Positions 1-64,000 of a DNA stretch of 64,000 bases are shown in pieces (position 1 is the first letter of the stretch; each line of letters begins with the position of its first letter). Origin of the DNA: Anadara kagoshimensis (lineage: Eukaryota; Mollusca; Bivalvia; Arcoida; Arcidae). The DNA lies in assembly GCA_021292105.1 (NCBI GenBank), contig CM037867.1, forward strand, positions 38,857,771 to 38,921,770, given 5' to 3'. The position numbers and the translations under genes are program-made. The notes under the pieces were generated by a model. That model did not search any database. It worked only from the letters and a program-made list of their open reading frames with translations, and had not been told where the DNA came from.

Positions 1-1719
1 TGCATGTCATGGATTCATCAACTGTTGATGATGTAATTAAAAGCCATCTTGGTGAAAAACCTCGGATATTTGCCATAAAAACGTCTGCATACCCAGTATA
101 TAAACGGGGGGGGGGGGTGTATTGAACAAAATAGTAGATCGTTTTTTGTATGAAAATTTAATAAAATAACAGACCCTCACAGAATGTTGCCTTTTCACAA
201 AGGAATCCATAAATAAAAGCATTTTCTGATAGAATGATTGCAAATGAGTAGTATCATCTCTAGAAATTGGGAGTCAGACACAGCAGCCATGTTGTTGCAT
301 CAACACGTTTGACAAGGGGGATAACTCAAAAATAATGGTGCATATTTTTTATTATTATTTTTTTTTTTTTTCATTTATCAGTTTTACTTCTTAACATGTT
401 GTTAATCTTTACATTATTTTTAAAAAAAAGTTTTAAAGAAAACTGTACATGTATTTCACATTTACATTGAAATCAAGACATTTAGCATTTAGTGATATGA
501 TCAATGCATTTGCTTCAATGAAAGAGCATAATTTAAATAGCTTTTAAATAACAAAAAAAAAGTACAATAATGTTTAGAATTATTTTCAGTACAGCTACAC
601 TGCTACATCAAGCTTATACATATAATTATTCTGCACGTAGCAAAAAAAAAAAAAAAAAAAAAAAATAATATGAAGAAATTATATATGATTTATTTGGATT
701 CAATAAGTAATATTACAATTTATGTAGTATTAAAGGTTTTCTGTAGGGATACTCCCATTTAAAGTCAAACATATTGGGAACATACGTCGCCACGTAAATT
801 TCACTCGCGGCGGAAAAACTTCCTGTTTGAAAAACTTCTCCCTAATCTTGGCTGAGGGAGAAGTCACTTCTCCCTGTTTCAAAATCTAATTTGAGCCCTG
901 CAAATTTAAGGATTTTTTAGGGTCTTTTCAGGGTCTTATTTGCAAATTTAAGGCCTAATCAGAGGGACAATTCAATTTTAGAAAAAAAAATAAAAAAAAA
1001 AAAATGTGCAAAGCAATTAAATCAATAAAAAAATATATGATTCATTGGAGTGATTCGCACCCACTTCATATCAAAATACAGACACCTGACTGCAAAATTC
1101 AAGGGCTTTTTAGGGCCTTCAGGATAAATTCATGGGCTTTTAGGGCCAGGTTGTTTTTAGGGTCTTTTTAGGGCAAACCTCAAAATTTAAGGACTTTTTC
1201 CAGGCCTGTACAAACCTGATAGTGATAATAATTTTTATCATCAATTATTTTTAATTTTAATTAATTTAAAACTCAACAATTTCAGATTTGACGGTTTTTC
1301 TTAAATCTGTCAAAAACAGACAAAAAATGTCATTAAAATTCCTAACTCCAACGGCTTTGTTCAAAGTTCAGAACATGGTTTCCATCCAATGAATATTAAA
1401 ACGTAGCAAAATTTTGACTTATCTCATTTCATGTGTTAATGTCGCAAAAGTTACAGACGTGAAAGGAGTGGCTTCGTTAGCGATATCCTTAAAGTGTCAT
1501 AATTATGAAAGGTAAACCACCTTATGATTAAATGCATGTGATGATTACTGATTATTGATATAAAAATTATCACTTTTACTACATAAATTTTTTTTATTCA
1601 AGAAATTATATGCTTTGATTTTAATTAATTCAAGCATGAAGGAATTCATGAATGAAGATCCTGGGAGAAAATACATCAACCAAACACATGGTCTCATACA
1701 TGTAGCAAGATCACGAATG
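1..1719. other. AT-rich noncoding DNA
   Basis: I see no gene here. There is a G run near 106-117, poly(T) near 359-371 and poly(A) near 642-664. From about 890 to 1210 a short phrase built on 'agggctttttagggcc' recurs several times ('ttaaggattttttagggtc', 'gggtctttttagggcaa'), which looks like a decayed dispersed repeat. Short ORFs are random in appearance. Confidence 0.6.
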
Positions 1720-1720
1720 G

Positions 1721-2062
1721 AGTTGAGTTGAGTAATGGTGTATAATGTCCTAGTCAAGAATATTTTACTTATATCCTGACGTCCCCAGCAATAGGTGAAG
1801 GTACAGAAACTTTGCCTGTGTGTTGCGCTTATGGCATTATACAGCAGGGTTCTTTAGCGTGCCAAGCCCACCGTGACACAGGACCTCATTTATTGTAAGT
1901 TCCCATCCGAAAGAACCGTCACTTTCATTTTATGATGCCGAGTCCCTGGCAAAAGATCAGTCACTATCCACTTTCAAGTCTTTGGCAGACCTGGTCCGGA
2001 TTGGAACCCACAACTTCCCACTAACGAAGCGAGCACTCTACCAACTGAGCTACCGCAGTGGT
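1721..2062 (-). mobile_element. tRNA-derived SINE (family S)
   Basis: On the minus strand this is a tRNA-like head (box A-like GGTAGCTCAGTTGG, box B-like GGTTCCAATCC, slightly mutated), then the family body and the tail whose plus-strand form is 'taatggtgtataatgtcc'. It matches the well-preserved copy at 43899-44245 over its whole length, about 340 bp. Pol III would transcribe such an element; mobilisation would need a LINE supplied elsewhere. The ORF at 1982-2167 is only the head read through. Confidence 0.85.
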
Positions 2063-2202
2063 CTTCACGAATGGCATTCGAACTTAGCCACTTGTGAGAG
2101 GTGTTGTGATCCTAATGCTAATACATTATACTTTAGACCACTTCCACCAAGGCCTTCAAAGCAATAGACACAAAAATTGATTGATTGAATGGAGTTTTTT
2201 TT

Positions 2203-2440
2203 AAGTCCCAGTCAATATTACTTATATTGAGACATCACCAGCTATAGGTGAAATGGCAGAAATTTTGGCCTTTGAAGTGTGCTCAGGGCAATGTGCAGGG
2301 AGGGTTCTTTAACATTTCTAAATGCTGAGTGCTTGGCGAAAAAACAGTTGACTCTATATTTTTAAAATTTTGACTATATACTTCAGGGGTTTACACCCAC
2401 AACCTCTCACATATGAAGCGAGCACTCTAACAACAAGTAG
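2203..2440 (-). mobile_element. Old SINE copy (family S), partial
   Basis: Degenerate minus-strand copy lying just beyond the one at 1721-2062. It keeps the tail phrase 'gtcccagtcaatattactta', the 'ccagctataggtgaaa' block, and then 'ttctttaac' and 'gagtgcttggcgaaa'. The tRNA head is badly eroded ('gaagcgagcactctaacaac'). Confidence 0.6.
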
Positions 2441-3500
2441 TGGTTTAAAAAACACCAAAACAAAAACAAACAGGAAAACATAACACGTTGGCATGATAAT
2501 GGAATAAGACATGTAACAGAGTTTAAACTCTTAACTTTGATTCCATAAAAGCACTTAGACTGAAATGTTGACCACTCAACTACTTATGGAATGAACACTC
2601 TACTTGTTGAGCTATCACCACCATTTTGAAACCCACTTAGGACTGATCCAAATGAGAGAAAGTTTGTGATGTTCTCCAGGCACTCTGGTTTCCTCCATCA
2701 TTCTTGAACTGACCACCTTGATATAAGGGAAAGAATTTTAATTTATTAAAACACCATTACTCCATTCCTAAAAATACTGCAGCTAGACTAAAATCCTAAA
2801 ACTGCTTTAATACACATGTACCAAAATTGAAATTATGAATTAACCAAACACTCATGTGTAATAATCATTACCCGTAAAACCTGTCATTAAATGCTTAATG
2901 TAATAATCATAATTTTATAAAAATTACAGCGACGTCTTAACGAACCAAGACTTGTGATTCCTGTCTAAAGAAACCCGAGTAAATTACAGATTAAGTCTTA
3001 TGATATTTTTTCAATTTTCTTTTCAATTTCTCTAATCAAATGATATTATCGTATATTTTCATTATTTTTCGCTGATTTTCATCAATACCACCGCACAGGC
3101 AAAGAAGAGTGTATACGGCCGGCCGTATAGAAATATCAACTTCTGTAATTAGCCTCATTCAAAATGACCGTCGATGCAAACAAAAATTTTTAATGCGCCA
3201 AACCCACATCTCAACCAGACTTGACAGAAGAACAACATAACTTATCTATTATCTGTTATCCATCTAAAAACTTTTTTAGTCCAAAAGTTTTAACATTTAA
3301 AACTTTAAAAGAAAATTTATACTAAGTGTGCCTGGGTTTTTGTCCCGAGTGTGCCTGGCTTAACACAGATATGTATGTTTTAATACAATAAAAATCTGAA
3401 ATCAATTTTAAAATATAAACAAAATTTAAAAGGGAAGGGGACTTCAGTGGCTAACAGACCCATAGTTCATTCTTCCACATCAACAAGAAATGGAACACTC
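2441..3500. other. Noncoding, decayed repeat traces
   Basis: No gene seen. Around 2660-2740 there is 'ggtttcctccatcattcttg', which resembles a body phrase of the SINE at 31393-31590, so part of this is an old SINE remnant. The rest is AT-rich without recognisable structure. Confidence 0.5.
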
Positions 3501-3650
3501 GGCTACCAAGAATGGAAACAGGGCTATCTTACATTTTCCATTTTCCATTGCCCATGACTACTAATTTCTGAGAAATCATCCAAAAAGTAACTTTTTATAG
3601 TAAATTTGTGCAAAAATACTTTAAAAACTAAGAAAGACTACCGGTATATT
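3500..3650. repeat. Dispersed repeat R1, fragment
   Basis: Shares phrases with 4385-4483, 11340-11490 and 14100-14270: 'tttctgagaaatc', 'aaaaatactttaaaaa', and an opening resembling 'ccattcctggtagcc'. The family is AT-rich, about 150-170 bp, and shows no ORF or clear terminal repeats. Confidence 0.5.
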
Positions 3651-4106
3651 TTTACATAATTCAGGGCTCACACTGTCAGTTGCAAATGCCGCAATATGTT
3701 ACGCTTTTTATAAATTACAACAAAATTTTAAATAGAATAATTTCCTAGAAGGCTTTACATGTCTACTATTGTTCAAAATTTGCAACAAAATTTTTTAGCC
3801 AGGGTGGACCCTGCATAATTTCAGATTTTTATTTTTTACTTTTACTAGGTACATGTACAAGTATTATTGTATATACTATAAATGTATATTTATGTCCTTT
3901 ACTTACCAGTTAAGAAAATAAATTCCAATGTCAGTTTCTTACTTCAAACAAATATTTTTTACCTCTTGTAATGCCATATACAGTGTTACAGTCCCTCACA
4001 TTGGTTATACAAGAATACTTGGTAGAGCTGGCATATGAGGAGGATGTGAACACTGGAGTGGATGCTGATGTGCTCATTAATATCCACACCTAAACCAATA
4101 CTAATG

Positions 4107-4380
4107 ATTAACACTCAGTTTCCTTGACCCACTTCTAAACTGTGAGTATGTGGGAGCTCCAGGGTTCAATCCCCGTCCAGGTCTGACCAAGATTTGAAAA
4201 TAGGTAGTGACTGTTCTTTCATCAAATATTCTGCATTTAGAAATGAAAGTTACAGCATCCTTCAGAAGAGACCTTAAAAACTGATGCCCCATGTCACAGC
4301 AGGTGTGGCACATACAAAAACCTTCCCTGCACTTTGCCCTTTGTACACTGCAAAGGTAAAAATTTCTACCACTTCACCTA
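4107..4380 (+). mobile_element. Old SINE copy (family S), plus strand
   Basis: Eroded plus-strand copy. Box B remains as 'gggttcaatccccg', followed by 'tctgaccaagatttgaaaa', 'taggtagtgactgttctttc' and 'ttcagaagagaccttaaaa', matching the body of the copy at 43899-44245. The head and tail are poorly preserved. Confidence 0.65.
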
Positions 4381-4384
4381 TAGC

Positions 4385-4483
4385 TATGTTTCCATTCCTG
4401 GTAGCCAAATTCGCCATTGACTAATAATTTCTGAGGAATTCTTTTAAAAAGTATTTTAGCAACTTTGTGGAAAAATACTTTAA
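4385..4483. repeat. Dispersed repeat R1, left half split by Helitron-like insertion
   Basis: Reads 'ccattcctggtagccaaatt' through 'aaaaatactttaa', then stops where the Helitron-like element begins. It resumes at 10861 as 'aaaggactatatttttgcaa'. The undisrupted copy at 14100-14270 reads across the junction ('atactttaaaaaggacaata'), so it serves as the empty site. Confidence 0.7.
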
Positions 4484-5936
4484 CAAGAGGCCCATGGGCC
4501 TGATACGCTCACCTGATAACTAATGGCTAGCTGACAGATTTAAAGATAAATACTAAACCCCAATGACTTTTTTTTTTACATCATGATAACCGTTGTATTA
4601 ATACCTACAACATTCTAATATACATGCCTATTCAAAACGTTAATAGTTTTCAAGATAATTAACAATTTCAGTATTGTTTCACATCTGTGACCTTGACCTT
4701 TGAACCCATGACCTTTTTCTATACATCAAAATGATCGTTGTATCGATACCTACAACATTCTAATATACATGCCTATACAAAATGTTTATAGTTTTTGAGA
4801 TAATTAAACATTTCGGTATTGTTTCGCATATGTGACCTTGACCTTTAAACCCATAACCTTTTTCTATACATCAAAATGATTGTTGTATCAATATCTACAA
4901 CATTCTAATATACATGCCTATACAAAAAGTTTATAGTTTTCGAGATAATTAACCATTTCGGTATTGTTTTGCATCTGTGGCCTTGACCTTTGAACCCATG
5001 ACCTTTTCTATACATCAGAATGATCATTGTATCAATACCTACAACATTCTAATATACAAGCCTATACAAAAAGTTTATAGATTTTGAGATAATTAACCAT
5101 TTCGATATTGTTTCACATCTGTGACCTTGACCTTTGAACCCATGACCTTTTTCTATACATCAAAATGATCATTATATCAATACCTACAACATTCTAATAT
5201 ACATGCCTATACAAAAAGTTTATAGTTTTCGAGATAATTAACAATTTCAGTATTGTTTCGCATCTGTGACCTTGACCTTTGAACCCATGACCTTTTTCTA
5301 TACATCAAAATGATCATTGTATCAATACCTACAACATTCTAATATACATGCCTATACAAAAAGTTTATAGTTTTCGAGATAATTAACCATTTCGGTATTG
5401 TTTCACATCTGTGACCTTGACCTTTAAACTCATGATCTTTTTCCATACATCAAAATGGTCATTGTATCAATACCTACAACATTCTAATATACATGCCTAT
5501 ACAAAATGTTTATAATTTTCGAGATAATTAACCATTTCGGTATTGTTTCGCGTCTGTGACCTTGACCTTTGAACCCATGACCTTTTTCTATACATCAAAA
5601 TGATCGTTGTATCAATACTTACAACATTCTAATATACATGCCTATACAAAAAGTTTATCAGGGCTCAAAGTTGCGACTAAATTAGGCGCCATGGCGACCA
5701 ATTTTTTCCATTGGCGACCAATTTTTACTCATAAGTCGCCAAGTTGGCGACCGCTTTTTCCGCTTTTTCGGGAGTTCAAAATTCTCGATCATGTCCATTT
5801 CCGTTTTTCTATTTGTGTTTTACATATTGTCAAAGTGTTTCCGGTACTCCTCGGACTACCTCGTGAATTTCACAGGGATTCTTTCGTATATATATATACA
5901 CAAAACGTCAAAAGTGTTCCGAATAGAACAATAAGC

Positions 5937-6227
5937 ATGGCTGGGAAGCGGCAGTCTATTGATAGTTTTTTCAAGCCAAGAGGCGCTGCTCCCAAAAAGC
6001 AGGCAATCGATCACAGCGTTGACGAGCCGGAGGAGAAGAAACAGAAGTCTCTGACTCAGCGTAAGTTCCAAGAATCATGGAAAGCCCTGTTTTCGTGGTT
6101 ACTATATGACCCTGTCGGGAATTTAATGACTTGTAAATATTGTGCCAACTACCACGGCGCCGAAGGCACTGATTTTGCTAAAGGCAGCAATCATTTTAAA
6201 AAAGAAACTCTACAGAAACATTATTGA
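5937..6227 (+). pseudogene. hAT-type transposase N-terminal fragment with TTF/BED-like zinc finger
   Basis: The ATG chosen follows an in-element leader; the frame is open upstream, but only because it runs into satellite. The 96-residue product begins MAGKRQSIDSFFKP. A basic and acidic linker follows, then W-K-A-L-F-S-W-L-L-Y-D with C-K-Y-C and a downstream F-K-x4-L-x-x-H. This is the layout of the TTF-type zinc finger at the N-terminus of ZNF862-like, hAT-related proteins. The finger is cut just after its histidine, and no DDE/RNase H region or dimerisation domain follows. IDSFF resembles the hydrophobic core of a PCNA-binding PIP box, although the leading Gln is one position off. The assignment is inferred from motifs; a complete autonomous copy is not in this window. 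Confidence 0.6.
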
Positions 6228-6330
6228 TATTGATGAATTCAACCCTGACACTGCTGTATCCAAGTGGTTGTCTACTGAAAGGAAACTTCATCTGAATTAT
6301 GTTAGCTGGCCAGACGATGAATCTTTGTAA
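6218..6330 (+). pseudogene. Putative C-terminal tail of the same transposase, frame-shifted
   Basis: In the next frame and overlapping the end of the N-terminal piece, the translation reads roughly IDEFNPDTAVSKWLS and ends with PDDESL and a stop at 6328-6330. Its place directly after the truncated finger and before the 3' terminal repeat fits a deletion that fused the two ends of a longer ORF. It is short, so the assignment is inference. Confidence 0.35.
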
Positions 6331-7020
6331 CCACCTTTGAACAATGAAAATGAAAATGAAAAAAAACAATGATTGATAATAAATGTTTGATATTATACAG
6401 TATACAATGTGGTTTTAGATTCTTTTAAGGATACAGTCACATTAATTTTTTTGCTGGTGCCTTAATGTCTCAATTGGCGCCTAAAAATTTCAATTGGCGC
6501 CTAATTTTTTTATATAAGGAGCCAGGCTGGCTCCTAGATTCAAAAAGTCACTTTGAGCCCTGTTTATAGATTTTGAGATAATTAACCATTTCCGTATTGT
6601 TTCACATCTGTGACCTTGACCTTTGAACCCATGACCTTTTTCTATACATCAAAATGATCGTTGTATCAATACCTACAACATTCTAATATACATGCCTATA
6701 CAAAAAGTTTATAGTTTTCGAGATAATTAACCATTTCGGTATTGTTTCACATCTGTGACCTTGACCTTTGAACCCATGACCTTTTTCTATACATCAAAAT
6801 GATCGTTGTATTGATACCTACAACATTCTAATATACATGCCTATACAAAAAGTTTATAGTTTTCGAGATAATTAACAATTTCGGTATTGTTTCGCATCTG
6901 TGACCTTGACCTTTGAACCCATGACCTTTTTCTTTACATCAAAATGATCGTTGTATCAATACCTACAACATTCTAATATACATGCCTATACAAAAAGTTT
7001 ATAGTTTTCGAGATAATAAT

Positions 7021-10000
7021 TAGTCGAGTAGGCATTTTATGAACCTAGAAATGTTCATTCCTATGAAGTTTTTTTGCTGTTTTGTTTTCCTTATGGGTCC
7101 TTGAACAAAACTAACTTAGTTGCCCTTCGGGCAAATTTGGGCAACTTGCACAATATACAGAAATCCAAAATGGCAGCCAAACGTCAAATTAAAATACATA
7201 CTGCGATATAAAATATCTTCCAATAGGTTGTAATATATCCTTTTATATGTTTTCAGGTATGAGGAACCCATTTCTGGTGTTAATTTTTACATACGGAACA
7301 CTTAACTCACACAATAAGCTATAAACACAAGATGACCGACGGACGCCATCTTGAAATATTGATTTTGTACAAAAACAAATTTATAATAGATTGCCATACA
7401 TCTTTGCAGGGGTATTTCGGCAGGGGCAACTCAATTCTGGTATTAGTTTTACATTAAATACCATCATGTCTATAATGACCGACTATATGTGTCAAATAAC
7501 TTTTCACCCTTGTGTAAAAATTCAAACACTCCCTTTCTCCAAAACAGTTACAAAATTATATACAGAATTTGTTTTAGGCAAGCATGTCCTTGTGTGTTGC
7601 ACTTATGATTTTGTGCCTTACATTGACATAACACGACAAAGAAGTTCTTTGGGCGCTGGGTATCCTTTCGCTATAACATGTAATGAGAATTGATCTTTGA
7701 ATTTCAATCCGAAATTGGTTATCATCTCATACTGCTCAGGAGGATCTTGACTGTCGGTACCCTTTCACAACATTAACTAAAGGTGCGACAACAGAAAATG
7801 GCGTTTGATACAAAGTTAAAACTATAAGGCTTTGGTGTTACTTATGAAGAACCTATGGAAACGTCACAGTTTTCCCCGCTGGCTGGCAATACAGAACAAC
7901 AAAGAATGGTTCAGATCCCATAAAATTATTTGTGATCTTTGTTGACCACATCAGCTAAATGAGGAGAATAAGAGTTTGTAATTATGATGTTGTATCACAA
8001 CCACTAAGAACATACATACATAACAGCTCAAGATATCTCGAACGAAGTCCATGTCCCTAAGAGCATTCACGCCTGGTGGTTCAAGACATCTCGATCCAAG
8101 ACCATCACACTTACAGTGTGCATGCCTGGCTGTTCAAGACATCTCGAACCAAGACCACGACACTGAGAGCATGCATGCCTGACAGTAAAAGACATCTCAA
8201 ACCAAGACCACGACACTGAGAGCATGCATGCCTGGCAGTTAAAGACATCTCAAATCAAGACCATAGTTAGTTGCATTGATGTTCAAAAACTTATATCCTA
8301 TTACTCCATCTGTACATCACAATATTTTCATGCGTATACACCCAATACACTAGGGAAACAAAAACATCTGTGTCGTCAATCAGCACACAAATGATATCAT
8401 GACCTGTCTGTGCAGCCCGGAGAACATACGATACCATAGTTATGCCGGATTCATCATGGCCGAATCCACAATCGTATACATATTGCTGTGGTGTTTCCTC
8501 TGTCCTGGTTTCTTAGAATATATGAGATGGTATTTGTCGAAAAACAAGATTTTCTTTGAAGTGTCTGGGTACCAATATGACCTTTTTTGGATTGATGCAA
8601 TGAAATCTGATGGGTTAACCCCATGTGATCAAGAGATGTGGTACAAAAACTGTGAATCATTGTGATTGTGATTGGTTTGTGGTGAACGAACTCCACAAAG
8701 CGATTTGTCTAGAGCTGACTTAATTCCTTTTTCAATGACAACTATTTTCTACCAATGTCAAAAAAGGAACAGAACCGATTACAAATGTAAGCAGAAACTA
8801 TGCTCAAACTGCCCTTGCTGTCCAAACAACGATAACCAAAGAAACATGTTTCCAAGATCAATAACTGGCTTTGTTTTTGCATCTTGACAGCGTCGCTTTG
8901 AAACGAATTGTCTTTATCATCTATATAGAGCCAATGATGGCATTATAAAACTCATCAGGTAGACCGGATTGTACTCTTATTCCATCTTCACATCCATTGC
9001 AACTGAATCCACCACATTGACACATTTGAAGCAATTTTGTGAACAATTGCCTTATGACCTGTTTTTATTTAGGGGGGGTTGAATAAGCAATACATTTTTG
9101 TCATATATATCCAATAAACATCGAGGATTAAACTCTTTGAGTTATGGTTCGTATCACACTCAGAATATATTCATTCCAATCGATCAGAGAAGCACCAATC
9201 TACCCACTAAAAGGATCAGGCTAGAGAGTTATGCCTTTTTCAAATTTGATAGCAGTTTGTACTCCAAACTGGTTAACCAAGACAGCATCCTAATAATCAC
9301 TATGGTGTCGACATGCAATATCCTCCACAGGACACGCATGTGTTTATAGCAGACACTGATAAAGTTTACCAGCATATTGTACATGTCCAGCATCCAATAA
9401 AATTATTTGTTGGGTTTGTTAATCAGGATACAAATAGTTTTGGTGGTATACAGTGCAAGGGTATTATTTTCTGCAGTCCAGTATAATTTATATGTGAAAC
9501 AGCAGTTTCAGGTCTAGATTTCGAGATGTTGCTTAATGGTAACTTAGGTAAGTTGAGACACAAGAAGTAAGCCAAATCTTCACTGTGCACTACCTTTTCA
9601 CTTATACCACATGAATGAACATGGAAGTCTGTTTCATAGCGGCCATTTGGAGTGGAAATAGTTAATTAAAATATCAAAACTATCATAAAACCAAAAAAAA
9701 AAAAAAGTTCTACTGTTCAACTCCAACCAAACAATTTGTGGAAGGTTGTGCATTATCAGTGACAGATTTTGCTGCAGATTCCCGAAACCATAATACTTCA
9801 TTACATGAAGTAATGTATCAATGTTTATGTAAAAGTCGAATCAATTCACTGCTGCCAAAGATTATGTTTTTAATTTCTTATTAAAAGGAATTGTGCGAGC
9901 CTCATTTATGACCTTTTAATCAAAACGTATCAAGATGCATGGTTAAGTTACACAGCATTGAATGTGATATGCTGAGTTAATCTAATTATAATAAACCCTT

Positions 10001-10325
10001 GTCTGGTCAAAATTGTTAAATATACTTTCAAAATGTCCCAAATGTTAAAAACAACAACGGAAATGAGTCCCTCATCCCTAAAAACATATAAAACGGTATA
10101 TTGCAAGCTATTGTAGAACAATTTTACAAAAGATAGATTTTCAATATGGCGTCAGGCAGCCATCTTGGATATATGCAAATTATTCAATTTGCCCAATGTT
10201 GCCTCCAGGGCAACTAACTTAATTTTACTCTAGGGACCCTATAGAATACAAAACAGCAAAAAAACTTCATAGGAAAAACATTTCTAGGTTCAAGTATTGA
10301 GTATATGGGAGTGTCAACTCGACTA
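7021..10325. mobile_element. 3.3-kb TIR element T1, copy 1 (non-autonomous)
   Basis: Begins TAGTCGAGT and ends ACTCGACTA. The inverted similarity continues imperfectly inward for about 100 bp: 'gaacctagaaatgtt', 'cctatgaagtttttttgctg' and 'taacttagttgccct' all have reverse complements at the right end. It is flanked by the 3-bp repeat AAT (7018-7020 and 10326-10328). A near-identical copy lies at 46953-50299, with TTA on both sides. Three-base A/T duplications recall PIF/Harbinger, but no transposase is visible in any frame and the family is not settled. It sits inside the satellite core of a Helitron-like element. Confidence 0.85.
8025..8275. repeat. Tandem repeat inside T1 copy 1
   Basis: About four ~58-bp units built on 'gacatctcgaaccaagacca' and 'gagagcatgcatgcctg'. 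The equivalent place in copy 2 (47945-48235) has an additional unit, so unit number changes after or during transposition. Confidence 0.8.
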
Positions 10326-10860
10326 AATTATAATCAGAGGTAAAAAAATTAGGTCACGACCTTCACATATGACCTTGACCTCATTTTGAAGATACTAACA
10401 AGAAGATGTCAAAACTGAAAACCCATGTCATTATCTGGTCAAATAGTCAAGTTATAACAATTTGAAGCTATTTTACGATTTTTTCAAAATTAAACGCAAA
10501 ACGCGTAACCTATTTTTTATCCGATTTTTACAAAATGAACAAACTATAGGCTTAAGACCCTAGAGAAGCCAAATATCACATCAGATTTTTTCTCCAATCA
10601 GTACTTTCGGAGAAGAAGATTTTTTAAGATTTTTGCACCCCTAGGTCACCTTGACCTAGTTATGGTAGCCATGGCAACGCCACGAACAAATCTGAATTGC
10701 ACCGGCCCATATATACTTCTGACAAAGTTTCATTAAAAACTGTCCAGTAGTTTCAGAGGAGAAGTCGAAAATAGGTGTTAACGACGCACACACGCACACA
10801 CGCACATACACACGCTGCGCTATGCCATAAGCTCACATGACCTTCGGTCAGGTGAGCTAA
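10326..10860 (+). other. 3' portion of the Helitron-like element
   Basis: This is the unique right part of the element after the T1 insertion. It has 'gaccttgacctcattttgaa', the 'cctaggtcaccttgacctag' block, 'gccatggcaacgccacgaac', a 'cacacacgcacacacgcaca' microsatellite and the terminal hairpin at 10830-10858. The parallel element at 21748-23635 has the same order with a 'cgacgcacgacggacgacgg' microsatellite. Confidence 0.75.
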
Positions 10861-11100
10861 AAAGGACTATATTTTTGCAAATTTTGGAAATTTGGCTATA
10901 AATTATTTTAAATTTATGGAAACCTAGGTAAAGGTACAATATCCTGCGGGGGTTCAAACACATGACCACCCTCATATAACTTATACTTAGGGATTGTGAT
11001 TTGGACACGGATTGATATGTTTGTTTTTCATTGTAATAGCATCTTACTAGTGTAACTGTTGCAAACTTCCATTTGGGAAGGTCCATGGTTTAAATCCCTT
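10861..11100. repeat. Right half of R1 plus fragment of repeat family D
   Basis: 10861-10930 resumes the R1 repeat cut at 4483. At about 10980-11030, 'gattgtgatttggacacgga' and 'ttgatatgtttgtttttca' match one inverted unit of the 49-bp repeat that fills 18.06-19.88 kb. The remainder resembles a decayed tRNA-like stretch. Confidence 0.5.
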
Positions 11101-12115
11101 GTGGACACAGGATTTCCCTCTGCAACTAATTTAATATGAAATTCACATGAAATTTCAACAATAATGCAGATGTAATGGCCTTCAAGCGATCTTCAAAATA
11201 GCAAATTAAAATTTCCTGATTTTATAAAAATAAAACGATCAGCATTTCATTTGGCAATTAAATTCGTCAGATTTATGTACAGAAAAATCGAATTTTTGTA
11301 AGTATTGCCATGTAATAAACCTGTATTAATTTTATACATCATTCTTGGTAGCTAAAATTACCACCGGATACTTATTTCTGAGAAATTCTTTAAAAAATGT
11401 AAACTAGTTTAGCAACTTTTGAAAAGATACTTTTAAAAGGACAATATTTTCTCAAATTTTTGATAATTTTTAATTTGTAGAAGCCTAGGTTAAGGAATGA
11501 TTGTAAAACTGAGGTCTAGCATGGTCTATCTAAGCCAGGTGCTTGCACCACTTACCCTTAAGGGGACATTGATTGGAGATCATTGTTTCACCTGTCCAAC
11601 AGCTTTGGGATTGTTGTGATTGCACAGCTTTGATGGTCTCTATCTGACCCTGTGAAATCTGGATAAGCCCCTGTAGGGGACTGGGAGTTAAAAGGTGTGT
11701 GGTCTTAATTAATACCTGTTAATTATCTTAATCTCCACCTGGCTGTAAATTACCTTGATCTCTTAAATGGTATGAGTAACGGTTTAATCTTTGATGTCCA
11801 AGACTCATGCAAGCAGTGGATTAACAGGTTTAATGGTCTTAGTTCTCAAAACATTTACATGAACAAGTTAAAATGTTGTACTTTTAAGTTGTTACAATAC
11901 ATATAAACAAAAAATATTTGTTTTACTGTTTATTCTTTCTGTTTGATTGGGAAAAATTAATACCAGTTACACATATTTTTGTTTTTACTTTCATTGTTAT
12001 GTTAATGATTGAAAATAAAATAATATACATTTTAAACAAATTATCCTAAATTCCTGTTATGATTTCTGAGAAGAATAACAGTTAAATTAATGTAATTTTT
12101 GTTTTTTGTAAGAGT
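11100..12115. other. Noncoding; R1 copy at 11340-11490
   Basis: Contains another R1 repeat ('acttatttctgagaaattct', 'gaaaagatacttttaaaagg'). Otherwise there is AT-rich DNA with no gene that I can support. Confidence 0.5.
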
Positions 12116-12119
12116 TCCT

Positions 12120-12480
12120 TTATCCCCCCCCAACCCCCCCCCAAACCCCCCCCCCCCCCCCCCCACGTCCCCACCCCTGATATTTTATGTAAAAAAATTG
12201 AAAAATCACATAAATTTTCAAAATGGCCTGAACCTGTCATTTTTACCTTTTTTTCAGTCAAAATTAAAATTTTATTGGAGGGTACAAATGGAACTCTTTC
12301 CTTGTTTTTCTTTCTGACATCTCCATCAAACAGTACAAACACATTCTATTTTTGAAATAAAAAACATAGCACTGCTGTGCTGTTGTACGGCATAGTTGGG
12401 AAATGGTGTTGTGGCAAGACAGAATATAACCGAAAATCCCCCACCCCCACCCCGGGGGTGAGGGGGGGGGGGTGTGGTGT
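12120..12480. repeat. Poly(C) and poly(G) tracts
   Basis: C-runs occupy 12125-12172, broken by short A spacers, and a C-then-G block lies at 12438-12472. On the G-rich strand there are many G-tracts in close succession, which could form G-quadruplexes. Short ORFs over this stretch are low-complexity artefacts. Confidence 0.8.
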
Positions 12481-13775
12481 GTCGATCTATGCATAGTCCG
12501 ACGGATGTTTTTTGGAAAAAGAAACAATGTATTGTTAAATTAAATGGTAGAAAATAATAATTTCATAAATATATGAAAGAGACAATCAGTAAAGTTTTAT
12601 AAAGTCGTACCCGATCGTTTTGTCATTTCGGATAGAGAGAAAATAGAGTTTTGCAGACCCTAGCGTCGCTATGAGGGGGTACATTCTAGCAGTTGTATGT
12701 AACTGGATCATTTGCTGTTAAATCTGTGTTTTAATAAACTGCTGATTATCACTCACAATATTCCTGTTTCATGTTAATGGTGAAGTATTTAAAATCCACA
12801 TGTGGTCATTTGCACACAACACTGTACGAATTATCTTCCTTTCACGAAAGTGCAATCTAATCGATAAACAGTTTTAAAATATGACACAATTGCCTCAACA
12901 TCAAAATACGTTATCATACCCTTAAAAATGAATTTAAATTACCGTAGATTTCATGAAGAATTAATTAAATCAACCTGCCATTGCTGTTTATTTCATAAAA
13001 AGTTATGATTTTACATTGTAGGACGCAAACTTCTCTGACTACTTTTTATTGTAAACACGAGATCAGTTCGCCAAATTGCAGAAATCATTGGATGCATCCC
13101 GTCGCAATATTTTGCTAGATTTCGAAATGTATTCCGAAAATTTCTTCCAAATGTGCATATGTAACCAAATGCATTACCCGTCTCAGAATACATATCTCAC
13201 GATAAAACAGATATATTTCTTTCACGCTCATTTACCAGGTGCACTATTTCCATGCGTATTCATATCTTATAATTTCATAGCAAAGAAGCCCGATATCTTG
13301 GAAGAAAGTGATAGCAAAGTACGTGTTCACTATCGTGAAACGCCGTACAAAAATTGTCAGAAGTAGAAACTACTGGTCAGTAAATTACTAATAGAATGTA
13401 TTGGCCAGTGTTCAAATTATACATATAAAAACATGTATGATGATATCTGTAAAAAATCATCAACCTTTGCTAAACCAAACTTTCTCACAATAGGATCTGC
13501 CACATGGAAATTCAAACACATGCAGTGAGAGTTGCCTACAAATGCCACAACTACCAGTTTGATTTCGGAAAGAGGTTATAGAACTTCAGACTCAAGCCAA
13601 ATTGTTACAACCTCAAACTGAATGGAAGCAAATCTTTCCCAAATGGGATTCATACCTAGACAAACCATCCCATAGACTTTTTGTCCCAGACCATAGGCAT
13701 TAAATAGAAAAAAAATTAAAGACTTGTATCTCAAATATTTATTTACATGTATTTACTGAACTTTAATTAAGTGTT
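12480..13775. other. No gene recognised
   Basis: Only short ORFs without familiar motifs are present. The overlapping ORFs on both strands near 13.0-13.4 kb are not conserved-looking, and I see no splice-bounded exon that matches a known family. Confidence 0.5.
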
Positions 13776-13862
13776 GTGGTCTGGGTAGCTCAGTGGTAGA
13801 GCACTCGCCTATAGTGTGGAAGGTCCTGGGTTCGATCCCCAGTCTGACCCTGCATTTTTTTC
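13776..13862 (+). repeat. tRNA-like sequence (SINE head or tRNA pseudogene)
   Basis: A near-cloverleaf: acceptor GGTCTGG can pair with most of TCTGACC, the D-stem is GCTC/GAGC, and the T-arm CTGGG-TTCGATC-CCCAG pairs perfectly. The anticodon stem is weak and the anticodon would be ATA, so a working tRNA is unlikely. A T-run follows ('tgcatttttttctc'), like a Pol III terminator. A decayed relative lies at 14347-14440 with the same 'agagcactc-cctata' centre and T-run. Confidence 0.5.
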
Positions 13863-14099
13863 TCTTTCCTGTTACATAAGCAACAAACAGTTGCATACAA
13901 AGTTTGTCATCCAAAGGCAAGACATCTGATAAGAGACTGAATTGCATGTTACAAAATTTCTGTAGCGGTCTGGATGTGAGAAGTCCCAAGTCCAACCCCT
14001 GACCTGACTTTGTATTAATTCTCCTTTCTGTTACAGTATGGTGGCCAGCATCTGGTGCCAGTGATCCCCTCGATGCACTGACAAATGTAGCACGCATAA

Positions 14100-14275
14100 G
14101 CTATATGTTTCCATTCCTGGTAGCCAAAATCGCCATTGGCTACTAATATCTGAGGAATTCTTTCAAAAAGTAACATATTTGTGGAAAAATACTTTAAAAA
14201 GGACAATATTTTCACAAATTTTGGAAATTTGGCTACTAATTACTTTAAATTTATGAAAACCTAGCATAAGGTCCA
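14100..14275. repeat. Dispersed repeat R1, intact copy
   Basis: Reads continuously 'ccattcctggtagccaaaat' through 'atactttaaaaaggacaata' to 'gaaaacctagcataagg'. It provides the uninterrupted version of the site hit by the Helitron-like element at 4484-10860. Confidence 0.65.
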
Positions 14276-14346
14276 TCTCATCTGAGGAAAAGCAGGCAAG
14301 ATTAATCATTTTCTAGAAAAGTAACAGGGAAGGAATGAAGGAATGT

Positions 14347-14440
14347 AGTGGTTTAGGCTCAATTTGTAGAGCACTCACCTATAATGTCGGAGGTCTTGCG
14401 TTAGATGGGCACTGCAACCATGTATTTTTTTTACTTTTCT
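14347..14440 (+). repeat. Decayed tRNA-like sequence
   Basis: Related to 13776-13862 ('gtagagcactcacctataat', then a T-run at 14427-14434). Box B is mutated ('gcgttagatgg'), so internal promoter function is unlikely. Confidence 0.4.
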
Positions 14441-14500
14441 GTTAAGTTTCAACAATTTTACAGACAAAATGCATTTCACATTTAAAACTCACTTTCAGTC

Positions 14501-14946
14501 TTGCCTGTTTAATGTCTCTAATTTCCAAAAATTATCAGTTTTTTTTTATATTTTTTTTGTTAACATCTTAAGTTTTCACTGGCAAACATACAGTCATTAT
14601 TTCATAATTAGGGGTAGGAAAGTCCGGATTTTGCACAAAAACATTAATTTCAATCACCGATATGGATGACCATGCTAACCAGATGACAACAAATTATTTC
14701 ACTATTCACATAATGATATACTTATTGCCTGTTTAATGTCTCTAATTTCCAAAAATTATCAGTTTTTTTTTTATATTTTTTTTGTTAACATCTTAAGTTT
14801 TCACTGGCAAACATACAGTCATTATTTCATAATTAGGGGTAGGAAAGTCCGGATTTTGCACAAAAACATTAATTTCAATCACCGATATGGATGACCATGC
14901 TAACCAGATGACAACAAATTTATTTCACTATTCACATAATGATATA
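14501..14946. repeat. Recent 224-bp tandem duplication
   Basis: The segment starting 'ttgcctgtttaatgtctcta' at 14501 recurs at 14725. The two copies are nearly identical, including their T-runs; one base has been added at 'caaatttatttcac'. The high identity of noncoding sequence points to a recent duplication or an assembly artefact. Confidence 0.9.
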
Positions 14947-15087
14947 CATGAGCATTTACTTGTCAAATATTTTGGGGAATATTTCTGCCAAAATTTATTT
15001 CACAGTGCAGTGTGGAAAATGAGAGACCTTTTTTAAATGCACATTTATCAATGATGGGGCACCTGCCATAGTTCAGTGTGGAAAATG

Positions 15088-15135
15088 TGTGTGTGTGTGT
15101 GAGAGAGAGGAGAGAGAGAGAGAGAGAGAGAGAGG
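15088..15135. repeat. (GT)n-(GA)n microsatellite
   Basis: Compound dinucleotide tract: 'tgtgtgtgtgtgtgag' followed by a run of GA units. Confidence 0.9.
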
Positions 15136-15139
15136 GGGA

Positions 15140-15965
15140 AAAACAATGGGAGAAAAAGAGAATAACAGTAGTTACAATAGGTAAATTATGCCAGATGCAC
15201 GTGGGAGTAAATGTCATGTTAATGTTGCATTCTTTTCATCAAAACAATCCAAGAACAGTTCTTTCCCTTGTCGGATGAAAACATACTATATGCACTGCAC
15301 CCGACCGACATCGTAGTCAGACAATGATCGCAAATAAAAATAAACAGCAAGATCTGAATTTATCACATAAAATATATCTCTAGAAAGATACTTTCAATCC
15401 AATTCATTTAGAACCTACACCTAAAATAGCATGACCTGACCTTTCCTACAAAAAAAACTTCACCGATCGGCCTGTATTTTGACGGGCCAGTTCCTGTGTT
15501 GGAATTCAGCCTCTACCGACATTACTGCACCGTGTGTGTGTAAATAATAAACAAAATGCTTACCCAAACATCTGGACTGTTTTTGTTTACTTCTTTCACC
15601 TGTGAAATCACATCTTCGATATTTTTTGCAAAAAGGTAATTTAGACCACAGGAGCAATATTCAAAGATGGCGGTGAAATGCACTCAGTGACGTAATATAC
15701 AGAAAACAAAACTTGGGACTCCGGAAGTGAAGGCCAGACTTTGAAAGCCCGCGAAAAGGTGACCTTATTAAGAGAGATTTAGATTAAGCGATTTTTGAAT
15801 AAATTATTTTCGGTATTGTTACAAAAATAAATAATATTCATTTTTGACATAAGAAATCACTCAATATAAACTTCAATAATAGTGCTTATGCTGGAATCCA
15901 ATATACATCAATACCTGAAGAATATTATTTTTTTCCATAATAAAATAACAATTTTAACTTAATTT
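15140..15965. other. No gene recognised
   Basis: AT-rich sequence without convincing exons, RNA genes or terminal repeats. Confidence 0.5.
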
Positions 15966-15968
15966 CGT

Positions 15969-16106
15969 GCTTATTTATTTATTTATTTATTTATTTATTA
16001 TTTATTTATTTGTCAATTGTTTGGGGTTTTTTTATTTCGTTTATTCTAGAACCCAGTGTCAGAGATCGGGAGACCCCGGCTGCCTCTGGGTCCTTCCGCC
16101 GCCGGT

Positions 16107-16161
<55 letters not shown>

Positions 16162-16230
16162 TTCAGACTATATTTTTGTCAGCATAGTCTATAACACGAC
16201 CTAGATATTTACAAACGTCGATGGACAAAC

Positions 16231-16293
<63 letters not shown>

Positions 16294-16345
16294 TTCAGAG
16301 ACTACATTTTTGTCAGCATAGTCTATACCACGACCTAGATCTTGT
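15969..16345. repeat. Two (ATTT)n arrays with duplicated flank
   Basis: Tetranucleotide arrays near 15972-16012, 16107-16163 and 16230-16294. The flank 'atttttgtcagcatagtcta' occurs after each of the last two arrays, so a segment including the array was duplicated. Confidence 0.9.
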
Positions 16346-17109
16346 GTACAAACGTCATTGAACTGATGATTCGATGATACGATCAGAATTTTTCAAAGAA
16401 CTGAACAGAACTGTTGCAATACAATCTTTATTCAGACTCTTAAAAAATGTACCTGAAACCCAACGGATCAATTTTTAAGTTCAAATATAAACGCAGTTAA
16501 ACCTTCCTTTATCATATACGAAAATCTGAAAATTATTTGATTTATTGTTCGGGAATATTATTTTCCATAATCGGAGTACGAATCTTAAAATACAAAATTG
16601 ATCATTTTAATTCCGTTTTTATTCACGTACATAAAAGTTCTTTATAATTCTCCAACCAATCAAAAAATCAGATCTTAAATTGTAAATCCGATGTAACACG
16701 CAACATAAAATCGATTTTAAAATCACAAATATCAGACTGAAACATTTTGTGGAAAATAGACAAAAAATACTTTTTCATAGATTTTTTTCCAGTAATAGTG
16801 AAAAACAATGAAACAGGTTAATTATTTTGTGTTGAAAATCAACCAATATTTTGGAGTGTTTGTTTTTGGTTTTTTTAACTTTTAAGTAAAACATTAAAAT
16901 TTTAAAAAAATGACATGCAATCTTGATAAAATTTGCATTTTGCAACCATTAATTTTGTTATAAAAATTATAATCGCTTTAAAATTAAGTCCACAGTACGC
17001 ATGAAACGTATACTTTCATATTTTCAATGAATAATTTTGAAAACAGGAAATGTCTAATTTATTCGTTCGTTGACCTGGCATGTTTATTCATTCGTCCGTT
17101 CCTTCACTT
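16346..17109. other. No gene recognised
   Basis: AT-rich sequence with no supportable features. Confidence 0.5.
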
Positions 17110-17115
17110 GGTATT

Positions 17116-17184
17116 TTCATTCATTCATTCATTCATTCATTCCATTCATTCATTCATTCATTCATTCATTCATTCATTCATTTT
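17116..17184. repeat. (ATTC)n microsatellite
   Basis: About 16 copies of 'attc' with one irregular unit ('attccattc'). Confidence 0.9.
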
Positions 17185-17371
17185 CTTTGCTTCTCGTTTC
17201 TGCACAATTTAGAAAAAATCACAGCTACATTTTTCAAATCAAACACAAAATCATTATCAATAACCAAGCTATCATGATTTTATTGCTGGTGATGTCGCAA
17301 TATAAAAGGGACAAAAACTACCAATTTACCCAACACATGTTACCGGTGAACTATAGGCTCTTACTTAACGC

Positions 17372-17600
17372 ACAATGAAGTTGGTAAAGTTTTCGCACCG
17401 TATGTGGGGGTCTGGGTTCAAATCCTGGCCGGGACCAACCAAGACTTGAGAATAGCTAATGGCTGTTCGTCCGACAAGCACACGGCGACAGGGGTCCTTC
17501 GGAAGAGACCTTAAAACGGATGCACCGTGTCAACTTAAGCATGGCATGCTAAAGATCACCAATGCACCTTGTCTCGACTTAATTCAGATACGAGGATAGC
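17372..17600 (+). mobile_element. Old SINE (family S relative)
   Basis: Box B 'ctgggttcaaatcctggccg', then 'accaaccaagacttgagaat', 'ggctgttcgtccgacaagca' and 'ccttcggaagagaccttaaa'. The body is closer to the units of the 21.4-24.8 kb array than to the younger SINE copies ('ggaagagaccttaaaac'). Confidence 0.6.
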
Positions 17601-17742
17601 AAAAATAACCCGACAGAGAAAATCAGAGCGACCATAACATAATTTACCTTTGTCATCTGCTATTTTTGCATTCTAATTAAAACAAGCCGAACAAGCTCAG
17701 GTAAGTTACTTTTTCATATTGTTTCATGATATTAATGTAAAC

Positions 17743-18016
17743 CAGAACTGTCTCTTGAGAGCCAAAAACCTCCGCCCCAACATTTAATGTTTTCCCACGA
17801 CCTTGTTCTTTCCGATATGACCTTGATTAAAGGTCAAGGTCATGACACACCTTTGGACCATGACAATTATTCATGAGAAGTTCTATGACAGTCGTCCAAA
17901 GAAGCTATGAGATATTGCCCGGGCACGATTTTACACGGACGGACAGACATACATCATGATTCCTATATACCCCTCACAACCTCAAACTAGATTGCGGGGG
18001 GGGGGGGGGGGTATAA
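17743..18016 (+). mobile_element. Dispersed element G, copy 1, ending in a G-run
   Basis: Starts near 'gaactgtctcttgagagcca' and ends with a long G-run followed by 'tataaaa'. It is homologous along its length to 24941-25175: 'gattttacacggacgg', 'gattcctatatacccctca' and the terminal G-run are shared. It contains 'tgaccttgattaaaggtcaa', an inverted pair of nuclear-receptor-like half-sites. No ORF. Confidence 0.65.
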
Positions 18017-18059
18017 AAATAAGTTTCATATTTGTGATTGAGATGCTTTACTTGTAAAT

Positions 18060-19880
18060 CAAAAACAAACATACGTATTCATTTCCTAAACCGCAATTCC
18101 GAAGTAAAGTAAAAACACACATACCAATCCATGTCTAAATCACAATCCCAAAGCAAAGTAAAAACAAACAAACCAATCCATGTCCAAATCACAACCCCAA
18201 AGCAAAGAAAAACAAACATACCAATCCATGTTCAAATCACAATCCTAAAGCAAAGTAAAACAAACATACCGATCCATGTTCAAATTATAATCCCAAAGCA
18301 AAGTAAAAAAAAAGAAAAGAAAAAAATCCATGTCCAAATCACAATCCCAGAGCAAAGTAAAAACAAACATACCAATCCATGTTCAAATCACAATCCCAAA
18401 GCAAAGAAAAACAAACATACCAATCAATGTCCAAATCACAATCCTAAAGCAAAGTAAAAACAAACATACCATTCCATGTCCAAATCACAAACCCAAAGCA
18501 AAGTAAAACAAACATACCATTCCATGTCCAAATCACAACCCCAAAGAAAAGAAAAACAAACATACCATTCCATGTCCAAATCACAATCCCAAAGCAAAGT
18601 AAAAACGGACATACTAATCTATGTCCAAATCACAATCCTAAAGTAAAGTAAAAACAAACATAACAATCTACGTCCAGATCACAACCCCAAAGTAAAGAAA
18701 AACAAACATACCAATCAATGTCCAAATCCCAATCCCAAAGCAAAGTAAAACAAACATACCAATCCATGTTCAAATCACAACCCCAAAGCAAAGAAAAACA
18801 AACATACCAATCCATGTTCAAATCACAATTCCAAAGCAAAGTAAAAACGGACATACTAATCTATGTCCAAATCACAATCCTAAAGTAAAGTAAAAACAAA
18901 CATAACAATCTACGTCCAAATCACAATTCCAAAGCAAAGAAAAACAAACATACCAATCCATGTCCAAATCACAATCCCAAAGCAAAGTAAAAACAAACAT
19001 ACCATTCCATTTCCAAATCACAACCCCAAAGCAAAGTGAAAACAAACATACCATTCCATGTCCAAATCACAACCCCAAAGCAAAGAAAAACAAACATACC
19101 AATCCATGTTCAAATCACAACCCCAAAGCAAAGAAAAACAAACATACCAATCCATGTTCAAATCACAACCCCAAAGCAAAGAAAAACAAACATACCAATC
19201 CATGTTCAAATCACAACCCCAAAGCAAAGAAAAACAAACATACCATTCCATGTCCAAATCACAACCCCAAAGCAAAGAAAAACAAACATACCAATCCATG
19301 TTCAAATCACAACCCCAAAGCAAAGAAAAACAAACATACCAATCCATGTTCAAATCACAATTCCAAAGAAAAGTAAAAACAAACATACCATTCCATGTCC
19401 AAATCACAAACCCAAAGCAAAGTAAAAACAAACATACCATTCCATGTCCAAATCACAACCCCAAAGCAAAGAAAAACAAACATACCAACCAATGTCCAAA
19501 TCACAACCCCAAAGCAAAGAAAAAACAAACATACCAATCAGTGTCCAAATCACAATCCTAAAGCAAAGTAAAAACAAACATACCATTCCATGTCCAAATC
19601 ACAACCCCAAAGCAAAGAAAAACAAACATACCAATCCATGTTCAAATCACAATTCCAAAGCAAAGTTAAAACGGACATACTAATCTATGTCCAAATCACA
19701 ATCCTAAAGTAAAGTAAAAACAAACATAACAATCCATGTCCAAATTATAATCCCAAAGCAATGTAAAAAAAAAACCGAAAAACCAAACCATGTCCATGTC
19801 CAAATCACAATCCTAAAGCAAAGTAAAAACAAACCAATCCATGTCCAAATCACAATCCCAAAGCAAAGCAAAAACTTTAA
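18060..19880. repeat. ~49-bp minisatellite, about 37 units
   Basis: Units of 48-50 bp with the phrases 'caaacataccaatccatgt', 'ccaaatcacaatcccaaag' and 'caaagtaaaaa'. Variants ('ccattccatgtccaaatc', 'acaaccccaaagcaaagaaa', 'aacggacatactaatctatg') recur in blocks, so higher-order groups were copied together. Frame-open products on both strands are by-products. A single unit is part of each dispersed family D copy, so the array appears to have expanded from one. Confidence 0.95.
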
Positions 19881-20130
19881 TACGGACAAATTAAGTTAAA
19901 CATGTGAACTTCCATCCACCAGGGGAGTGAGGCCGTGTGCTCCGGAAGGGTAAACACCTCCTGTTTAGCTAGATACACCCGCCAAGTGTGAAGCCGAATT
20001 GAGAATGGCTATTGGACGTCAAATATATCCATATATGGTCATTTTGGATACAGAGACGTCATACCTATCAACAATATTTTGATGACGACCATAAAACTTT
20101 TTGAGGGCCTTGGTTTGCAATAACCTAGGG
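19881..20130 (+). mobile_element. Dispersed element D, copy attached to the minisatellite
   Basis: Follows directly on the 49-bp array: 'aaactttaatacggac', 'aacttccatccaccagggga', 'gctccggaagggtaaacacc', 'tagctagatacacccgccaa', then 'tgatgacgaccataaaactt' and 'gagggccttggtttgcaata'. The same order, inverted, is at 37855-38190, 40960-41290 and 60150-60490. Confidence 0.75.
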
Positions 20131-20355
20131 TCAATTATTTGTTTGTAAGCAGATAGTTTCGTTGTATAAAGTTCTCACAGTGGAAACAAGCTCTACCTTA
20201 GTGTACTGACTATCACTTAACACGTAAGCTACACATAAAGCCGGGTTATGTATGAGGGCTGTTAAAAAGTGCCATTTCGATTTTCTTTTCTTTTTTTCGC
20301 CTGGTAAAACCCACCCCACGAAAAGGCAAAATGACAGTTTTCTATGGTGATCTGT
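20131..20355. other. No gene recognised
   Basis: A long minus-strand ORF (20131-20628) crosses this stretch, but most of it is translation of the neighbouring TTCGC-rich array and it shows no known domain. Confidence 0.5.
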
Positions 20356-20359
20356 TAGG

Positions 20360-20812
20360 ACCAAATGCAGTATCGCTCCTTTGCCTTCGCGACTCAGCTT
20401 CATCGCAATCGTATCGTCGCTCCTTAGCTTTCGCAACTTCGCCATTGTATCTTCGCTCCATCGCCTTCGCCATCGTATCCTCGCACATTCGCCTTCACCA
20501 TCGTATCTTCGCTTCTTCGCCAGCGTATCTTCGCTCCATCGCCTTCGCCATCGTATCCTCGCACATTCGCCTTCACCATCGTATCTTCGCTTCTTCGCCA
20601 GCGTATCTTCGCTCCTTCGCTTTCGCAACTTAACTTCTTCGCCATCGTATCTTCGATCCCTCGCCTTCGTAACTTAACTTCTTTGCCATCGTATCTTCGC
20701 TCCTTCGCTTCCGTATCTTCGATCCCTCGCTTTCGCAACTTCACTTCTTCGCCATCGTATCTTGGATCCTTCGCCTTCGTAACTTCGCTTCTTCGCCATC
20801 GTATCTTATTGG
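20360..20812. repeat. TTCGC/ATCGTATC-rich minisatellite
   Basis: Built from short words 'ttcgc', 'catcgtatcttcgct' and 'ccttcgccatcgtatc', nested into a ~76-bp higher-order unit; the block starting 'cgtatcttcgctccatcgcc' near 20450 is repeated near 20526. ORFs on both strands stay open because the unit length is nearly a multiple of three and stops are rare. Confidence 0.85.
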
Positions 20813-20829
20813 CACAAAAGCATTGAGAA

Positions 20830-21196
20830 TATTCAAATTTGTAGAAAAGTTTTAGGTGTAATAAAATATTGCATAAAAGATGTCAGATTTAAGTTAAGAT
20901 AAATCAAAGTTAAGGAATTATTATAAAAGTGGAGCCTGGCTCCGGTTTCACAATCATTCCTTAGCTAAGATTTTCCTTAACTTAAAAATTGCAAAATTTA
21001 AATTTTTTATGATTTTGTCAATTTTTAAGTTATTTAGGAATTTAAAATGTCATTTTTAAGATCACGTCTAGATTAAAACATTTGCATTTAGTTTTTACAA
21101 AAATATTCACCAGTAGTTTCAAAAAGAGATTACAAAATATTGCTAAATATAAGTTAAGGAAAATCTTAGATAAGGAATGGTTATAAAACTGGGAGC
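20830..21196. mobile_element. MITE family M1: one fragment and one complete copy
   Basis: 20936-21196 is a complete ~260-bp copy opening 'ggctccggtttcacaatcat' and closing 'aaatcttagataaggaatgg' then 'aactgggagc'. The two ends are inverse complements for nearly 50 bp. 20830-20936 is a right-half fragment. No ORF; trans-mobilised if active. Confidence 0.8.
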
Positions 21197-21419
21197 AGAT
21201 TTTGGTGCTAATTATTATTATATATTAATTTGGCCACAGTTTCGATATTCGTATTTATAGATTAAAAAAAATTACCACATGACCTTATTTATAATGTGTT
21301 AATTTATTTATTTGGTTTTCACGTAGCTAGACAATGACAAACGCGTACGCGCATAACACATCAAAACAAAAATACCTGTTGATCACACTTTCTTCAAATT
21401 ACGCATAGCTTGAGCTTAA

Positions 21420-21747
21420 AATACTCGACCAAGTGCTACGGTAGGTAAAGTACTCAGGTCTTGAGTCTGACTAAACTATTTAAAAATAGGTAGTGATTGT
21501 TCTCTCGCAAAGTACTCGGTGTTAAGAAACTTAGACAAGGAGGCCTTTAGAAGAGCCCTTAAAAACCATTGCCTCGTGTAGCGGCATGTGTCGCACGTTA
21601 AAAAAAAACCCAGAGTAGCGACAAGCGTGAAATAGGTAGCGGCTGTTCTCTCGCCAAGTACTCTGCATCTAAATGAAATTCAAGGGATCCTTTGGAAGAA
21701 ACCTTCAAAACCGATGCCTCGTGTAGCGACATGCCGTGGCACGTTAA
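21420..21747 (+). repeat. SINE-body tandem array, left part
   Basis: Opens with a decayed SINE head and body ('gtctgactaaactatttaaa', 'ataggtagtgattgttctct') and then enters ~147-bp units joined by 'cacgttaaaaaa' runs. It is interrupted at 21748 by the second Helitron-like element and continues from 23636. Confidence 0.8.
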
Positions 21748-23635
21748 TCAAGAGGCCCATGGGCCTTAACGCTCACCTGAGGAAGAGTACATATCTTATG
21801 CAGAGGTTCAATAGTCAATAAAATTAATAAAAGGAATATCAAAATTTTCAGCAGTAAGGGCCAATAATATGCAAGTATTTTTGCAAATTAATTGTAATAA
21901 TTATTATATAAGTATACTATATATAACAATTTAAAGTCTAGCTACAATATATTATTTATAAACAGCTAAAACATGTGCATTAGGCCAATACCGACAATAT
22001 TCCAATATACATGCCTATACAAAGAGTTTATAGATTTTGAGATACTTAACCATTTAAGTATTCGTTTGCATCTATGAGCTTGACCTTTGAACCTATGACC
22101 TTCATGTATATATCAAAATGATTGTTGTGCAAATGCCTACAATATTCCAATATACATGCCTATACAAAAAGTTTATAGTTTTTGAAATAATTAACCATTT
22201 AAGTATTCGTTTGCATCTGTGAGCTTGACCTTTGAACCTATGACCTTCATTCATATATCAAAATGATCGATAGGCCAATACCTACAATATTCTAATATAC
22301 ATGCCTATACAAAAAGTTTATAGTTTCTGAGATAATTAACCATATAAGTATTAGTTTGCATCTATAACCTTGACCTTTGAACCAATGAACTTCATTCATA
22401 TATCAAAATGATCGCTGTGCAAATGCCTACAATATTCTAATATACATGCCTATACAAAAAGTTTATAGTTTTTGAGATAATTAACTATTTAAGTAATCGT
22501 TCGCGTCTATGACCTTGACCTTTGAACCTATGACCTTCATTCATATATCAAAATGACCGATAGGCCAATACCTACAATATTCCAATATACATGCCTATAC
22601 AAAAAGTTTATAGTTTTTGAGATAATTAACCATTTAAGTAATCGTTCGCATCTATGACCTTGACCTTTGAACCTATGACCTTCATTCATATATCAAAATG
22701 ATCGTTAGGCCAATACCTACAATATTCCAATATACATGCCTATACAAAAAGTTTATAGTTTTCGAGATAATTAACCATTTCAGTACTTGTTTACATCTAT
22801 GACCTTGACCTTTGAACTCATGACCTTTATTCCTATATCAAAATGACCCTTGTGCCATTACCTACAATATTTTGATATACATGCCTATACAAAAAATTCA
22901 TAGTTTTGCAGATAATTAACTATTTTGGTATTCTTGGACATCTGTGACCTTGACCTTTGAACCCATGACCCTGATCTATGTATCAAAATGATCGTCATGC
23001 CAATACCTACAAATAACTGAAAATCCTACGCCATTATCACAAGAAATGTTAAAAAAACCCATTTTTTATCAAAGGTCAAAAACTGGGACATAACCTTGAC
23101 CTTCGACCTTGACAGCAATTGGAAGAAAATTGCAAGACAAGATCAACAGTGAAAACTCCATACAATTATCTTCAGCCGTTATGAAGTTATAACAATAAAT
23201 GTCTCATTTTAAAAATTACGTAATTTTACGCAAAAAACGCGTAACCTATTTTTCGTCTAATTTTCATGAAAAACACAATTTTAATGTTCCCAGGTATGCT
23301 GAATGCAAATATCCAATCAAAATTTGCCTGCACCTTTTGGTTTCAGAGAAGAAGATTTTTTTGTCTTTTTGCTATTTTTAGTAACAGCGGCCATCTTGTT
23401 GGGCGTGGCCAAACCCCGAACACAATTTTGAAAGGCTGTTACCCAGGCATGATAATCACCAAGTTTCATTAAATATGGCCAAGTAGTTTTGGAGGAGAAG
23501 ATTAAAATGTAAAGTTTACACACGACGCACGACGGACGACGGACGACGCACGACGGACGACGGACGACGCACGACGGACGACGGACGGTGATAGATTGCA
23601 ATAGCTCATCTGAGCCTTTGGCTCAGGTGAGCTAA
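21748..23635 (+). mobile_element. Non-autonomous Helitron-like element, copy 2
   Basis: Begins TCAAGAGGCCCATGGGCC and ends GGTGAGCTAA. The 3' hairpin at 23603-23633 is AGCTCAtCTGAGCC / GGCTCAGGTGAGCT. Inside are about seven ~145-bp units with 'ccttgacctttgaacctatg' and 'aatatacatgcctatacaaa', then a unique 3' segment and a 'cgacgcacgacggacgacgg' microsatellite. It splits an array whose neighbouring units read straight through the target ('cacgttaaaaaaccccagag'), so the ends are fixed by comparison with those units. No target duplication is seen and there is no Rep/helicase ORF. Confidence 0.8.
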
Positions 23636-24785
23636 AAACCCCAGAGTAACGACAAGCGTGAAATAGGTAGCGCCTGTTCTCTCGCCGATACTCTGCATCT
23701 AAATGAAATTCAAAAGGGTCCTTCGGAAGAGGCCTTCAAAACCGATGCCTCGTGTAGCGGCATGTGTGGCACGTTAAAAAAACCCAGAGTAGCGACAAGC
23801 GTGAAATAGGTAGCGCCTGTTCTCTCGCCGATACTCTGCATCTAAATGAAATTCAAAAGGGTCCTTCGGAAGAGGCCTTCAAAACCGATGCCTCGTGTAG
23901 CGGCATGTGTGGCACGTAAAAAAACCGCCGAGTAGCGACAAGCGTGAAATAGGTAGTGGCTGTTCTCTCGCCAAGTATTCTGCATCTAAATGAAATTCAA
24001 GGGGTCCTTCGGAAGAAACCTTCAAAACCGATGCCTCGGGTAGCGACACGCCGTGGCACGTTAAAAAACCCCAGAGTAACGACAAGCGTGAAAAAGGTAG
24101 CGCCTGTTTTTTCGCCAAGTACTCCGCATCTAAATAAAATTCAAGGGGTCCTTCGGAAGAGACCTTAAAAACCGTTGCCTCGTGTAGCGGCATGTGTGGC
24201 ACGTTAAAAAAATCCAGAGTAGCGACATGCGTGAAATAGGTAGCGCCTGTTCTCTCGCCATGTACTCTGCATCTAAATGAAATTCAAGGGGTACTTCGGA
24301 AGATACCATCAAAACCGATGCCTCGTGTAGTGGCACGCGTAGCAAAAAACCTCCGAGTAGCGGCATGTGGAAAATAGGTAGCGGCTGTTCTCTCGCGAAG
24401 TACTCTGCATCTAAATGAAATTCAAGGGGTCCTAAAGAAGAGACCTTCAAAACCGATGCCTCGTGTAGCGACATGTGTAGCACGTTAAAAAAACCTCCGA
24501 GTAGCGACATGTGTGAAATAGGTAGCGCCTGTTCTCTCGCCATGTACTCTGCATCTAAATGAAATTCAAGGGGTACTTCGGAAGAAACTTCAAAACCGAT
24601 GCCTCGTGTAGCGACATGCTTGGCACGTTAAAAAACCGCCGAGTAGCGACATGCGTGAAATAGGTAGCGCCTGTTCTCTCGCCATGTACTCTGCATCTAA
24701 ATGAAATTCAAGGGATCCTAAGGAAGAGGCCTTCAAAACAGATGCCTCGTGTATCCACACGCGTGGTACGTTTAAGAAACCCCCA
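23636..24785 (+). repeat. SINE-body tandem array, right part
   Basis: Seven to eight ~145-bp units: 'cccagagtagcgacaagcgt', 'aaataggtagcgcctgttct', 'tcgccaagtactctgcatct', 'ccttcggaagagaccttaaa', 'gcctcgtgtagcggcatgtg', 'ggcacgtt'. Word by word this is the body of the family S SINE ('tgggtagtgactgttctttc', 'cgccaagcactcggcattac', 'cacggttctttcggatg', 'gtcccgtgtcacggtgggct', 'ggcacgctaaagaac'), without a tRNA head in each unit. Confidence 0.85.
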
Positions 24786-24940
24786 TGCACAATGTTCTGA
24801 CCGTGCTACAAAAGTAAAATTTTCTGACACTTATAAATGGTGATGTCTCGATATAGATGAAATAATGTATTCTTGAATGGGACGTGAAACACTATAAGGA
24901 TGAAATAATGATCGAACAAGCATTGCAAAATAAACTAGAA

Positions 24941-25175
24941 CTGTCTCTTGAGAGCCAAATAACACAGCTCCAACATTTTATGTTTTTCCGTGACCTTGAC
25001 TCCTTTTCGATGACCTTGGTTCAAGGTCATGGCACAACTTTGCACGACGAAGGTTATTCATGAGTAAATAATGAGAGATGGCTCGGACCCGATTTTACAC
25101 GGACAGACATGGCGATTCCTATATATACCCCTCAAACTTGTTTGCGGGGGGGGGGGGGGGGGTTATAAATATAAC
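24941..25175 (+). mobile_element. Dispersed element G, copy 2, ending in a G-run
   Basis: Homologous to 17743-18016 from 'gaactgtctcttgagagcca' to the terminal G-run (25146-25162) and 'tataaatata'. Contains 'gaccttggttcaaggtcatg', an inverted pair of the same half-site. Confidence 0.65.
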
Positions 25176-25187
25176 CGCCAGCCTATA

Positions 25188-25275
25188 GTTTCGGTGGCCA
25201 AGTGGTCTAAAACACCGGTTTACAGATCACAACATCGCGAACCACCTACAGTAGATTCGAATCCAATTCGGACGA
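25188..25275 (+). repeat. tRNA-like sequence, Ser/Leu type, decayed
   Basis: 'ggtggccaagtggtctaaaa' resembles box A of a long-variable-arm tRNA, and 'gattcgaatccaattcgg' resembles box B. The intervening arm does not fold well. A related minus-strand stretch lies near 57895-57975. Probably a SINE head. Confidence 0.45.
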
Positions 25276-25890
25276 TCCTAATTTGAGACAGTATATTACT
25301 GTATTTCCACAAATTGAGTACACATGGAAATTGCAAGAATAAAGTCGTGATTTCCAACAAACTCACCAAAAATTGTCAAAATTTTATACAAAATATACTG
25401 ACCTAATAGGAAAAATAAGTGCAAGAATCTTGACTGCCCAGGGCGTAAACCCCTCCTCTCATCAGTTAATTTTTTATGGAAAATGGAGTTAACAAAAATA
25501 CTTTAAAAAGTTAGCAGCAACGAGGACGGCGACATACGCAAGGCTGTCCGTTTCCCACTTTTCGGGTTGATGTATATAACAATTGTAAAAATGTCATTCA
25601 TCATAAGACACGTTTTAAAAACATGTGTATTTTTTCACACAACACACAGCAGGGTGATGTCATCTAAAGACGTTTATGCACTTGATATAATGAAGTCAGT
25701 TATTGGTCAGCTATATGCAAGTAATCACGTACGCAAATATTGTTTTTGTTTGAGAATGTCAGCCCCTGTTTTATTGGAAGGTTTGCTTCAAACATTGTTC
25801 AAGAAATGCGCCTCAACTGACTCAACAGGGTTATGTATCTTTGCTACATATATATCAATCGAAATTAATTGTTAAATGTAACAACAATAT
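25276..25890. other. No gene recognised
   Basis: Holds one 102-codon ORF (25567-25875, plus) with several Cys residues but no motif I recognise. Without a splice or homology signal I do not call it a gene. Confidence 0.45.
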
Positions 25891-25894
25891 CAAT

Positions 25895-26035
25895 CAAACG
25901 CAACCCCAAATAAAAAGTAAAATTAATAAATAAAGAAAAAGTTAAACAGATTAACTTTTACCAGGAAGTGAGATCAGGTGCTCCGGAAGGGCAAACACCT
26001 GTCAAGCTAGCTACACCCACCACATGTGGAATAAG
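25895..26035 (+). mobile_element. Dispersed element D, short copy
   Basis: 'caggaagtgagatcaggtgc', 'tccggaagggcaaacacctg' and 'gctagctacacccaccacat' match the conserved centre of family D (compare 19881-20130 and 61858-62029). Confidence 0.65.
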
Positions 26036-26114
26036 ATAAATTTCGTTTTAAATAATAAGTATGTTGGAATGACCGACGGATCTCGGACCCTCGTCAACAG
26101 CATTTCGGTAATTC

Positions 26115-26161
26115 ATCATCATCATCATCATCATCATCGCCACCACCACTATCATCATCAT

Positions 26162-26199
<38 letters not shown>

Positions 26200-26244
26200 G
26201 CACCACCACCACCACCACCACCACCACCACCACCACCACCACCA
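26115..26244. repeat. Compound triplet repeat (CAT)n-(CAG)n-(CAC)n
   Basis: A run of CAT, a run of CAG/CAA, and a run of CAC follow each other without a gap. A plus-strand ORF reads it as His-Gln-His tracts, but there is no recognisable domain on either side and the frame starts and ends in repeats. Confidence 0.9.
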
Positions 26245-26258
26245 AATGGGACCTGCAT

Positions 26259-26543
26259 GGCTCCAGTTTCACAATCATTCCTTAATCAAGATTTTCCTCA
26301 AATTAAATTTCACAAATGTTGGCAATCTCTGTTGGAACTATGGATGTGGATTTTTGACGAGAGTAAATGCAGGGGGGGGGGGGGGGGTTGGGTTTGGGGG
26401 TTTGGGTTGTAAGCTTAAAATGATCTTCAAAATGACACCTTAAATAATTATGTATTAACAATTCACAAAATTATTGTTTTCATATTTGAAAAATTTAAGT
26501 GAAGGAAAATATAGTCACAAAATGATTGTGAAATTCGGGCCTG
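26259..26543. mobile_element. MITE M1 copy
   Basis: Opens 'ggctccagtttcacaatcat' and closes 'aaatgattgtgaaattcggg'. A G-run at 26370-26387 lies inside and appears to be a secondary expansion. Confidence 0.7.
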
Positions 26544-26550
26544 GTAAATC

Positions 26551-26748
26551 ACTGTAAACGTATTTAATTTCGCGTGTATTTATTTTCGCGGTATAGAGAC
26601 TTCAGACATATCCGCGTAGTTAAATTTCGCGTTTTTGAAATATGTACTCTAAAACAATAAGCATAATATTATTTTCGCTCGATATTAATTTTCGCGCAAA
26701 ACGAACGACCGCGAAATAAGCGAAAATTAGTATACCGCGAAAACTGTA
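26551..26748. mobile_element. MITE family M2 copy
   Basis: Opens 'actgtaaacgtatttaattt' and closes 'ccgcgaaaactgta'. The interior carries repeated 'ttttcgcg' and its complement, so the whole ~200 bp can fold back. Other copies: 32903-33114, 51712-51924 and 57431-57632. Confidence 0.75.
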
Positions 26749-26882
26749 TTATATATACAGTAAATTATCATTTTTCTCATATTTTAACTAGGGACTGCTC
26801 CTACTAAAAAATAATCACATCTCTAAAACCAGACCCTATAACCAAGATTTTCCTGGCAAGTTCGGCAATATTTTAAAATTTA

Positions 26883-27780
26883 GGCCCCAGTTTCACAATT
26901 TTTCCTAACCAAGTCTTTCCTTAGCTTAAATTTGGCAAAAGTTTGAATCTTTAAAATTCTGTTAATTTTTAAGACATTCGGGAATTTAAGGTGTCATTTT
27001 TAAGATCAAGTCTAGATTAAATTATTTGCATTTAGTTTTGACCAAAATATTCTTAAGTAGTTCCAAAAAGAGGTAACTAAAATTTGCTAAATTTAAGTTA
27101 AGGAAAATGATTGTGAAACAGGTACCTGGCTCCGGTTTCACAATCATTCCGTAGCTAAGATTTTCCTTAACTTAAATCTTGCAAAATTTCAAATCTTCAG
27201 AATTTTGTTGATTTTCAAGATATTCAGGAATTAAAGGTGTTATTTTCAAGATCACCTCAAGATTAACACATTTGTATTTAGTTTTGACAAAAATATTCAT
27301 CAATAGTTCCAAAAAGAGAATATCAAAAAGTGCTAAATTTAAGTTAAGGAAAATCTTAGCTAAGGAATGATTGTGAAACTGGGGCCAGGTTCTACAAATA
27401 CGACTCAACAAAATGATACTATAGCGATCTAAATGACACTTTAAACTTACTAATATCTTCAAAACTAACAGGCACCGGTTTCATAATCATTCCTTGACTA
27501 AGATTTTCTTTAAGTTTAGCAAATTATTAACAATGTTTTCTACAATAAATTGATATGACAAATTAGAATTTCCATAAGCTTGAAGTGATCTTTAAAAGGA
27601 GACTTAAATTTCTGAATTAACAAAATTATTAAGGTCTGAAATTTTGTAAGATTTAAGTTCAAGGAAATCTTAGCTAAGGTATTATTGTGAAACCGGGACC
27701 AGAATTATTAAAAGTTAAATTTGGCAGATTTGAGTTAATGAAAATCCTAGTTAAGAAATGATTGTAAAACTGGGGCTTGG
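26883..27780. mobile_element. Cluster of three M1 MITEs plus remnants
   Basis: Copies at 26883-27126, 27128-27386 and 27471-27702 each begin with a 'ggtttcacaatcattcc'-type end and finish with its inverse. Remnants lie at 27387-27470 and 27703-27780. Neighbours differ in divergence, so they arrived at different times. Confidence 0.8.
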
Positions 27781-28225
27781 TTAACCTAACTAATAATCCC
27801 ATTTGGACCATATGTAAAACCAGACCCTATCTTATGATTCTATTTAAAGATTTCCAGAAGTACCTGTTCATTACTGGAGTCCATGTTTTATGTATTATTA
27901 TTTGTTTGTGTAATTCTAGCAAGATGTCATCACACAAAACCACCCACCATGTTAAAAACGTATTAATTTTATTGTTCATCATATTGTTTGTTACAATGCC
28001 GGTACAATATGATGGGTAACATGATACGTAACACACGTCATTATTTTACAAAACACGCGAACCATATTGTAATCGAACCCAGTGTGTAAAATCTAACGAA
28101 CACTTAATTAATCTTAATTGTTACAAAACACACAGGTGTCTTAAAATAAATCTGGCGTTCTGTTTATAAAAGTTAAAACGTAATTTATGAGTTTAAATTG
28201 TAAATAAAAATATTACACTATGCTG
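27781..28225. other. No gene recognised
   Basis: AT-rich, short ORFs only. Confidence 0.5.
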
Positions 28226-28228
28226 CTT

Positions 28229-28562
28229 TATAGGTCGTCCACGATCTGATGGCAAATTATACAGATATTAGGGTAATTTTAACGCGTGCGCCGGCGTGAT
28301 TGTACATATACGGAGTTTCGATTCTCACACCTACAGTCCAACCTGCCTTTATAAGGGTTACCTGCTTATAAAGACCAGTTGAATTGTTTCCCAATTGTTC
28401 TTTATTCATATTATTTGAACCTGTATATAAAGATCACCTATACATAAAGGCCACTTTTACTGGGTCAATTGTGTGGCCTTTATAAACAGTTTTGACTGTA
28501 TATGCGTTTTAAACCCGTCCGTGTTTATAAACACTCTGCCATCAGATCGTAGACGGACTATA
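28229..28562. mobile_element. TIR element M5 with an M3 MITE nested inside
   Basis: The ends 'taggtcgtccacgatctgat' (28231) and 'tgccatcagatcgtagacgg' (28536) are inverse complements with few mismatches, giving a ~330-bp element. Between them 28336-28505 matches the M3 family ('cctgcctttataagggttac'). Confidence 0.65.
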
Positions 28563-28577
28563 GTTAGAATGTTACTA

Positions 28578-29110
28578 AGTACACTGAGAAAAACCACCTG
28601 TCTATAAAGTCCATAGTGTAATCTGTCTATTTAAACCACCTGTTGCAACCAGTAAAAGTGGCCTTTATCGACAGGTGGACCTTATATACAGGTTTAAAAA
28701 CATGAATAAAAAGCAACTGGGATAAAAATTCGGAAAGAGTTCCATTTGTACCCTCCACTTAAATTTTAATTTCGACTAAAAAGCATAAAAATGACGGAAT
28801 CAAGTAATTTTAAAAATTTCTGTGAATTTTTTTTTTCAAAATTTTTACATAGAATGTAATAGGTGGGGGTACAAAAGCAGCTATAACCAAAATACATTGG
28901 CATTTAAAAGCAGATGAACCTTATTTAAAGGTGGTCTTTATGAGCAGACGGCACTGACAGGTTCAAATAATACGAATAAAGCGCAACTAAAATACATTTT
29001 TTCTGGATGATAGAAGCAGGTGGACCATATATAGAGGTGGTCTTTAAGACTGGTTTGGCTATTTCTAATTCCTCGTCGGTGGTCTTTATATTCAGGCGTT
29101 ACTGTATTAT
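28578..29110. mobile_element. Several M3 MITE copies and fragments
   Basis: Phrases 'cctgtctataaagtccatag', 'agtaaaagtggcctttatcg' and 'acaggtggaccttatataca', and later 'ggtggtctttaagactggtt', recur, as in 36524-36708. Copies are partly overlapping and decayed. Confidence 0.6.
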
Positions 29111-30125
29111 CTAGAAATGTGTCGATTTTTAATTTTTGTTTAAACGAAAGTTTAGGAATATTTCAAGACAGCTATACATGTATATGCTCTCCTGGAAGGT
29201 TAGGGGTGTCTAACGAGAAAGAATAAAAGGGGAATATCCATTTTGAACGTTTTCGTGTATTTTTGCATTTGGCTGATACACAATAATCATAGAACATTTT
29301 TATGTACATGTTGTGTGGTTTTAACGGTTAAGAAAGAATAAGCTATGAATTTTTTTGATACCTCATAATGTAAACTGTCTCCGGTTGACTGTGTTCAGAG
29401 TATTTCATCTATTTTCGAGGCGCCAGATCAGGGATGATGGAGGAAGTTGGGGGGGGGGGGGAGGGGGAGAGAAACACAGACTATCGTCAAGCGACAGAAC
29501 AGACATAATAACGCATTTATTTCCATTTGTGACCATTTTCCGAAAATACTAGAAATATGGTATTTGCTTAATAAAAATAATAATAATAATAATGATAATA
29601 AAATTAGCATTATGGACAGATTTCCGTCCGCCATTTTCAAGGTACCACAGTGGTAAAAACGCCCAAATGTAAAGAGGGAAAACATTGACCAATACGGGTC
29701 TCGATACTAGCGTGACACTCTATCCGGACACCTCTCGAGGCTGTATTCAGAAAAAGTCCTCAGCACAACAGGTGATGCAATACCAACCGAAACACGTATT
29801 TAAACAAGGCAACCAGAGTTATCTTTCTTAATTTCCAAAAATTGTGAAAATATAGTCGTCACACCACCTGTGTGTATCATGGCTCACAATTCCAATGACT
29901 AATAAATGTTGCTTGGCGACAATTTTACCCATTTTCATGAAAGACAGATCTGGCAAGGGTTCGAACACGAAAATGTGAAATGAATCCCGTTACACACGTC
30001 TTTTCCCTTTGCTGTTTAACAAATGAATTTTTATTTCGTTTGGCAAATACCCTTGTCCAATATTTCAAACGATGTATCAACCAAAAAAGTTCTGAGAGTA
30101 AATGAGAGTTACCCTTCTTTAGACA
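29111..30125. other. No gene recognised; G-run and AAT microsatellite
   Basis: G-run at 29448-29460 and an AAT/AAC-type tract near 29573-29600. Short ORFs over these are low-complexity. Confidence 0.5.
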
Positions 30126-30135
30126 ATACTACATA

Positions 30136-30246
30136 GGCCGAACGATCTGCCTTTTGATGATAAGTTCTTTTGATATTTGTTGTACCATCGATGGTAGCAA
30201 TATACAAAAGTAACTTACTATCTATATGGCAGATAGTTCGGCCCAA
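30136..30246. mobile_element. Small hairpin MITE
   Basis: 'aggccgaacgatctgcc' at the left and 'ggcagatagttcggcc' at the right are inverse complements with one mismatch, enclosing about 75 bp. No ORF. Confidence 0.55.
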
Positions 30247-30404
30247 TTCCTGCACGCACAGCAAAGAACAAGTCTCTTTATTGAAAATGCATTTATTTTT
30301 CTTCTAATAATCTGATCAAACCTTGGTTTGTTTTAACAATGATCTAACAGTTTTTGCCGAGTTGGTAACTTCTTTTGGCCCATCATTAGGGTTATCTCGA
30401 AAGG

Positions 30405-30535
30405 TTTTCGGCAGCCGATATCTACCTCTAGGTAGCCCTTGGTAATCATATACCTGTTATATCTAGATCACTTGGCAGCCGGACTTCGACTCCCTGTCGC
30501 TAAGTCAGCGTTAAACTTTCGACAGGTCTGTATAC
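30405..30535. mobile_element. MITE family M4, partial copy
   Basis: Ends 'gcgttaaactttcgacaggt' then 'ctgta', the right terminus of M4 (compare 52452-52675). The interior phrases 'ggcagccgatatctacc' and 'cttggcagccgg' match the family theme. Confidence 0.55.
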
Positions 30536-30649
30536 TCTTATTTTCTCTACTCATTAATTAATGTTTATTAAAAACGAGGAGATGAAACTATCACTTTTTC
30601 ATTCATTCACTATATTAGACACATTTAGTAAGCTTTCTAGGTTTGTAGA

Positions 30650-30995
30650 ACCACTGCGGTAGCTCAGTTGGAAAAATGCTCGCTCATTAAGTGGGAGGTC
30701 GGGGGTTCGAACCTCCGACCGGATCCGACTCAAGACTTGAAAGTGGACAGTGTCTCTTCTTTTGCCAAGCACTGGCATTACGAAATGGAAATCACGGTTC
30801 TTTCGGATGGGAACTGAAAACTTAAAATAAACGAAGTCCCGTGTCACGGTAGTCGTGGCACGATAAAGAACCCTGCTGTATAATGCCAACAGCGCAACAC
30901 ATAGGCAAATTTTCTGCACCTCCGCTTATAGCTGGCGACGTCTCGATATAAGTGGAATTATTTTTGACTGGGACGTGAAACACTATTAATCAACT
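30650..30995 (+). mobile_element. SINE family S, near-full copy
   Basis: Head 'ccactgcggtagctcagttg', box B 'gggttcgaacctccgacc', body and tail 'gactgggacgtgaaacacta'. About 345 bp, the same length as the copy at 43899. Box A is mutated ('ggaaaaatgctcgc'). Confidence 0.85.
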
Positions 30996-31392
30996 CTACG
31001 TTTGTAAGGGCACAATTCAATCTTTGCAATGTGGTGCTAGTGTCAGCCAGATCACAATAGGCTTCCCCGGTGTGACCATGACTGACAGTGTGGTGCTAGC
31101 GTCAGCCAGATCACAATAGGATTTCCCGATGTGACAACGACTGACAGGGTGGATTAAATATGTGTATGTTTGCTTTATAACAGCACACGCTCAAGACAGT
31201 CAAATGCTAGCTCATCGAGACAGCAATTAAATAGGTTGCAGTCCCATCCGACCATTATCCTGACACCCGGTAAGGAAGCAGCAATGTGAAATGAAATATT
31301 TTACTTCGTGCCATAACATGCCTCCATCGGGGTTCTAACTCATGTCCCTTGTACATAATGTTGGGGGTCCGACGCTCTACCACTCTCATGAT

Positions 31393-31590
31393 GCTGGCAA
31401 AGTGTTCTAAAGCGCTCGCTTATGGATCACACTGTCTCTCTCCGGGTAGGTTCGAATCCCGCTTGGGAAAGATCCTCGCGCGAGTTTGTCATTTCGTTGA
31501 TTTTCCCCCAGTTCCCTCCATTATTCCCGAGCTGATCGCCTCGATATAAGTGAAGATCTTGACAGGGATGTAAAGCACCATTAATGACTT
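31393..31590 (+). mobile_element. SINE with a different tRNA head but a shared tail
   Basis: The head 'ctggcaaagtgttctaaagc' with 'ggttcgaatcccgcttggg' looks like a tRNA with a long variable arm (Leu/Ser type). The body 'cagttccctccattattccc' differs from family S. The tail 'ctcgatataagtgaagatct' and 'tgacagggatgtaaagcacc' is clearly related to the family S tail ('tcgatataagtgaaatattc'). Confidence 0.7.
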
Positions 31591-31599
31591 CATTCGATT

Positions 31600-32900
31600 C
31601 TTCTACCAACTGAATTCTATGGACATGTTTTCACTTCAAAATGACGAATAGACCTGGATTTAAACGTACTTTTGAATGTTATGAAATAACGCATTCGAAA
31701 GTAGCATATGGGAGCGTATGACGTAACATACATAACCACGGTAGAAATCCTGATACACCGTATTTTATTTCCGTGGTAGTATAACGTCGGTTTTCATTTC
31801 CGCCACGCTAGACAAAAATGGTACAATTATGGTCGTTATGCTTTCTGCCCAAAAGAAGTGAGGACGTTTTATATGATTTTATTAAAACATGATTACCACT
31901 GAGATAAGTACTGTATTGTACGATTGTTGTTTTTATTGTAAATAAAATCGCATTTATAAAAGTTCTTGTGATCCCTCAAAACGACCTTTAACAAGAAATT
32001 GCGAGGAAAACGTTTTCCATAACGTTCCACACAACAGTTACGTAAATTGATCAAATGACATGTATGTGATCAACACTGAATCATACAAATTCACAGCTGT
32101 CCCGAGTTGGTTTAAAAATGGGGTCAAACACCAGGACCCACCTCAATATGTGTCAAAGAATATAACCAATCTGCCTTTGTGGATGTCCTCGAAGTCAGAA
32201 GCGCTTCAGGAAATGGACCACCTGATGGGGTGAACGCGCACCTTTGAAATTATCACTTATCGGTCAATTATCAATATTTAACGTGTTGACCAAAACAAAT
32301 TAGATCGAAACATCCTTGATAACTGTTTTTCCTGCATCACTTTGGCAGACAACATAATGTACGTGCGTCACTCACATGCAAAGATGCAAAGGTACACATT
32401 TTGATGATCGGTTTTTGCCCGTTTCAGAAGCAAGTGCTCACGCTACGTAAGGCCATTCTAGTTTTTTTCTTTTTTAAGCGTCCGCTGGCCGGTAGATTTT
32501 GGGACTTTAAACGTGAAAAAAACAAACAATTTTTTTATCGAATTTATTGGGTTTTTTCCTGGGGTTGGGGGTTGGGGGGTTGGGGGCATCAATCATTTTA
32601 AGGCTTAATTTTTGTTTTGTTTTTCGTAAACATTACAGTTAGTTTTTACCGTTACCATTGTTAATGCTATATGTTCATTTTTAGACTGTTTATTAAATGT
32701 CAAATTCCATATTTTTTAATAAAAGAGGTTCTTTTTTAAATTTTTTTGTCTTATATGTTTTTAACCCAGATAAGGTAGGTTTTTTAAGATAATGTGGACG
32801 CTTAACAAAGCAAAAAAAAACAAAAAACTGGTACGGCCTAACATAACAGCGGAGCTACAGTAGGTCTGTAAATGTGTTCAACAGTATCGAACTCTTTTCA
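31600..32900. other. No gene recognised
   Basis: Low-complexity T and G-rich stretches near 32460-32590. A block at 32640-32900 ('aaggtaggttttttaagata', 'acggcctaacataac') recurs at 33400-33500, so an old duplication is present. Confidence 0.5.
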
Positions 32901-32902
32901 AT

Positions 32903-33114
32903 TACTGTAAACGTATTTATTTTCGCGGTGTACTAATTTTCGCTTATTTCGCGTTCGTTTGTTTTGCGTGAAGATAAATAGCAAGCGAAAATTATATTAT
33001 GTTTATCTTGTTATACTGCATATTTCAAAAACGCGAAAATTTAACAACGCGGATATCCCTTAATTTCCTATACCGCGAAAATAAATACACGCGGAATTAA
33101 ATACGTTTACAGTA
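32903..33114. mobile_element. MITE M2, best copy
   Basis: 'tactgtaaacgtatttattt' at the left and 'aatacgtttacagta' at the right are inverse complements. The ends are TA, which suits a Tc1/mariner-type TA target, though the empty site is not available. Confidence 0.8.
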
Positions 33115-33494
33115 ATTAGATGTACAAAATACCAAAAATGTCGTCAAAGTTCTACATTTTAGCATCTAACTTTTGTTAGATCTACAAAAATGTGTTTAAT
33201 GACTGTTTCATTACAGTATCAAAATAGAAAAATACAAAAATGTCTTTTTTCAAATTAATGCAATATTGTCTATTGTCTGTTGATTTATGAAGCCGGTAGC
33301 TCGATTTTATTCTTTGTATTTTCTTGTTGTGAAATCTTGTTTGTCGAACATTCGGAAAAAATAAAACATTTTAAGATTTAATCTATTGTTAACGCTTTAT
33401 GTTCTTTAGCTGATAGGTAGGTAGGTTTTTTAAACTAAGGTGGGTGGAGGCTTAACAAACAACAACAAAAAACATGTACGGCCTAACATAACTA

Positions 33495-34258
33495 TAAAAG
33501 CTACAGTAGATCTGTCAAAAATTTATCATAAGTTATCACGAAAAGGAGTGGAATCTTGGCTGCCGAGTGGCAGAGATACGTATAGTAAGTGACCAAAAAG
33601 CTACAGAGAGATAGATAACAGCTGTCGAGTGGCAGAGATATGTATAGTTAGTGGTCAAAAAGCTACAGAGAGATAGATAACAGCTGCCGAGTGGCAGAGA
33701 TATGTATAGTTAGTGACCAAAAAGCTACAGAGAGATAGATAACAGCTGCCGAGTGGCAGAGATATGTATAGTTAGTGGCCAAAAACCTACAGAGAGATAG
33801 ATAACAGCTGCCGAGTGGCAGAGATATGTATAGTTAGTGGCCAAAAAGCTACAGAGAGATAGATAACAGCTGCCGAGTGGCAGAGATATGTATAGTTAGT
33901 GACCAAAAAGCTACAGAGAGATAGATAACAGCTGCCGAGTGGCAGAGATATGTATAGTTAGTGGCCAAAAAGCTACAGAGAGATAGATAAAAAGCTACAG
34001 AGAGATAGATAACAGCTGCCGAGTGGCAGAGATATGTATAGTTAGTGGTCAAAAAGCTACAGAGAGATAGATAACAGCTGCCGAGTGGCAGAGATATGTA
34101 TAGTTAGTGGCCAAAAAGCTACAGAGAGATAGATAAAAAGCTACAGAGAGATAGATAACAGCTGCCGATGTATAGAAAACGAGGGATCGATATGAAGCTG
34201 CCGATGAAACCCAAATTCGTTACCTTAGTGTAAAACTTTTGACAGACCTGTACTGTAG
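33495..34258. mobile_element. MITE M4 with an expanded interior
   Basis: The left end 'ctacagtagatctgtcaaaa' and the right end 'cttttgacagacctgtactg' are the M4 terminal repeats, and the interior 'gctgccgagtggcagagata' is the M4 interior word. The unexpanded relative at 52452-52675 has one such block. Confidence 0.65.
33559..34165. repeat. 62-bp tandem repeat, 9-10 units
   Basis: Unit: 'gctgccgagtggcagagata', 'tgtatagttagtggccaaaa', 'agctacagagagatagataa', 'ca'. Two places (about 33966-34010 and 34122-34160) hold an extra 'aaaaagctacagagagatag' sub-unit. Units are nearly identical, so homogenisation is recent. Confidence 0.95.
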
Positions 34259-34329
34259 CCTAAATGTTAAGCATTAGGAACATTCATGCACTTTTATCTT
34301 TTCTTACCCCTTTTCAATTAAAGAACCTG

Positions 34330-34905
34330 CTTATTTTTTATTCAGATAAAATACAATGGACGTTCTACATTACAGTATACTGAAACTACAAAAATGCAAA
34401 AATGTGTTTTAATGACGTTCTACATTAACAGTATCGAACTCTTTTTTAAGATCTACAAAAATGTGTTTTAATGACGTTCTACGTTTACAGTATCAAACTC
34501 TTTTCTTAGATCTACAAAAATACTTTAAATGTGTTCAATGGATGTTCTTAATAACAGTATCAAAATCTTTTCTTAGATCTACAAAAATAGTTAAAATGTG
34601 TTCAATGGATCTTTTACATTACATTGTCAAAATTTTTTGTTAGATCTACAAAAATGTGTTCCGTTACAGTATCGAACTCTTTTCAATTAGATCTACAAAA
34701 TAACAAGAATGTCTTCAACGTTCTACATTTTAGGATCTAACTTTTGTTAGATCTACAAAAATGTGTTCGATGACTGTTTTAAAATACAGTATCGAAATAG
34801 TTTCTTAGATATACAAAAATCCAAAAATTTGTTAAACTCTTTCTTAGATCTACAAAATGGGTTCAATGGCCGTTTTAAATTAGAGTTTCGAACAGTTATT
34901 CTGAC
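34330..34905. repeat. Irregular ~65-bp tandem repeat
   Basis: About eight units with 'ttagatctacaaaaatgtgt', 'tttaatgacgttctac' and 'acagtatcaaactctttt'. Isolated units also lie at 32860-32905, 33115-33250 and 35310-35375, so the array once extended wider or was broken by insertions. Confidence 0.8.
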
Positions 34906-35382
34906 TCGAACCCGTTTTCTATGATTTAGAAAAATAAAAAGATGTATTTTTTTCAAATTAATGCTTTTTCCTTATTCACGGTTTCATAAAGGTAGCTCGA
35001 CTTTGTTCTTTGTATTTACTTGTGGTGAAATCTTGTTTGTCGAACCTTCCCTTTTCTACATTGATAACAGGGGTTACTGTAAAGATCACGTAGCACTCCT
35101 AGACATGTAAATGGATGCTGCAGTATTTTATTCAAGATATCAACATATTAATTATATGATTGTCTAATAATCCACACTTAACAATAAAACAAATATATTC
35201 AACTACGTTCATTTCCAGGGTGCACCATTCCCGATGCGCACTAATTTCATGGTGAGGTGGACTGTCACCAAACTCTAGGTGACGGCAATGTAACCTCTAC
35301 GCTGTGCTACGCCGTACAAAAATGTGTTCAATAGGCGTTCTACATTATAAAACTCTTTTCTAAGATCTAGAAAACACATTAC

Positions 35383-35560
35383 ATTCAAACCTCTCTATAA
35401 AGACCGCCTAGGGAGACAGTAAATTGGCCTTAATTGGCAGATGGCCCTTCAATACAGGTTCATTAACATGAAAAGCATTTGAGATAAAAAAAATTACTGG
35501 TCTTTAAAAGCATGTGGTCCTTATATAGAGGTAGTCATTAAGGCAAGTTAGAGTATATTG
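35383..35560. mobile_element. MITE M3 copy abutting the Kv gene A stop codon
   Basis: 'cctctctataaagaccgcct' through 'ggtccttatatagaggtagt' and 'aaggcaagttagag' match 36524-36708 in the same orientation. On the gene's strand it lies immediately after the stop codon, so it would form most of any 3' UTR. Confidence 0.7.
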
Positions 35561-35566
35561 TTTATT
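35561..35566 (-). promoter_or_regulatory. AATAAA hexamer overlapping the Kv gene A stop codon
   Basis: On the minus strand the last Gln codon and TAA stop are written C-AATAAA, so a canonical poly(A) signal overlaps the end of the CDS. If used, the 3' UTR would be only about 10-30 nt. Its use is not shown. Confidence 0.35.
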
Positions 35567-36467
35567 GATGCATAACACATAGTGAGTCAAGTGACTCGAC
35601 TTTGTCTTTTGTCGCATGCTTTTCTTGTGGCGCAATCTTGTTTGTAAGGCCTTCCTTTTTACGTTTGGAATAAGTATGAATAAACCATTTTCTACATTGA
35701 TAACATGAGTAATGATTCGCAAAGTTTGAAGCAATCACAGCTATAGGGAGTGCAATGATCAAGATACCACAGACAGAACAGAGTGAGCCTATGAAATATC
35801 CGACAGGAGTTGACGGGTGAAAGTCGCCGTAGCCAACAGTCGTCATGGTAACGGTTGCCCACCACATGGTAACGAATATGTCGTAATATAGCGATTCGTT
35901 TGACATTATTTCCCCGTAGAACATTAGGCTTGAAAATACCAGAACAACCATAAAGAAACTGAGAACCATCAGCAGTAGTTCTCTCAAGCTGGCTCGAATT
36001 GCCAACAACAGAACTCTGAAAGCCTTGAACTGTTTCGCTAACCTAAAGATTAGCAGTATTCGGATCATATTGCATGACTTGATAACGAGGTAGAAGTTAG
36101 TCGCCGCTGAATTTTCCATGATCAAATCTTTTTCGATTTCTAAGATCAACGTCATTAACATTATTATAATCAAAATAATAGTGATGACGCTCAGGGGTTG
36201 TTTTAGGAACTTGTGGCGATTCGGACAAAAAATGAGATGTAATATAAGTTCTGTTGTGAAAACCAAAAGACAAAATATCTCCAAGGCGAACAAAACCGGA
36301 AGTGGATCTTCAAAAAGTAAATCCTTTAGTTTCGTATTTTTTATTTCGCTGATGTTGTGGTCTGACAAGTCCGATAAGTATGAATCCGCTCTCAGTTCTG
36401 ATATAGTTGCCAAACAATATACCAATGTACTCAATGCCACTACAAACAGGTAGAAGTAATGCCATGC
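35562..36467 (-). CDS. Kv gene A, exon 2: six-transmembrane voltage-gated K+ channel core
   Basis: Encodes residues 153-453 of the joined protein, a plasma-membrane K+ channel subunit that would act as a tetramer. The exon starts after a clean acceptor (ttttttctgtttcag|GCATGG) in phase 0. Order: S1 (AWHYFYLFVVALSTLVYCL), S1-S2 loop, S2 (CLLVFTTEL, keeping the charge-transfer Phe and Glu), S3, S4 (K..N..R..L..R..K..K at three-residue spacing), S4-S5 linker (RASLREL), S5, pore helix MWWATVTM, filter TVGYGD and S6 (IALPIAVIASNF). The C-terminus is short, about 45 residues, Lys-rich. Unusual: S4 R2 is N and R4 is L, the S3 Asp (normally V-I-D) is T, and the S6 PxP is PIA. M3 MITEs flank the exon on both sides. 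Shaw/Kv3-like by T1, but could be a mollusc-specific group. Confidence 0.92.
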   Translation of the reverse strand, partial: AWHYFYLFVVALSTLVYCLATISELRADSYLSDLSDHNISEIKNTKLKDLLFEDPLPVLFALEIFCLLVFTTELILHLIFCPNRHKFLKQPLSVITIILIIIMLMTLILEIEKDLIMENSAATNFYLVIKSCNMIRILLIFRLAKQFKAFRVLLLAIRASLRELLLMVLSFFMVVLVFSSLMFYGEIMSNESLYYDIFVTMWWATVTMTTVGYGDFHPSTPVGYFIGSLCSVCGILIIALPIAVIASNFANHYSCYQCRKWFIHTYSKRKKEGLTNKIAPQEKHATKDKVESLDSLCVMHQ

Positions 36468-36523
36468 CTGAAACAGAAAAAAACACTCTTTCAACTCTTT
36501 AAGTATAGTTAATGGTATATACA

Positions 36524-36708
36524 GTCAAACCTGTCTATAAAGGCCACCCAAGGGAATCAGTAAAAGTGGCCTTTATAGACAGGTGGTCTTTATATACAGG
36601 TTAGAATAATATGAATAAAGAACAATTGGGGTAAAATTCTACTGGCCTTTATAAGCAGGTGGTCCTAATATAGAGGTCACTTTTAAGTCAGGTTGGAATG
36701 TATATTAA
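36524..36708. mobile_element. MITE M3, well preserved
   Basis: 'gtcaaacctgtctataaagg', 'ccttt-atagacaggtggtc' and, at the right end, 'cacttttaagtcaggttgga'. The sub-blocks are mutually inverse, so the element can fold back. It lies in the gene A intron about 55 bp from the acceptor. Confidence 0.7.
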
Positions 36709-36905
36709 AACATAGGTTTTTGAACCGGAACCACGCAACTTACTGTCGGTAAATCGGGATTTTTTGGCGTCAGTTTCTTTAGTGAATTTTCAAAAAAAAT
36801 ATCTATATGTAATAGCAAGAATGCAAAAGAGAAACTATTCAAGACTAAAATGAATGGAGATGTGCGGATTCAGCTGTCGTCGACAGACGGACAAGGCTAA
36901 CTATT

Positions 36906-37053
36906 AATCTATTATGGACCTCTCCCGAGGGAACTGTTCTCCTATAGTGTTGTCTGTAGAGGTATAGTGACCTCGCCTATCGGCTCGGTCACTATACCTC
37001 TCCAGACAACACTATAGGAGAACTGTTCCCTCGGGAGAGGTCCATAATAGATT
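36906..37053. repeat. Long inverted repeat: 67-bp arms, 14-bp loop
   Basis: Arms 36906-36972 and 36987-37053 pair with only two mismatches (aactgttc against aacagttc, and gtctgtag against gtctggag). The loop centre tcgcctatcggctc can itself pair gcc/ggc. Outer ends are 'aatctattatggacctctcc' and its inverse. A cruciform in DNA or a long dsRNA stem in gene A pre-mRNA is possible. Confidence 0.95.
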
Positions 37054-37568
37054 TAGTACATCACATGTCTTTGTTTTCAAAATTGGAGAGAGAATTAATT
37101 CTCAGATGAATTGTTTACTTTATTCAACATTTGGAATAAATTTCATTCTCCTCAGTTGGGTCGGACATTTGTATAAAAATCGCACAAAATTTTGTTGATT
37201 TGATCGATCTCCATAGATCCAAACTCACCATCAATTTTCCTGGCTCTCAGAGATTCATTTAAAATATTAACCGAATACTTTGTGGCCTCGATCCTTTGTT
37301 TTTTGCTCGTAAATTCGTAAATCGCGCGTCGTCGGATGCCATTTTGTATCCGACGACAACAATAAACAGCGCCACCTAGACAAAGGGAAGTAACTAGCTT
37401 TTGCTTTGCGGGGGGTCACGCGAGGGACTATACTTGGATGTCGGGGGGACTATACCTAGGTATAGTCCCGCTGCTATGCGTTGTCAAGGGCAGATGATTA
37501 CTACACGAAATAGTATTTATGTAGTTATCCAATGATTATTCAAGAAATCAACATGTGATGTACTAAAT
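37051..37568. mobile_element. Small TIR element next to the hairpin, unclassified
   Basis: 'atttagtacatcacatgt' at the left is the exact inverse of 'acatgtgatgtactaaat' at the right, giving a ~518-bp unit. It contains a hairpin (TCGTCGGAT ... ATCCGACGA, about 37333-37358) and a perfect 24-bp palindrome at 37446-37469 centred on CCTAGG. The left repeat overlaps the end of the 36906-37053 hairpin. No ORF, and target duplications are not clear. Confidence 0.55.
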
Positions 37569-37854
37569 ATATATAGCCGTTCTTTGGTACAATAACTAGA
37601 TACACAATATTAGATATCGAAAATGGATAGTAGTTCACTCGACCATACCCAATAGAATAGCTAAAAGTTATTTTGTATTAATATTGAAATTATGTAAAAT
37701 TAAAATCGATATTAGGCGATTAAATATTTAAATGGAATCCAATATGTTTTCATTAACATCAAACACGTTTCAGATGGATAGCTCATTAACTTTTAATGCT
37801 GCAATAAAATTACATTAGTGACAAGTTGTTCAATATTAAAACAAGCTACTCGCA

Positions 37855-38190
37855 AATAAATTGTTTATTCAAGGATGCCACAAACCTTGGCTTATCAAGC
37901 CCCTCACAAAAGTTTTATGGTCGTCCTCTAATATGGCTGTCATCACAATATTTTTGAAAAGTATTACATCTCTGCATCCAAACCAAAATTATCCTGGATA
38001 TATTTGACGTCCTATAATCACCCCATGGTCCTCTGAATTTACAATTCTGTAACACTTACCCTTCCGGAGCACCCGGACTCACTTCCCTGGTGGAAGTTCA
38101 CACATTTAACTTAATTTACCATTTGCAAAGTTTTTACTTTGCTTTCGGATTGCGATTTTGACATGGAGGCATAGATTGATATGTTATGGT
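37855..38190 (-). mobile_element. Dispersed element D copy
   Basis: Minus-orientation copy: 'cttggcttatcaagcccctc', 'aaaagttttatggtcgtc', 'cttccggagcacccggactc', 'acttccctggtggaagttca', then one inverted 49-bp unit ('tttttactttgctttcggat'). Confidence 0.75.
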
Positions 38191-38379
38191 TGTTAATGAC
38201 ACGCTGTACCAATATTGACATGATGTAAATTGAAGATCGATAATTAAGAATTAACTATTTAAGTGGAGTTCAATATGTTTTCATCAACACCAAAAACGTT
38301 TCGTTAATTAATTCTTTATACTTGTAGTAGTATGGTCAATAAAAATACACTTAGGGGCAAATTGGTCAATATATAAAGT

Positions 38380-38607
38380 GTCATGTGCTGATTTTGAATT
38401 TTTATTAGAAATAATGCATTCAAAATCAGTTGTCATGTGCTGATTTTGAATTGTCATGTGCTGATTTTGAATTTTTATTAAAAATAATGCATTCAAAATC
38501 AGTTGTCATGTGCTGATTTTGAATTTTTATTAAAAATAATGCATTCAAAATCAGTTGTGCTGATTTTGAATGCATTATTTTTAATAAATATTCAAAATCA
38601 GCAGATG
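38380..38607. repeat. Tandem cluster of 42-bp hairpin units
   Basis: Each unit starts CTGATTTTGAAT and ends ATTCAAAATCAG, so it folds on itself. Three units run in one direction (starting 38388, about 38460 and 38514), spaced by 'ttgtcatgtg' and one orphan half-unit; a fourth lies inverted at the right. Nested self-insertion or slippage at a hairpin would both give this. Confidence 0.85.
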
Positions 38608-38662
38608 GCAAAAGCAAGCTGTTCGCAAATAAACTGCACGTTGTCTCGATGATATTGCAAGC
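38608..38662 (-). mobile_element. Dispersed element D, left part split by hAT-like insertion
   Basis: 'aaaagcaagctgttcgcaaa' and 'gatattgcaagcc' are followed by the insertion. The copy resumes at 40447 with 'gacttatcatggtcctcaaa'. The continuous copy at 60150-60490 reads 'gatattgcaagcctaggctt' across this point. Confidence 0.7.
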
Positions 38663-39121
38663 CAGGGGTGGGTAACTCGAAGCTCTCTTAACAGTTACGA
38701 ATACTTAACGCCTACTTACGAAACTCGTAGAATAAAATCGGGTAACTCGAAACAGTCGTAAGTAAGGTAGTCATCGTAACGTGTCCTTAACTTTACGAAA
38801 ATCAGATACCTCCCTTAGACTATACTTAGCGTAACATTGCACATTCAAACAAGAGATTTACACATTAATTGCATGTGTTCCAGTTATTATTTAATTTTGA
38901 CAACATCAATTTAAGTTTATTTGATCATGTTGATAAATTCTTTAAAACAAATTAGTCATTAAAGTGACTGTGTTTTTAAAACAACAATGTCTTATTTCAA
39001 AATTATGATCATTAATAATATTGTGATAATAATTATTAAATTAAAATTTAATCGGGATAATTTTCAACTTGTGCTTAAAACCGTAAGCATTTGTTTTACC
39101 TTGAATCATTTAATATTATAT

Positions 39122-39172
<51 letters not shown>

Positions 39173-39827
39173 TGTGTGTGTGTGTGTGTGTGGTGTGTGT
39201 GTGTGTGTGTGTGTGTGTCGTAATCTTTATGGAAAATAAGATTAATATTTATAAATGACGTAAAAATCTACATGTGTAGCATTTCATACTGCATCAAAAT
39301 TGTTTGTAAGTAATTCCTTCTCTATGGATATTTTTCACAGTAGAATTTAACCATTTCAAGCTGAATACTGCTATTTTAGCGTCTTTAGTCAAAATTATCC
39401 TATGTCTGTGTGCATTTTCTTTCCATAATATTTAACAAAGTAACTTGTGTATGACACTGAATCATTTATGGATTTTAAATTTCAATAGATTTCATGTAAA
39501 CTACAGATCTGCGCGAAGCATGCTCTCTTGAAAACTACAGAAACTGTATAATTTATTTAAATTAAAAAAAAAACAATTTTCGACGAATTTGCTTCAAGGA
39601 TTTTCCATTTTGAAACTTGCTTATTGTTATATAACACGTATTTTGTTATTAAGAATGCTTATTTAATCAAAATAAGATAAAGAAAACAAGGGAATGTCAC
39701 AATGTTATTAAAAGTCACAATGAAATTTAGCAAACGTATCTACATGTATCCTATATACCATACTTTTCATATTCGAAAATGAACCAACCTAACTTCCGTG
39801 CCAATTTCAATATTTTTAGATTCTGAT

Positions 39828-39892
<65 letters not shown>

Positions 39893-40446
39893 CATTGGAA
39901 GTATCTGTGAAACTAAATGCAAAAATGTGAAAACATAGATAAGTGCAGGATTTTTTCGTAGTGTATGGGAACTATAATTTAATTTCACTCTGAAAATTTC
40001 CCTATTTAAATGCACGTTTTCAAACTACTACATTACATAATTAGTTCATGTTCGTATATTGAATTTTATGGGGTTAACGGTTTCAAAATTCAACAGGCCC
40101 ACTTTGTAATCCAGTGTTACTTTTTTTACCCTGTTCGAAGCAGTTGCTATTTAGTTAGTGACTTTAATTTGCCGAATTTCTTTTGACTGCCATTTAATTA
40201 TTTTGTCAAGTAATAACAGGGTAACCGAATATTAGAAGAAACTACGAAGAAATAAAAGAAAAACGCTGTATATTACAGAATATACGAACGAAACGAATTC
40301 GTAACTCTACACGTAAATCGTGATCGTAAGTACACGTTAAGTACGTTTCGAGTTACCCGTGTAAATTTGTCGCAGTATAAACTTACGATCATCGTAACAT
40401 CTACTTACGAATCATATTTAAGATTGGTTCGAGTTACCCACCCCTG
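38663..40446. mobile_element. hAT-like non-autonomous element, 1.78 kb
   Basis: The terminal repeats 'caggggtgggtaactcgaa' and 'ttcgagttacccacccctg' are exact inverses (19 bp). Subterminal zones at both ends repeat the words 'cttacga' and 'cgtaagt' many times, as hAT transposase-binding zones do. The interior is AT-rich with GA and GT microsatellites (39126-39218, 39829-39888) and no ORF. It is nested in a family D copy; the exact target duplication is ambiguous. Confidence 0.75.
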
Positions 40447-40720
40447 GACTTATCATGGTCCTCAAAAACATTTTTATGGTCGTCATCACTATATTGATGA
40501 TAAGTATCATGTCTCTGTCAGTCTGTATCCAAAATTATCCTGATTTTTTTTTTTTTTTGACGTCCAATAGTTCCACGTTCCTTTGATTTCACAACTAGCC
40601 AGACAGGACCGGAGCTCCCGGACTCGCACCCAATGCAAGGTGGAAGTGTTTAACTAAATTTGCCAGTTTCAAGGTTTTTACTTTGATTTGCGATTGTGAT
40701 TCGGACATGGATTGCTCGAC
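40447..40720 (-). mobile_element. Dispersed element D, right part of the split copy
   Basis: Continues 38608-38662: 'aaaaacatttttatggtcgt', 'gaccggagctcccggactcg', 'tttttactttgatttgcgat' and 'ttcggacatggattg'. Confidence 0.7.
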
Positions 40721-40959
40721 CATATTTGCACATTGAAGTCATTCCCCCGATAGATTTGATAAACATTATGCGGTAATAATATTAAAATGATGTAAAATGG
40801 AAATTGATATTTATGAATTAACAATTGAAGTGGAATTCAATATGGTTTTTTTCAGTAACATCAAAAACATTTCAGATGAATTGTTGATTATCTCTTAATA
40901 CGAACAATTTAGTCAATATAAATTACACCAGGGAAAATTTGGTCAATATATAAAGCAAG

Positions 40960-41290
40960 TTATTTGCAAATACATTGTTGATTAATGGATATTACAAGCC
41001 TAGGTTTATCGAGGTCCTCAAAAACTTTTATGGCCGTCATCACTATTTTTGCATATAAGTATGGTGTCTCTGTTTGACGCTCTGTAGTTTCATGTTTCTT
41101 TTATTCTCAAATTTATATTTTATTGTGGCGCATGTAGCTAACTAGACAGTAGGAGCATGCACTTCCGGAGCACCAAGTCTCACTTCTAAGGTGGAACCTC
41201 ACATGCTTAGCTTCATTTGCTGGTTTTCAAAGATTTTATTTTGCTTTTGCGATTTTGATTTGGACAGGGATTAGAATTATGTTTCACGGT
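40960..41290 (-). mobile_element. Dispersed element D copy
   Basis: 'gttatttgcaaatacattgt', 'ggatattacaagcctaggtt', 'gaggtcctcaaaaacttttat', 'cttccggagcaccaagtctc' and 'gattttgatttggacaggga', ending about 175 bp inside the intron from the gene A donor. Confidence 0.7.
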
Positions 41291-41378
41291 GGTTTTTAAG
41301 TTTTGGTTATCTTACCAACAGGTTAAAGTACAAAACATCTTAGTTATCTTTAGCGTTTTTTTTTTGTTGTTATAATTT

Positions 41379-41382
<4 letters not shown>

Positions 41383-41418
<36 letters not shown>
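41383..41418. repeat. (GA)n microsatellite near the Kv gene A donor
   Basis: About 17 GA units lying ~50 bp into the intron. The long ORF that continues past the donor reads it as Ser-Leu repeats, which is not real protein. Confidence 0.9.
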
Positions 41419-41466
41419 AAAAGAAGTCATTGTTAAGCCCACACTAATTTTTATATTATATCTTAC

Positions 41467-41922
41467 CAATGCAGAATTAGAATGCCCTGGGTTTTCTAAA
41501 TTTTTCCATATTTCATTGCCAGTTTCCATGCCATTGTCCCGCCCGTGTTCGGACTCGTATATCTCCACTTCTTGTTTCAGGTTTTGTCTAATTTCCTTTT
41601 CCTCTTCGAACTGACAAAACACTTTCCAGCAACACTCTGAGACTATATCTGATGGGATTTCCCAGAATTCCATTTCTTGTCGTATTATTGCGCTACAGAT
41701 GTGCAGCGGCATGTGTAATTCGCCGGAAGAAATGGCGTTTATTATAACGTTAAACGCTTCCGGGTCACGATCAAAGAAATATTCCTTCTCCACAGTATCA
41801 TAGTAATCCGATAGTTGACTTAAATCCCTTAGCTTGGTGTTGGGTAAATTTTCTAATGTCGACTGAAGAACTATGAAGGAGCGTCCACGTATGTTGAATT
41901 TGATTCGTTTATCTTTTGTCAT
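41467..41922 (-). CDS. Kv gene A, exon 1: T1 tetramerisation domain
   Basis: Encodes residues 1-152. The ATG at 41922 is followed at once by the T1 fold (IKFNIRGRSF, FFDRDPEAFNVI), so the N-terminus is short and has no room for an inactivation ball. T1 sets which subunits co-assemble. The zinc motif H-x5-C-x20-CC is complete (H-M-P-L-H-I-C, then E-C-C-W), which marks Kv2/3/4-type rather than Shaker T1 domains; CCW favours Shaw/Kv3. The residues after T1 (GNEIWKNLENPGHSNSAL) form the linker to S1. The exon ends at TTG|GTAAGA in phase 0 and joins the exon at 35562-36467. Divergent paralogue of 52972-53424. Start codon context and 5' UTR are not independently confirmed. Confidence 0.9.
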
Positions 41923-41949
41923 TTTTTTAAGATTAAGGAGCCACGATTC

Positions 41950-43250
41950 ATGTATTCATTTTCTGAAGTTGAAGTCGACAGTTGTCAAAAACAATCACGA
42001 ACACTGCAAACAACAAAATTTAAGAAATTAGTTCAGAATTTCAGAAATGAAATTATTTTTTTCTTTTTGTTATGAAAAAATGAAAGAATTAGACACTGCG
42101 TAATTTACATTTTTCCAAATCAATTAAAATGTTCTATTTTTTTTAAATTCAAGTTATAGAATGAAAAAAAGAAAAAAAAAAAAAACAAACAAACTTTTTA
42201 TAAAAAATACAGTCGTATCAAGCAACATAATGCATCGTTCTGGCGTAGAGATGCAGATGTTTTTGTGCGACATCCATAATATCATGACATCACTGAGAGT
42301 CCGGCAATCGTTTCATGCAAAAATAATAGAAAAGATCTGACCAATCAAAATGCTTGAAACAAAGGAGAACCTTTGGTATTTACCTCGTCAAACTTAACAA
42401 AAACACCAGCCGCTTTGCAACATCAGCAAAAACGCAGAATAGAATGTTTAAAATTGAAACACTTCTCATTTCACATTATGTATCAAGTTATAACTATTTA
42501 ATTTGAATTAAAATCGTAGAGTAATGGTGTCTAACACCTCAGTCAAGATTATTTCAGTCATCGAGACGTGGAACTAATTCATATAAAATAAAGCTGAAGA
42601 AAGAATACACAAAAACATACCAGCTCCAAATTTTGAAAACGCCAACCTTTCAATATCTATGAGGTTTGTAAAGTTTTATAAAAAAGAATTAAAGACCCCG
42701 GTTTCTAAAATAAAACATATTTTTCTAATTTTTCTGATAAAGTGGTGAAAATATGACATAACACATTTAACCAAACAAACTCCGTCTCTCTCCATTTCAC
42801 TCTTATATTTTCATACCTTTGAAATTAATGTCTTTTGTCCGTGTCCTGTAGTGTCTTGTCTTCATACCCGAAATAAGAGTTTCTATAGAAATGTATCGCA
42901 TATAAAGGACAGACAACTCTGTTATCGATCCCATACATTTGTGTGACAAAGATCCAAGTCAATAAACGCTTTTAACTATGATAATAACTTAGATGAAGGT
43001 ACTTTAATTTCCAGTTGCTTCGTCCCTGGGCATTTAAAAATAAGGTAATTTATTTGTTCAAACATTATTTATTTGTCAATCAAAGGAATCAAATAGGCAA
43101 ACGACATTGACCTGTCCGCTTGACCTTTTATTAGCAACATTCATATAAGATGATCCATCTAATACATGGGTAGTGTTAGGATTTCCAGTTAATACATAAA
43201 CAATGCATATTTCCCTATGATGAAGACGAAAAAACAACTGTGTTTCCCTA
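41950..43250. other. Upstream of Kv gene A; no feature recognised
   Basis: AT-rich sequence that should contain the gene A promoter and 5' UTR. I cannot identify a TATA box or initiator with confidence; poly(A) tracts lie near 42165-42185. Confidence 0.45.
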
Positions 43251-43261
43251 TGTATAAATGA

Positions 43262-43615
43262 GAGTCCGCGGTAGCCTAATGGATAAGGCGTCAGTCTACA
43301 AATCCAGAGTATCTCACCGCTGTGAGTTCGGGTCCCGCTAAGACCACATGTGGGAAAGTGGATTTTCCTTGCCTCCTTGCCGTTGACCTTTGCTCGTTCA
43401 CTGGTATCAGTATAATGTGACTGGGGGAGTGATACGCTTGTCTGCGGCGTACTGACTCTGTAAGCTAGCACCTTAAAGTCGCCCTGAGTGCGCGCTAGTA
43501 CAAGGCAGACCAAAAACCACACTTGTACTTCACATGCATGCACATTGATTAATCCATATAAATTATTTAAAGCAGTTCTCGTCGCAAATAGCTGAAAAAT
43601 TGCAACATTCAACCA
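43262..43615 (+). mobile_element. SINE with Arg-like tRNA head, second family
   Basis: Head 'ccgcggtagcctaatggata' with 'aggcgtcag' (box A as in tRNA-Arg) and box B 'gtgagttcgggtcccgc'. The body ('cgctcgtt'-like, 'ctgcggcgtactgactctgt') differs from family S. It ends near 'tgcaacattcaaccaacca', a short CAAC-like tail. The 178-codon minus-strand ORF over it is spurious. Confidence 0.7.
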
Positions 43616-43638
43616 ACCAACTTATACATAAATGTACT

Positions 43639-43882
43639 GGTCCCGGTTTCACAATCATTTCTTAGCTTAGATTTTCCTTAACTTAAATCTGACAAATTTG
43701 AAAAAAGTTATAATTTTGTTAATTTTTAAATATTCAGGAATTGATGGTGTCCCTTTGTAGATCAGTCAAAGCTTATTACAGCTATAATTCAATTTTATCA
43801 AAAATTTTAATTGTAGTACCATTAAATGTTGCCAAAATTTACCAGCTTAAAGTTAAGGAATGATTGTATAACCGGGGCCAGG
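43639..43882. mobile_element. MITE M1 copy
   Basis: Opens 'ggtcccggtttcacaatcat' and closes 'gaatgattgtataaccgggg'. The ends are inverse complements. Confidence 0.75.
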
Positions 43883-43898
43883 TCCTTAATAAGTATAA

Positions 43899-44245
43899 CC
43901 ACTGCGGTAGCTCAGTCGGTAGAGTGCTCGCTCCGTAAGTGGGAGGTCGTGGGTTCGAACCACGGCCGGGTCTGACCCAAGACTTGAAAGTGGGTAGTGA
44001 CTGTTCTTTCGCCAAGCACTCGGCATTACGAAATGAAAGTCACGGTTCTTTCGGATGAGAACTTAAAATAAAAGAGGTCCCGTGTCACGGTGGGCTTGGC
44101 ACGCTAAAGAACCTTGCTGTATAATGCCATAAGCGCAACGCACAGGCAAAATTTCTGCACTTTCGCCTATAGCTGGCGACGTCTCGATATAAGTGAAATA
44201 TTCTTGACTGGGACGTTAAACACCATTACTAACTCACTTAATAAA
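43899..44245 (+). mobile_element. SINE family S, best-preserved copy
   Basis: Head 'ccactgcggtagctcagtcg' then 'gtagagtgctcgc' (box A), and box B 'gtgggttcgaaccacgg' with a perfect GGTTCGAACC core. Body: 'aagtgggtagtgactgttct', 'ttcgccaagcactcggcatt', 'gtcccgtgtcacggtgggct', 'tgctgtataatgccataagc', 'tatagctggcgacgtctcga'. Tail 'gactgggacgttaaacacca'. About 347 bp. It is the reference for other copies here and for the satellite at 21.4-24.8 kb. Confidence 0.9.
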
Positions 44246-44510
44246 AATAAATAAAAGGTCAAGAAGACAAGTCAATGTTGTTTGCCTATATCCTTCCACT
44301 TACAACAAACACACAGTTACCGGTAGACAAAGGATTCAGAAACTAGTGTATTATTGTAAAAAAGAAATCAATATTTTTTTTCAAAAGAATTGACACAAAT
44401 ATATTGTTTCAAGTGAATTATTTAATAACCGTTATATAACGGTTAATACAACATACTGTTACAACAAAATCTATAAAAAAATAACTACCGGTATTACCCG
44501 GGATATGTAG
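44246..44510. other. No gene recognised
   Basis: AT-rich; contains the small palindrome 'aaccgttatataacggtt' near 44428. Confidence 0.5.
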
Positions 44511-44514
44511 AACA

Positions 44515-44976
44515 GGTTCCGGTTTCACATTCATTTCTTAATTAAGATTTTCTTTAATATAAATTAAGCAAATTTGGTAATCTTTTATGGAACCCGAATT
44601 ACAATTTTTCGATAAAACTAAAATAGATGTTATTCTTCAAAATTACATCTTAAATTATCAAATATCTTGAAAACTAATGAAGATCTAAGCTAAGGAAAAA
44701 TTGTGAAACGAAGTGAGTGAGTGAATTATAGTTTAAAGCCGCATCAACTCTATTGCAGCTATTCGCGGCTGATTGTGAAACAGAGACTAGCTCACAGTTT
44801 CACAATGATTCTTTAACTAAGATTTAACTTAACTTAGAAATCTTAATAATTTTCAATGGGGGGTCACCGCTGTATCACGTGATCAATTCCTCTTAAAGTT
44901 TGTGTGGAACGTTTTGGTAAACATCAACGTCACAAATTCCCGGAATGTGTCACATGATTGTGAAAATGGAGCCTGG
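44515..44976. mobile_element. Two decayed M1 MITEs
   Basis: 44515-44712 ('ggtttcacattcatttctta' to 'aggaaaaattgtgaaacg') and 44788-44976 ('cagtttcacaatgattcttt' to 'atgattgtgaaaatggagcc'). Confidence 0.65.
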
Positions 44977-45530
44977 TAAATTTCGGGTAGGATAGCCACG
45001 ATTTAAATTCCGGTGTAATTGGAGGTGGAGAACAGGTCAAGTTCCGGTAGAACTTTGAAGTGTAGAACAGGGATAGACCGACACAAATTTGTTCAAGGTG
45101 GAGAACAAGGAAAGTTTTGGTATAGATTTTAGGTGCAAAACATGCTATATGACAATCTTCAATAACATTTTTCCTCACTAGCGCTTTCATGCTTTATGAT
45201 AATTTTCAGATGATATTAATTTTAAATGGTTTTTAGCATAAATAAATAATGACGACACGCGTTTTGCATCACGATGGCGGAAACTGTTATGTAAACAATT
45301 ATGGAGACCCGCGCTATACAGTAAACGAAACGGAAAATTATCTCCGACAACAGAAAGGCCAATTATTTATTAATATTTAAAAACCAACTTTGAAAAGATA
45401 AACAACATTATTTATTCATTGCATCTTCACGCCTATTGATCGTTCATAATCGGATAGCGATGTTTACAACGAGTTGATTTTAATATAACCAAGAAAATAA
45501 AGGGTGGTGTAACTACGGCAGTGCAGAAGT
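44977..45530. other. No gene recognised
   Basis: Short ORFs only, without motifs. Confidence 0.5.
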
Positions 45531-46950
45531 GACATGATTGTGTGCTTACGCCAAAGTTATAGCATGTGATTCCATATCCAAATGGAAAAATTGTTCCGCG
45601 AAAACTTTAGGAAACACATTTTCGTTGCAAATTCGCAAAACAAGGTCGTTTTACTGGACAATACGTTATTGTACCATGGGAGCAATGTCTTTACTCTCCG
45701 TGCAAAACGTTTTGAACATAAAAATAGTTGCAAATTCACGGAATAATGTCATTTTTACTGGAAAAAACGTCAACTGGCGTGATTCCATTTCCAAAGGAAA
45801 TTAATGATCCACGCAAACTTTGAGTGGAAATATTACGTTGCAAATTTACAGAATATCTGGGGAAAAAACGTCAAATGATGGCATTACATATCCAATGGAA
45901 AGAATTGTTTCGCGCAAATTTTTGGGGGTCATCAAATTATCGTAAACCCATTAGTGCCAGAACGTGGCTAATACCTATAGAACTGTTCCGTGCAAACTTT
46001 AGGGGGAAGTCACATGGAACGCCCGTGAACTTATTGCTACCAGTACTCGCCGACCATAGCCTATATAATTGTTCATCGTGTTTTGCGAACCATTGCTTCC
46101 AGAACTCAGTTTATTAATGCTAATATAATTGTTTCGCCAACTCGCCCATAAATTATATAACTGTTTCGCGTATTTCGTGAACTCATTGCTGCTAGAACTC
46201 GCCCATAAATTATATAATTGTTCCGCGTATTTCGTGAACTATTTGCTGCTAGAACTCGCCCATAAATTATATAACTGTTCCGCGTATTTCATGAACTCAT
46301 TGCTGCCAGAACTCGCCCTTAAATTATATAGCTGTTCCGCGTATTTCGTAAACTAATTGCTGCTAGAACTCGCTCATAAATTATATAACTGTTTCGCGTA
46401 TTTCATGAACTCATTGCTGCTAGAACTCGATCAAAACCAATATAATTGTTCCGCGTGTTTTGTGAAACCATTGCTGCTAGAACTCGATCAAAACCAATAT
46501 AATTGTTCCGCGTGTTTTGTGAAACCATTGCTGCTAGAACTCGATCAAAACCTATATAATTGATCCGCGTGTTTCGTGAACTCATTGCTGCCAATTGTTT
46601 CTCGCAAACGTTTGGGGCTGTCACACAGCACCCCCGTGAACTCATTGCTACAACAACTCGAGTTTTACTCGACCATAACCTATATAATTGTTCCGCGTAT
46701 TAAACTTTTGTGAACCCATTGCTGCCAAAACTCAATCAAAACTTATATAATTGTTCTGTGCAACTTTAACCACACGGAACCCCCGTGAACTCATTGCTGT
46801 CAGAAATCAGTAAATGCTTATATACATATGTATATGTTTTGCACAAATGTTTGGGGGTATCACATACTACGCCCGTAAACTCATTGCTACCAGAGCTCGT
46901 GCATAAATTATATAATATAATTGTTCCGCGTGTGCTACCAGAACTCAGTT
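45531..46950. repeat. ~58-bp tandem repeat with decayed left flank
   Basis: From about 46030 regular units contain 'ataattgttccgcgtatttc', 'gtgaactcattgctgctaga' and 'actcgcccataaattat', with a sub-group using 'actcgatcaaaaccaatata'. The left part (45531-46030) has looser versions. The array is cut at 46953 by T1 copy 2 and resumes at 50303 ('ttatataactgttctgtgca'). Confidence 0.85.
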
Positions 46951-46952
46951 TA

Positions 46953-49900
46953 TAGTCGAGTAGGCATTTTATGAACCTAGAAATGTTCATTCCTATGAAG
47001 TTTTTTTGCTGTTTTGTTTTCCTTATGGGTCCTTGAACAAAACTAACTTAGTTGCCCTTCGGGCAAATTTGGGCAACTTGCACAATATACAGAAATCCAA
47101 AATGGCCGCCAAACGTCAAATTAAAATACATACTGCGATATAAAATATCTTCCAATAGGTTGTAATATATTCTTTTATATGTTTTCAGGCATGAGGAACC
47201 CATGTCTGGTGTTAATTTTTACATACGGAACACTTAACTCACACAATAAGCTATAAACACAAGATGACCGATGGACGCCATCTTGAAATATTGATTTTGT
47301 ACAAAAACAAATTTATAATAGATTGCCATACATCTTTGCAGGGGTTTTTAGGCACGGGCAACTCAATTCTGGTATTAGTTTTACATTAAATACCATCATG
47401 TCTATAATGACCGACTATATGTGTCAAATAACTTTTTACCCTTGTGTAAAAATTCAAACACCCCCTTTCTCCAAAACAGTTACAAAATTATATACAGAAT
47501 TAGTTTTAGGCAAGCATGTCCTTGTGTGTTGCACTTATTATTTTGTGCCTTACATTGACATAACACGACAAAGAAGTTCTTTGGGCGCTGGGTATCCTTT
47601 CGCTATAACATGTAATGAGAATTGATCTTTGAATTTCAATCCGAAATTGGTTATCATCTCATACTGCTCAGGAGGATCTTGACTGTCGGTACCCTTTCAC
47701 AACATTAACTAAAGGTGCGACAACAGAAAATGGCGTTTAAAACAAAGTTAAAACTATAAGGCTTTGGTGTTACTTATGAAGAACCTATGGAAACGTCACA
47801 GTTTTCCCTGCTGGCTGGCAATACAGAACAACAAAGAATGGTTCAGATCCCATAAAATTATTTGTGAACTTTGTTGACCACATCAGCTAAATAAGGAGAA
47901 TAAGAGTTTGTAATTATGATGTTGTATCACAACCACTATATAACAGCTCAAGATATCTCGAACGAAGTCCATGTCCCTAAGAACATTCACGCCTGGTGGT
48001 TCAAGACATCTCGATCCAAGACCATCACACTTACAGTGTGCATGCCTGGCTGTTCAAGACATCTCGAACCAAGACCACGACACTGAGAGCATGCATGCCT
48101 GACAGTAAAATACATCTCAAACCAAGACCACGACACTGAGAGCATGCATGCCGGACAGTTAAAGACATCTCAAACCAAGACCACGACACTGAGAGCATGC
48201 ATGCCTGGCAGTTAAAGACATCTCAAATCAAGACCATAGTTAGTTGCAATGATGTTCAAAAACTTATATCCTATTACTCCATCTGTACATCACAATATTT
48301 TCATGCGTATACACCCAATACACTAGGGAAACAAAAACATATGTGCCGTCAATCAGCACACAAATGATATCATGACCTGTCTGTGCAGCCCGGAGAACAT
48401 ACGATACCATAGTTATGCCGGATTCATCATGGCCGAATCCACAATCGTATACATATTGCTGTGGTGTTCCCTCTGTCCTGGTTTCTTAGAATATATGAGA
48501 TGGTATTTGTCGAAAAGCAAGATTTTCTTTGAAGTGTCTGGGTACCAATACGACCTTTTTTGGATTGATGCAATGAAATCTGATGGGTTAACCCCATGTG
48601 ATCAAGAGATGTGGTAGAAAAACTGTGAATCATTGTGATTGTGAGTTTTGGGTGAACGAACTCCACAAAGCGATTTGTCTAGAGCTGACTTAATTCCTTT
48701 TTCAATGACAACTATTTTCTACCAATGTCAAAAAAGGAACAGAACCGATTACAAATGCAAGCAGAAACTATGCTCAAACTGCCCTTGCTGTCCAAACAAA
48801 GATAACCAAAGAAACATGTTTCCAAGATCAATAACTGGCTTTGTTTTTGCATCTTGACAGCGTCGCTTTGAAACGAATTGTCTTTATCATCTATACAGAG
48901 CCAATGATGGCATTGTAAAACTCATCAGGTAGACCGGATTGTACTCTTATGCCATCTTCACATCCATTGCAACTGAATCCACCACATTGACACATTTAAA
49001 GCAATTTTGTAAAAAATTGCCTTATAACCTGTTTTTATAATACATTTTGGTCATATATATCCAATAAACACCGAGGATTAAACTCTTTGAGTTATGGTTC
49101 GTATCACACTCAGAATATATTCATTCCAATCGATCAGAGAAGTACCAATCTACCCACTAAAAGGATCAGGCTAGAGAGTTATGCCTTTTTCAAATTTGAT
49201 AGCAGTTTGTACTCCAAACTGGTTAACCAAGACAGCATCCTAATAATCACTATGGTGTCGACATGCAATATCCTCCACAGGACACGCATGTGTTTATAGC
49301 AGACACTGATAAAGTTTACCAGCATATTGCACATGTCCAGCATCCAATACAATTATTTGTTGGGTTTGTTAATCAGGATACAAATAGTTTTGGTGGTATA
49401 CAGTGCAAGGGTATTATTTTCTGCAGTCCAGTATAATTTATACGTGAAACAGCAGTTTCAGGTCTAGATTTCGAGATGTTGCTTAATGGTAACTTAGGTA
49501 AGTTGAGACACCAGAAGTAAGCCAAATCTTCACTGTGCACTACCTTTTCACTTATACCACATGAATGAACATGGAAGTCTGTATTTATAACGTGTGTCTC
49601 ATAGCGGCCATTTGGAGTGAAATAGTTAATTAAAATATCAAAACTATCATAAAAAAAAAAAAAAAAAAAAAAAAAAACGTTCTACTGCTCAACTCCAACC
49701 AAACAATTTGTGGAAGGTTGTGCATTATCAGTGACAGATTTTGCTGCAGATTCCCGAAACCATAATACTTCATTACATGAAGTAATGTATCAATGTTTAT
49801 GTAAAAGTCGTATCAATTCACTGCTGCCAAAGATTATGTTTTTAATTTCTTATTAAAAGGAATTGTGCGAGCCTCATTTATGACCTTTTAATCAAAACGT

Positions 49901-50299
49901 ATCAAGACGCATGGTTAAGTTACACAGCATTGAATGTGATATGCTGAGTTTATCTAATTATAATAAACCCTTGTCTGGTCAAAATTGTTAAATATACTTT
50001 CAAAATGTCCCATGTGTTAAAAACAACAACGGAAATGAGTCCCTCATCCCTAAAAACATATAAAACGGTATATTGCAAGCTATTGTAGAACAATTTTTAC
50101 AAAAGATAGATTTTCAATATGGCGTCAGGCAGCCATCTTGGATATATGCAAATTATTCAATTTGCCCAATGTTGCCTTTAGGGCAACTAACTTAATTTTA
50201 CTCTAGGGACCCTATAGAATACAAAACAGCAAAAAAACTTCATAGGAAAAAACATTTCTAGGTTCAAGTATTGAGTATATGGGAGTGTCAACTCGACTA
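46953..50299. mobile_element. 3.3-kb TIR element T1, copy 2 (non-autonomous)
   Basis: Starts TAGTCGAGT, ends ACTCGACTA and is flanked by TTA on both sides (46950-46952 and 50300-50302). It is nearly identical to 7021-10325 along its length. Differences seen: one extra ~58-bp internal unit, a longer poly(A) tract at 49652-49677, loss of a G-rich insertion present near 9070 in copy 1, and an extra 'tatttataacgtgtg'-like insertion near 49582. No transposase ORF. Confidence 0.88.
47945..48235. repeat. Tandem repeat inside T1 copy 2
   Basis: Five ~58-bp units built on 'gacatctcgaaccaagacca' and 'gagagcatgcatgcc', one more than in copy 1. Confidence 0.8.
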
Positions 50300-50440
50300 T
50301 TATACTTATATAACTGTTCTGTGCAACTTTATTGGTACATATCACATGGCACCCCGTGAACTGACAGAACTGGACTAATCCTATACCAAAAGTTAATTGT
50401 GTTAATCGGATCAGTCTTTATTTATTGACTTATAAAACTA
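50300..50440. repeat. End of the ~58-bp array after T1 copy 2
   Basis: 'acttatataactgttctgtg' and 'catggcaccccgtgaactg' continue the array interrupted at 46953. Confidence 0.65.
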
Positions 50441-50576
50441 ATTTTGGACACAAGAGTAGTTTTGTGATTTGAACTGTTAGTTGGAACATTTGAATATAAA
50501 TAATTAAATAAAATATTGAAAAAGAAATAAATGGCTTTATACTTCGAATATGAAGTTTATGATTTGATGACAATTA

Positions 50577-51200
50577 CAGTACATGCCATTTCTAAAGTTA
50601 AGTACCAAGCTAACGAATTAGTACCGAATCATCCCTGGTTAGCTTATATCTCGGCAGCTTTCATGTACAGTACAGACCTGTCGAAAGTTAAACATTTAAC
50701 TCACGAATGAGTGCCTAAACAGCAACCCTGGTTAGCTAATATCTCGGCAGCTTTCATCTACAGTACAGACCTGTCAAAATTTCAACGCACGAATTATGGG
50801 TGAATCGGTAGCTCATTTCAGCCCTAGAGAGCTATATCTCGACAGTTCTACTATATATCTCTCGGCAGCTTCATGTCCGCTAGATATTAATATATCGAGC
50901 ACTTTGCAGCCGAAGCCCGACACGTTTTCGTTCAGTGTTGAACTTTCGACTGGCTTGTACTGTATATCTCTTGAAAATTTTTTGGTCATTTGTTTTTCAT
51001 ACCTGACGAAAATTTTACACTAAACTATCGAATTAGTGCCGAATCCGCAACAAATCGCTACTAGTATATCACGGTACCTGCTCACTGTCTTTTAACAGCT
51101 TTATGACCACTTGTTATCCATACCTGGGCCACTCGGTAGCCGACCATTCACTCCTCTTCATTAGCTCAGTGTTAAACTTTCGACAGGTCTGTACTGTATG
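50577..51200. mobile_element. Cluster of M4 MITE copies
   Basis: The end word 'cagacctgtcgaaagttaaa' or its inverse 'gttaaactttcgacaggtct' occurs near 50680, 50770 and 51170. In between, 'tatctcggcagctttcat' and 'cgaattagtgcc' recur. At least three partial copies overlap. Confidence 0.65.
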
Positions 51201-51239
51201 TTTTTAATATCTTAATTGTCAATTTACAATTGCTACAAA

Positions 51240-51314
51240 TGTTAAGTACGATGCAGGCCTGTCGAAAGTTTATCACTGAGCAGAGTCGAAGCTCCCTTGT
51301 CAAGTGACAAAGAT
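51240..51314. mobile_element. M4 MITE truncated by a SINE
   Basis: 'caggcctgtcgaaagtttat' to 'aagtgacaaagatatgtata', then the SINE begins at 51315. Confidence 0.5.
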
Positions 51315-51662
51315 ATGTATAGTCGAGTTGAGTAATAGTGTTTAACGTCCCAGTCAAGAATATTGCACTGATATCGAGACGTCGCCAGCTATAGGCGAAG
51401 GTGCAGAAATTTTGCCTGTGCGTTGCGCTTATGGCATTATACAGCAGGGTTCTTTAGCGTGCCAAGCCCACCGTGACACGGGACCTCGTTTTTTTAAGTT
51501 CCCATCCGAAAGAACCTTGACTTTCATTTCGTAATGCCGAGTGCTTGGCGAAAGAACAGTCACTACCCACTTTCAAGTCTTGGGTCAGACCCGGCCGGGG
51601 TTCGAACCCACGACCTTCCACTTACAGAGCGAGCACTCTACCAACTGAGCTACCGCAGTGGT
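51315..51662 (-). mobile_element. SINE family S, minus strand, near-full
   Basis: Plus-strand order: tail 'taatagtgtttaacgtccca', body 'tgcgttgcgcttatggcatt', head 'ctaccaactgagctaccgca'. Box B region 'gttcgaacccacgacc' is intact. About 348 bp. Confidence 0.88.
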
Positions 51663-51711
51663 ACAGGAGAGAGAGATAGGTATAGCTATTTGCTGTAAAG
51701 GTGTTAGAAGA

Positions 51712-51924
51712 TACTGTAAACGTATTAATTTTCGCGGTGTACTAATTTTCGCTTATTTCGCGGTTGTTCGTTTTGCACAAAAATTAATACCATGTGAAAA
51801 TTATATTATGCTATTTGTTTTTTAGTGCATATATCAAAAAGGCAAAAATTAAACTACGCGGATATGTGTAAATTTTTCAATGCCGCGAAAAGAAATACAC
51901 GCGAAATTAAATACGTTTACAGTA
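51712..51924. mobile_element. MITE M2 copy
   Basis: 'tactgtaaacgtattaattt' to 'aaatacgtttacagta'; the ends are inverse complements. Confidence 0.8.
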
Positions 51925-52450
51925 GCAGCTGTATATACAGTGTCCCATAATATATGTCAGTCACACTTTAAACTTCTGGGGGCCAAGATGAGCTAAACAT
52001 TTGGCACTAATTCATTAGTTAAGTGTTAAATTTTCGACAGAACTGTATTGTATTGTGTCCTTTTATCCAGAGCAATTACCGTTAATGTTTGAAACACAAA
52101 ACTCGATCAAACCGAGTACAAATGGATATTTTGCTTAATACATATAATTTTGTTTTTGTAAAGGTTAACCCGGACTGTTCGAACTCGTATAAATATTTGT
52201 ATTCATTTATTGATTTTGTTAAAATAAAATGTACAGATTTGTAGCTTTATTCTGAAATATTAAACTATGTCTGTAAAATCCCGTAAGGTAACATTAAAAT
52301 AAAATTTTCGCCTTTCTATATTTACAAATGAAAAGGTTTTCATAAGTTTGAAAAGAATTAAAATAACATAGTTTTAAATATTTAATAGGTATTTTAAAAT
52401 CTTTAATCCCCATCCGACGTCCTGTATGAAAGATTTGGAATAATTCCATG
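51925..52450. other. No gene recognised; M4 end-fragment near 52010
   Basis: 'ttcattagttaagtgttaaa' and 'ttttcgacagaactgtattg' are an M4 right end. Otherwise AT-rich. Confidence 0.5.
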
Positions 52451-52451
52451 T

Positions 52452-52675
52452 ACAACACAGACCTGTCGAAAGTTTAACACTCAGCTAATGAGAAGAAGCC
52501 GAATCCTGACTGTCGAGTGGCCGAGATACGGATTGCTTATGGCCGAAAAACTGCTGAATATATGGATACCAGCTGCTGAAATTCTAAGGAGATACGGGTG
52601 ACGAGATGAGCAGCCGATTCGGCGCCAATTTTACAACAGTGTTGAACTTTCGACAGGTCTGTACTATAGACGGTA
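52452..52675. mobile_element. MITE M4, complete unexpanded copy
   Basis: Left 'cagacctgtcgaaagtttaa', right 'gttgaactttcgacaggtct'. Interior 'gactgtcgagtggccgagat', 'acggattgcttatggccgaa' and 'atggataccagctgctgaaa' correspond to the single unit that became the 62-bp array at 33559-34165. Confidence 0.75.
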
Positions 52676-52971
52676 ATTGTTATTATATTTTAAATAAATA
52701 AATAAATCATAATTTGACCTGTTCAGAATAGAATGTAGGCAAGCATGTCTGGTGTCCAGTAGATCACTGGCTGCTTATTTGTATTAATTTGGTGTCAATT
52801 TCAATCTTTTTCGATTAAAATGTGTCTAAGTTAAAACGTTAAGAGTGATATTATAACAAAAATAGACGTCAATTTTAAGCAGGAAGAAGGGAAACATATT
52901 TCGGTGAAGATTTGAAACTAGAAATTATGTGCAAAGCCAAGTAGTTTCTGAAATTTCGGAATAAACCGGAA
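52676..52971. other. Upstream of Kv gene B
   Basis: Immediate 5' region and probable 5' UTR of gene B. No clear TATA box or initiator is recognised; the sequence just before the ATG is 'gaataaaccggaa'. Confidence 0.45.
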
Positions 52972-53424
52972 ATGGATACGGTGACACTTAATCTAAGAGG
53001 GAAGCGGTTTGAAGTGACTCCGGATTTATTGAGAGCTATTCCGTACACCACTTTAGCAAGATTGGACAAATCTTCGGAATATTATAATGTAGACAAAGAC
53101 GAGTACTTCTTTAACCGAGACCCGGAAGTCTTTAACGTCATTTTAAACTATCTGGTTCTAAAAGAGCTCCACATACCGAGGCACATTTGCGGAGGTATTA
53201 TCCGGCAAGAATTCAAGTTCTGGAGAATTCAAGAACAGAACATCTCTCAATGTTGTTGGCATACATTTTATTCTTACCATGAGGATAAAAGTATTTTCGA
53301 AAAACTAGAGAACTTGATGATCACAGATGAAACAAAAGAACACCATGAGAAATTTTGTGACGGAGGCATTAGGATGACGTTATGGAAAACTTTGACGGAG
53401 CCTAGTCATTCGATTGTAGCAATG
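52972..53424 (+). CDS. Kv gene B, exon 1: T1 tetramerisation domain
   Basis: Encodes residues 1-151 and starts at an ATG in the context ggaaATGG. The T1 fold begins within the first few residues (VTLNLRGKRFEV, FFNRDPEVFNVILNYL), so there is no N-terminal ball. H-x5-C-x20-CC is complete (H-I-P-R-H-I-C, then S-Q-C-C-W), as in Kv2/3/4-type T1 domains, with a Shaw-like CCW. The linker ends RMTLWKTLTEPSHSIVAM, parallel to gene A (EIWKNLENPGHSNSAL). The donor is ATG|GTGAGA in phase 0. It joins the exon at 55924-56928 to give 485 residues. Gene A lies head to head on the other strand. Confidence 0.9.
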
Positions 53425-53575
53425 GTGAGATAGCATTTACCTCTTTATTATACCTCATTAAAAAAATACGACGCTATCTGTAATTTGATTGGATCGTTGG
53501 ATCATGTGATCAGGGTGGAGAAAACATCGTGTATCCCTCTGAAAACATCATATCCCACCTCTTCGGAACACACCA

Positions 53576-53599
53576 TGACGTCACAATGATATGACGTCA
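53576..53599. promoter_or_regulatory. Pair of consensus CRE-like sites (TGACGTCA)
   Basis: TGACGTCA occurs at 53576-53583 and 53592-53599, 16 bp apart centre to centre, about 150 bp into the gene B intron. The palindrome is the full CREB/ATF consensus, so two perfect copies within 24 bp are notable. Activity is inference. Confidence 0.4.
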
Positions 53600-53773
53600 T
53601 CGGCGGAGAATCGGTGACGACGTTCTAGCGTTTGCCTCCGATGAGTTCCGATAGGAGAAAAAGCAATGAATCGGTGAAGGAATAATGTTTTCAGGCTGTC
53701 TTTTTTAAAATATTTTTCTTTCTTTCTCTCTTTCTTATTACATTGGTTATGTTTCGGTATAATAAACAATTTA

Positions 53774-53906
53774 TTGCCTTTGTGTGAGGGAGATATGAAC
53801 ATTTGTTCACCCTTAACAAGTCACATATCTCTCGGGCTTCGCCCTCGGGAAATATGACTTGTTGCGGGTGAACAAAAATGTTCATATCTCCCTCACTCAA
53901 AGGCAA
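53774..53906. repeat. Long inverted repeat: ~65-bp arms, 3-nt loop
   Basis: The left arm 'ttgcctttgtgtgagggaga'...'cacatatctctcgggc' pairs with the right arm 'gccctcgggaaatatgactt'...'tccctcactcaaaggcaa', with scattered mismatches around 'ttc'. Weaker pairing extends a few bases outward. In gene B pre-mRNA this would be a strong dsRNA stem. Confidence 0.9.
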
Positions 53907-53973
53907 TGAATGTATAATATAACATTGATGAATGTCAATAATGTTTACGAACTGACAAACATTCTTACGCTAG

Positions 53974-55503
53974 GATCTTGCTCGGCGGTCATGAATATCA
54001 GGGCGCCGTGGTTCAAAAGCGCACGTTTAGACCACGTGTCCACCAAAACCCTGATTCTTTACTTTAAAATACATAGCAGTGATATTCAAAATTCAGTTCT
54101 AGGCCCGAGTTTTAAAAAAGATTTTTAAAAAATCCATTTAAATTGACTGGAGATTTTTTGTGCAGTGTTTTGTCACCATTAAGGTTTTATAGATAGTGAC
54201 TTTTAGATATTAGTGAAATGATCTTGGTTTGAGCACAAAACAGTATTGCACCAACCACAGTATAAGAAAAAAATGCAACTCAAACATACGACCTGGCAAC
54301 AGCCAAGAACACAATTTAATACAAGTCAATGATGAAACAGCCGAATATGGCCAGACCAAAAAGGACAGGTACTTATTTGGACCACTTAACACTACACAAT
54401 ACAAGTCAGAGCTAAAACAAAAAAGTCAACAGCCAACGAAAACAAGAACACAAAAACACGACAAGCCAAGACAAAACAAAAATACAAACAGATATTTGGA
54501 TAAATTAACACACCACAATACAAGTCAATGATAAAAAAGCCACAGTCAAACATAACATTGCAAGACAAAAAAAGGCAAACACGTATTGGGACCAATAACA
54601 CAAACTAAAACAAGCCGATGATAAAGCAGTCAAACACGACACGCCAAGACAAAACAAAAAAGACAAACAGATATTTGGATAAATTAACACAACACAATAC
54701 AAGTCAATGATAAAAAAGCCACAGTCAAACATAACATTGTAAGACATAAAAAAAGGCAAACACGTATTGGGACCAATAACACAAACTAAAACAAGCCGAT
54801 GATAAAACAGTTAAACACGACACGCCAAGACAAAACAAAAAAGACAAACACAAATGATTCTTGACTTGTGTTCCCTAAATGAAATGTGCTTAGTTCAAAA
54901 GTATGGAGATCATCTTGCTCGGCGGTCATGAATATCAGGGCGCCGTGGTTCAAAAGCGCACGTTTAGACCACTTGTCCACCAAAACCCTGATTCGTTACT
55001 TTAAAATACATAGCAGTGATATTCGAAATTCAGTTCTAGGCCCGAGCTTTAAAAAGATTTTTAAAAAAATCCATTTAAATTAACTGGAGATTTTTTGTAC
55101 AGTGTTTTGTCACCATTAAGGTTTTATAGATAGTGACTTTAAGATATTAGTGAAATGATCTTGGTTTGAGCACAAAACAGTATTGCACAAACCACAGTAT
55201 AAGAAAAAAATGCAACTCAAACATACGACCTGGCAACAGCCAAGAACACAATTCAATACAAGTCAATGATGAAACAGCCGGATATGGCCAGACCAAAAAG
55301 GACAAGTACTTATTTGGACCACTTAACACTACACAATACAAGTCAGTGCTAAAACAAAAAAGTCAACAGCCAACGAAAACAAGAACACAAAAACACGACA
55401 AGCCAAGACAAAACAAAAATACAAACAGATATTTGGATAAATTAACACAACACAATACACGTCAATGATAAAAAAGCCACAGTCAAACATAACATTGCAA
55501 GAC

Positions 55504-55536
<33 letters not shown>

Positions 55537-55640
55537 AACATGTATTGGGACCAAGAACACAAACTAAAACAAGCCGATAATAAAACAGTCAAACACGACA
55601 CGCCAAGACAAAACAAAAAGGACAAACACAAATGGGAACA
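53974..55640. repeat. ~937-bp tandem segmental duplication in the Kv gene B intron
   Basis: 'tcttgctcggcggtcatgaa' at 53976 recurs at 54913, and the following ~700-750 bp match nearly base for base ('tttagaccacgtgtccacca', 'aaacatacgacctggcaaca', 'gccaacgaaaacaagaacac'). Copy 2 has a poly(A) tract at 55507-55532 where copy 1 has seven A's. Confidence 0.9.
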
Positions 55641-55900
55641 AATTAACAGAAAATAAGACAATACAATGATAAAACAGCCACTGGCAAACAAAACATAACA
55701 AGACAAAAATACGAAAAATTAGGACCAGTTAACACAAAACAATACAGGATAATGTTAAAACAGCAACACAAAACAAGACAAAAGGGAAAAAATACATATT
55801 GGGACAAATTGACACAAAACAATACAAGTCAATGATAAAACAGCCTCAGCCAAACAAAATAAGACAAAAAAGACGAACACATATGGAGACCAATTAACTA
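54290..55900. repeat. A/C-rich minisatellite in the intron
   Basis: Irregular ~90-bp units: 'caatgataaaacagcc', 'gccaagacaaaacaaaaa', 'acacgtattgggaccaatta' and 'acacaaaacaatacaagtca'. They continue to within about 20 bp of the acceptor, so the 3' end of the intron is almost pyrimidine-free except for 'tggtttttttattttccag'. Confidence 0.8.
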
Positions 55901-55923
55901 TAAATGGTTTTTTTATTTTCCAG

Positions 55924-56928
55924 ATATGGCACTACTTCTTCCTACTTGTTGTGTTCATGAGTTCCGTGGTATTCTGTTTATGGACACTTCCGGATTTCCG
56001 AGTCCCGCCATATTTGTATGAACCGCCACCAATGCCTCCCCCGGATCCGAACTCCACCAGTATTCTGAACGAAAAACTGTTACACCTTGTTATTTTTGAC
56101 GCTATACCGGAGATAATAATTTTGGAAGGAATTTGTTTATTTATTTTTACCTTTGAATTGTTCCTGAATTTTATCCTTTGTCCGGATAAAACTAAGTTCT
56201 TCAAGGATTCATTGAATATTATACATATAGTTGTATTCGTCATAATGGGCGGCGCATATAGCATGGAATTTCTTAAAGGTCAGATGGCGGGAAAACCAGA
56301 GTTGGGATACGTGTACTTTGTCGTGAAAGGCCTAAACATGGTCCGGATATTTTTGTTTATAAGGTTTGAGAGAACCTTTCAGGCTTTCAGGGTGTTGTTG
56401 CTTGCCCTGCGTGCTAGTGTCAAAGAACTTTGCCTGATGTTTCTGGGGTTCGCGGTTCTGACGCTGTTCTTCTCAAGTGTCATATTCTATTTAGAAATTT
56501 ACGGAGATACTTTCTACAATATATTCATTTGCATGTGGTGGGCCATTATTACCATGACAACGGTTGGTTACGGTGATGTATCACCAACGACAACAGCCGG
56601 ATATATAATTGGCGTTTTGTGCGCAACTTCCGGTATTCTACTAATCTCGATGCCAGTGGCGGTAATTGCATCAAATTTTTCTTCGTATTACTTGGTGCAT
56701 CATGACATCACGATGCACAAAGAATCGGTAGCCAGAGGGGCCAAGAAGAGCTGTTTGGAAAAACTAGTAAGGAATTTACACGGGCAGACACTGAATTGTA
56801 TGCAACTTCTACCCAATGCAACTGAAATATCCTCGGATGAAAACAAAAAGCCGAAAGATGAAAGCGAGTCAAAAGAAATCCGCAAACAGGCAAACGGATC
56901 AGCTAAACCTCCGCTTCCGGAACATTAG
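55924..56928 (+). CDS. Kv gene B, exon 2: six-transmembrane voltage-gated K+ channel core
   Basis: Encodes residues 152-485. The exon starts at ttttccag|ATATGG (IWHYFFLLVVFMSS, start of S1), so it begins 27 nt upstream of the open GTG/ATG stretch. A Pro-rich S1-S2 loop (PPMPPPDP) follows. S2 is CLFIFTFEL with the charge-transfer Phe and Glu. S3 has H in place of the usual Asp. S4 is K..N..R..L..R..R..Q, the linker RASVKEL, the pore MWWAIITM, the filter TVGYGD and S6 ISMPVAVIASNF. The C-tail of about 95 residues is hydrophilic and ends PPLPEH, with a Glu/Lys-rich stretch. R2 to N, R4 to L and the loss of the second Pro in PxP are shared with gene A. It may be a pore-forming Shaw-like channel or a modulatory subunit. 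Confidence 0.92.
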   Translation: MWHYFFLLVVFMSSVVFCLWTLPDFRVPPYLYEPPPMPPPDPNSTSILNEKLLHLVIFDAIPEIIILEGICLFIFTFELFLNFILCPDKTKFFKDSLNIIHIVVFVIMGGAYSMEFLKGQMAGKPELGYVYFVVKGLNMVRIFLFIRFERTFQAFRVLLLALRASVKELCLMFLGFAVLTLFFSSVIFYLEIYGDTFYNIFICMWWAIITMTTVGYGDVSPTTTAGYIIGVLCATSGILLISMPVAVIASNFSSYYLVHHDITMHKESVARGAKKSCLEKLVRNLHGQTLNCMQLLPNATEISSDENKKPKDESESKEIRKQANGSAKPPLPEH

Positions 56929-56969
56929 TGTGAAATGATGTGTTTTGAATGTGTGTGAGGATTTGTAGA

Positions 56970-56972
56970 ATT

Positions 56973-57027
<55 letters not shown>

Positions 57028-57029
57028 TT
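56970..57029. repeat. (ATTT)n microsatellite in the gene B 3' region
   Basis: About 15 units, starting roughly 40 bp after the stop codon and probably within the 3' UTR. Confidence 0.9.
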
Positions 57030-57161
57030 GTTTTAAGGGTTTACAGCAATGCCTCACTTGTTGTTTTGTAGAGCAGGTTTGGAGAAACTACAACGTGTCT
57101 TTCTTGGTTTTTATTTTCTAGACCAATGCAACGATGAAGTTAGATTCTTGACTTGTGTCCA

Positions 57162-57167
57162 AATAAA
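57162..57167 (+). promoter_or_regulatory. Candidate poly(A) signal of Kv gene B
   Basis: AATAAA 234 nt after the stop codon. It sits in 'acttgtgtccaaataaaatg', which is itself a short dispersed repeat also found at 54859-54905 in mutated form. Use is inferred. Confidence 0.4.
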
Positions 57168-57430
57168 ATGTGCTTAGTTCAAAGGTATGGAGGTCATTTG
57201 TACGAAGCCCGTAAGATGTACGAAAATTCAAAATATTCGAAAATATGAAATAACTATTGCAAATGTAAGAAATAATTATTGCGAATATACAAATACTATT
57301 TTAAAAATAAGAATACTCGAAAAATGAAATACTATTTCGAAAATAGGAAATAATTACTGCGAGTGTACGAATTAATTTTTCGAAAATATGAAATAACTTT
57401 TGTGAATATTATTTCGAAAATACGAAATAC

Positions 57431-57632
57431 TACTGTACCGTAAACGTATTTATTTTCGCTATGTCCTAATTTTCGCTTATTTCGCGGTCATTTGTTTTGC
57501 GCGAAAATTTATAATTTTTTGCTTATTCTGTTAAAGTGTATTTTAAAAAAAAGCAAAAATTTAACTGCGTGGATATGTCGAAGTTTTCTATACCTCAAAA
57601 ATAAATACACCCCCCGAATTTAAATACGTTTA
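57431..57632. mobile_element. MITE M2, degenerate copy
   Basis: 'taaacgtatttattttcgct' to 'aaatacgttta'; the interior 'cgcttatttcgcggtc' matches the others. A C-run disrupts the right side. Confidence 0.65.
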
Positions 57633-57639
57633 TAACATC

Positions 57640-58300
57640 TCAAAATTTTTACATACACGTAACTTAATTTCACATGTCATATCACGGCCTCCGTACATTC
57701 ATTCCGTCAGTTTGTATATTATACTTGATTTTATAAATCAGTGTTAATAAACTTCTGTTATATTAAACGGGTTCTTCTTGTCTGTAGTTTTATGTACAAA
57801 GGTACCTGGCATGGAATTATTGTGTTTATCGAGATGGTCTGTTCTAGGACTGTAGGGAAAACAGAGTGCCCGGAACAAAAAGACAAACTTTCTCACACTG
57901 GGATCCCCAGTTGGATTTGAATCTAGGCGGTGTTGTGATTCGTAACCACACATTTTCTGACTCAAATAAGCTGAAAAAAACCTAAAAATATACAAAAATG
58001 TCTAATCTACTTAAATTAGCAAATTGTTTGGTAAAACAAGTTTTATGACATACTGTTTGTTTAACGAGTAGGTAGGTTGAGATATCTCCAATAACATTAT
58101 AAAATAATCTTAACCTTACCAATAGGTATTATTTCATTAGGTACATCGCCCGTCCAAAGTCGTGAGTTTTGAAATCTGTAAACCAAGTACATGCATTATG
58201 TTTCATTTTTTCCACATTCCATGTGTCTGTTGTTTCGTATTCTTTGTTTCATTGACTATTTCCAAAACACCTTTTGACTTCTACTACTGGAAATCTACCA
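57640..58300. other. No gene; tRNA-like fragment near 57895-57975 (minus)
   Basis: 'ttggatttgaatctaggcgg' and 'tgttgtgattcgtaaccaca' resemble, in reverse, the tRNA-like stretch at 25188-25275. Otherwise nothing is recognised. Confidence 0.4.
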
Positions 58301-58307
58301 TAGCGGT

Positions 58308-58604
58308 CAGTGGCGTAGCGTGCATATAAGCCAATAATCCTGTGCTTGTACGTATTTTTTATATTAAAAGAATTAATACAATATGTCATTTGTCATTTTG
58401 TCAATTGTCATTTACAATATACAAACGTCTTCCTGTATTGACATCCTGTGGACATGAAAAAAAAATCCAGCAAGATCAAAAAGAAAAATTCACTAGATTT
58501 TGCTTCTTTTTTCAAATTTTCAGGGGAGCATGCTGCTGGACCCTCTTCATGTGAACGCACTGGCATCAGGGTTGCACACTTACTTTTTGCTGGCTACGCC
58601 ACTG
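58308..58604. mobile_element. hAT-like MITE, 297 bp
   Basis: Begins CAGTGGCGTAGC and ends GCTACGCCACTG, exact inverses, flanked by the 5-bp direct repeat GCGGT (58303-58307 and 58605-58609). CAGTGGCGTAGC is a typical hAT-type end. The interior has no complete ORF. Confidence 0.75.
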
Positions 58605-58609
58605 GCGGT

Positions 58610-59410
58610 TATCAAAACAAGTTCTAGGTTGGTTTAGAGTCATGTGAAACCAATTAGAGATTTGGACGTCATTTTTAATTACCCATTATCGGTATACACA
58701 TTTCAAACGAAATAATATTCCCGAGATTTTATACTAAAACCTGAAGTAACGTTTGAAATGAATTCCTGCAGACTCTTGCCAAATTCAGGGATACTTGATA
58801 ATTTTTAACAAATTGTTGCGTTAATATCTCTAGATAAAACACGTGTCAGTGGCCAGTACATACGTACCAAAGTCAAATAAGCATTTTTCGTAATCACGGC
58901 TTATATAATCCGAATTCGGGGTTAATGCATAACAATATACACGTCATTATTAATTTTTCAAATTTGCAAGATTCACTAAAAAAATATTTTTCAGGTTTTG
59001 GTATTTTTTTTTATTTCTGAAATACTCTATTCTAGCAAAGTTGCTTGGATGTATATCGTCTTATATCTATGTTTACTTTAATTGTGTGGTCCAAATCGCC
59101 ATATAACTAATAAGCCAAATCTTATTTTAGACATTGTTAATCGTTTAACCAAATTAAAAATCAATCTCAAGTGGGTAGACATTGCCAAATATTGAAATAA
59201 ATTCGAGCATTAAAGAATTAAATATATTTTTAAAAATAAAGAACTCATTGTTTGGACAAACTGGCAGTAATCAGATTGCGAGTGACTTACTCACATTGAC
59301 AAATTCACGCTAATCTGTAATTTTTTTTAACTATGATTCAACTTTCCAATATATAATATACTCGTGAGTACATTTTGTCTCTATTGAACGAAAAAACAAT
59401 ACCATTAGGT
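58610..59410. other. No gene recognised
   Basis: AT-rich sequence without supportable features. Confidence 0.5.
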
Positions 59411-59414
59411 TTGA

Positions 59415-59566
59415 TTTATTGAAGGGGTTTTTGCGTCCCAGTCAAGAATTTTTCACTTATAGCAATACGACAGTGGCAGAAATTTGAACCTTTGTGTGCT
59501 TGGCCTGCGTTCGACCCCACGGCTTCTCACATATGGGGCTTATACCAACTGAGCTACCGTAGTGAA
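59415..59566 (-). mobile_element. SINE family S, internally deleted
   Basis: The tail 'cgtcccagtcaagaattttt' and head 'taccaactgagctaccgtag' are kept but the central body is missing, so it is about 150 bp. Box B is mutated ('gttcgaccccacgg'). Confidence 0.7.
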
Positions 59567-59569
59567 ACT

Positions 59570-60145
59570 TGTGCGTCTGGACTATAGTGTTATCTTTCTC
59601 AGATTTGGAACTGGAAATTGTCTGGATTATAAAATGTCAAATAAATTACTCATATCAGTAATCTGTACACAAGTTTTAATGAAATACTTGCATTAATATA
59701 TGAATCGAAATGCATGTTGCCAACAGCTGGTTCCATAATTTATTAAAACCATCTATTCAAATTATGTCTTTGAGAATCTATGGGTCTATGAATCTATGGC
59801 GAACTACCTTACATCAATGACCGCGAGTGAACTCGTCAATTGCGCGGACAGTCACTGGTGCATGGTGTTGTCGCCAATGGGCCTCGGATCGAAAGTGTTC
59901 TGATCTGGTGATTGTTTATCGCTAATGAAAGAAACGTATAGGAAATACATGTATTTAGTACAGTAAAACCTGCTATAGCGACACCCCTATAAAAATACTA
60001 CATGTTTATACGGTTACCTAATCTGCTTTAACTACAACCACAATATAGAACCACTATATAAGTGCTTCATATTTCAACCAAAAATACCCTGTCTATAAAG
60101 TCTAATTGTCTTAGTTCCCATGGATGATTTTTTTTATACAACGAA
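59570..60145. other. No gene; M3-like fragment at 59960-60115
   Basis: 'cagtaaaacctgctatagcg' and 'ccctgtctataaagtcta' recall the M3 ends. Nothing else seen. Confidence 0.45.
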
Positions 60146-60149
60146 GTAG

Positions 60150-60490
60150 GCTGCTTGCAAATAAATTGTTGACTCAGGGATATTGCAAGCCTAGGCTTAC
60201 CAAGGCCCTCAAAAAGTTTTATGGCCGTCATCACAGTATTGTTGATAAGTTTGATGTCTCTGTGTCCAGGATTGCCTTGGATATATTTGACGTCTCATAG
60301 TTCCATGTTTCTTTCACACTCGTGGTGGGTGTAGCTAGCTAAACAGGAGTTGCTTACCCTTCCGGAGCACCTGGCCTCACTTCCCTGGTGGAGGTTCACG
60401 TGTATAACCTGACTTGTCAGTTCCAAAGTTTTTACTTTGTTTCTGGATTGTGATTCGGATATGGATTAGTATGTTTGTTTTTGATTATAT
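60150..60490 (-). mobile_element. Dispersed element D, intact copy
   Basis: 'gatattgcaagcctaggctt', 'accaaggccctcaaaaagtt', 'tgtagctagctaaacaggag', 'cttccggagcacctggcctc', 'acttccctggtggaggttca', then one inverted 49-bp unit ('tttttactttgtttctggat', 'atggattagtatgtttgttt'). It provides the unbroken reference for the split copy at 38608/40447. Confidence 0.8.
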
Positions 60491-60740
60491 ACGAGGTTTT
60501 ACTGTTATATTCTAACGTCAAATAAGAACACACTACAAGAGAATAAGTTATCAGAAATGTGCAAGTTGCAATTGACAAAACAACCAGAAACACTCTAAAA
60601 TATATAAATACACCAACAATATTAACGGAGCCCATTAACTGACAATAAGGAAAAAGTATATTAAACAAACCTGGAAGCCATGAGCTGATTCTTTGCTTTT
60701 CCTTAATAAGCACAGGTAAGCATTTTGTCAAGCATTACAA
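60491..60740 (-). other. Open stretch with hydrophobic segment, unassigned
   Basis: A minus-strand ORF (60432-60731) translates to a strongly hydrophobic stretch (GVFIYFRVFLVVLSIATCTF then LITYSLVVCSYL), which would span a membrane. Its last ~16 codons run into the family D repeat (KNKHTNPYPNHNPETK), so its end is repeat-derived. It lies downstream of the exon-like pieces at 61009-61839 on the same strand and could be part of the same decayed gene. I do not recognise the family. Confidence 0.3.
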
Positions 60741-61008
60741 ATTTACAATCTATCGGATTTCTGGTCATCGCATGAAGACGAAAGAAAGATAACCCTAGTT
60801 GTCTTGTATGAATATGTTTAGATAATTATAATTGTCGAAATATTTTATTTCTTGTAACATAAAATACGTCTAAATTCGTTTAAATTAAGCTACGTTTAAA
60901 ACAATAAAAACCCTTAATGTAATCAAGTAACAAATACGTGCCGACTCTGTTTTATTTGGAATTGTTCATTTAGCTGGTGACAAAAATCGTCATATCCTTT
61001 ATACTTAC

Positions 61009-61839
61009 AAAAAAAGCTTAAGTATGAAGTTAATGACAGATACAATGAAGTATTTATATGATGATCTGCACACTGCCATTGATGGTGGGGAAAACCAGAG
61101 CGCCAGTAGAAAATCACCGATCTTCGGGAAGAGAGTTTTGGACAATTTTCCCTCACTAGGTTTTGTCCCGAGATGTGTAACTAAAACTGGTGAGTAGTTG
61201 ATTAGAGGCACCGTGACTTGTAAGTTGACGACAAAGCCTTCGAGGTCTCCCAACTCTTGCAATGATTTCTAACAAAAAGTACCCTTCTGTAGTGGTATGA
61301 CATGAGAACAATATAATCATGTGAACACACAACGGACCACCCGCCTTATCAATGTGGAGTTGGGAAAATTGTAGTGAAAAATGTAAACATCACAGGGTCT
61401 ATCACTCACCGAAACAGAGCCTACCCACTAGATCCATAAAAAGATTCAAATGTTGGTAGCAGTCCGGAGCTTGGGGGTATCGTCCAAAATGGTCCCTGCA
61501 ATTTGACGTTAGAGCACAAACGTCTCCGTCCTTGTCAGTTACCTCAAACAATTCAACGGTCGTATTCGACTGGTAGGTTTTGTTGATGAACAGATTTACG
61601 TTGTCAACAATTTCATTCGGCTGGATTCATTGTCATTTGGCATGGACAACGGATGCAGATTTTTGTTCAACGATAAAACTGTGACGTGATTTCTCACCAC
61701 GCAGATTGTTCTGGGATCCTATACCAAAAAATTGCAAAGTCACGTTTATCACATAACGATACTGACAAAGCCTACACCCAATACAACCACCAAAACATGC
61801 AATGCACGAAAGAATTAAATATAACATATTTAGAAACAT
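61009..61839 (-). pseudogene. Probable broken gene of unknown family (three exon-like pieces)
   Basis: Minus strand, in order. (a) 61839-61636: a hydrophobic N-terminus (MFLNMLYLILSCIACFGGC) like a signal or membrane segment. (b) 61620-61410: ELFEVTDKDGDVCALTSNCR and FGRYPQAPDCYQHLNLFMDL, four cysteines, ending at a strong donor (TTTCG|GTGAGT). (c) 61268-61009: after a TTTTTGTTAG acceptor, LEGFVVNLQVTVPLINYS and a hydrophobic end, leaving at TTTTT|GTAAGTAT. Pieces a and b share a frame but are separated by two TGA codons. The b-c junction is out of frame (phase 1 into phase 0), unless a small exon is missed. Either a pseudogene or a gene whose exons I have not delimited correctly; family unknown. 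Confidence 0.35.
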
Positions 61840-61857
61840 GTTAACGATTTAACTCAA

Positions 61858-62251
61858 TCAAAAACAAACGTGCTAATCCATGACCGAATCACAATCTAGA
61901 AGCAAAGTAAAAACTTTAGAACTGACAAGTCAGACAAGTGAACTACCACAAGGGAAGTGAGACCGGATGCTCCGTAAGAGTAAGCACCTCCTATTTAGCT
62001 AGCTACACCCACCACGTGTGTAATCAAAATTGTGTGAAAGGAACAGGGATTAACTGAGTGGGGTGAGTTGAGAGATTTGATTACACAAGTGGCGGGTGTA
62101 GCTAGCTAAACAGGGGGTGCTTACCCTTCCGAAGCACCTGGCTTCACTTCCCTGGTGGATGTTCACGTGTCTAACCTAACTTGTCAGTTCCAAAGTTTTT
62201 ACTTTGCTTCTGGATTGTGATTCGGACATGGATTAGTATGTTTGTTTTTGA
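61858..62251. mobile_element. Dispersed element D as an inverted (foldback) pair
   Basis: The left arm 61858-62029 ('aaaaacaaacgtgctaatcc' to 'acccaccacgtgtgtaatca') is the inverse of the right arm 62077-62251 ('gattacacaagtggcgggtg' to 'attagtatgtttgtttttga'), about 170 bp each with a ~47-bp spacer. Each arm ends in one 49-bp unit. This suggests the complete family D element may be a foldback. Confidence 0.8.
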
Positions 62252-62359
62252 TGAATACCACAGTTCTCTTAGGCATGACGGGGAAAACCATCGTCATTCG
62301 ACAAGCGTTCATCCATACTAGAACCTGTCCGACTGAGATTCGAACCTATCGATAACAGT

Positions 62360-62692
62360 GAGTTGAGTAATGATGTTAAACGTCCCGGTCAAGAATATTT
62401 ACTATTATCGAGCGAAAGGCGAAGGCGAAGGTGCAGAAATTTTGTCTGTGCGTTGCGCTGATGGCATTATACAGCAGGGTTCTTTAGGGTGTCAAGCCTA
62501 ACGTGACACGGGACCTCGTTTTTTTAAGTTCCCATCCGAAAGAACCGTGACTTTCATTTCATAATGCAGAGTGCTTAGCGAAAGAACAGTCACTACCCAC
62601 TTCTAAGTCTTGGGTCAGACCCGCCCGGAGATCGAACCCATGACCTCCCACTTACGGAGCGAGCATTCTACCAACTTAGCTACCGCAGTGGT
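62360..62692 (-). mobile_element. SINE family S, minus strand
   Basis: Tail 'taatgatgttaaacgtcccg', body 'tgcgttgcgctgatggcatt', head 'taccaacttagctaccgcag'. Slightly shortened in the tail ('ttatcgagcgaaaggcgaag'). Confidence 0.85.
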
Positions 62693-62739
62693 ACGATAAG
62701 AGGTACCGTGGTCGGTAAACATGTATTTTGTACCACTGA

Positions 62740-63390
62740 GGTCCCAGTTAAAACAATGACAATAATGGTGATGTATAGACTGACGTTTCACGGCCAAAGG
62801 AGTAAAGCTTATGCCATCATGTTTAATGAAATTAATTATACCGCCATTTCCGCTAAATTTCGGAACTTCTTTCAGGATCTCCTTTGCTGGGAAACTCAAG
62901 ATTAGTGCGCTCATTTCTGGAATGGTAGGGTACACTGGAGTACCTAGACATAACCACTAACCTTTGACAAAAAAGTGGCTACAGTTCTCACTAAGAATGT
63001 AAAAGGGATTCTAACCTAGACAGGAAAAGGCGCTGTGATCCGGAACTGAAATTTAGACTGCTTGTATACCTAGGACCCATTATCCGCACGGTCCCTGAGG
63101 TTTATTTTTGTTTATATTTCAACCAGACAAGGATAATAAGTTTATATACCAATGTGATTTTTATGCGCATTTACGAAATTAACTATATCGCAATTCAAGT
63201 CTTATATCTCGGAACTTTTTCAAGACATTCATTTACTGGGTAACTCAAAATTATTGCGATCAGTTCAGGAATGGCGGAGGAAACTGGAGTTCCCAAAGAT
63301 AACCACCATCCTTTTGGAAGGAAAGTGGGAAAAATTCTAAGTAAGAATATTAGTAGGATTCAAACCTAGATGAAAAAATCGCTGTCATCC
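62740..63390. repeat. ~325-bp direct repeat, two units (third at 63740-64000)
   Basis: Shared phrases include 'acctaggacccattatccgc', 'cggaacttctttcaggatct' against 'cggaactttttcaagacatt', 'actcaagattagtgcgctca' against 'actcaaaattattgcgatca', and 'cactggagtacctagacata' against 'aactggagttcccaaagata'. Units differ by many changes, so they are old. The third, partial unit starts after the SINE at 63396-63736. Confidence 0.7.
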
Positions 63391-63395
63391 GAATG

Positions 63396-63736
63396 AGTGA
63401 GTGAGTAATGGTGTTTAACGTCCCAGTCAAGAATATTTCACTTATATCGAGAAGTCGCCAGCTATAGGCGAAAGTGCAGAAATTTTGCCTGTGCGTTGCG
63501 CTGATGGCATTATACAGCAGGGTTCTTTAGCGTGCCAAGCCAACCGTGACATCGGACCTCGATTATTTTTAAGTTCCCATCCGAAAGAACCGTGACTTTC
63601 ATTTCGTAATGCCGAGTGCTTGGCGAAAGAACAGTCACTACCCACTTTCAAGTCTTGGGTCAGACCCGGCTTGGGTTCGAACCCACGACCTCCCACTTAC
63701 GGAGCGAGCACTCTACCAACTGAGCTATCGCTGTGA
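63396..63736 (-). mobile_element. SINE family S, minus strand, near-full
   Basis: Tail 'taatggtgtttaacgtccca', body 'tgcgttgcgctgatggcatt', box B 'gttcgaacccacgacc', head 'ctaccaactgagctatcgct'. It interrupts the ~325-bp repeat array. Confidence 0.88.
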
Positions 63737-63739
63737 TTC

Positions 63740-64000
63740 CGTATCCGACAATTTAGGTTGCTTGTTTACCTAGGATCCATTATCCGCACCTAAGGTTTAT
63801 TTTGTTATATTTTAACCAGCCAGAGTCATTAGTTTATTTAAGTATAATTACACACGAATATGAACTTTATTGGTATTTAATGAAAGTAATTATAGCGCCA
63901 TTTTCTTAATCGAGGATTTTCTCCCAGGAATTCTTTTACTCGGAAACCCAAACACTGATAAACTCGGAATATCTCCCAGGAATTTCTTTACACCATGAAA
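63740..64000. repeat. Third, partial ~325-bp repeat unit
   Basis: 'acctaggatccattatccgc', 'taaggtttattttgttatat' and 'cggaaacccaaacactgata' match the preceding units. The window ends inside it. Confidence 0.6.

Follow-up and report, generated by a model that had tools for sequence, protein, structure and literature searches.

Whether Kv genes with non-canonical residues in both the voltage sensor and the S6 gate still encode useful proteins, and of what kind, is the question raised by two paralogs, genes A and B, in a 64,000-nucleotide stretch of the Anadara kagoshimensis genome (the window; contig CM037867.1, positions 38,857,771 to 38,921,770). The original prediction, made from the sequence of the window, described them as a conserved subfamily with altered voltage sensing, perhaps modulatory, and not as decaying copies. 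All feature positions below are those of the window.

Gene structure and arrangement

Genes A and B are intact Kv genes of two exons each. In gene A, which lies on the minus strand, exon 1 (41922-41467, 152 codons, GT donor) carries the start codon, the T1 (BTB) domain with the zinc ligands and the Shaw-type CCW, and the linker to S1, and exon 2 (36467-35562, 301 codons plus stop, AG acceptor) encodes S1-S6 and the C-tail. Gene B, on the plus strand, is built from exon 1 (52972-53424, 151 codons) with the start codon, T1 domain and linker, and exon 2 (55924-56928, 334 codons plus stop) with S1-S6 and the C-tail. The joined products, 453 aa for gene A and 485 aa for gene B, contain no internal stops, and the probability of an open frame arising by chance is about 4e-10 for 301 codons and 3e-11 for 334 codons. 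Both genes match the Pfam families BTB_2, Ion_trans and Ion_trans_2 above cut-off, and the T1/BTB_2 domain, the six-TM Ion_trans region and the TVGYGD K+ filter identify them as members of the Kv (Shaker) superfamily. A tblastn search of the window with A and B returned the two genes themselves and two weak matches (E 0.09 and 0.11), and no third Kv copy was detected there. The pore-S6 coding DNA matches the Rfam model K_chan_RES at 51.9 bits in gene A (cut-off 51) and, below the cut-off, at 45.6 bits in gene B. An RNA editing hairpin at this match was rejected, many of the model pairs being non-standard, and the match is read as shared coding sequence.

The two genes are divergent and head-to-head, with about 11 kb between their starts. 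A and B could be imagined as obligate partners of each other, retained as a pair, and the divergent order is indeed kept in a second, collinear genomic copy (A' on the minus strand, B' on the plus strand). However, the long distance between the starts, which includes a 3.3-kb repeat, speaks against such a pair, as does the lack of a comparable neighbor in the 30-kb surroundings retrieved for L003 and for L004, the loci of the nearest other relatives. Moreover, mammalian Shab-type regulatory subunits are said to form no channels together (PMC3519636). An obligate A-B pair is therefore regarded as very unlikely.

Voltage sensor

With the S4 numbering anchored on the R-A-S linker, positions R1-R7 read K, N, R, L, R, K, K in gene A (36024..36080, minus strand) and K, N, R, L, R, R, Q in gene B (56326..56382, plus strand), which confirms the first reading that R2 and R4 are uncharged in both. 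In an ungapped register scan, shift 0 ranked first in all 10 comparisons (two genes against five channels, one of them a provisional sequence), and the family alignment gave the same register for both genes, so the possibility that a corrected alignment would restore Arg did not hold. The margin of gene B is narrow (16 against 14 versus Kv3.1, 22 against 20 versus Kv4.3, the runner-up being +3 both times), and its HMMER alignment with Kv3.1 has a 3-residue gap inside S4; its numbering is therefore less secure than that of gene A, with an uncertainty of one helical turn. R4 is Arg in all seven references and Leu in A and B, the S4 K5 position changes from Lys (7/7) to Arg in both, and the S2 Arg, likewise present in 7/7 references, is replaced by His in A and Asn in B. 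The position of the S3 Asp, which normally holds the inner S4 charges, is occupied by a Thr codon in gene A (36180..36182, minus strand) and a His codon in gene B (56224..56226, plus strand), as originally reported.

R2 is Ser both in L016, the canonical Shaw gene of this genome, and in Drosophila Shaw (provisional sequence), and an uncharged R2 is therefore ordinary for Shaw channels. Consequently, R2 drops from the argument for altered voltage sensing, which can still be soundly inferred from the other two positions, R4 and the S3 Asp, and the unusual S4 loss is that of R4. The same unusual residues recur in paralogs of A and B, which argues against chance.

A sensor with Asn at R2, Leu at R4 and no S3 Asp might also let cations pass by way of its gating pore, as an omega current. 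A precedent is N.at-Kv3.2 of the flatworm Notoplana, a Kv3-type channel that resembles A and B in having two replaced basic S4 positions, six residues apart, and that is reported to conduct via the gating pore, with single S4 mutants restoring a delayed rectifier (PMC2443804). However, the positions replaced in N.at-Kv3.2 are R1 (His) and R3 (Gly) (PMC2443804), whereas in A and B these two positions are still Lys and Arg, and it is R2 and R4 that have changed, to Asn and Leu; the assignment of A and B to the N.at-Kv3.2 type by R1 plus R3 replacement was rejected on these residues. In addition, R1 is described as the gating-pore blocker in Shaker (PMC2443804) and is still basic in A and B, while R4 is occupied by Leu, a bulky hydrophobic residue. 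An omega leak through A and B thus appears very improbable.

S6 gate and retained residues

The S6 gate (Shaker 473-485) reads PIAVIASNFANHY in gene A (35709..35747, minus strand; P475A, V478A, F484H) and PVAVIASNFSSYY in gene B (56653..56691, plus strand; P475A, V478A, F484Y). The PxP motif is PIA in A and PVA in B, the second Pro being Ala in both, as had been noticed from the outset, and the replacement of the gate residue V478 by Ala in both genes adds to that observation. With P475A and V478A, both genes carry a degenerate S6 activation gate, a feature of regulatory subunits. The TVGYGD filter, the pore WW, the S2 Phe and Glu, and the T1 His/Cys/Cys-Cys were found to be kept in both, again in line with the original prediction.

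Among 44 R-subunits of Nematostella and mouse, 43 are reported to have a degenerate S6 gate, a change described as absent from alpha subunits (PMC9989356, citing Pisupati 2018), and the second Pro of PxP is reported to be missing in vertebrate silent subunits (PMC4623978; PMC3440756). The gate changes are described as a marker, not a cause, of the regulatory phenotype (PMC9989356). Because gate degeneration is reported for regulatory and not for conducting subunits (PMC9989356), "perhaps modulatory" is the best reading for A and B. Alternatively, A and B may conduct alone, giving a leak-like Shaw current of weak voltage dependence from channels partly open at rest. The intact TVGYGD and WW would allow this, R1 and R2 are already uncharged in canonical Shaw, V478 is among the proposed pore-sealing residues, and P475D Shaker is reported to be constitutively conducting (PMC3440756). 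However, Ala at the PxP prolines is reported to be poorly tolerated in conducting Kv channels (PMC3440756), and the reported restriction of gate degeneration to non-alpha subunits (PMC9989356) also counts against conduction by A and B alone, which we consider unlikely.

Probable Shaw affiliation and the Kv family of the genome

The best PDB match of both T1 domains is the Shaw T1 3kvt, with 78.6 bits for A (4.4 bits over Kv4.3) and 74.7 bits for B (2.2 bits over Kv4.3), both slim margins. Shaw/Kv3 was also the best T1 reference in the five other clade loci read (the copy of A, L003, L004, L007, and L010), by a similarly slim 1.9 bits over Kv4.3 in L010. As controls, Shal loci picked Kv4.3 and Shaker loci picked Kv1.2; a T1 for the canonical Shaw gene L016 was looked for in the 6 kb upstream of it and not found. 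In a tree of nine rows, A and B grouped with Shaw at 79/91, a placement that is not certain, as groupings with the Kv2 group (p 0.376), Kv4 (p 0.424) and Kv1 (p 0.327) were not rejected. A clade of A and B with vertebrate KvS was rejected in the same tree (p-AU 0.037, KvS sequences provisional). In unrooted 37-row trees, Kv9.3 and Kv5.1 (provisional sequences) group with Kv2.1 and L025 and not with A and B. There, all canonical channels, Shaw included, are split from the expansion by a starred branch (97/95, 96/98), and Shaw falls on the side of the expansion only by an unstarred branch (93/94, 91/89). Judged by T1 similarity, A and B most likely belong to an extensive expansion of Shaw (Kv3) type.

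The animal's own 1.1-Gb genome was searched for Kv-type loci. After merging of copies, the full PxP gate is missing in 34 of 42 loci, a proportion drawn from searches that favor A-like genes. A and B fall within a 14-gene clade in which, by parsimony, the second Pro was lost once, the loss being kept in 14/14. Loss of R4 and loss of the S3 acid each require one parsimony change and affect a single set of genes (A, B, L003, and L004), outside which the combined loss was not found. These four diverged genes, which have S4 and gate residues in common, form a clade with support of 99/96 in a tree made without the R4 and S3 Asp columns. PxP is retained in L065, L025, L016, and L093, the genes nearest Shaker, Shab, Shaw, and Shal; normal partners therefore exist in the genome. 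L016 and L030 are canonical candidates for the alpha subunit of a mixed channel. Among 221 pattern matches in viral contigs, no relative was confirmed.

Selection on the two genes

Divergence between A and B (pN 0.38, pS 0.78) is saturated and therefore serves only as a sign of constraint, so each gene was compared with its collinear second copy instead. The dN/dS was 0.162 for gene A (14 N / 22 S) and 0.031 for gene B (2 N / 17 S), far from the value near 1 that would have contradicted the original prediction, and gene A differs from its copy at three of the first 434 residues. Among 13 other family pairs, nine gave 0.055-0.349, one had a dN of 0, and three were identical. These values show purifying selection and, together with the four-gene clade, support a conserved subfamily and not decaying copies.

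Several observations pull toward the rival view that A and B are drifting toward loss and owe their odd residues to relaxed constraint. Copy 2 of B, at C11:39.57 Mb, has eight indels of 1-2 nt, which would break it as read but may be assembly errors; partial 3' extra copies of A, some with stops, adjoin copy 2 of A; and exon 1 of L003 has frame changes and reads in three frames. However, the low dN/dS and the S4 and gate residues common to four diverged genes have already put drift out of favor, and we give it very little weight.

Proposed role as regulatory subunits

Taken together, the residues and affiliation suggest that A and B are probably, though by no means assuredly, regulatory (silent) subunits of Shaw type whose sensor is weakened and which would co-assemble with conducting Shaw subunits. 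Under this model, neither A nor B alone would form a working homotetramer, and each would join tetramers with a conducting Shaw subunit, the presumed partner, through its Shaw-type T1 domain. A or B would bring to such a tetramer a voltage sensor without the R4 charge and the S3 Asp as well as an S6 gate softened by P475A and V478A. The mixed channel would be expected to carry a smaller gating charge, to respond to voltage over a shifted range or less steeply, and to have altered kinetics, in a direction that we can only infer.

The large related family in the genome resembles a kit of regulatory (helper) subunits more than a collection of broken copies. It is conceivable, if rather doubtful, that up to 34 degenerate-gate Kv genes, mostly on the Shaw side, make up a silent toolkit of the size implied for Nematostella, with the four-gene branch lacking R4 and the S3 Asp providing low-charge or leaky sensors. 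Silent Kv subunits are reported from vertebrates (Kv2 branch) and cnidarians (Shaker, Shal, Shaw), and among the titles and abstract openings listed by term searches of the open-access literature, none dealt with regulatory Shaw subunits of molluscs or of annelids. No silent-subunit structure was present among the best 60 of 193 PDB sequences matched by a provisional Kv9.3 query. If true, a Shaw-derived silent set of such size would add one more case, apparently an independent one, from another animal. It would also suggest a role for the lophotrochozoan Shaw expansions, which are counted but not functionally described in PMC3519636. The four-gene clade, having lost R4 and the S3 Asp together, is a natural charge-pair experiment on voltage sensing and folding, in proteins kept by selection.

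Comparison with known systems

Canonical Shaw, as represented by L016, shares with A and B the uncharged R2, and both of these genes have a Shaw-type T1. In contrast to A and B, which have Lys at R1, both R1 and R2 are uncharged in L016, and it retains R4, the S3 Asp and a PVPVIV gate. Vertebrate silent subunits (provisional sequences) have normal S4 charges, and the S4 change in A and B therefore lies outside the known silent signature. Vertebrate KvS also differ in belonging to the Kv2 branch, and Kv9.3 and Kv5.1 (provisional sequences) keep S4 R2-R6 and the S3 Asp. The likeness of Kv5, Kv6, Kv8, and Kv9 to A and B lies in the lost second Pro of PxP and the kept S2 Phe (PMC4623978; PMC3440756).

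Among lophotrochozoans, 13 Shaw genes in Lottia and nine in Capitella have been counted and placed in a tree, in a text that gives no account of their gate or S4 residues (PMC3519636). This is the same kind of expansion as that of A and B, which perhaps belong to the same lophotrochozoan Shaw expansion family. The Shaw R-subunits of Nematostella resemble A and B in their Shaw type, their degenerate S6 gate, and their lineage-specific expansion besides canonical alpha genes (PMC9989356). They are, however, cnidarian and reported to be functionally tested (PMC9989356), whereas A and B are known from sequence and additionally lack R4 and the S3 Asp.

Gene models and altered residues of A and B

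The Kv gene A is encoded on the minus strand by exons 41922–41467 and 36467–35562 (453 residues), and gene B on the plus strand by exons 52972–53424 and 55924–56928 (485 residues), both without internal stops. They are arranged head to head, with starts about 11 kb apart, and share 41.5% identity; in each, the intron is GT-AG, phase 0, and placed immediately ahead of S1, and the Pfam domains BTB_2, Ion_trans, and Ion_trans_2 score above the cut-off. The intron of B contains two 0.8-kb repeats (53975–54751 and 54912–55709, 92% identical), the second of which stops about 200 bases ahead of exon 2. The Rfam potassium channel RNA editing signal matched pore–S6 coding DNA of A (35724–35837, minus strand, 51.9 bits) and B (56563–56676, plus strand, 45.6 bits, under the cut-off); it was rejected because many pairs in the match are broken, and coding homology is the probable source.

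With the S4–S5 linker as anchor, S4 positions R1–R7 of A are K,N,R,L,R,K,K, and those of B are K,N,R,L,R,R,Q. This register, already claimed in the original prediction, ranked first in all ten comparisons of an ungapped scan (five channels against A and B), with a small margin for B against Kv3.1 and Kv4.3; the HMMER alignment places a three-residue gap inside S4 of B. The S3 Asp position is occupied by Thr in A and His in B, the S2 Arg position by His and Asn, respectively, and in both genes K5 is replaced by Arg, and the second proline of the S6 PxP gate and V478 by Ala. V478 is one of two residues proposed as the Shaker pore seal (PMC3440756). Among columns invariant across seven reference channels (Drosophila Shaw, Kv9.3, and Kv5.1 among them) or the five conducting ones, both A and B lost 5 of 7 in S4, against 1 of 18 in T1 and 1 of 14 in the turret/filter region, so that change is concentrated in the sensor, the sensor–pore seam, and the gate.

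The Kv family and its losses

A search of the species' own assembly (1.115 Gb, 36 contigs), in which the window lies at C11:38857771–38921770, was made with exon 2 of A; about 100 candidates were scored, 79 matches resulted, and sensor and gate were tabulated from 78 of these places. Merging of copies left 42 Kv-type loci, a set biased toward A-like genes by the query and inexact in number, since fragments are included and the pairs L029/L074 and L032/L076 could each represent a single gene; a Kv4.3 query found mostly the same places. The gate is altered in 34 of the 42, the second proline being lost in 14, the first in 19, and both in one, while the eight that keep both are the genes nearest Shaker, Shab, Shaw, and Shal, together with L030, L033, L064, and L071. 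Loci with first-proline loss (TIP, VIP, LIP, etc.) make up a second large Kv set (L013, L014, L019, L023, L027–L029, L032, L034, L036, L037, L040, L042, L044, L066, and others). In L018/L020, the filter reads SVGYGD and the S2 Phe is replaced by Tyr; in L043, the filter reads MGGYGD.

In a 37-row tree from which the S4, S3-Asp, and gate columns were left out, A, B, L003, and L004 formed a clade (99/96), itself part of a larger clade of 14 genes (99/96). Parsimony needs two changes on the whole tree for the loss of the second proline, one in the 14-gene clade and one in the pair of vertebrate silent subunits, three for the loss of the first, and five for that of V478. For the R4 charge and the S3 acid, a single change each suffices, in the identical four genes. 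The central point is one gate loss in a large clade, probably of Shaw type, and joint loss of R4 and the S3 Asp on a branch of four genes within it. Inner S4 charges pair with acids of S2 and S3. Each loss happened only once, so that their coincidence counts as one case and not as statistics. An uncharged R4 occurs in 4 of the 40 genes with readable S4, a set that leaves out L077 and the Shaker gene, the reading frame of the latter ending at that point. At R4 of L045, also among the 40, the family alignment shows Arg but a pairwise alignment of different register shows Leu. The residues that the original prediction singled out at R2, R4, and PxP are real, and the sensor and gate finding has more support than was visible from the sequence alone, but R2 is not to be counted as odd, since it is uncharged in all 14 clade genes, many others, and the canonical Shaw gene (L016).

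The best structure match of T1 was Shaw T1 3kvt (A, 78.6 bits; B, 74.7 bits; Kv4.3, 74.2 and 72.5). All five further clade loci whose T1 was compared (A's copy, L003, L004, L007, and L010) likewise score best against Shaw/Kv3 among the references, L010 by a margin of just 1.9 bits, and T1 of the Shal and Shaker loci scores best against its own type. In two unrooted 37-row trees, a branch not marked as well supported (93/94 or 91/89) puts the whole expansion and canonical Shaw on the same side. All canonical channels are set apart from the expansion by a well-supported branch (97/95, 96/98), so that these trees do not demonstrably nest its members inside Shaw; other placements of A and B were not rejected in a 9-row tree. 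A and B may be assigned to the Shaw type with moderate confidence. Shaw expansions are already known in number, with 13 Shaw genes counted in a limpet and 9 in an annelid (PMC3519636).

Second copy and selection

Most of the 64-kb window is collinear with C11:39.53–39.583 Mb (blocks of about 82–98% DNA identity), with gaps that include 4.5–10.9, 19.9–23.6, and 46.1–50.3 kb of the window. The region of this second copy (C11:39530001–39600000, L049–L055), 670 kb away, is either an alternative haplotype that stayed in the assembly or a large duplication; near-identical same-chromosome pairs are also formed by many other Kv family members, which suggests retained haplotypes. Beside the second copy of A, at C11:39560923–39562081 (in L052, L006), lie extra partial 3′ copies of A, 78–88% identical, some with stops. 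A 3.3-kb direct repeat (7021–10325 and 46953–50299, 95–97% identical, 40 kb apart) has, from either place, no match longer than 300 bases in the collinear copy and therefore resembles a mobile element inserted on the window copy only. Tandem repeats of 145 bp with TGACCTTGACCTTTGA-like motifs occur at 4563–5658, 6562–7017, and 21980–23012.

Between copies, dN/dS is 0.162 for A (14 N, 22 S) and 0.031 for B (2 N, 17 S), far from 1, as expected from the earlier claim that the genes are not decaying; A differs from its copy at 3 of the first 434 residues and nowhere in S1–S5. Thirteen other family pairs gave 0.055–0.349 in nine, dN of 0 in one, and identity in three. Decay of A and B is highly improbable given these ratios, although the second copy of B carries eight indels of 1–2 nt, several within short single-base runs and at a rate close to that of nearby noncoding DNA (4.7–9.7 per kb), and exon 1 of L003 changes frame. 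The combination of strong amino-acid constraint and numerous fresh indels points to errors in the assembly or to a loss that is very recent.

Possible function and comparison with known channels

According to PMC9989356, nonconservative gate changes affect 43 of the 44 regulatory subunits from Nematostella and mouse and were not observed in conducting subunits; tested regulatory subunits are listed there for Nematostella Shaker, Shaw, and Shal. By this marker, which the same text cautions is not a cause, A, B, and most of the family would be regulatory subunits. For A and B themselves, we favor this reading as the probable one from sequence. That they conduct with weak voltage dependence is unlikely, and that they serve as mutual partners very unlikely.

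The altered sensor of the A/B branch is unlike that of vertebrate silent subunits, whose S4 is normal in the sequences compared (Kv9.3 and Kv5.1). As in A and B, the second proline is absent from vertebrate silent subunits (PMC4623978, PMC3440756). A leak through the gating pore of A and B is also very doubtful; conduction through its own gating pore is described for the flatworm Kv3-type channel N.at-Kv3.2 (PMC2443804), which recalls A and B in that two S4 positions are replaced, but other ones.
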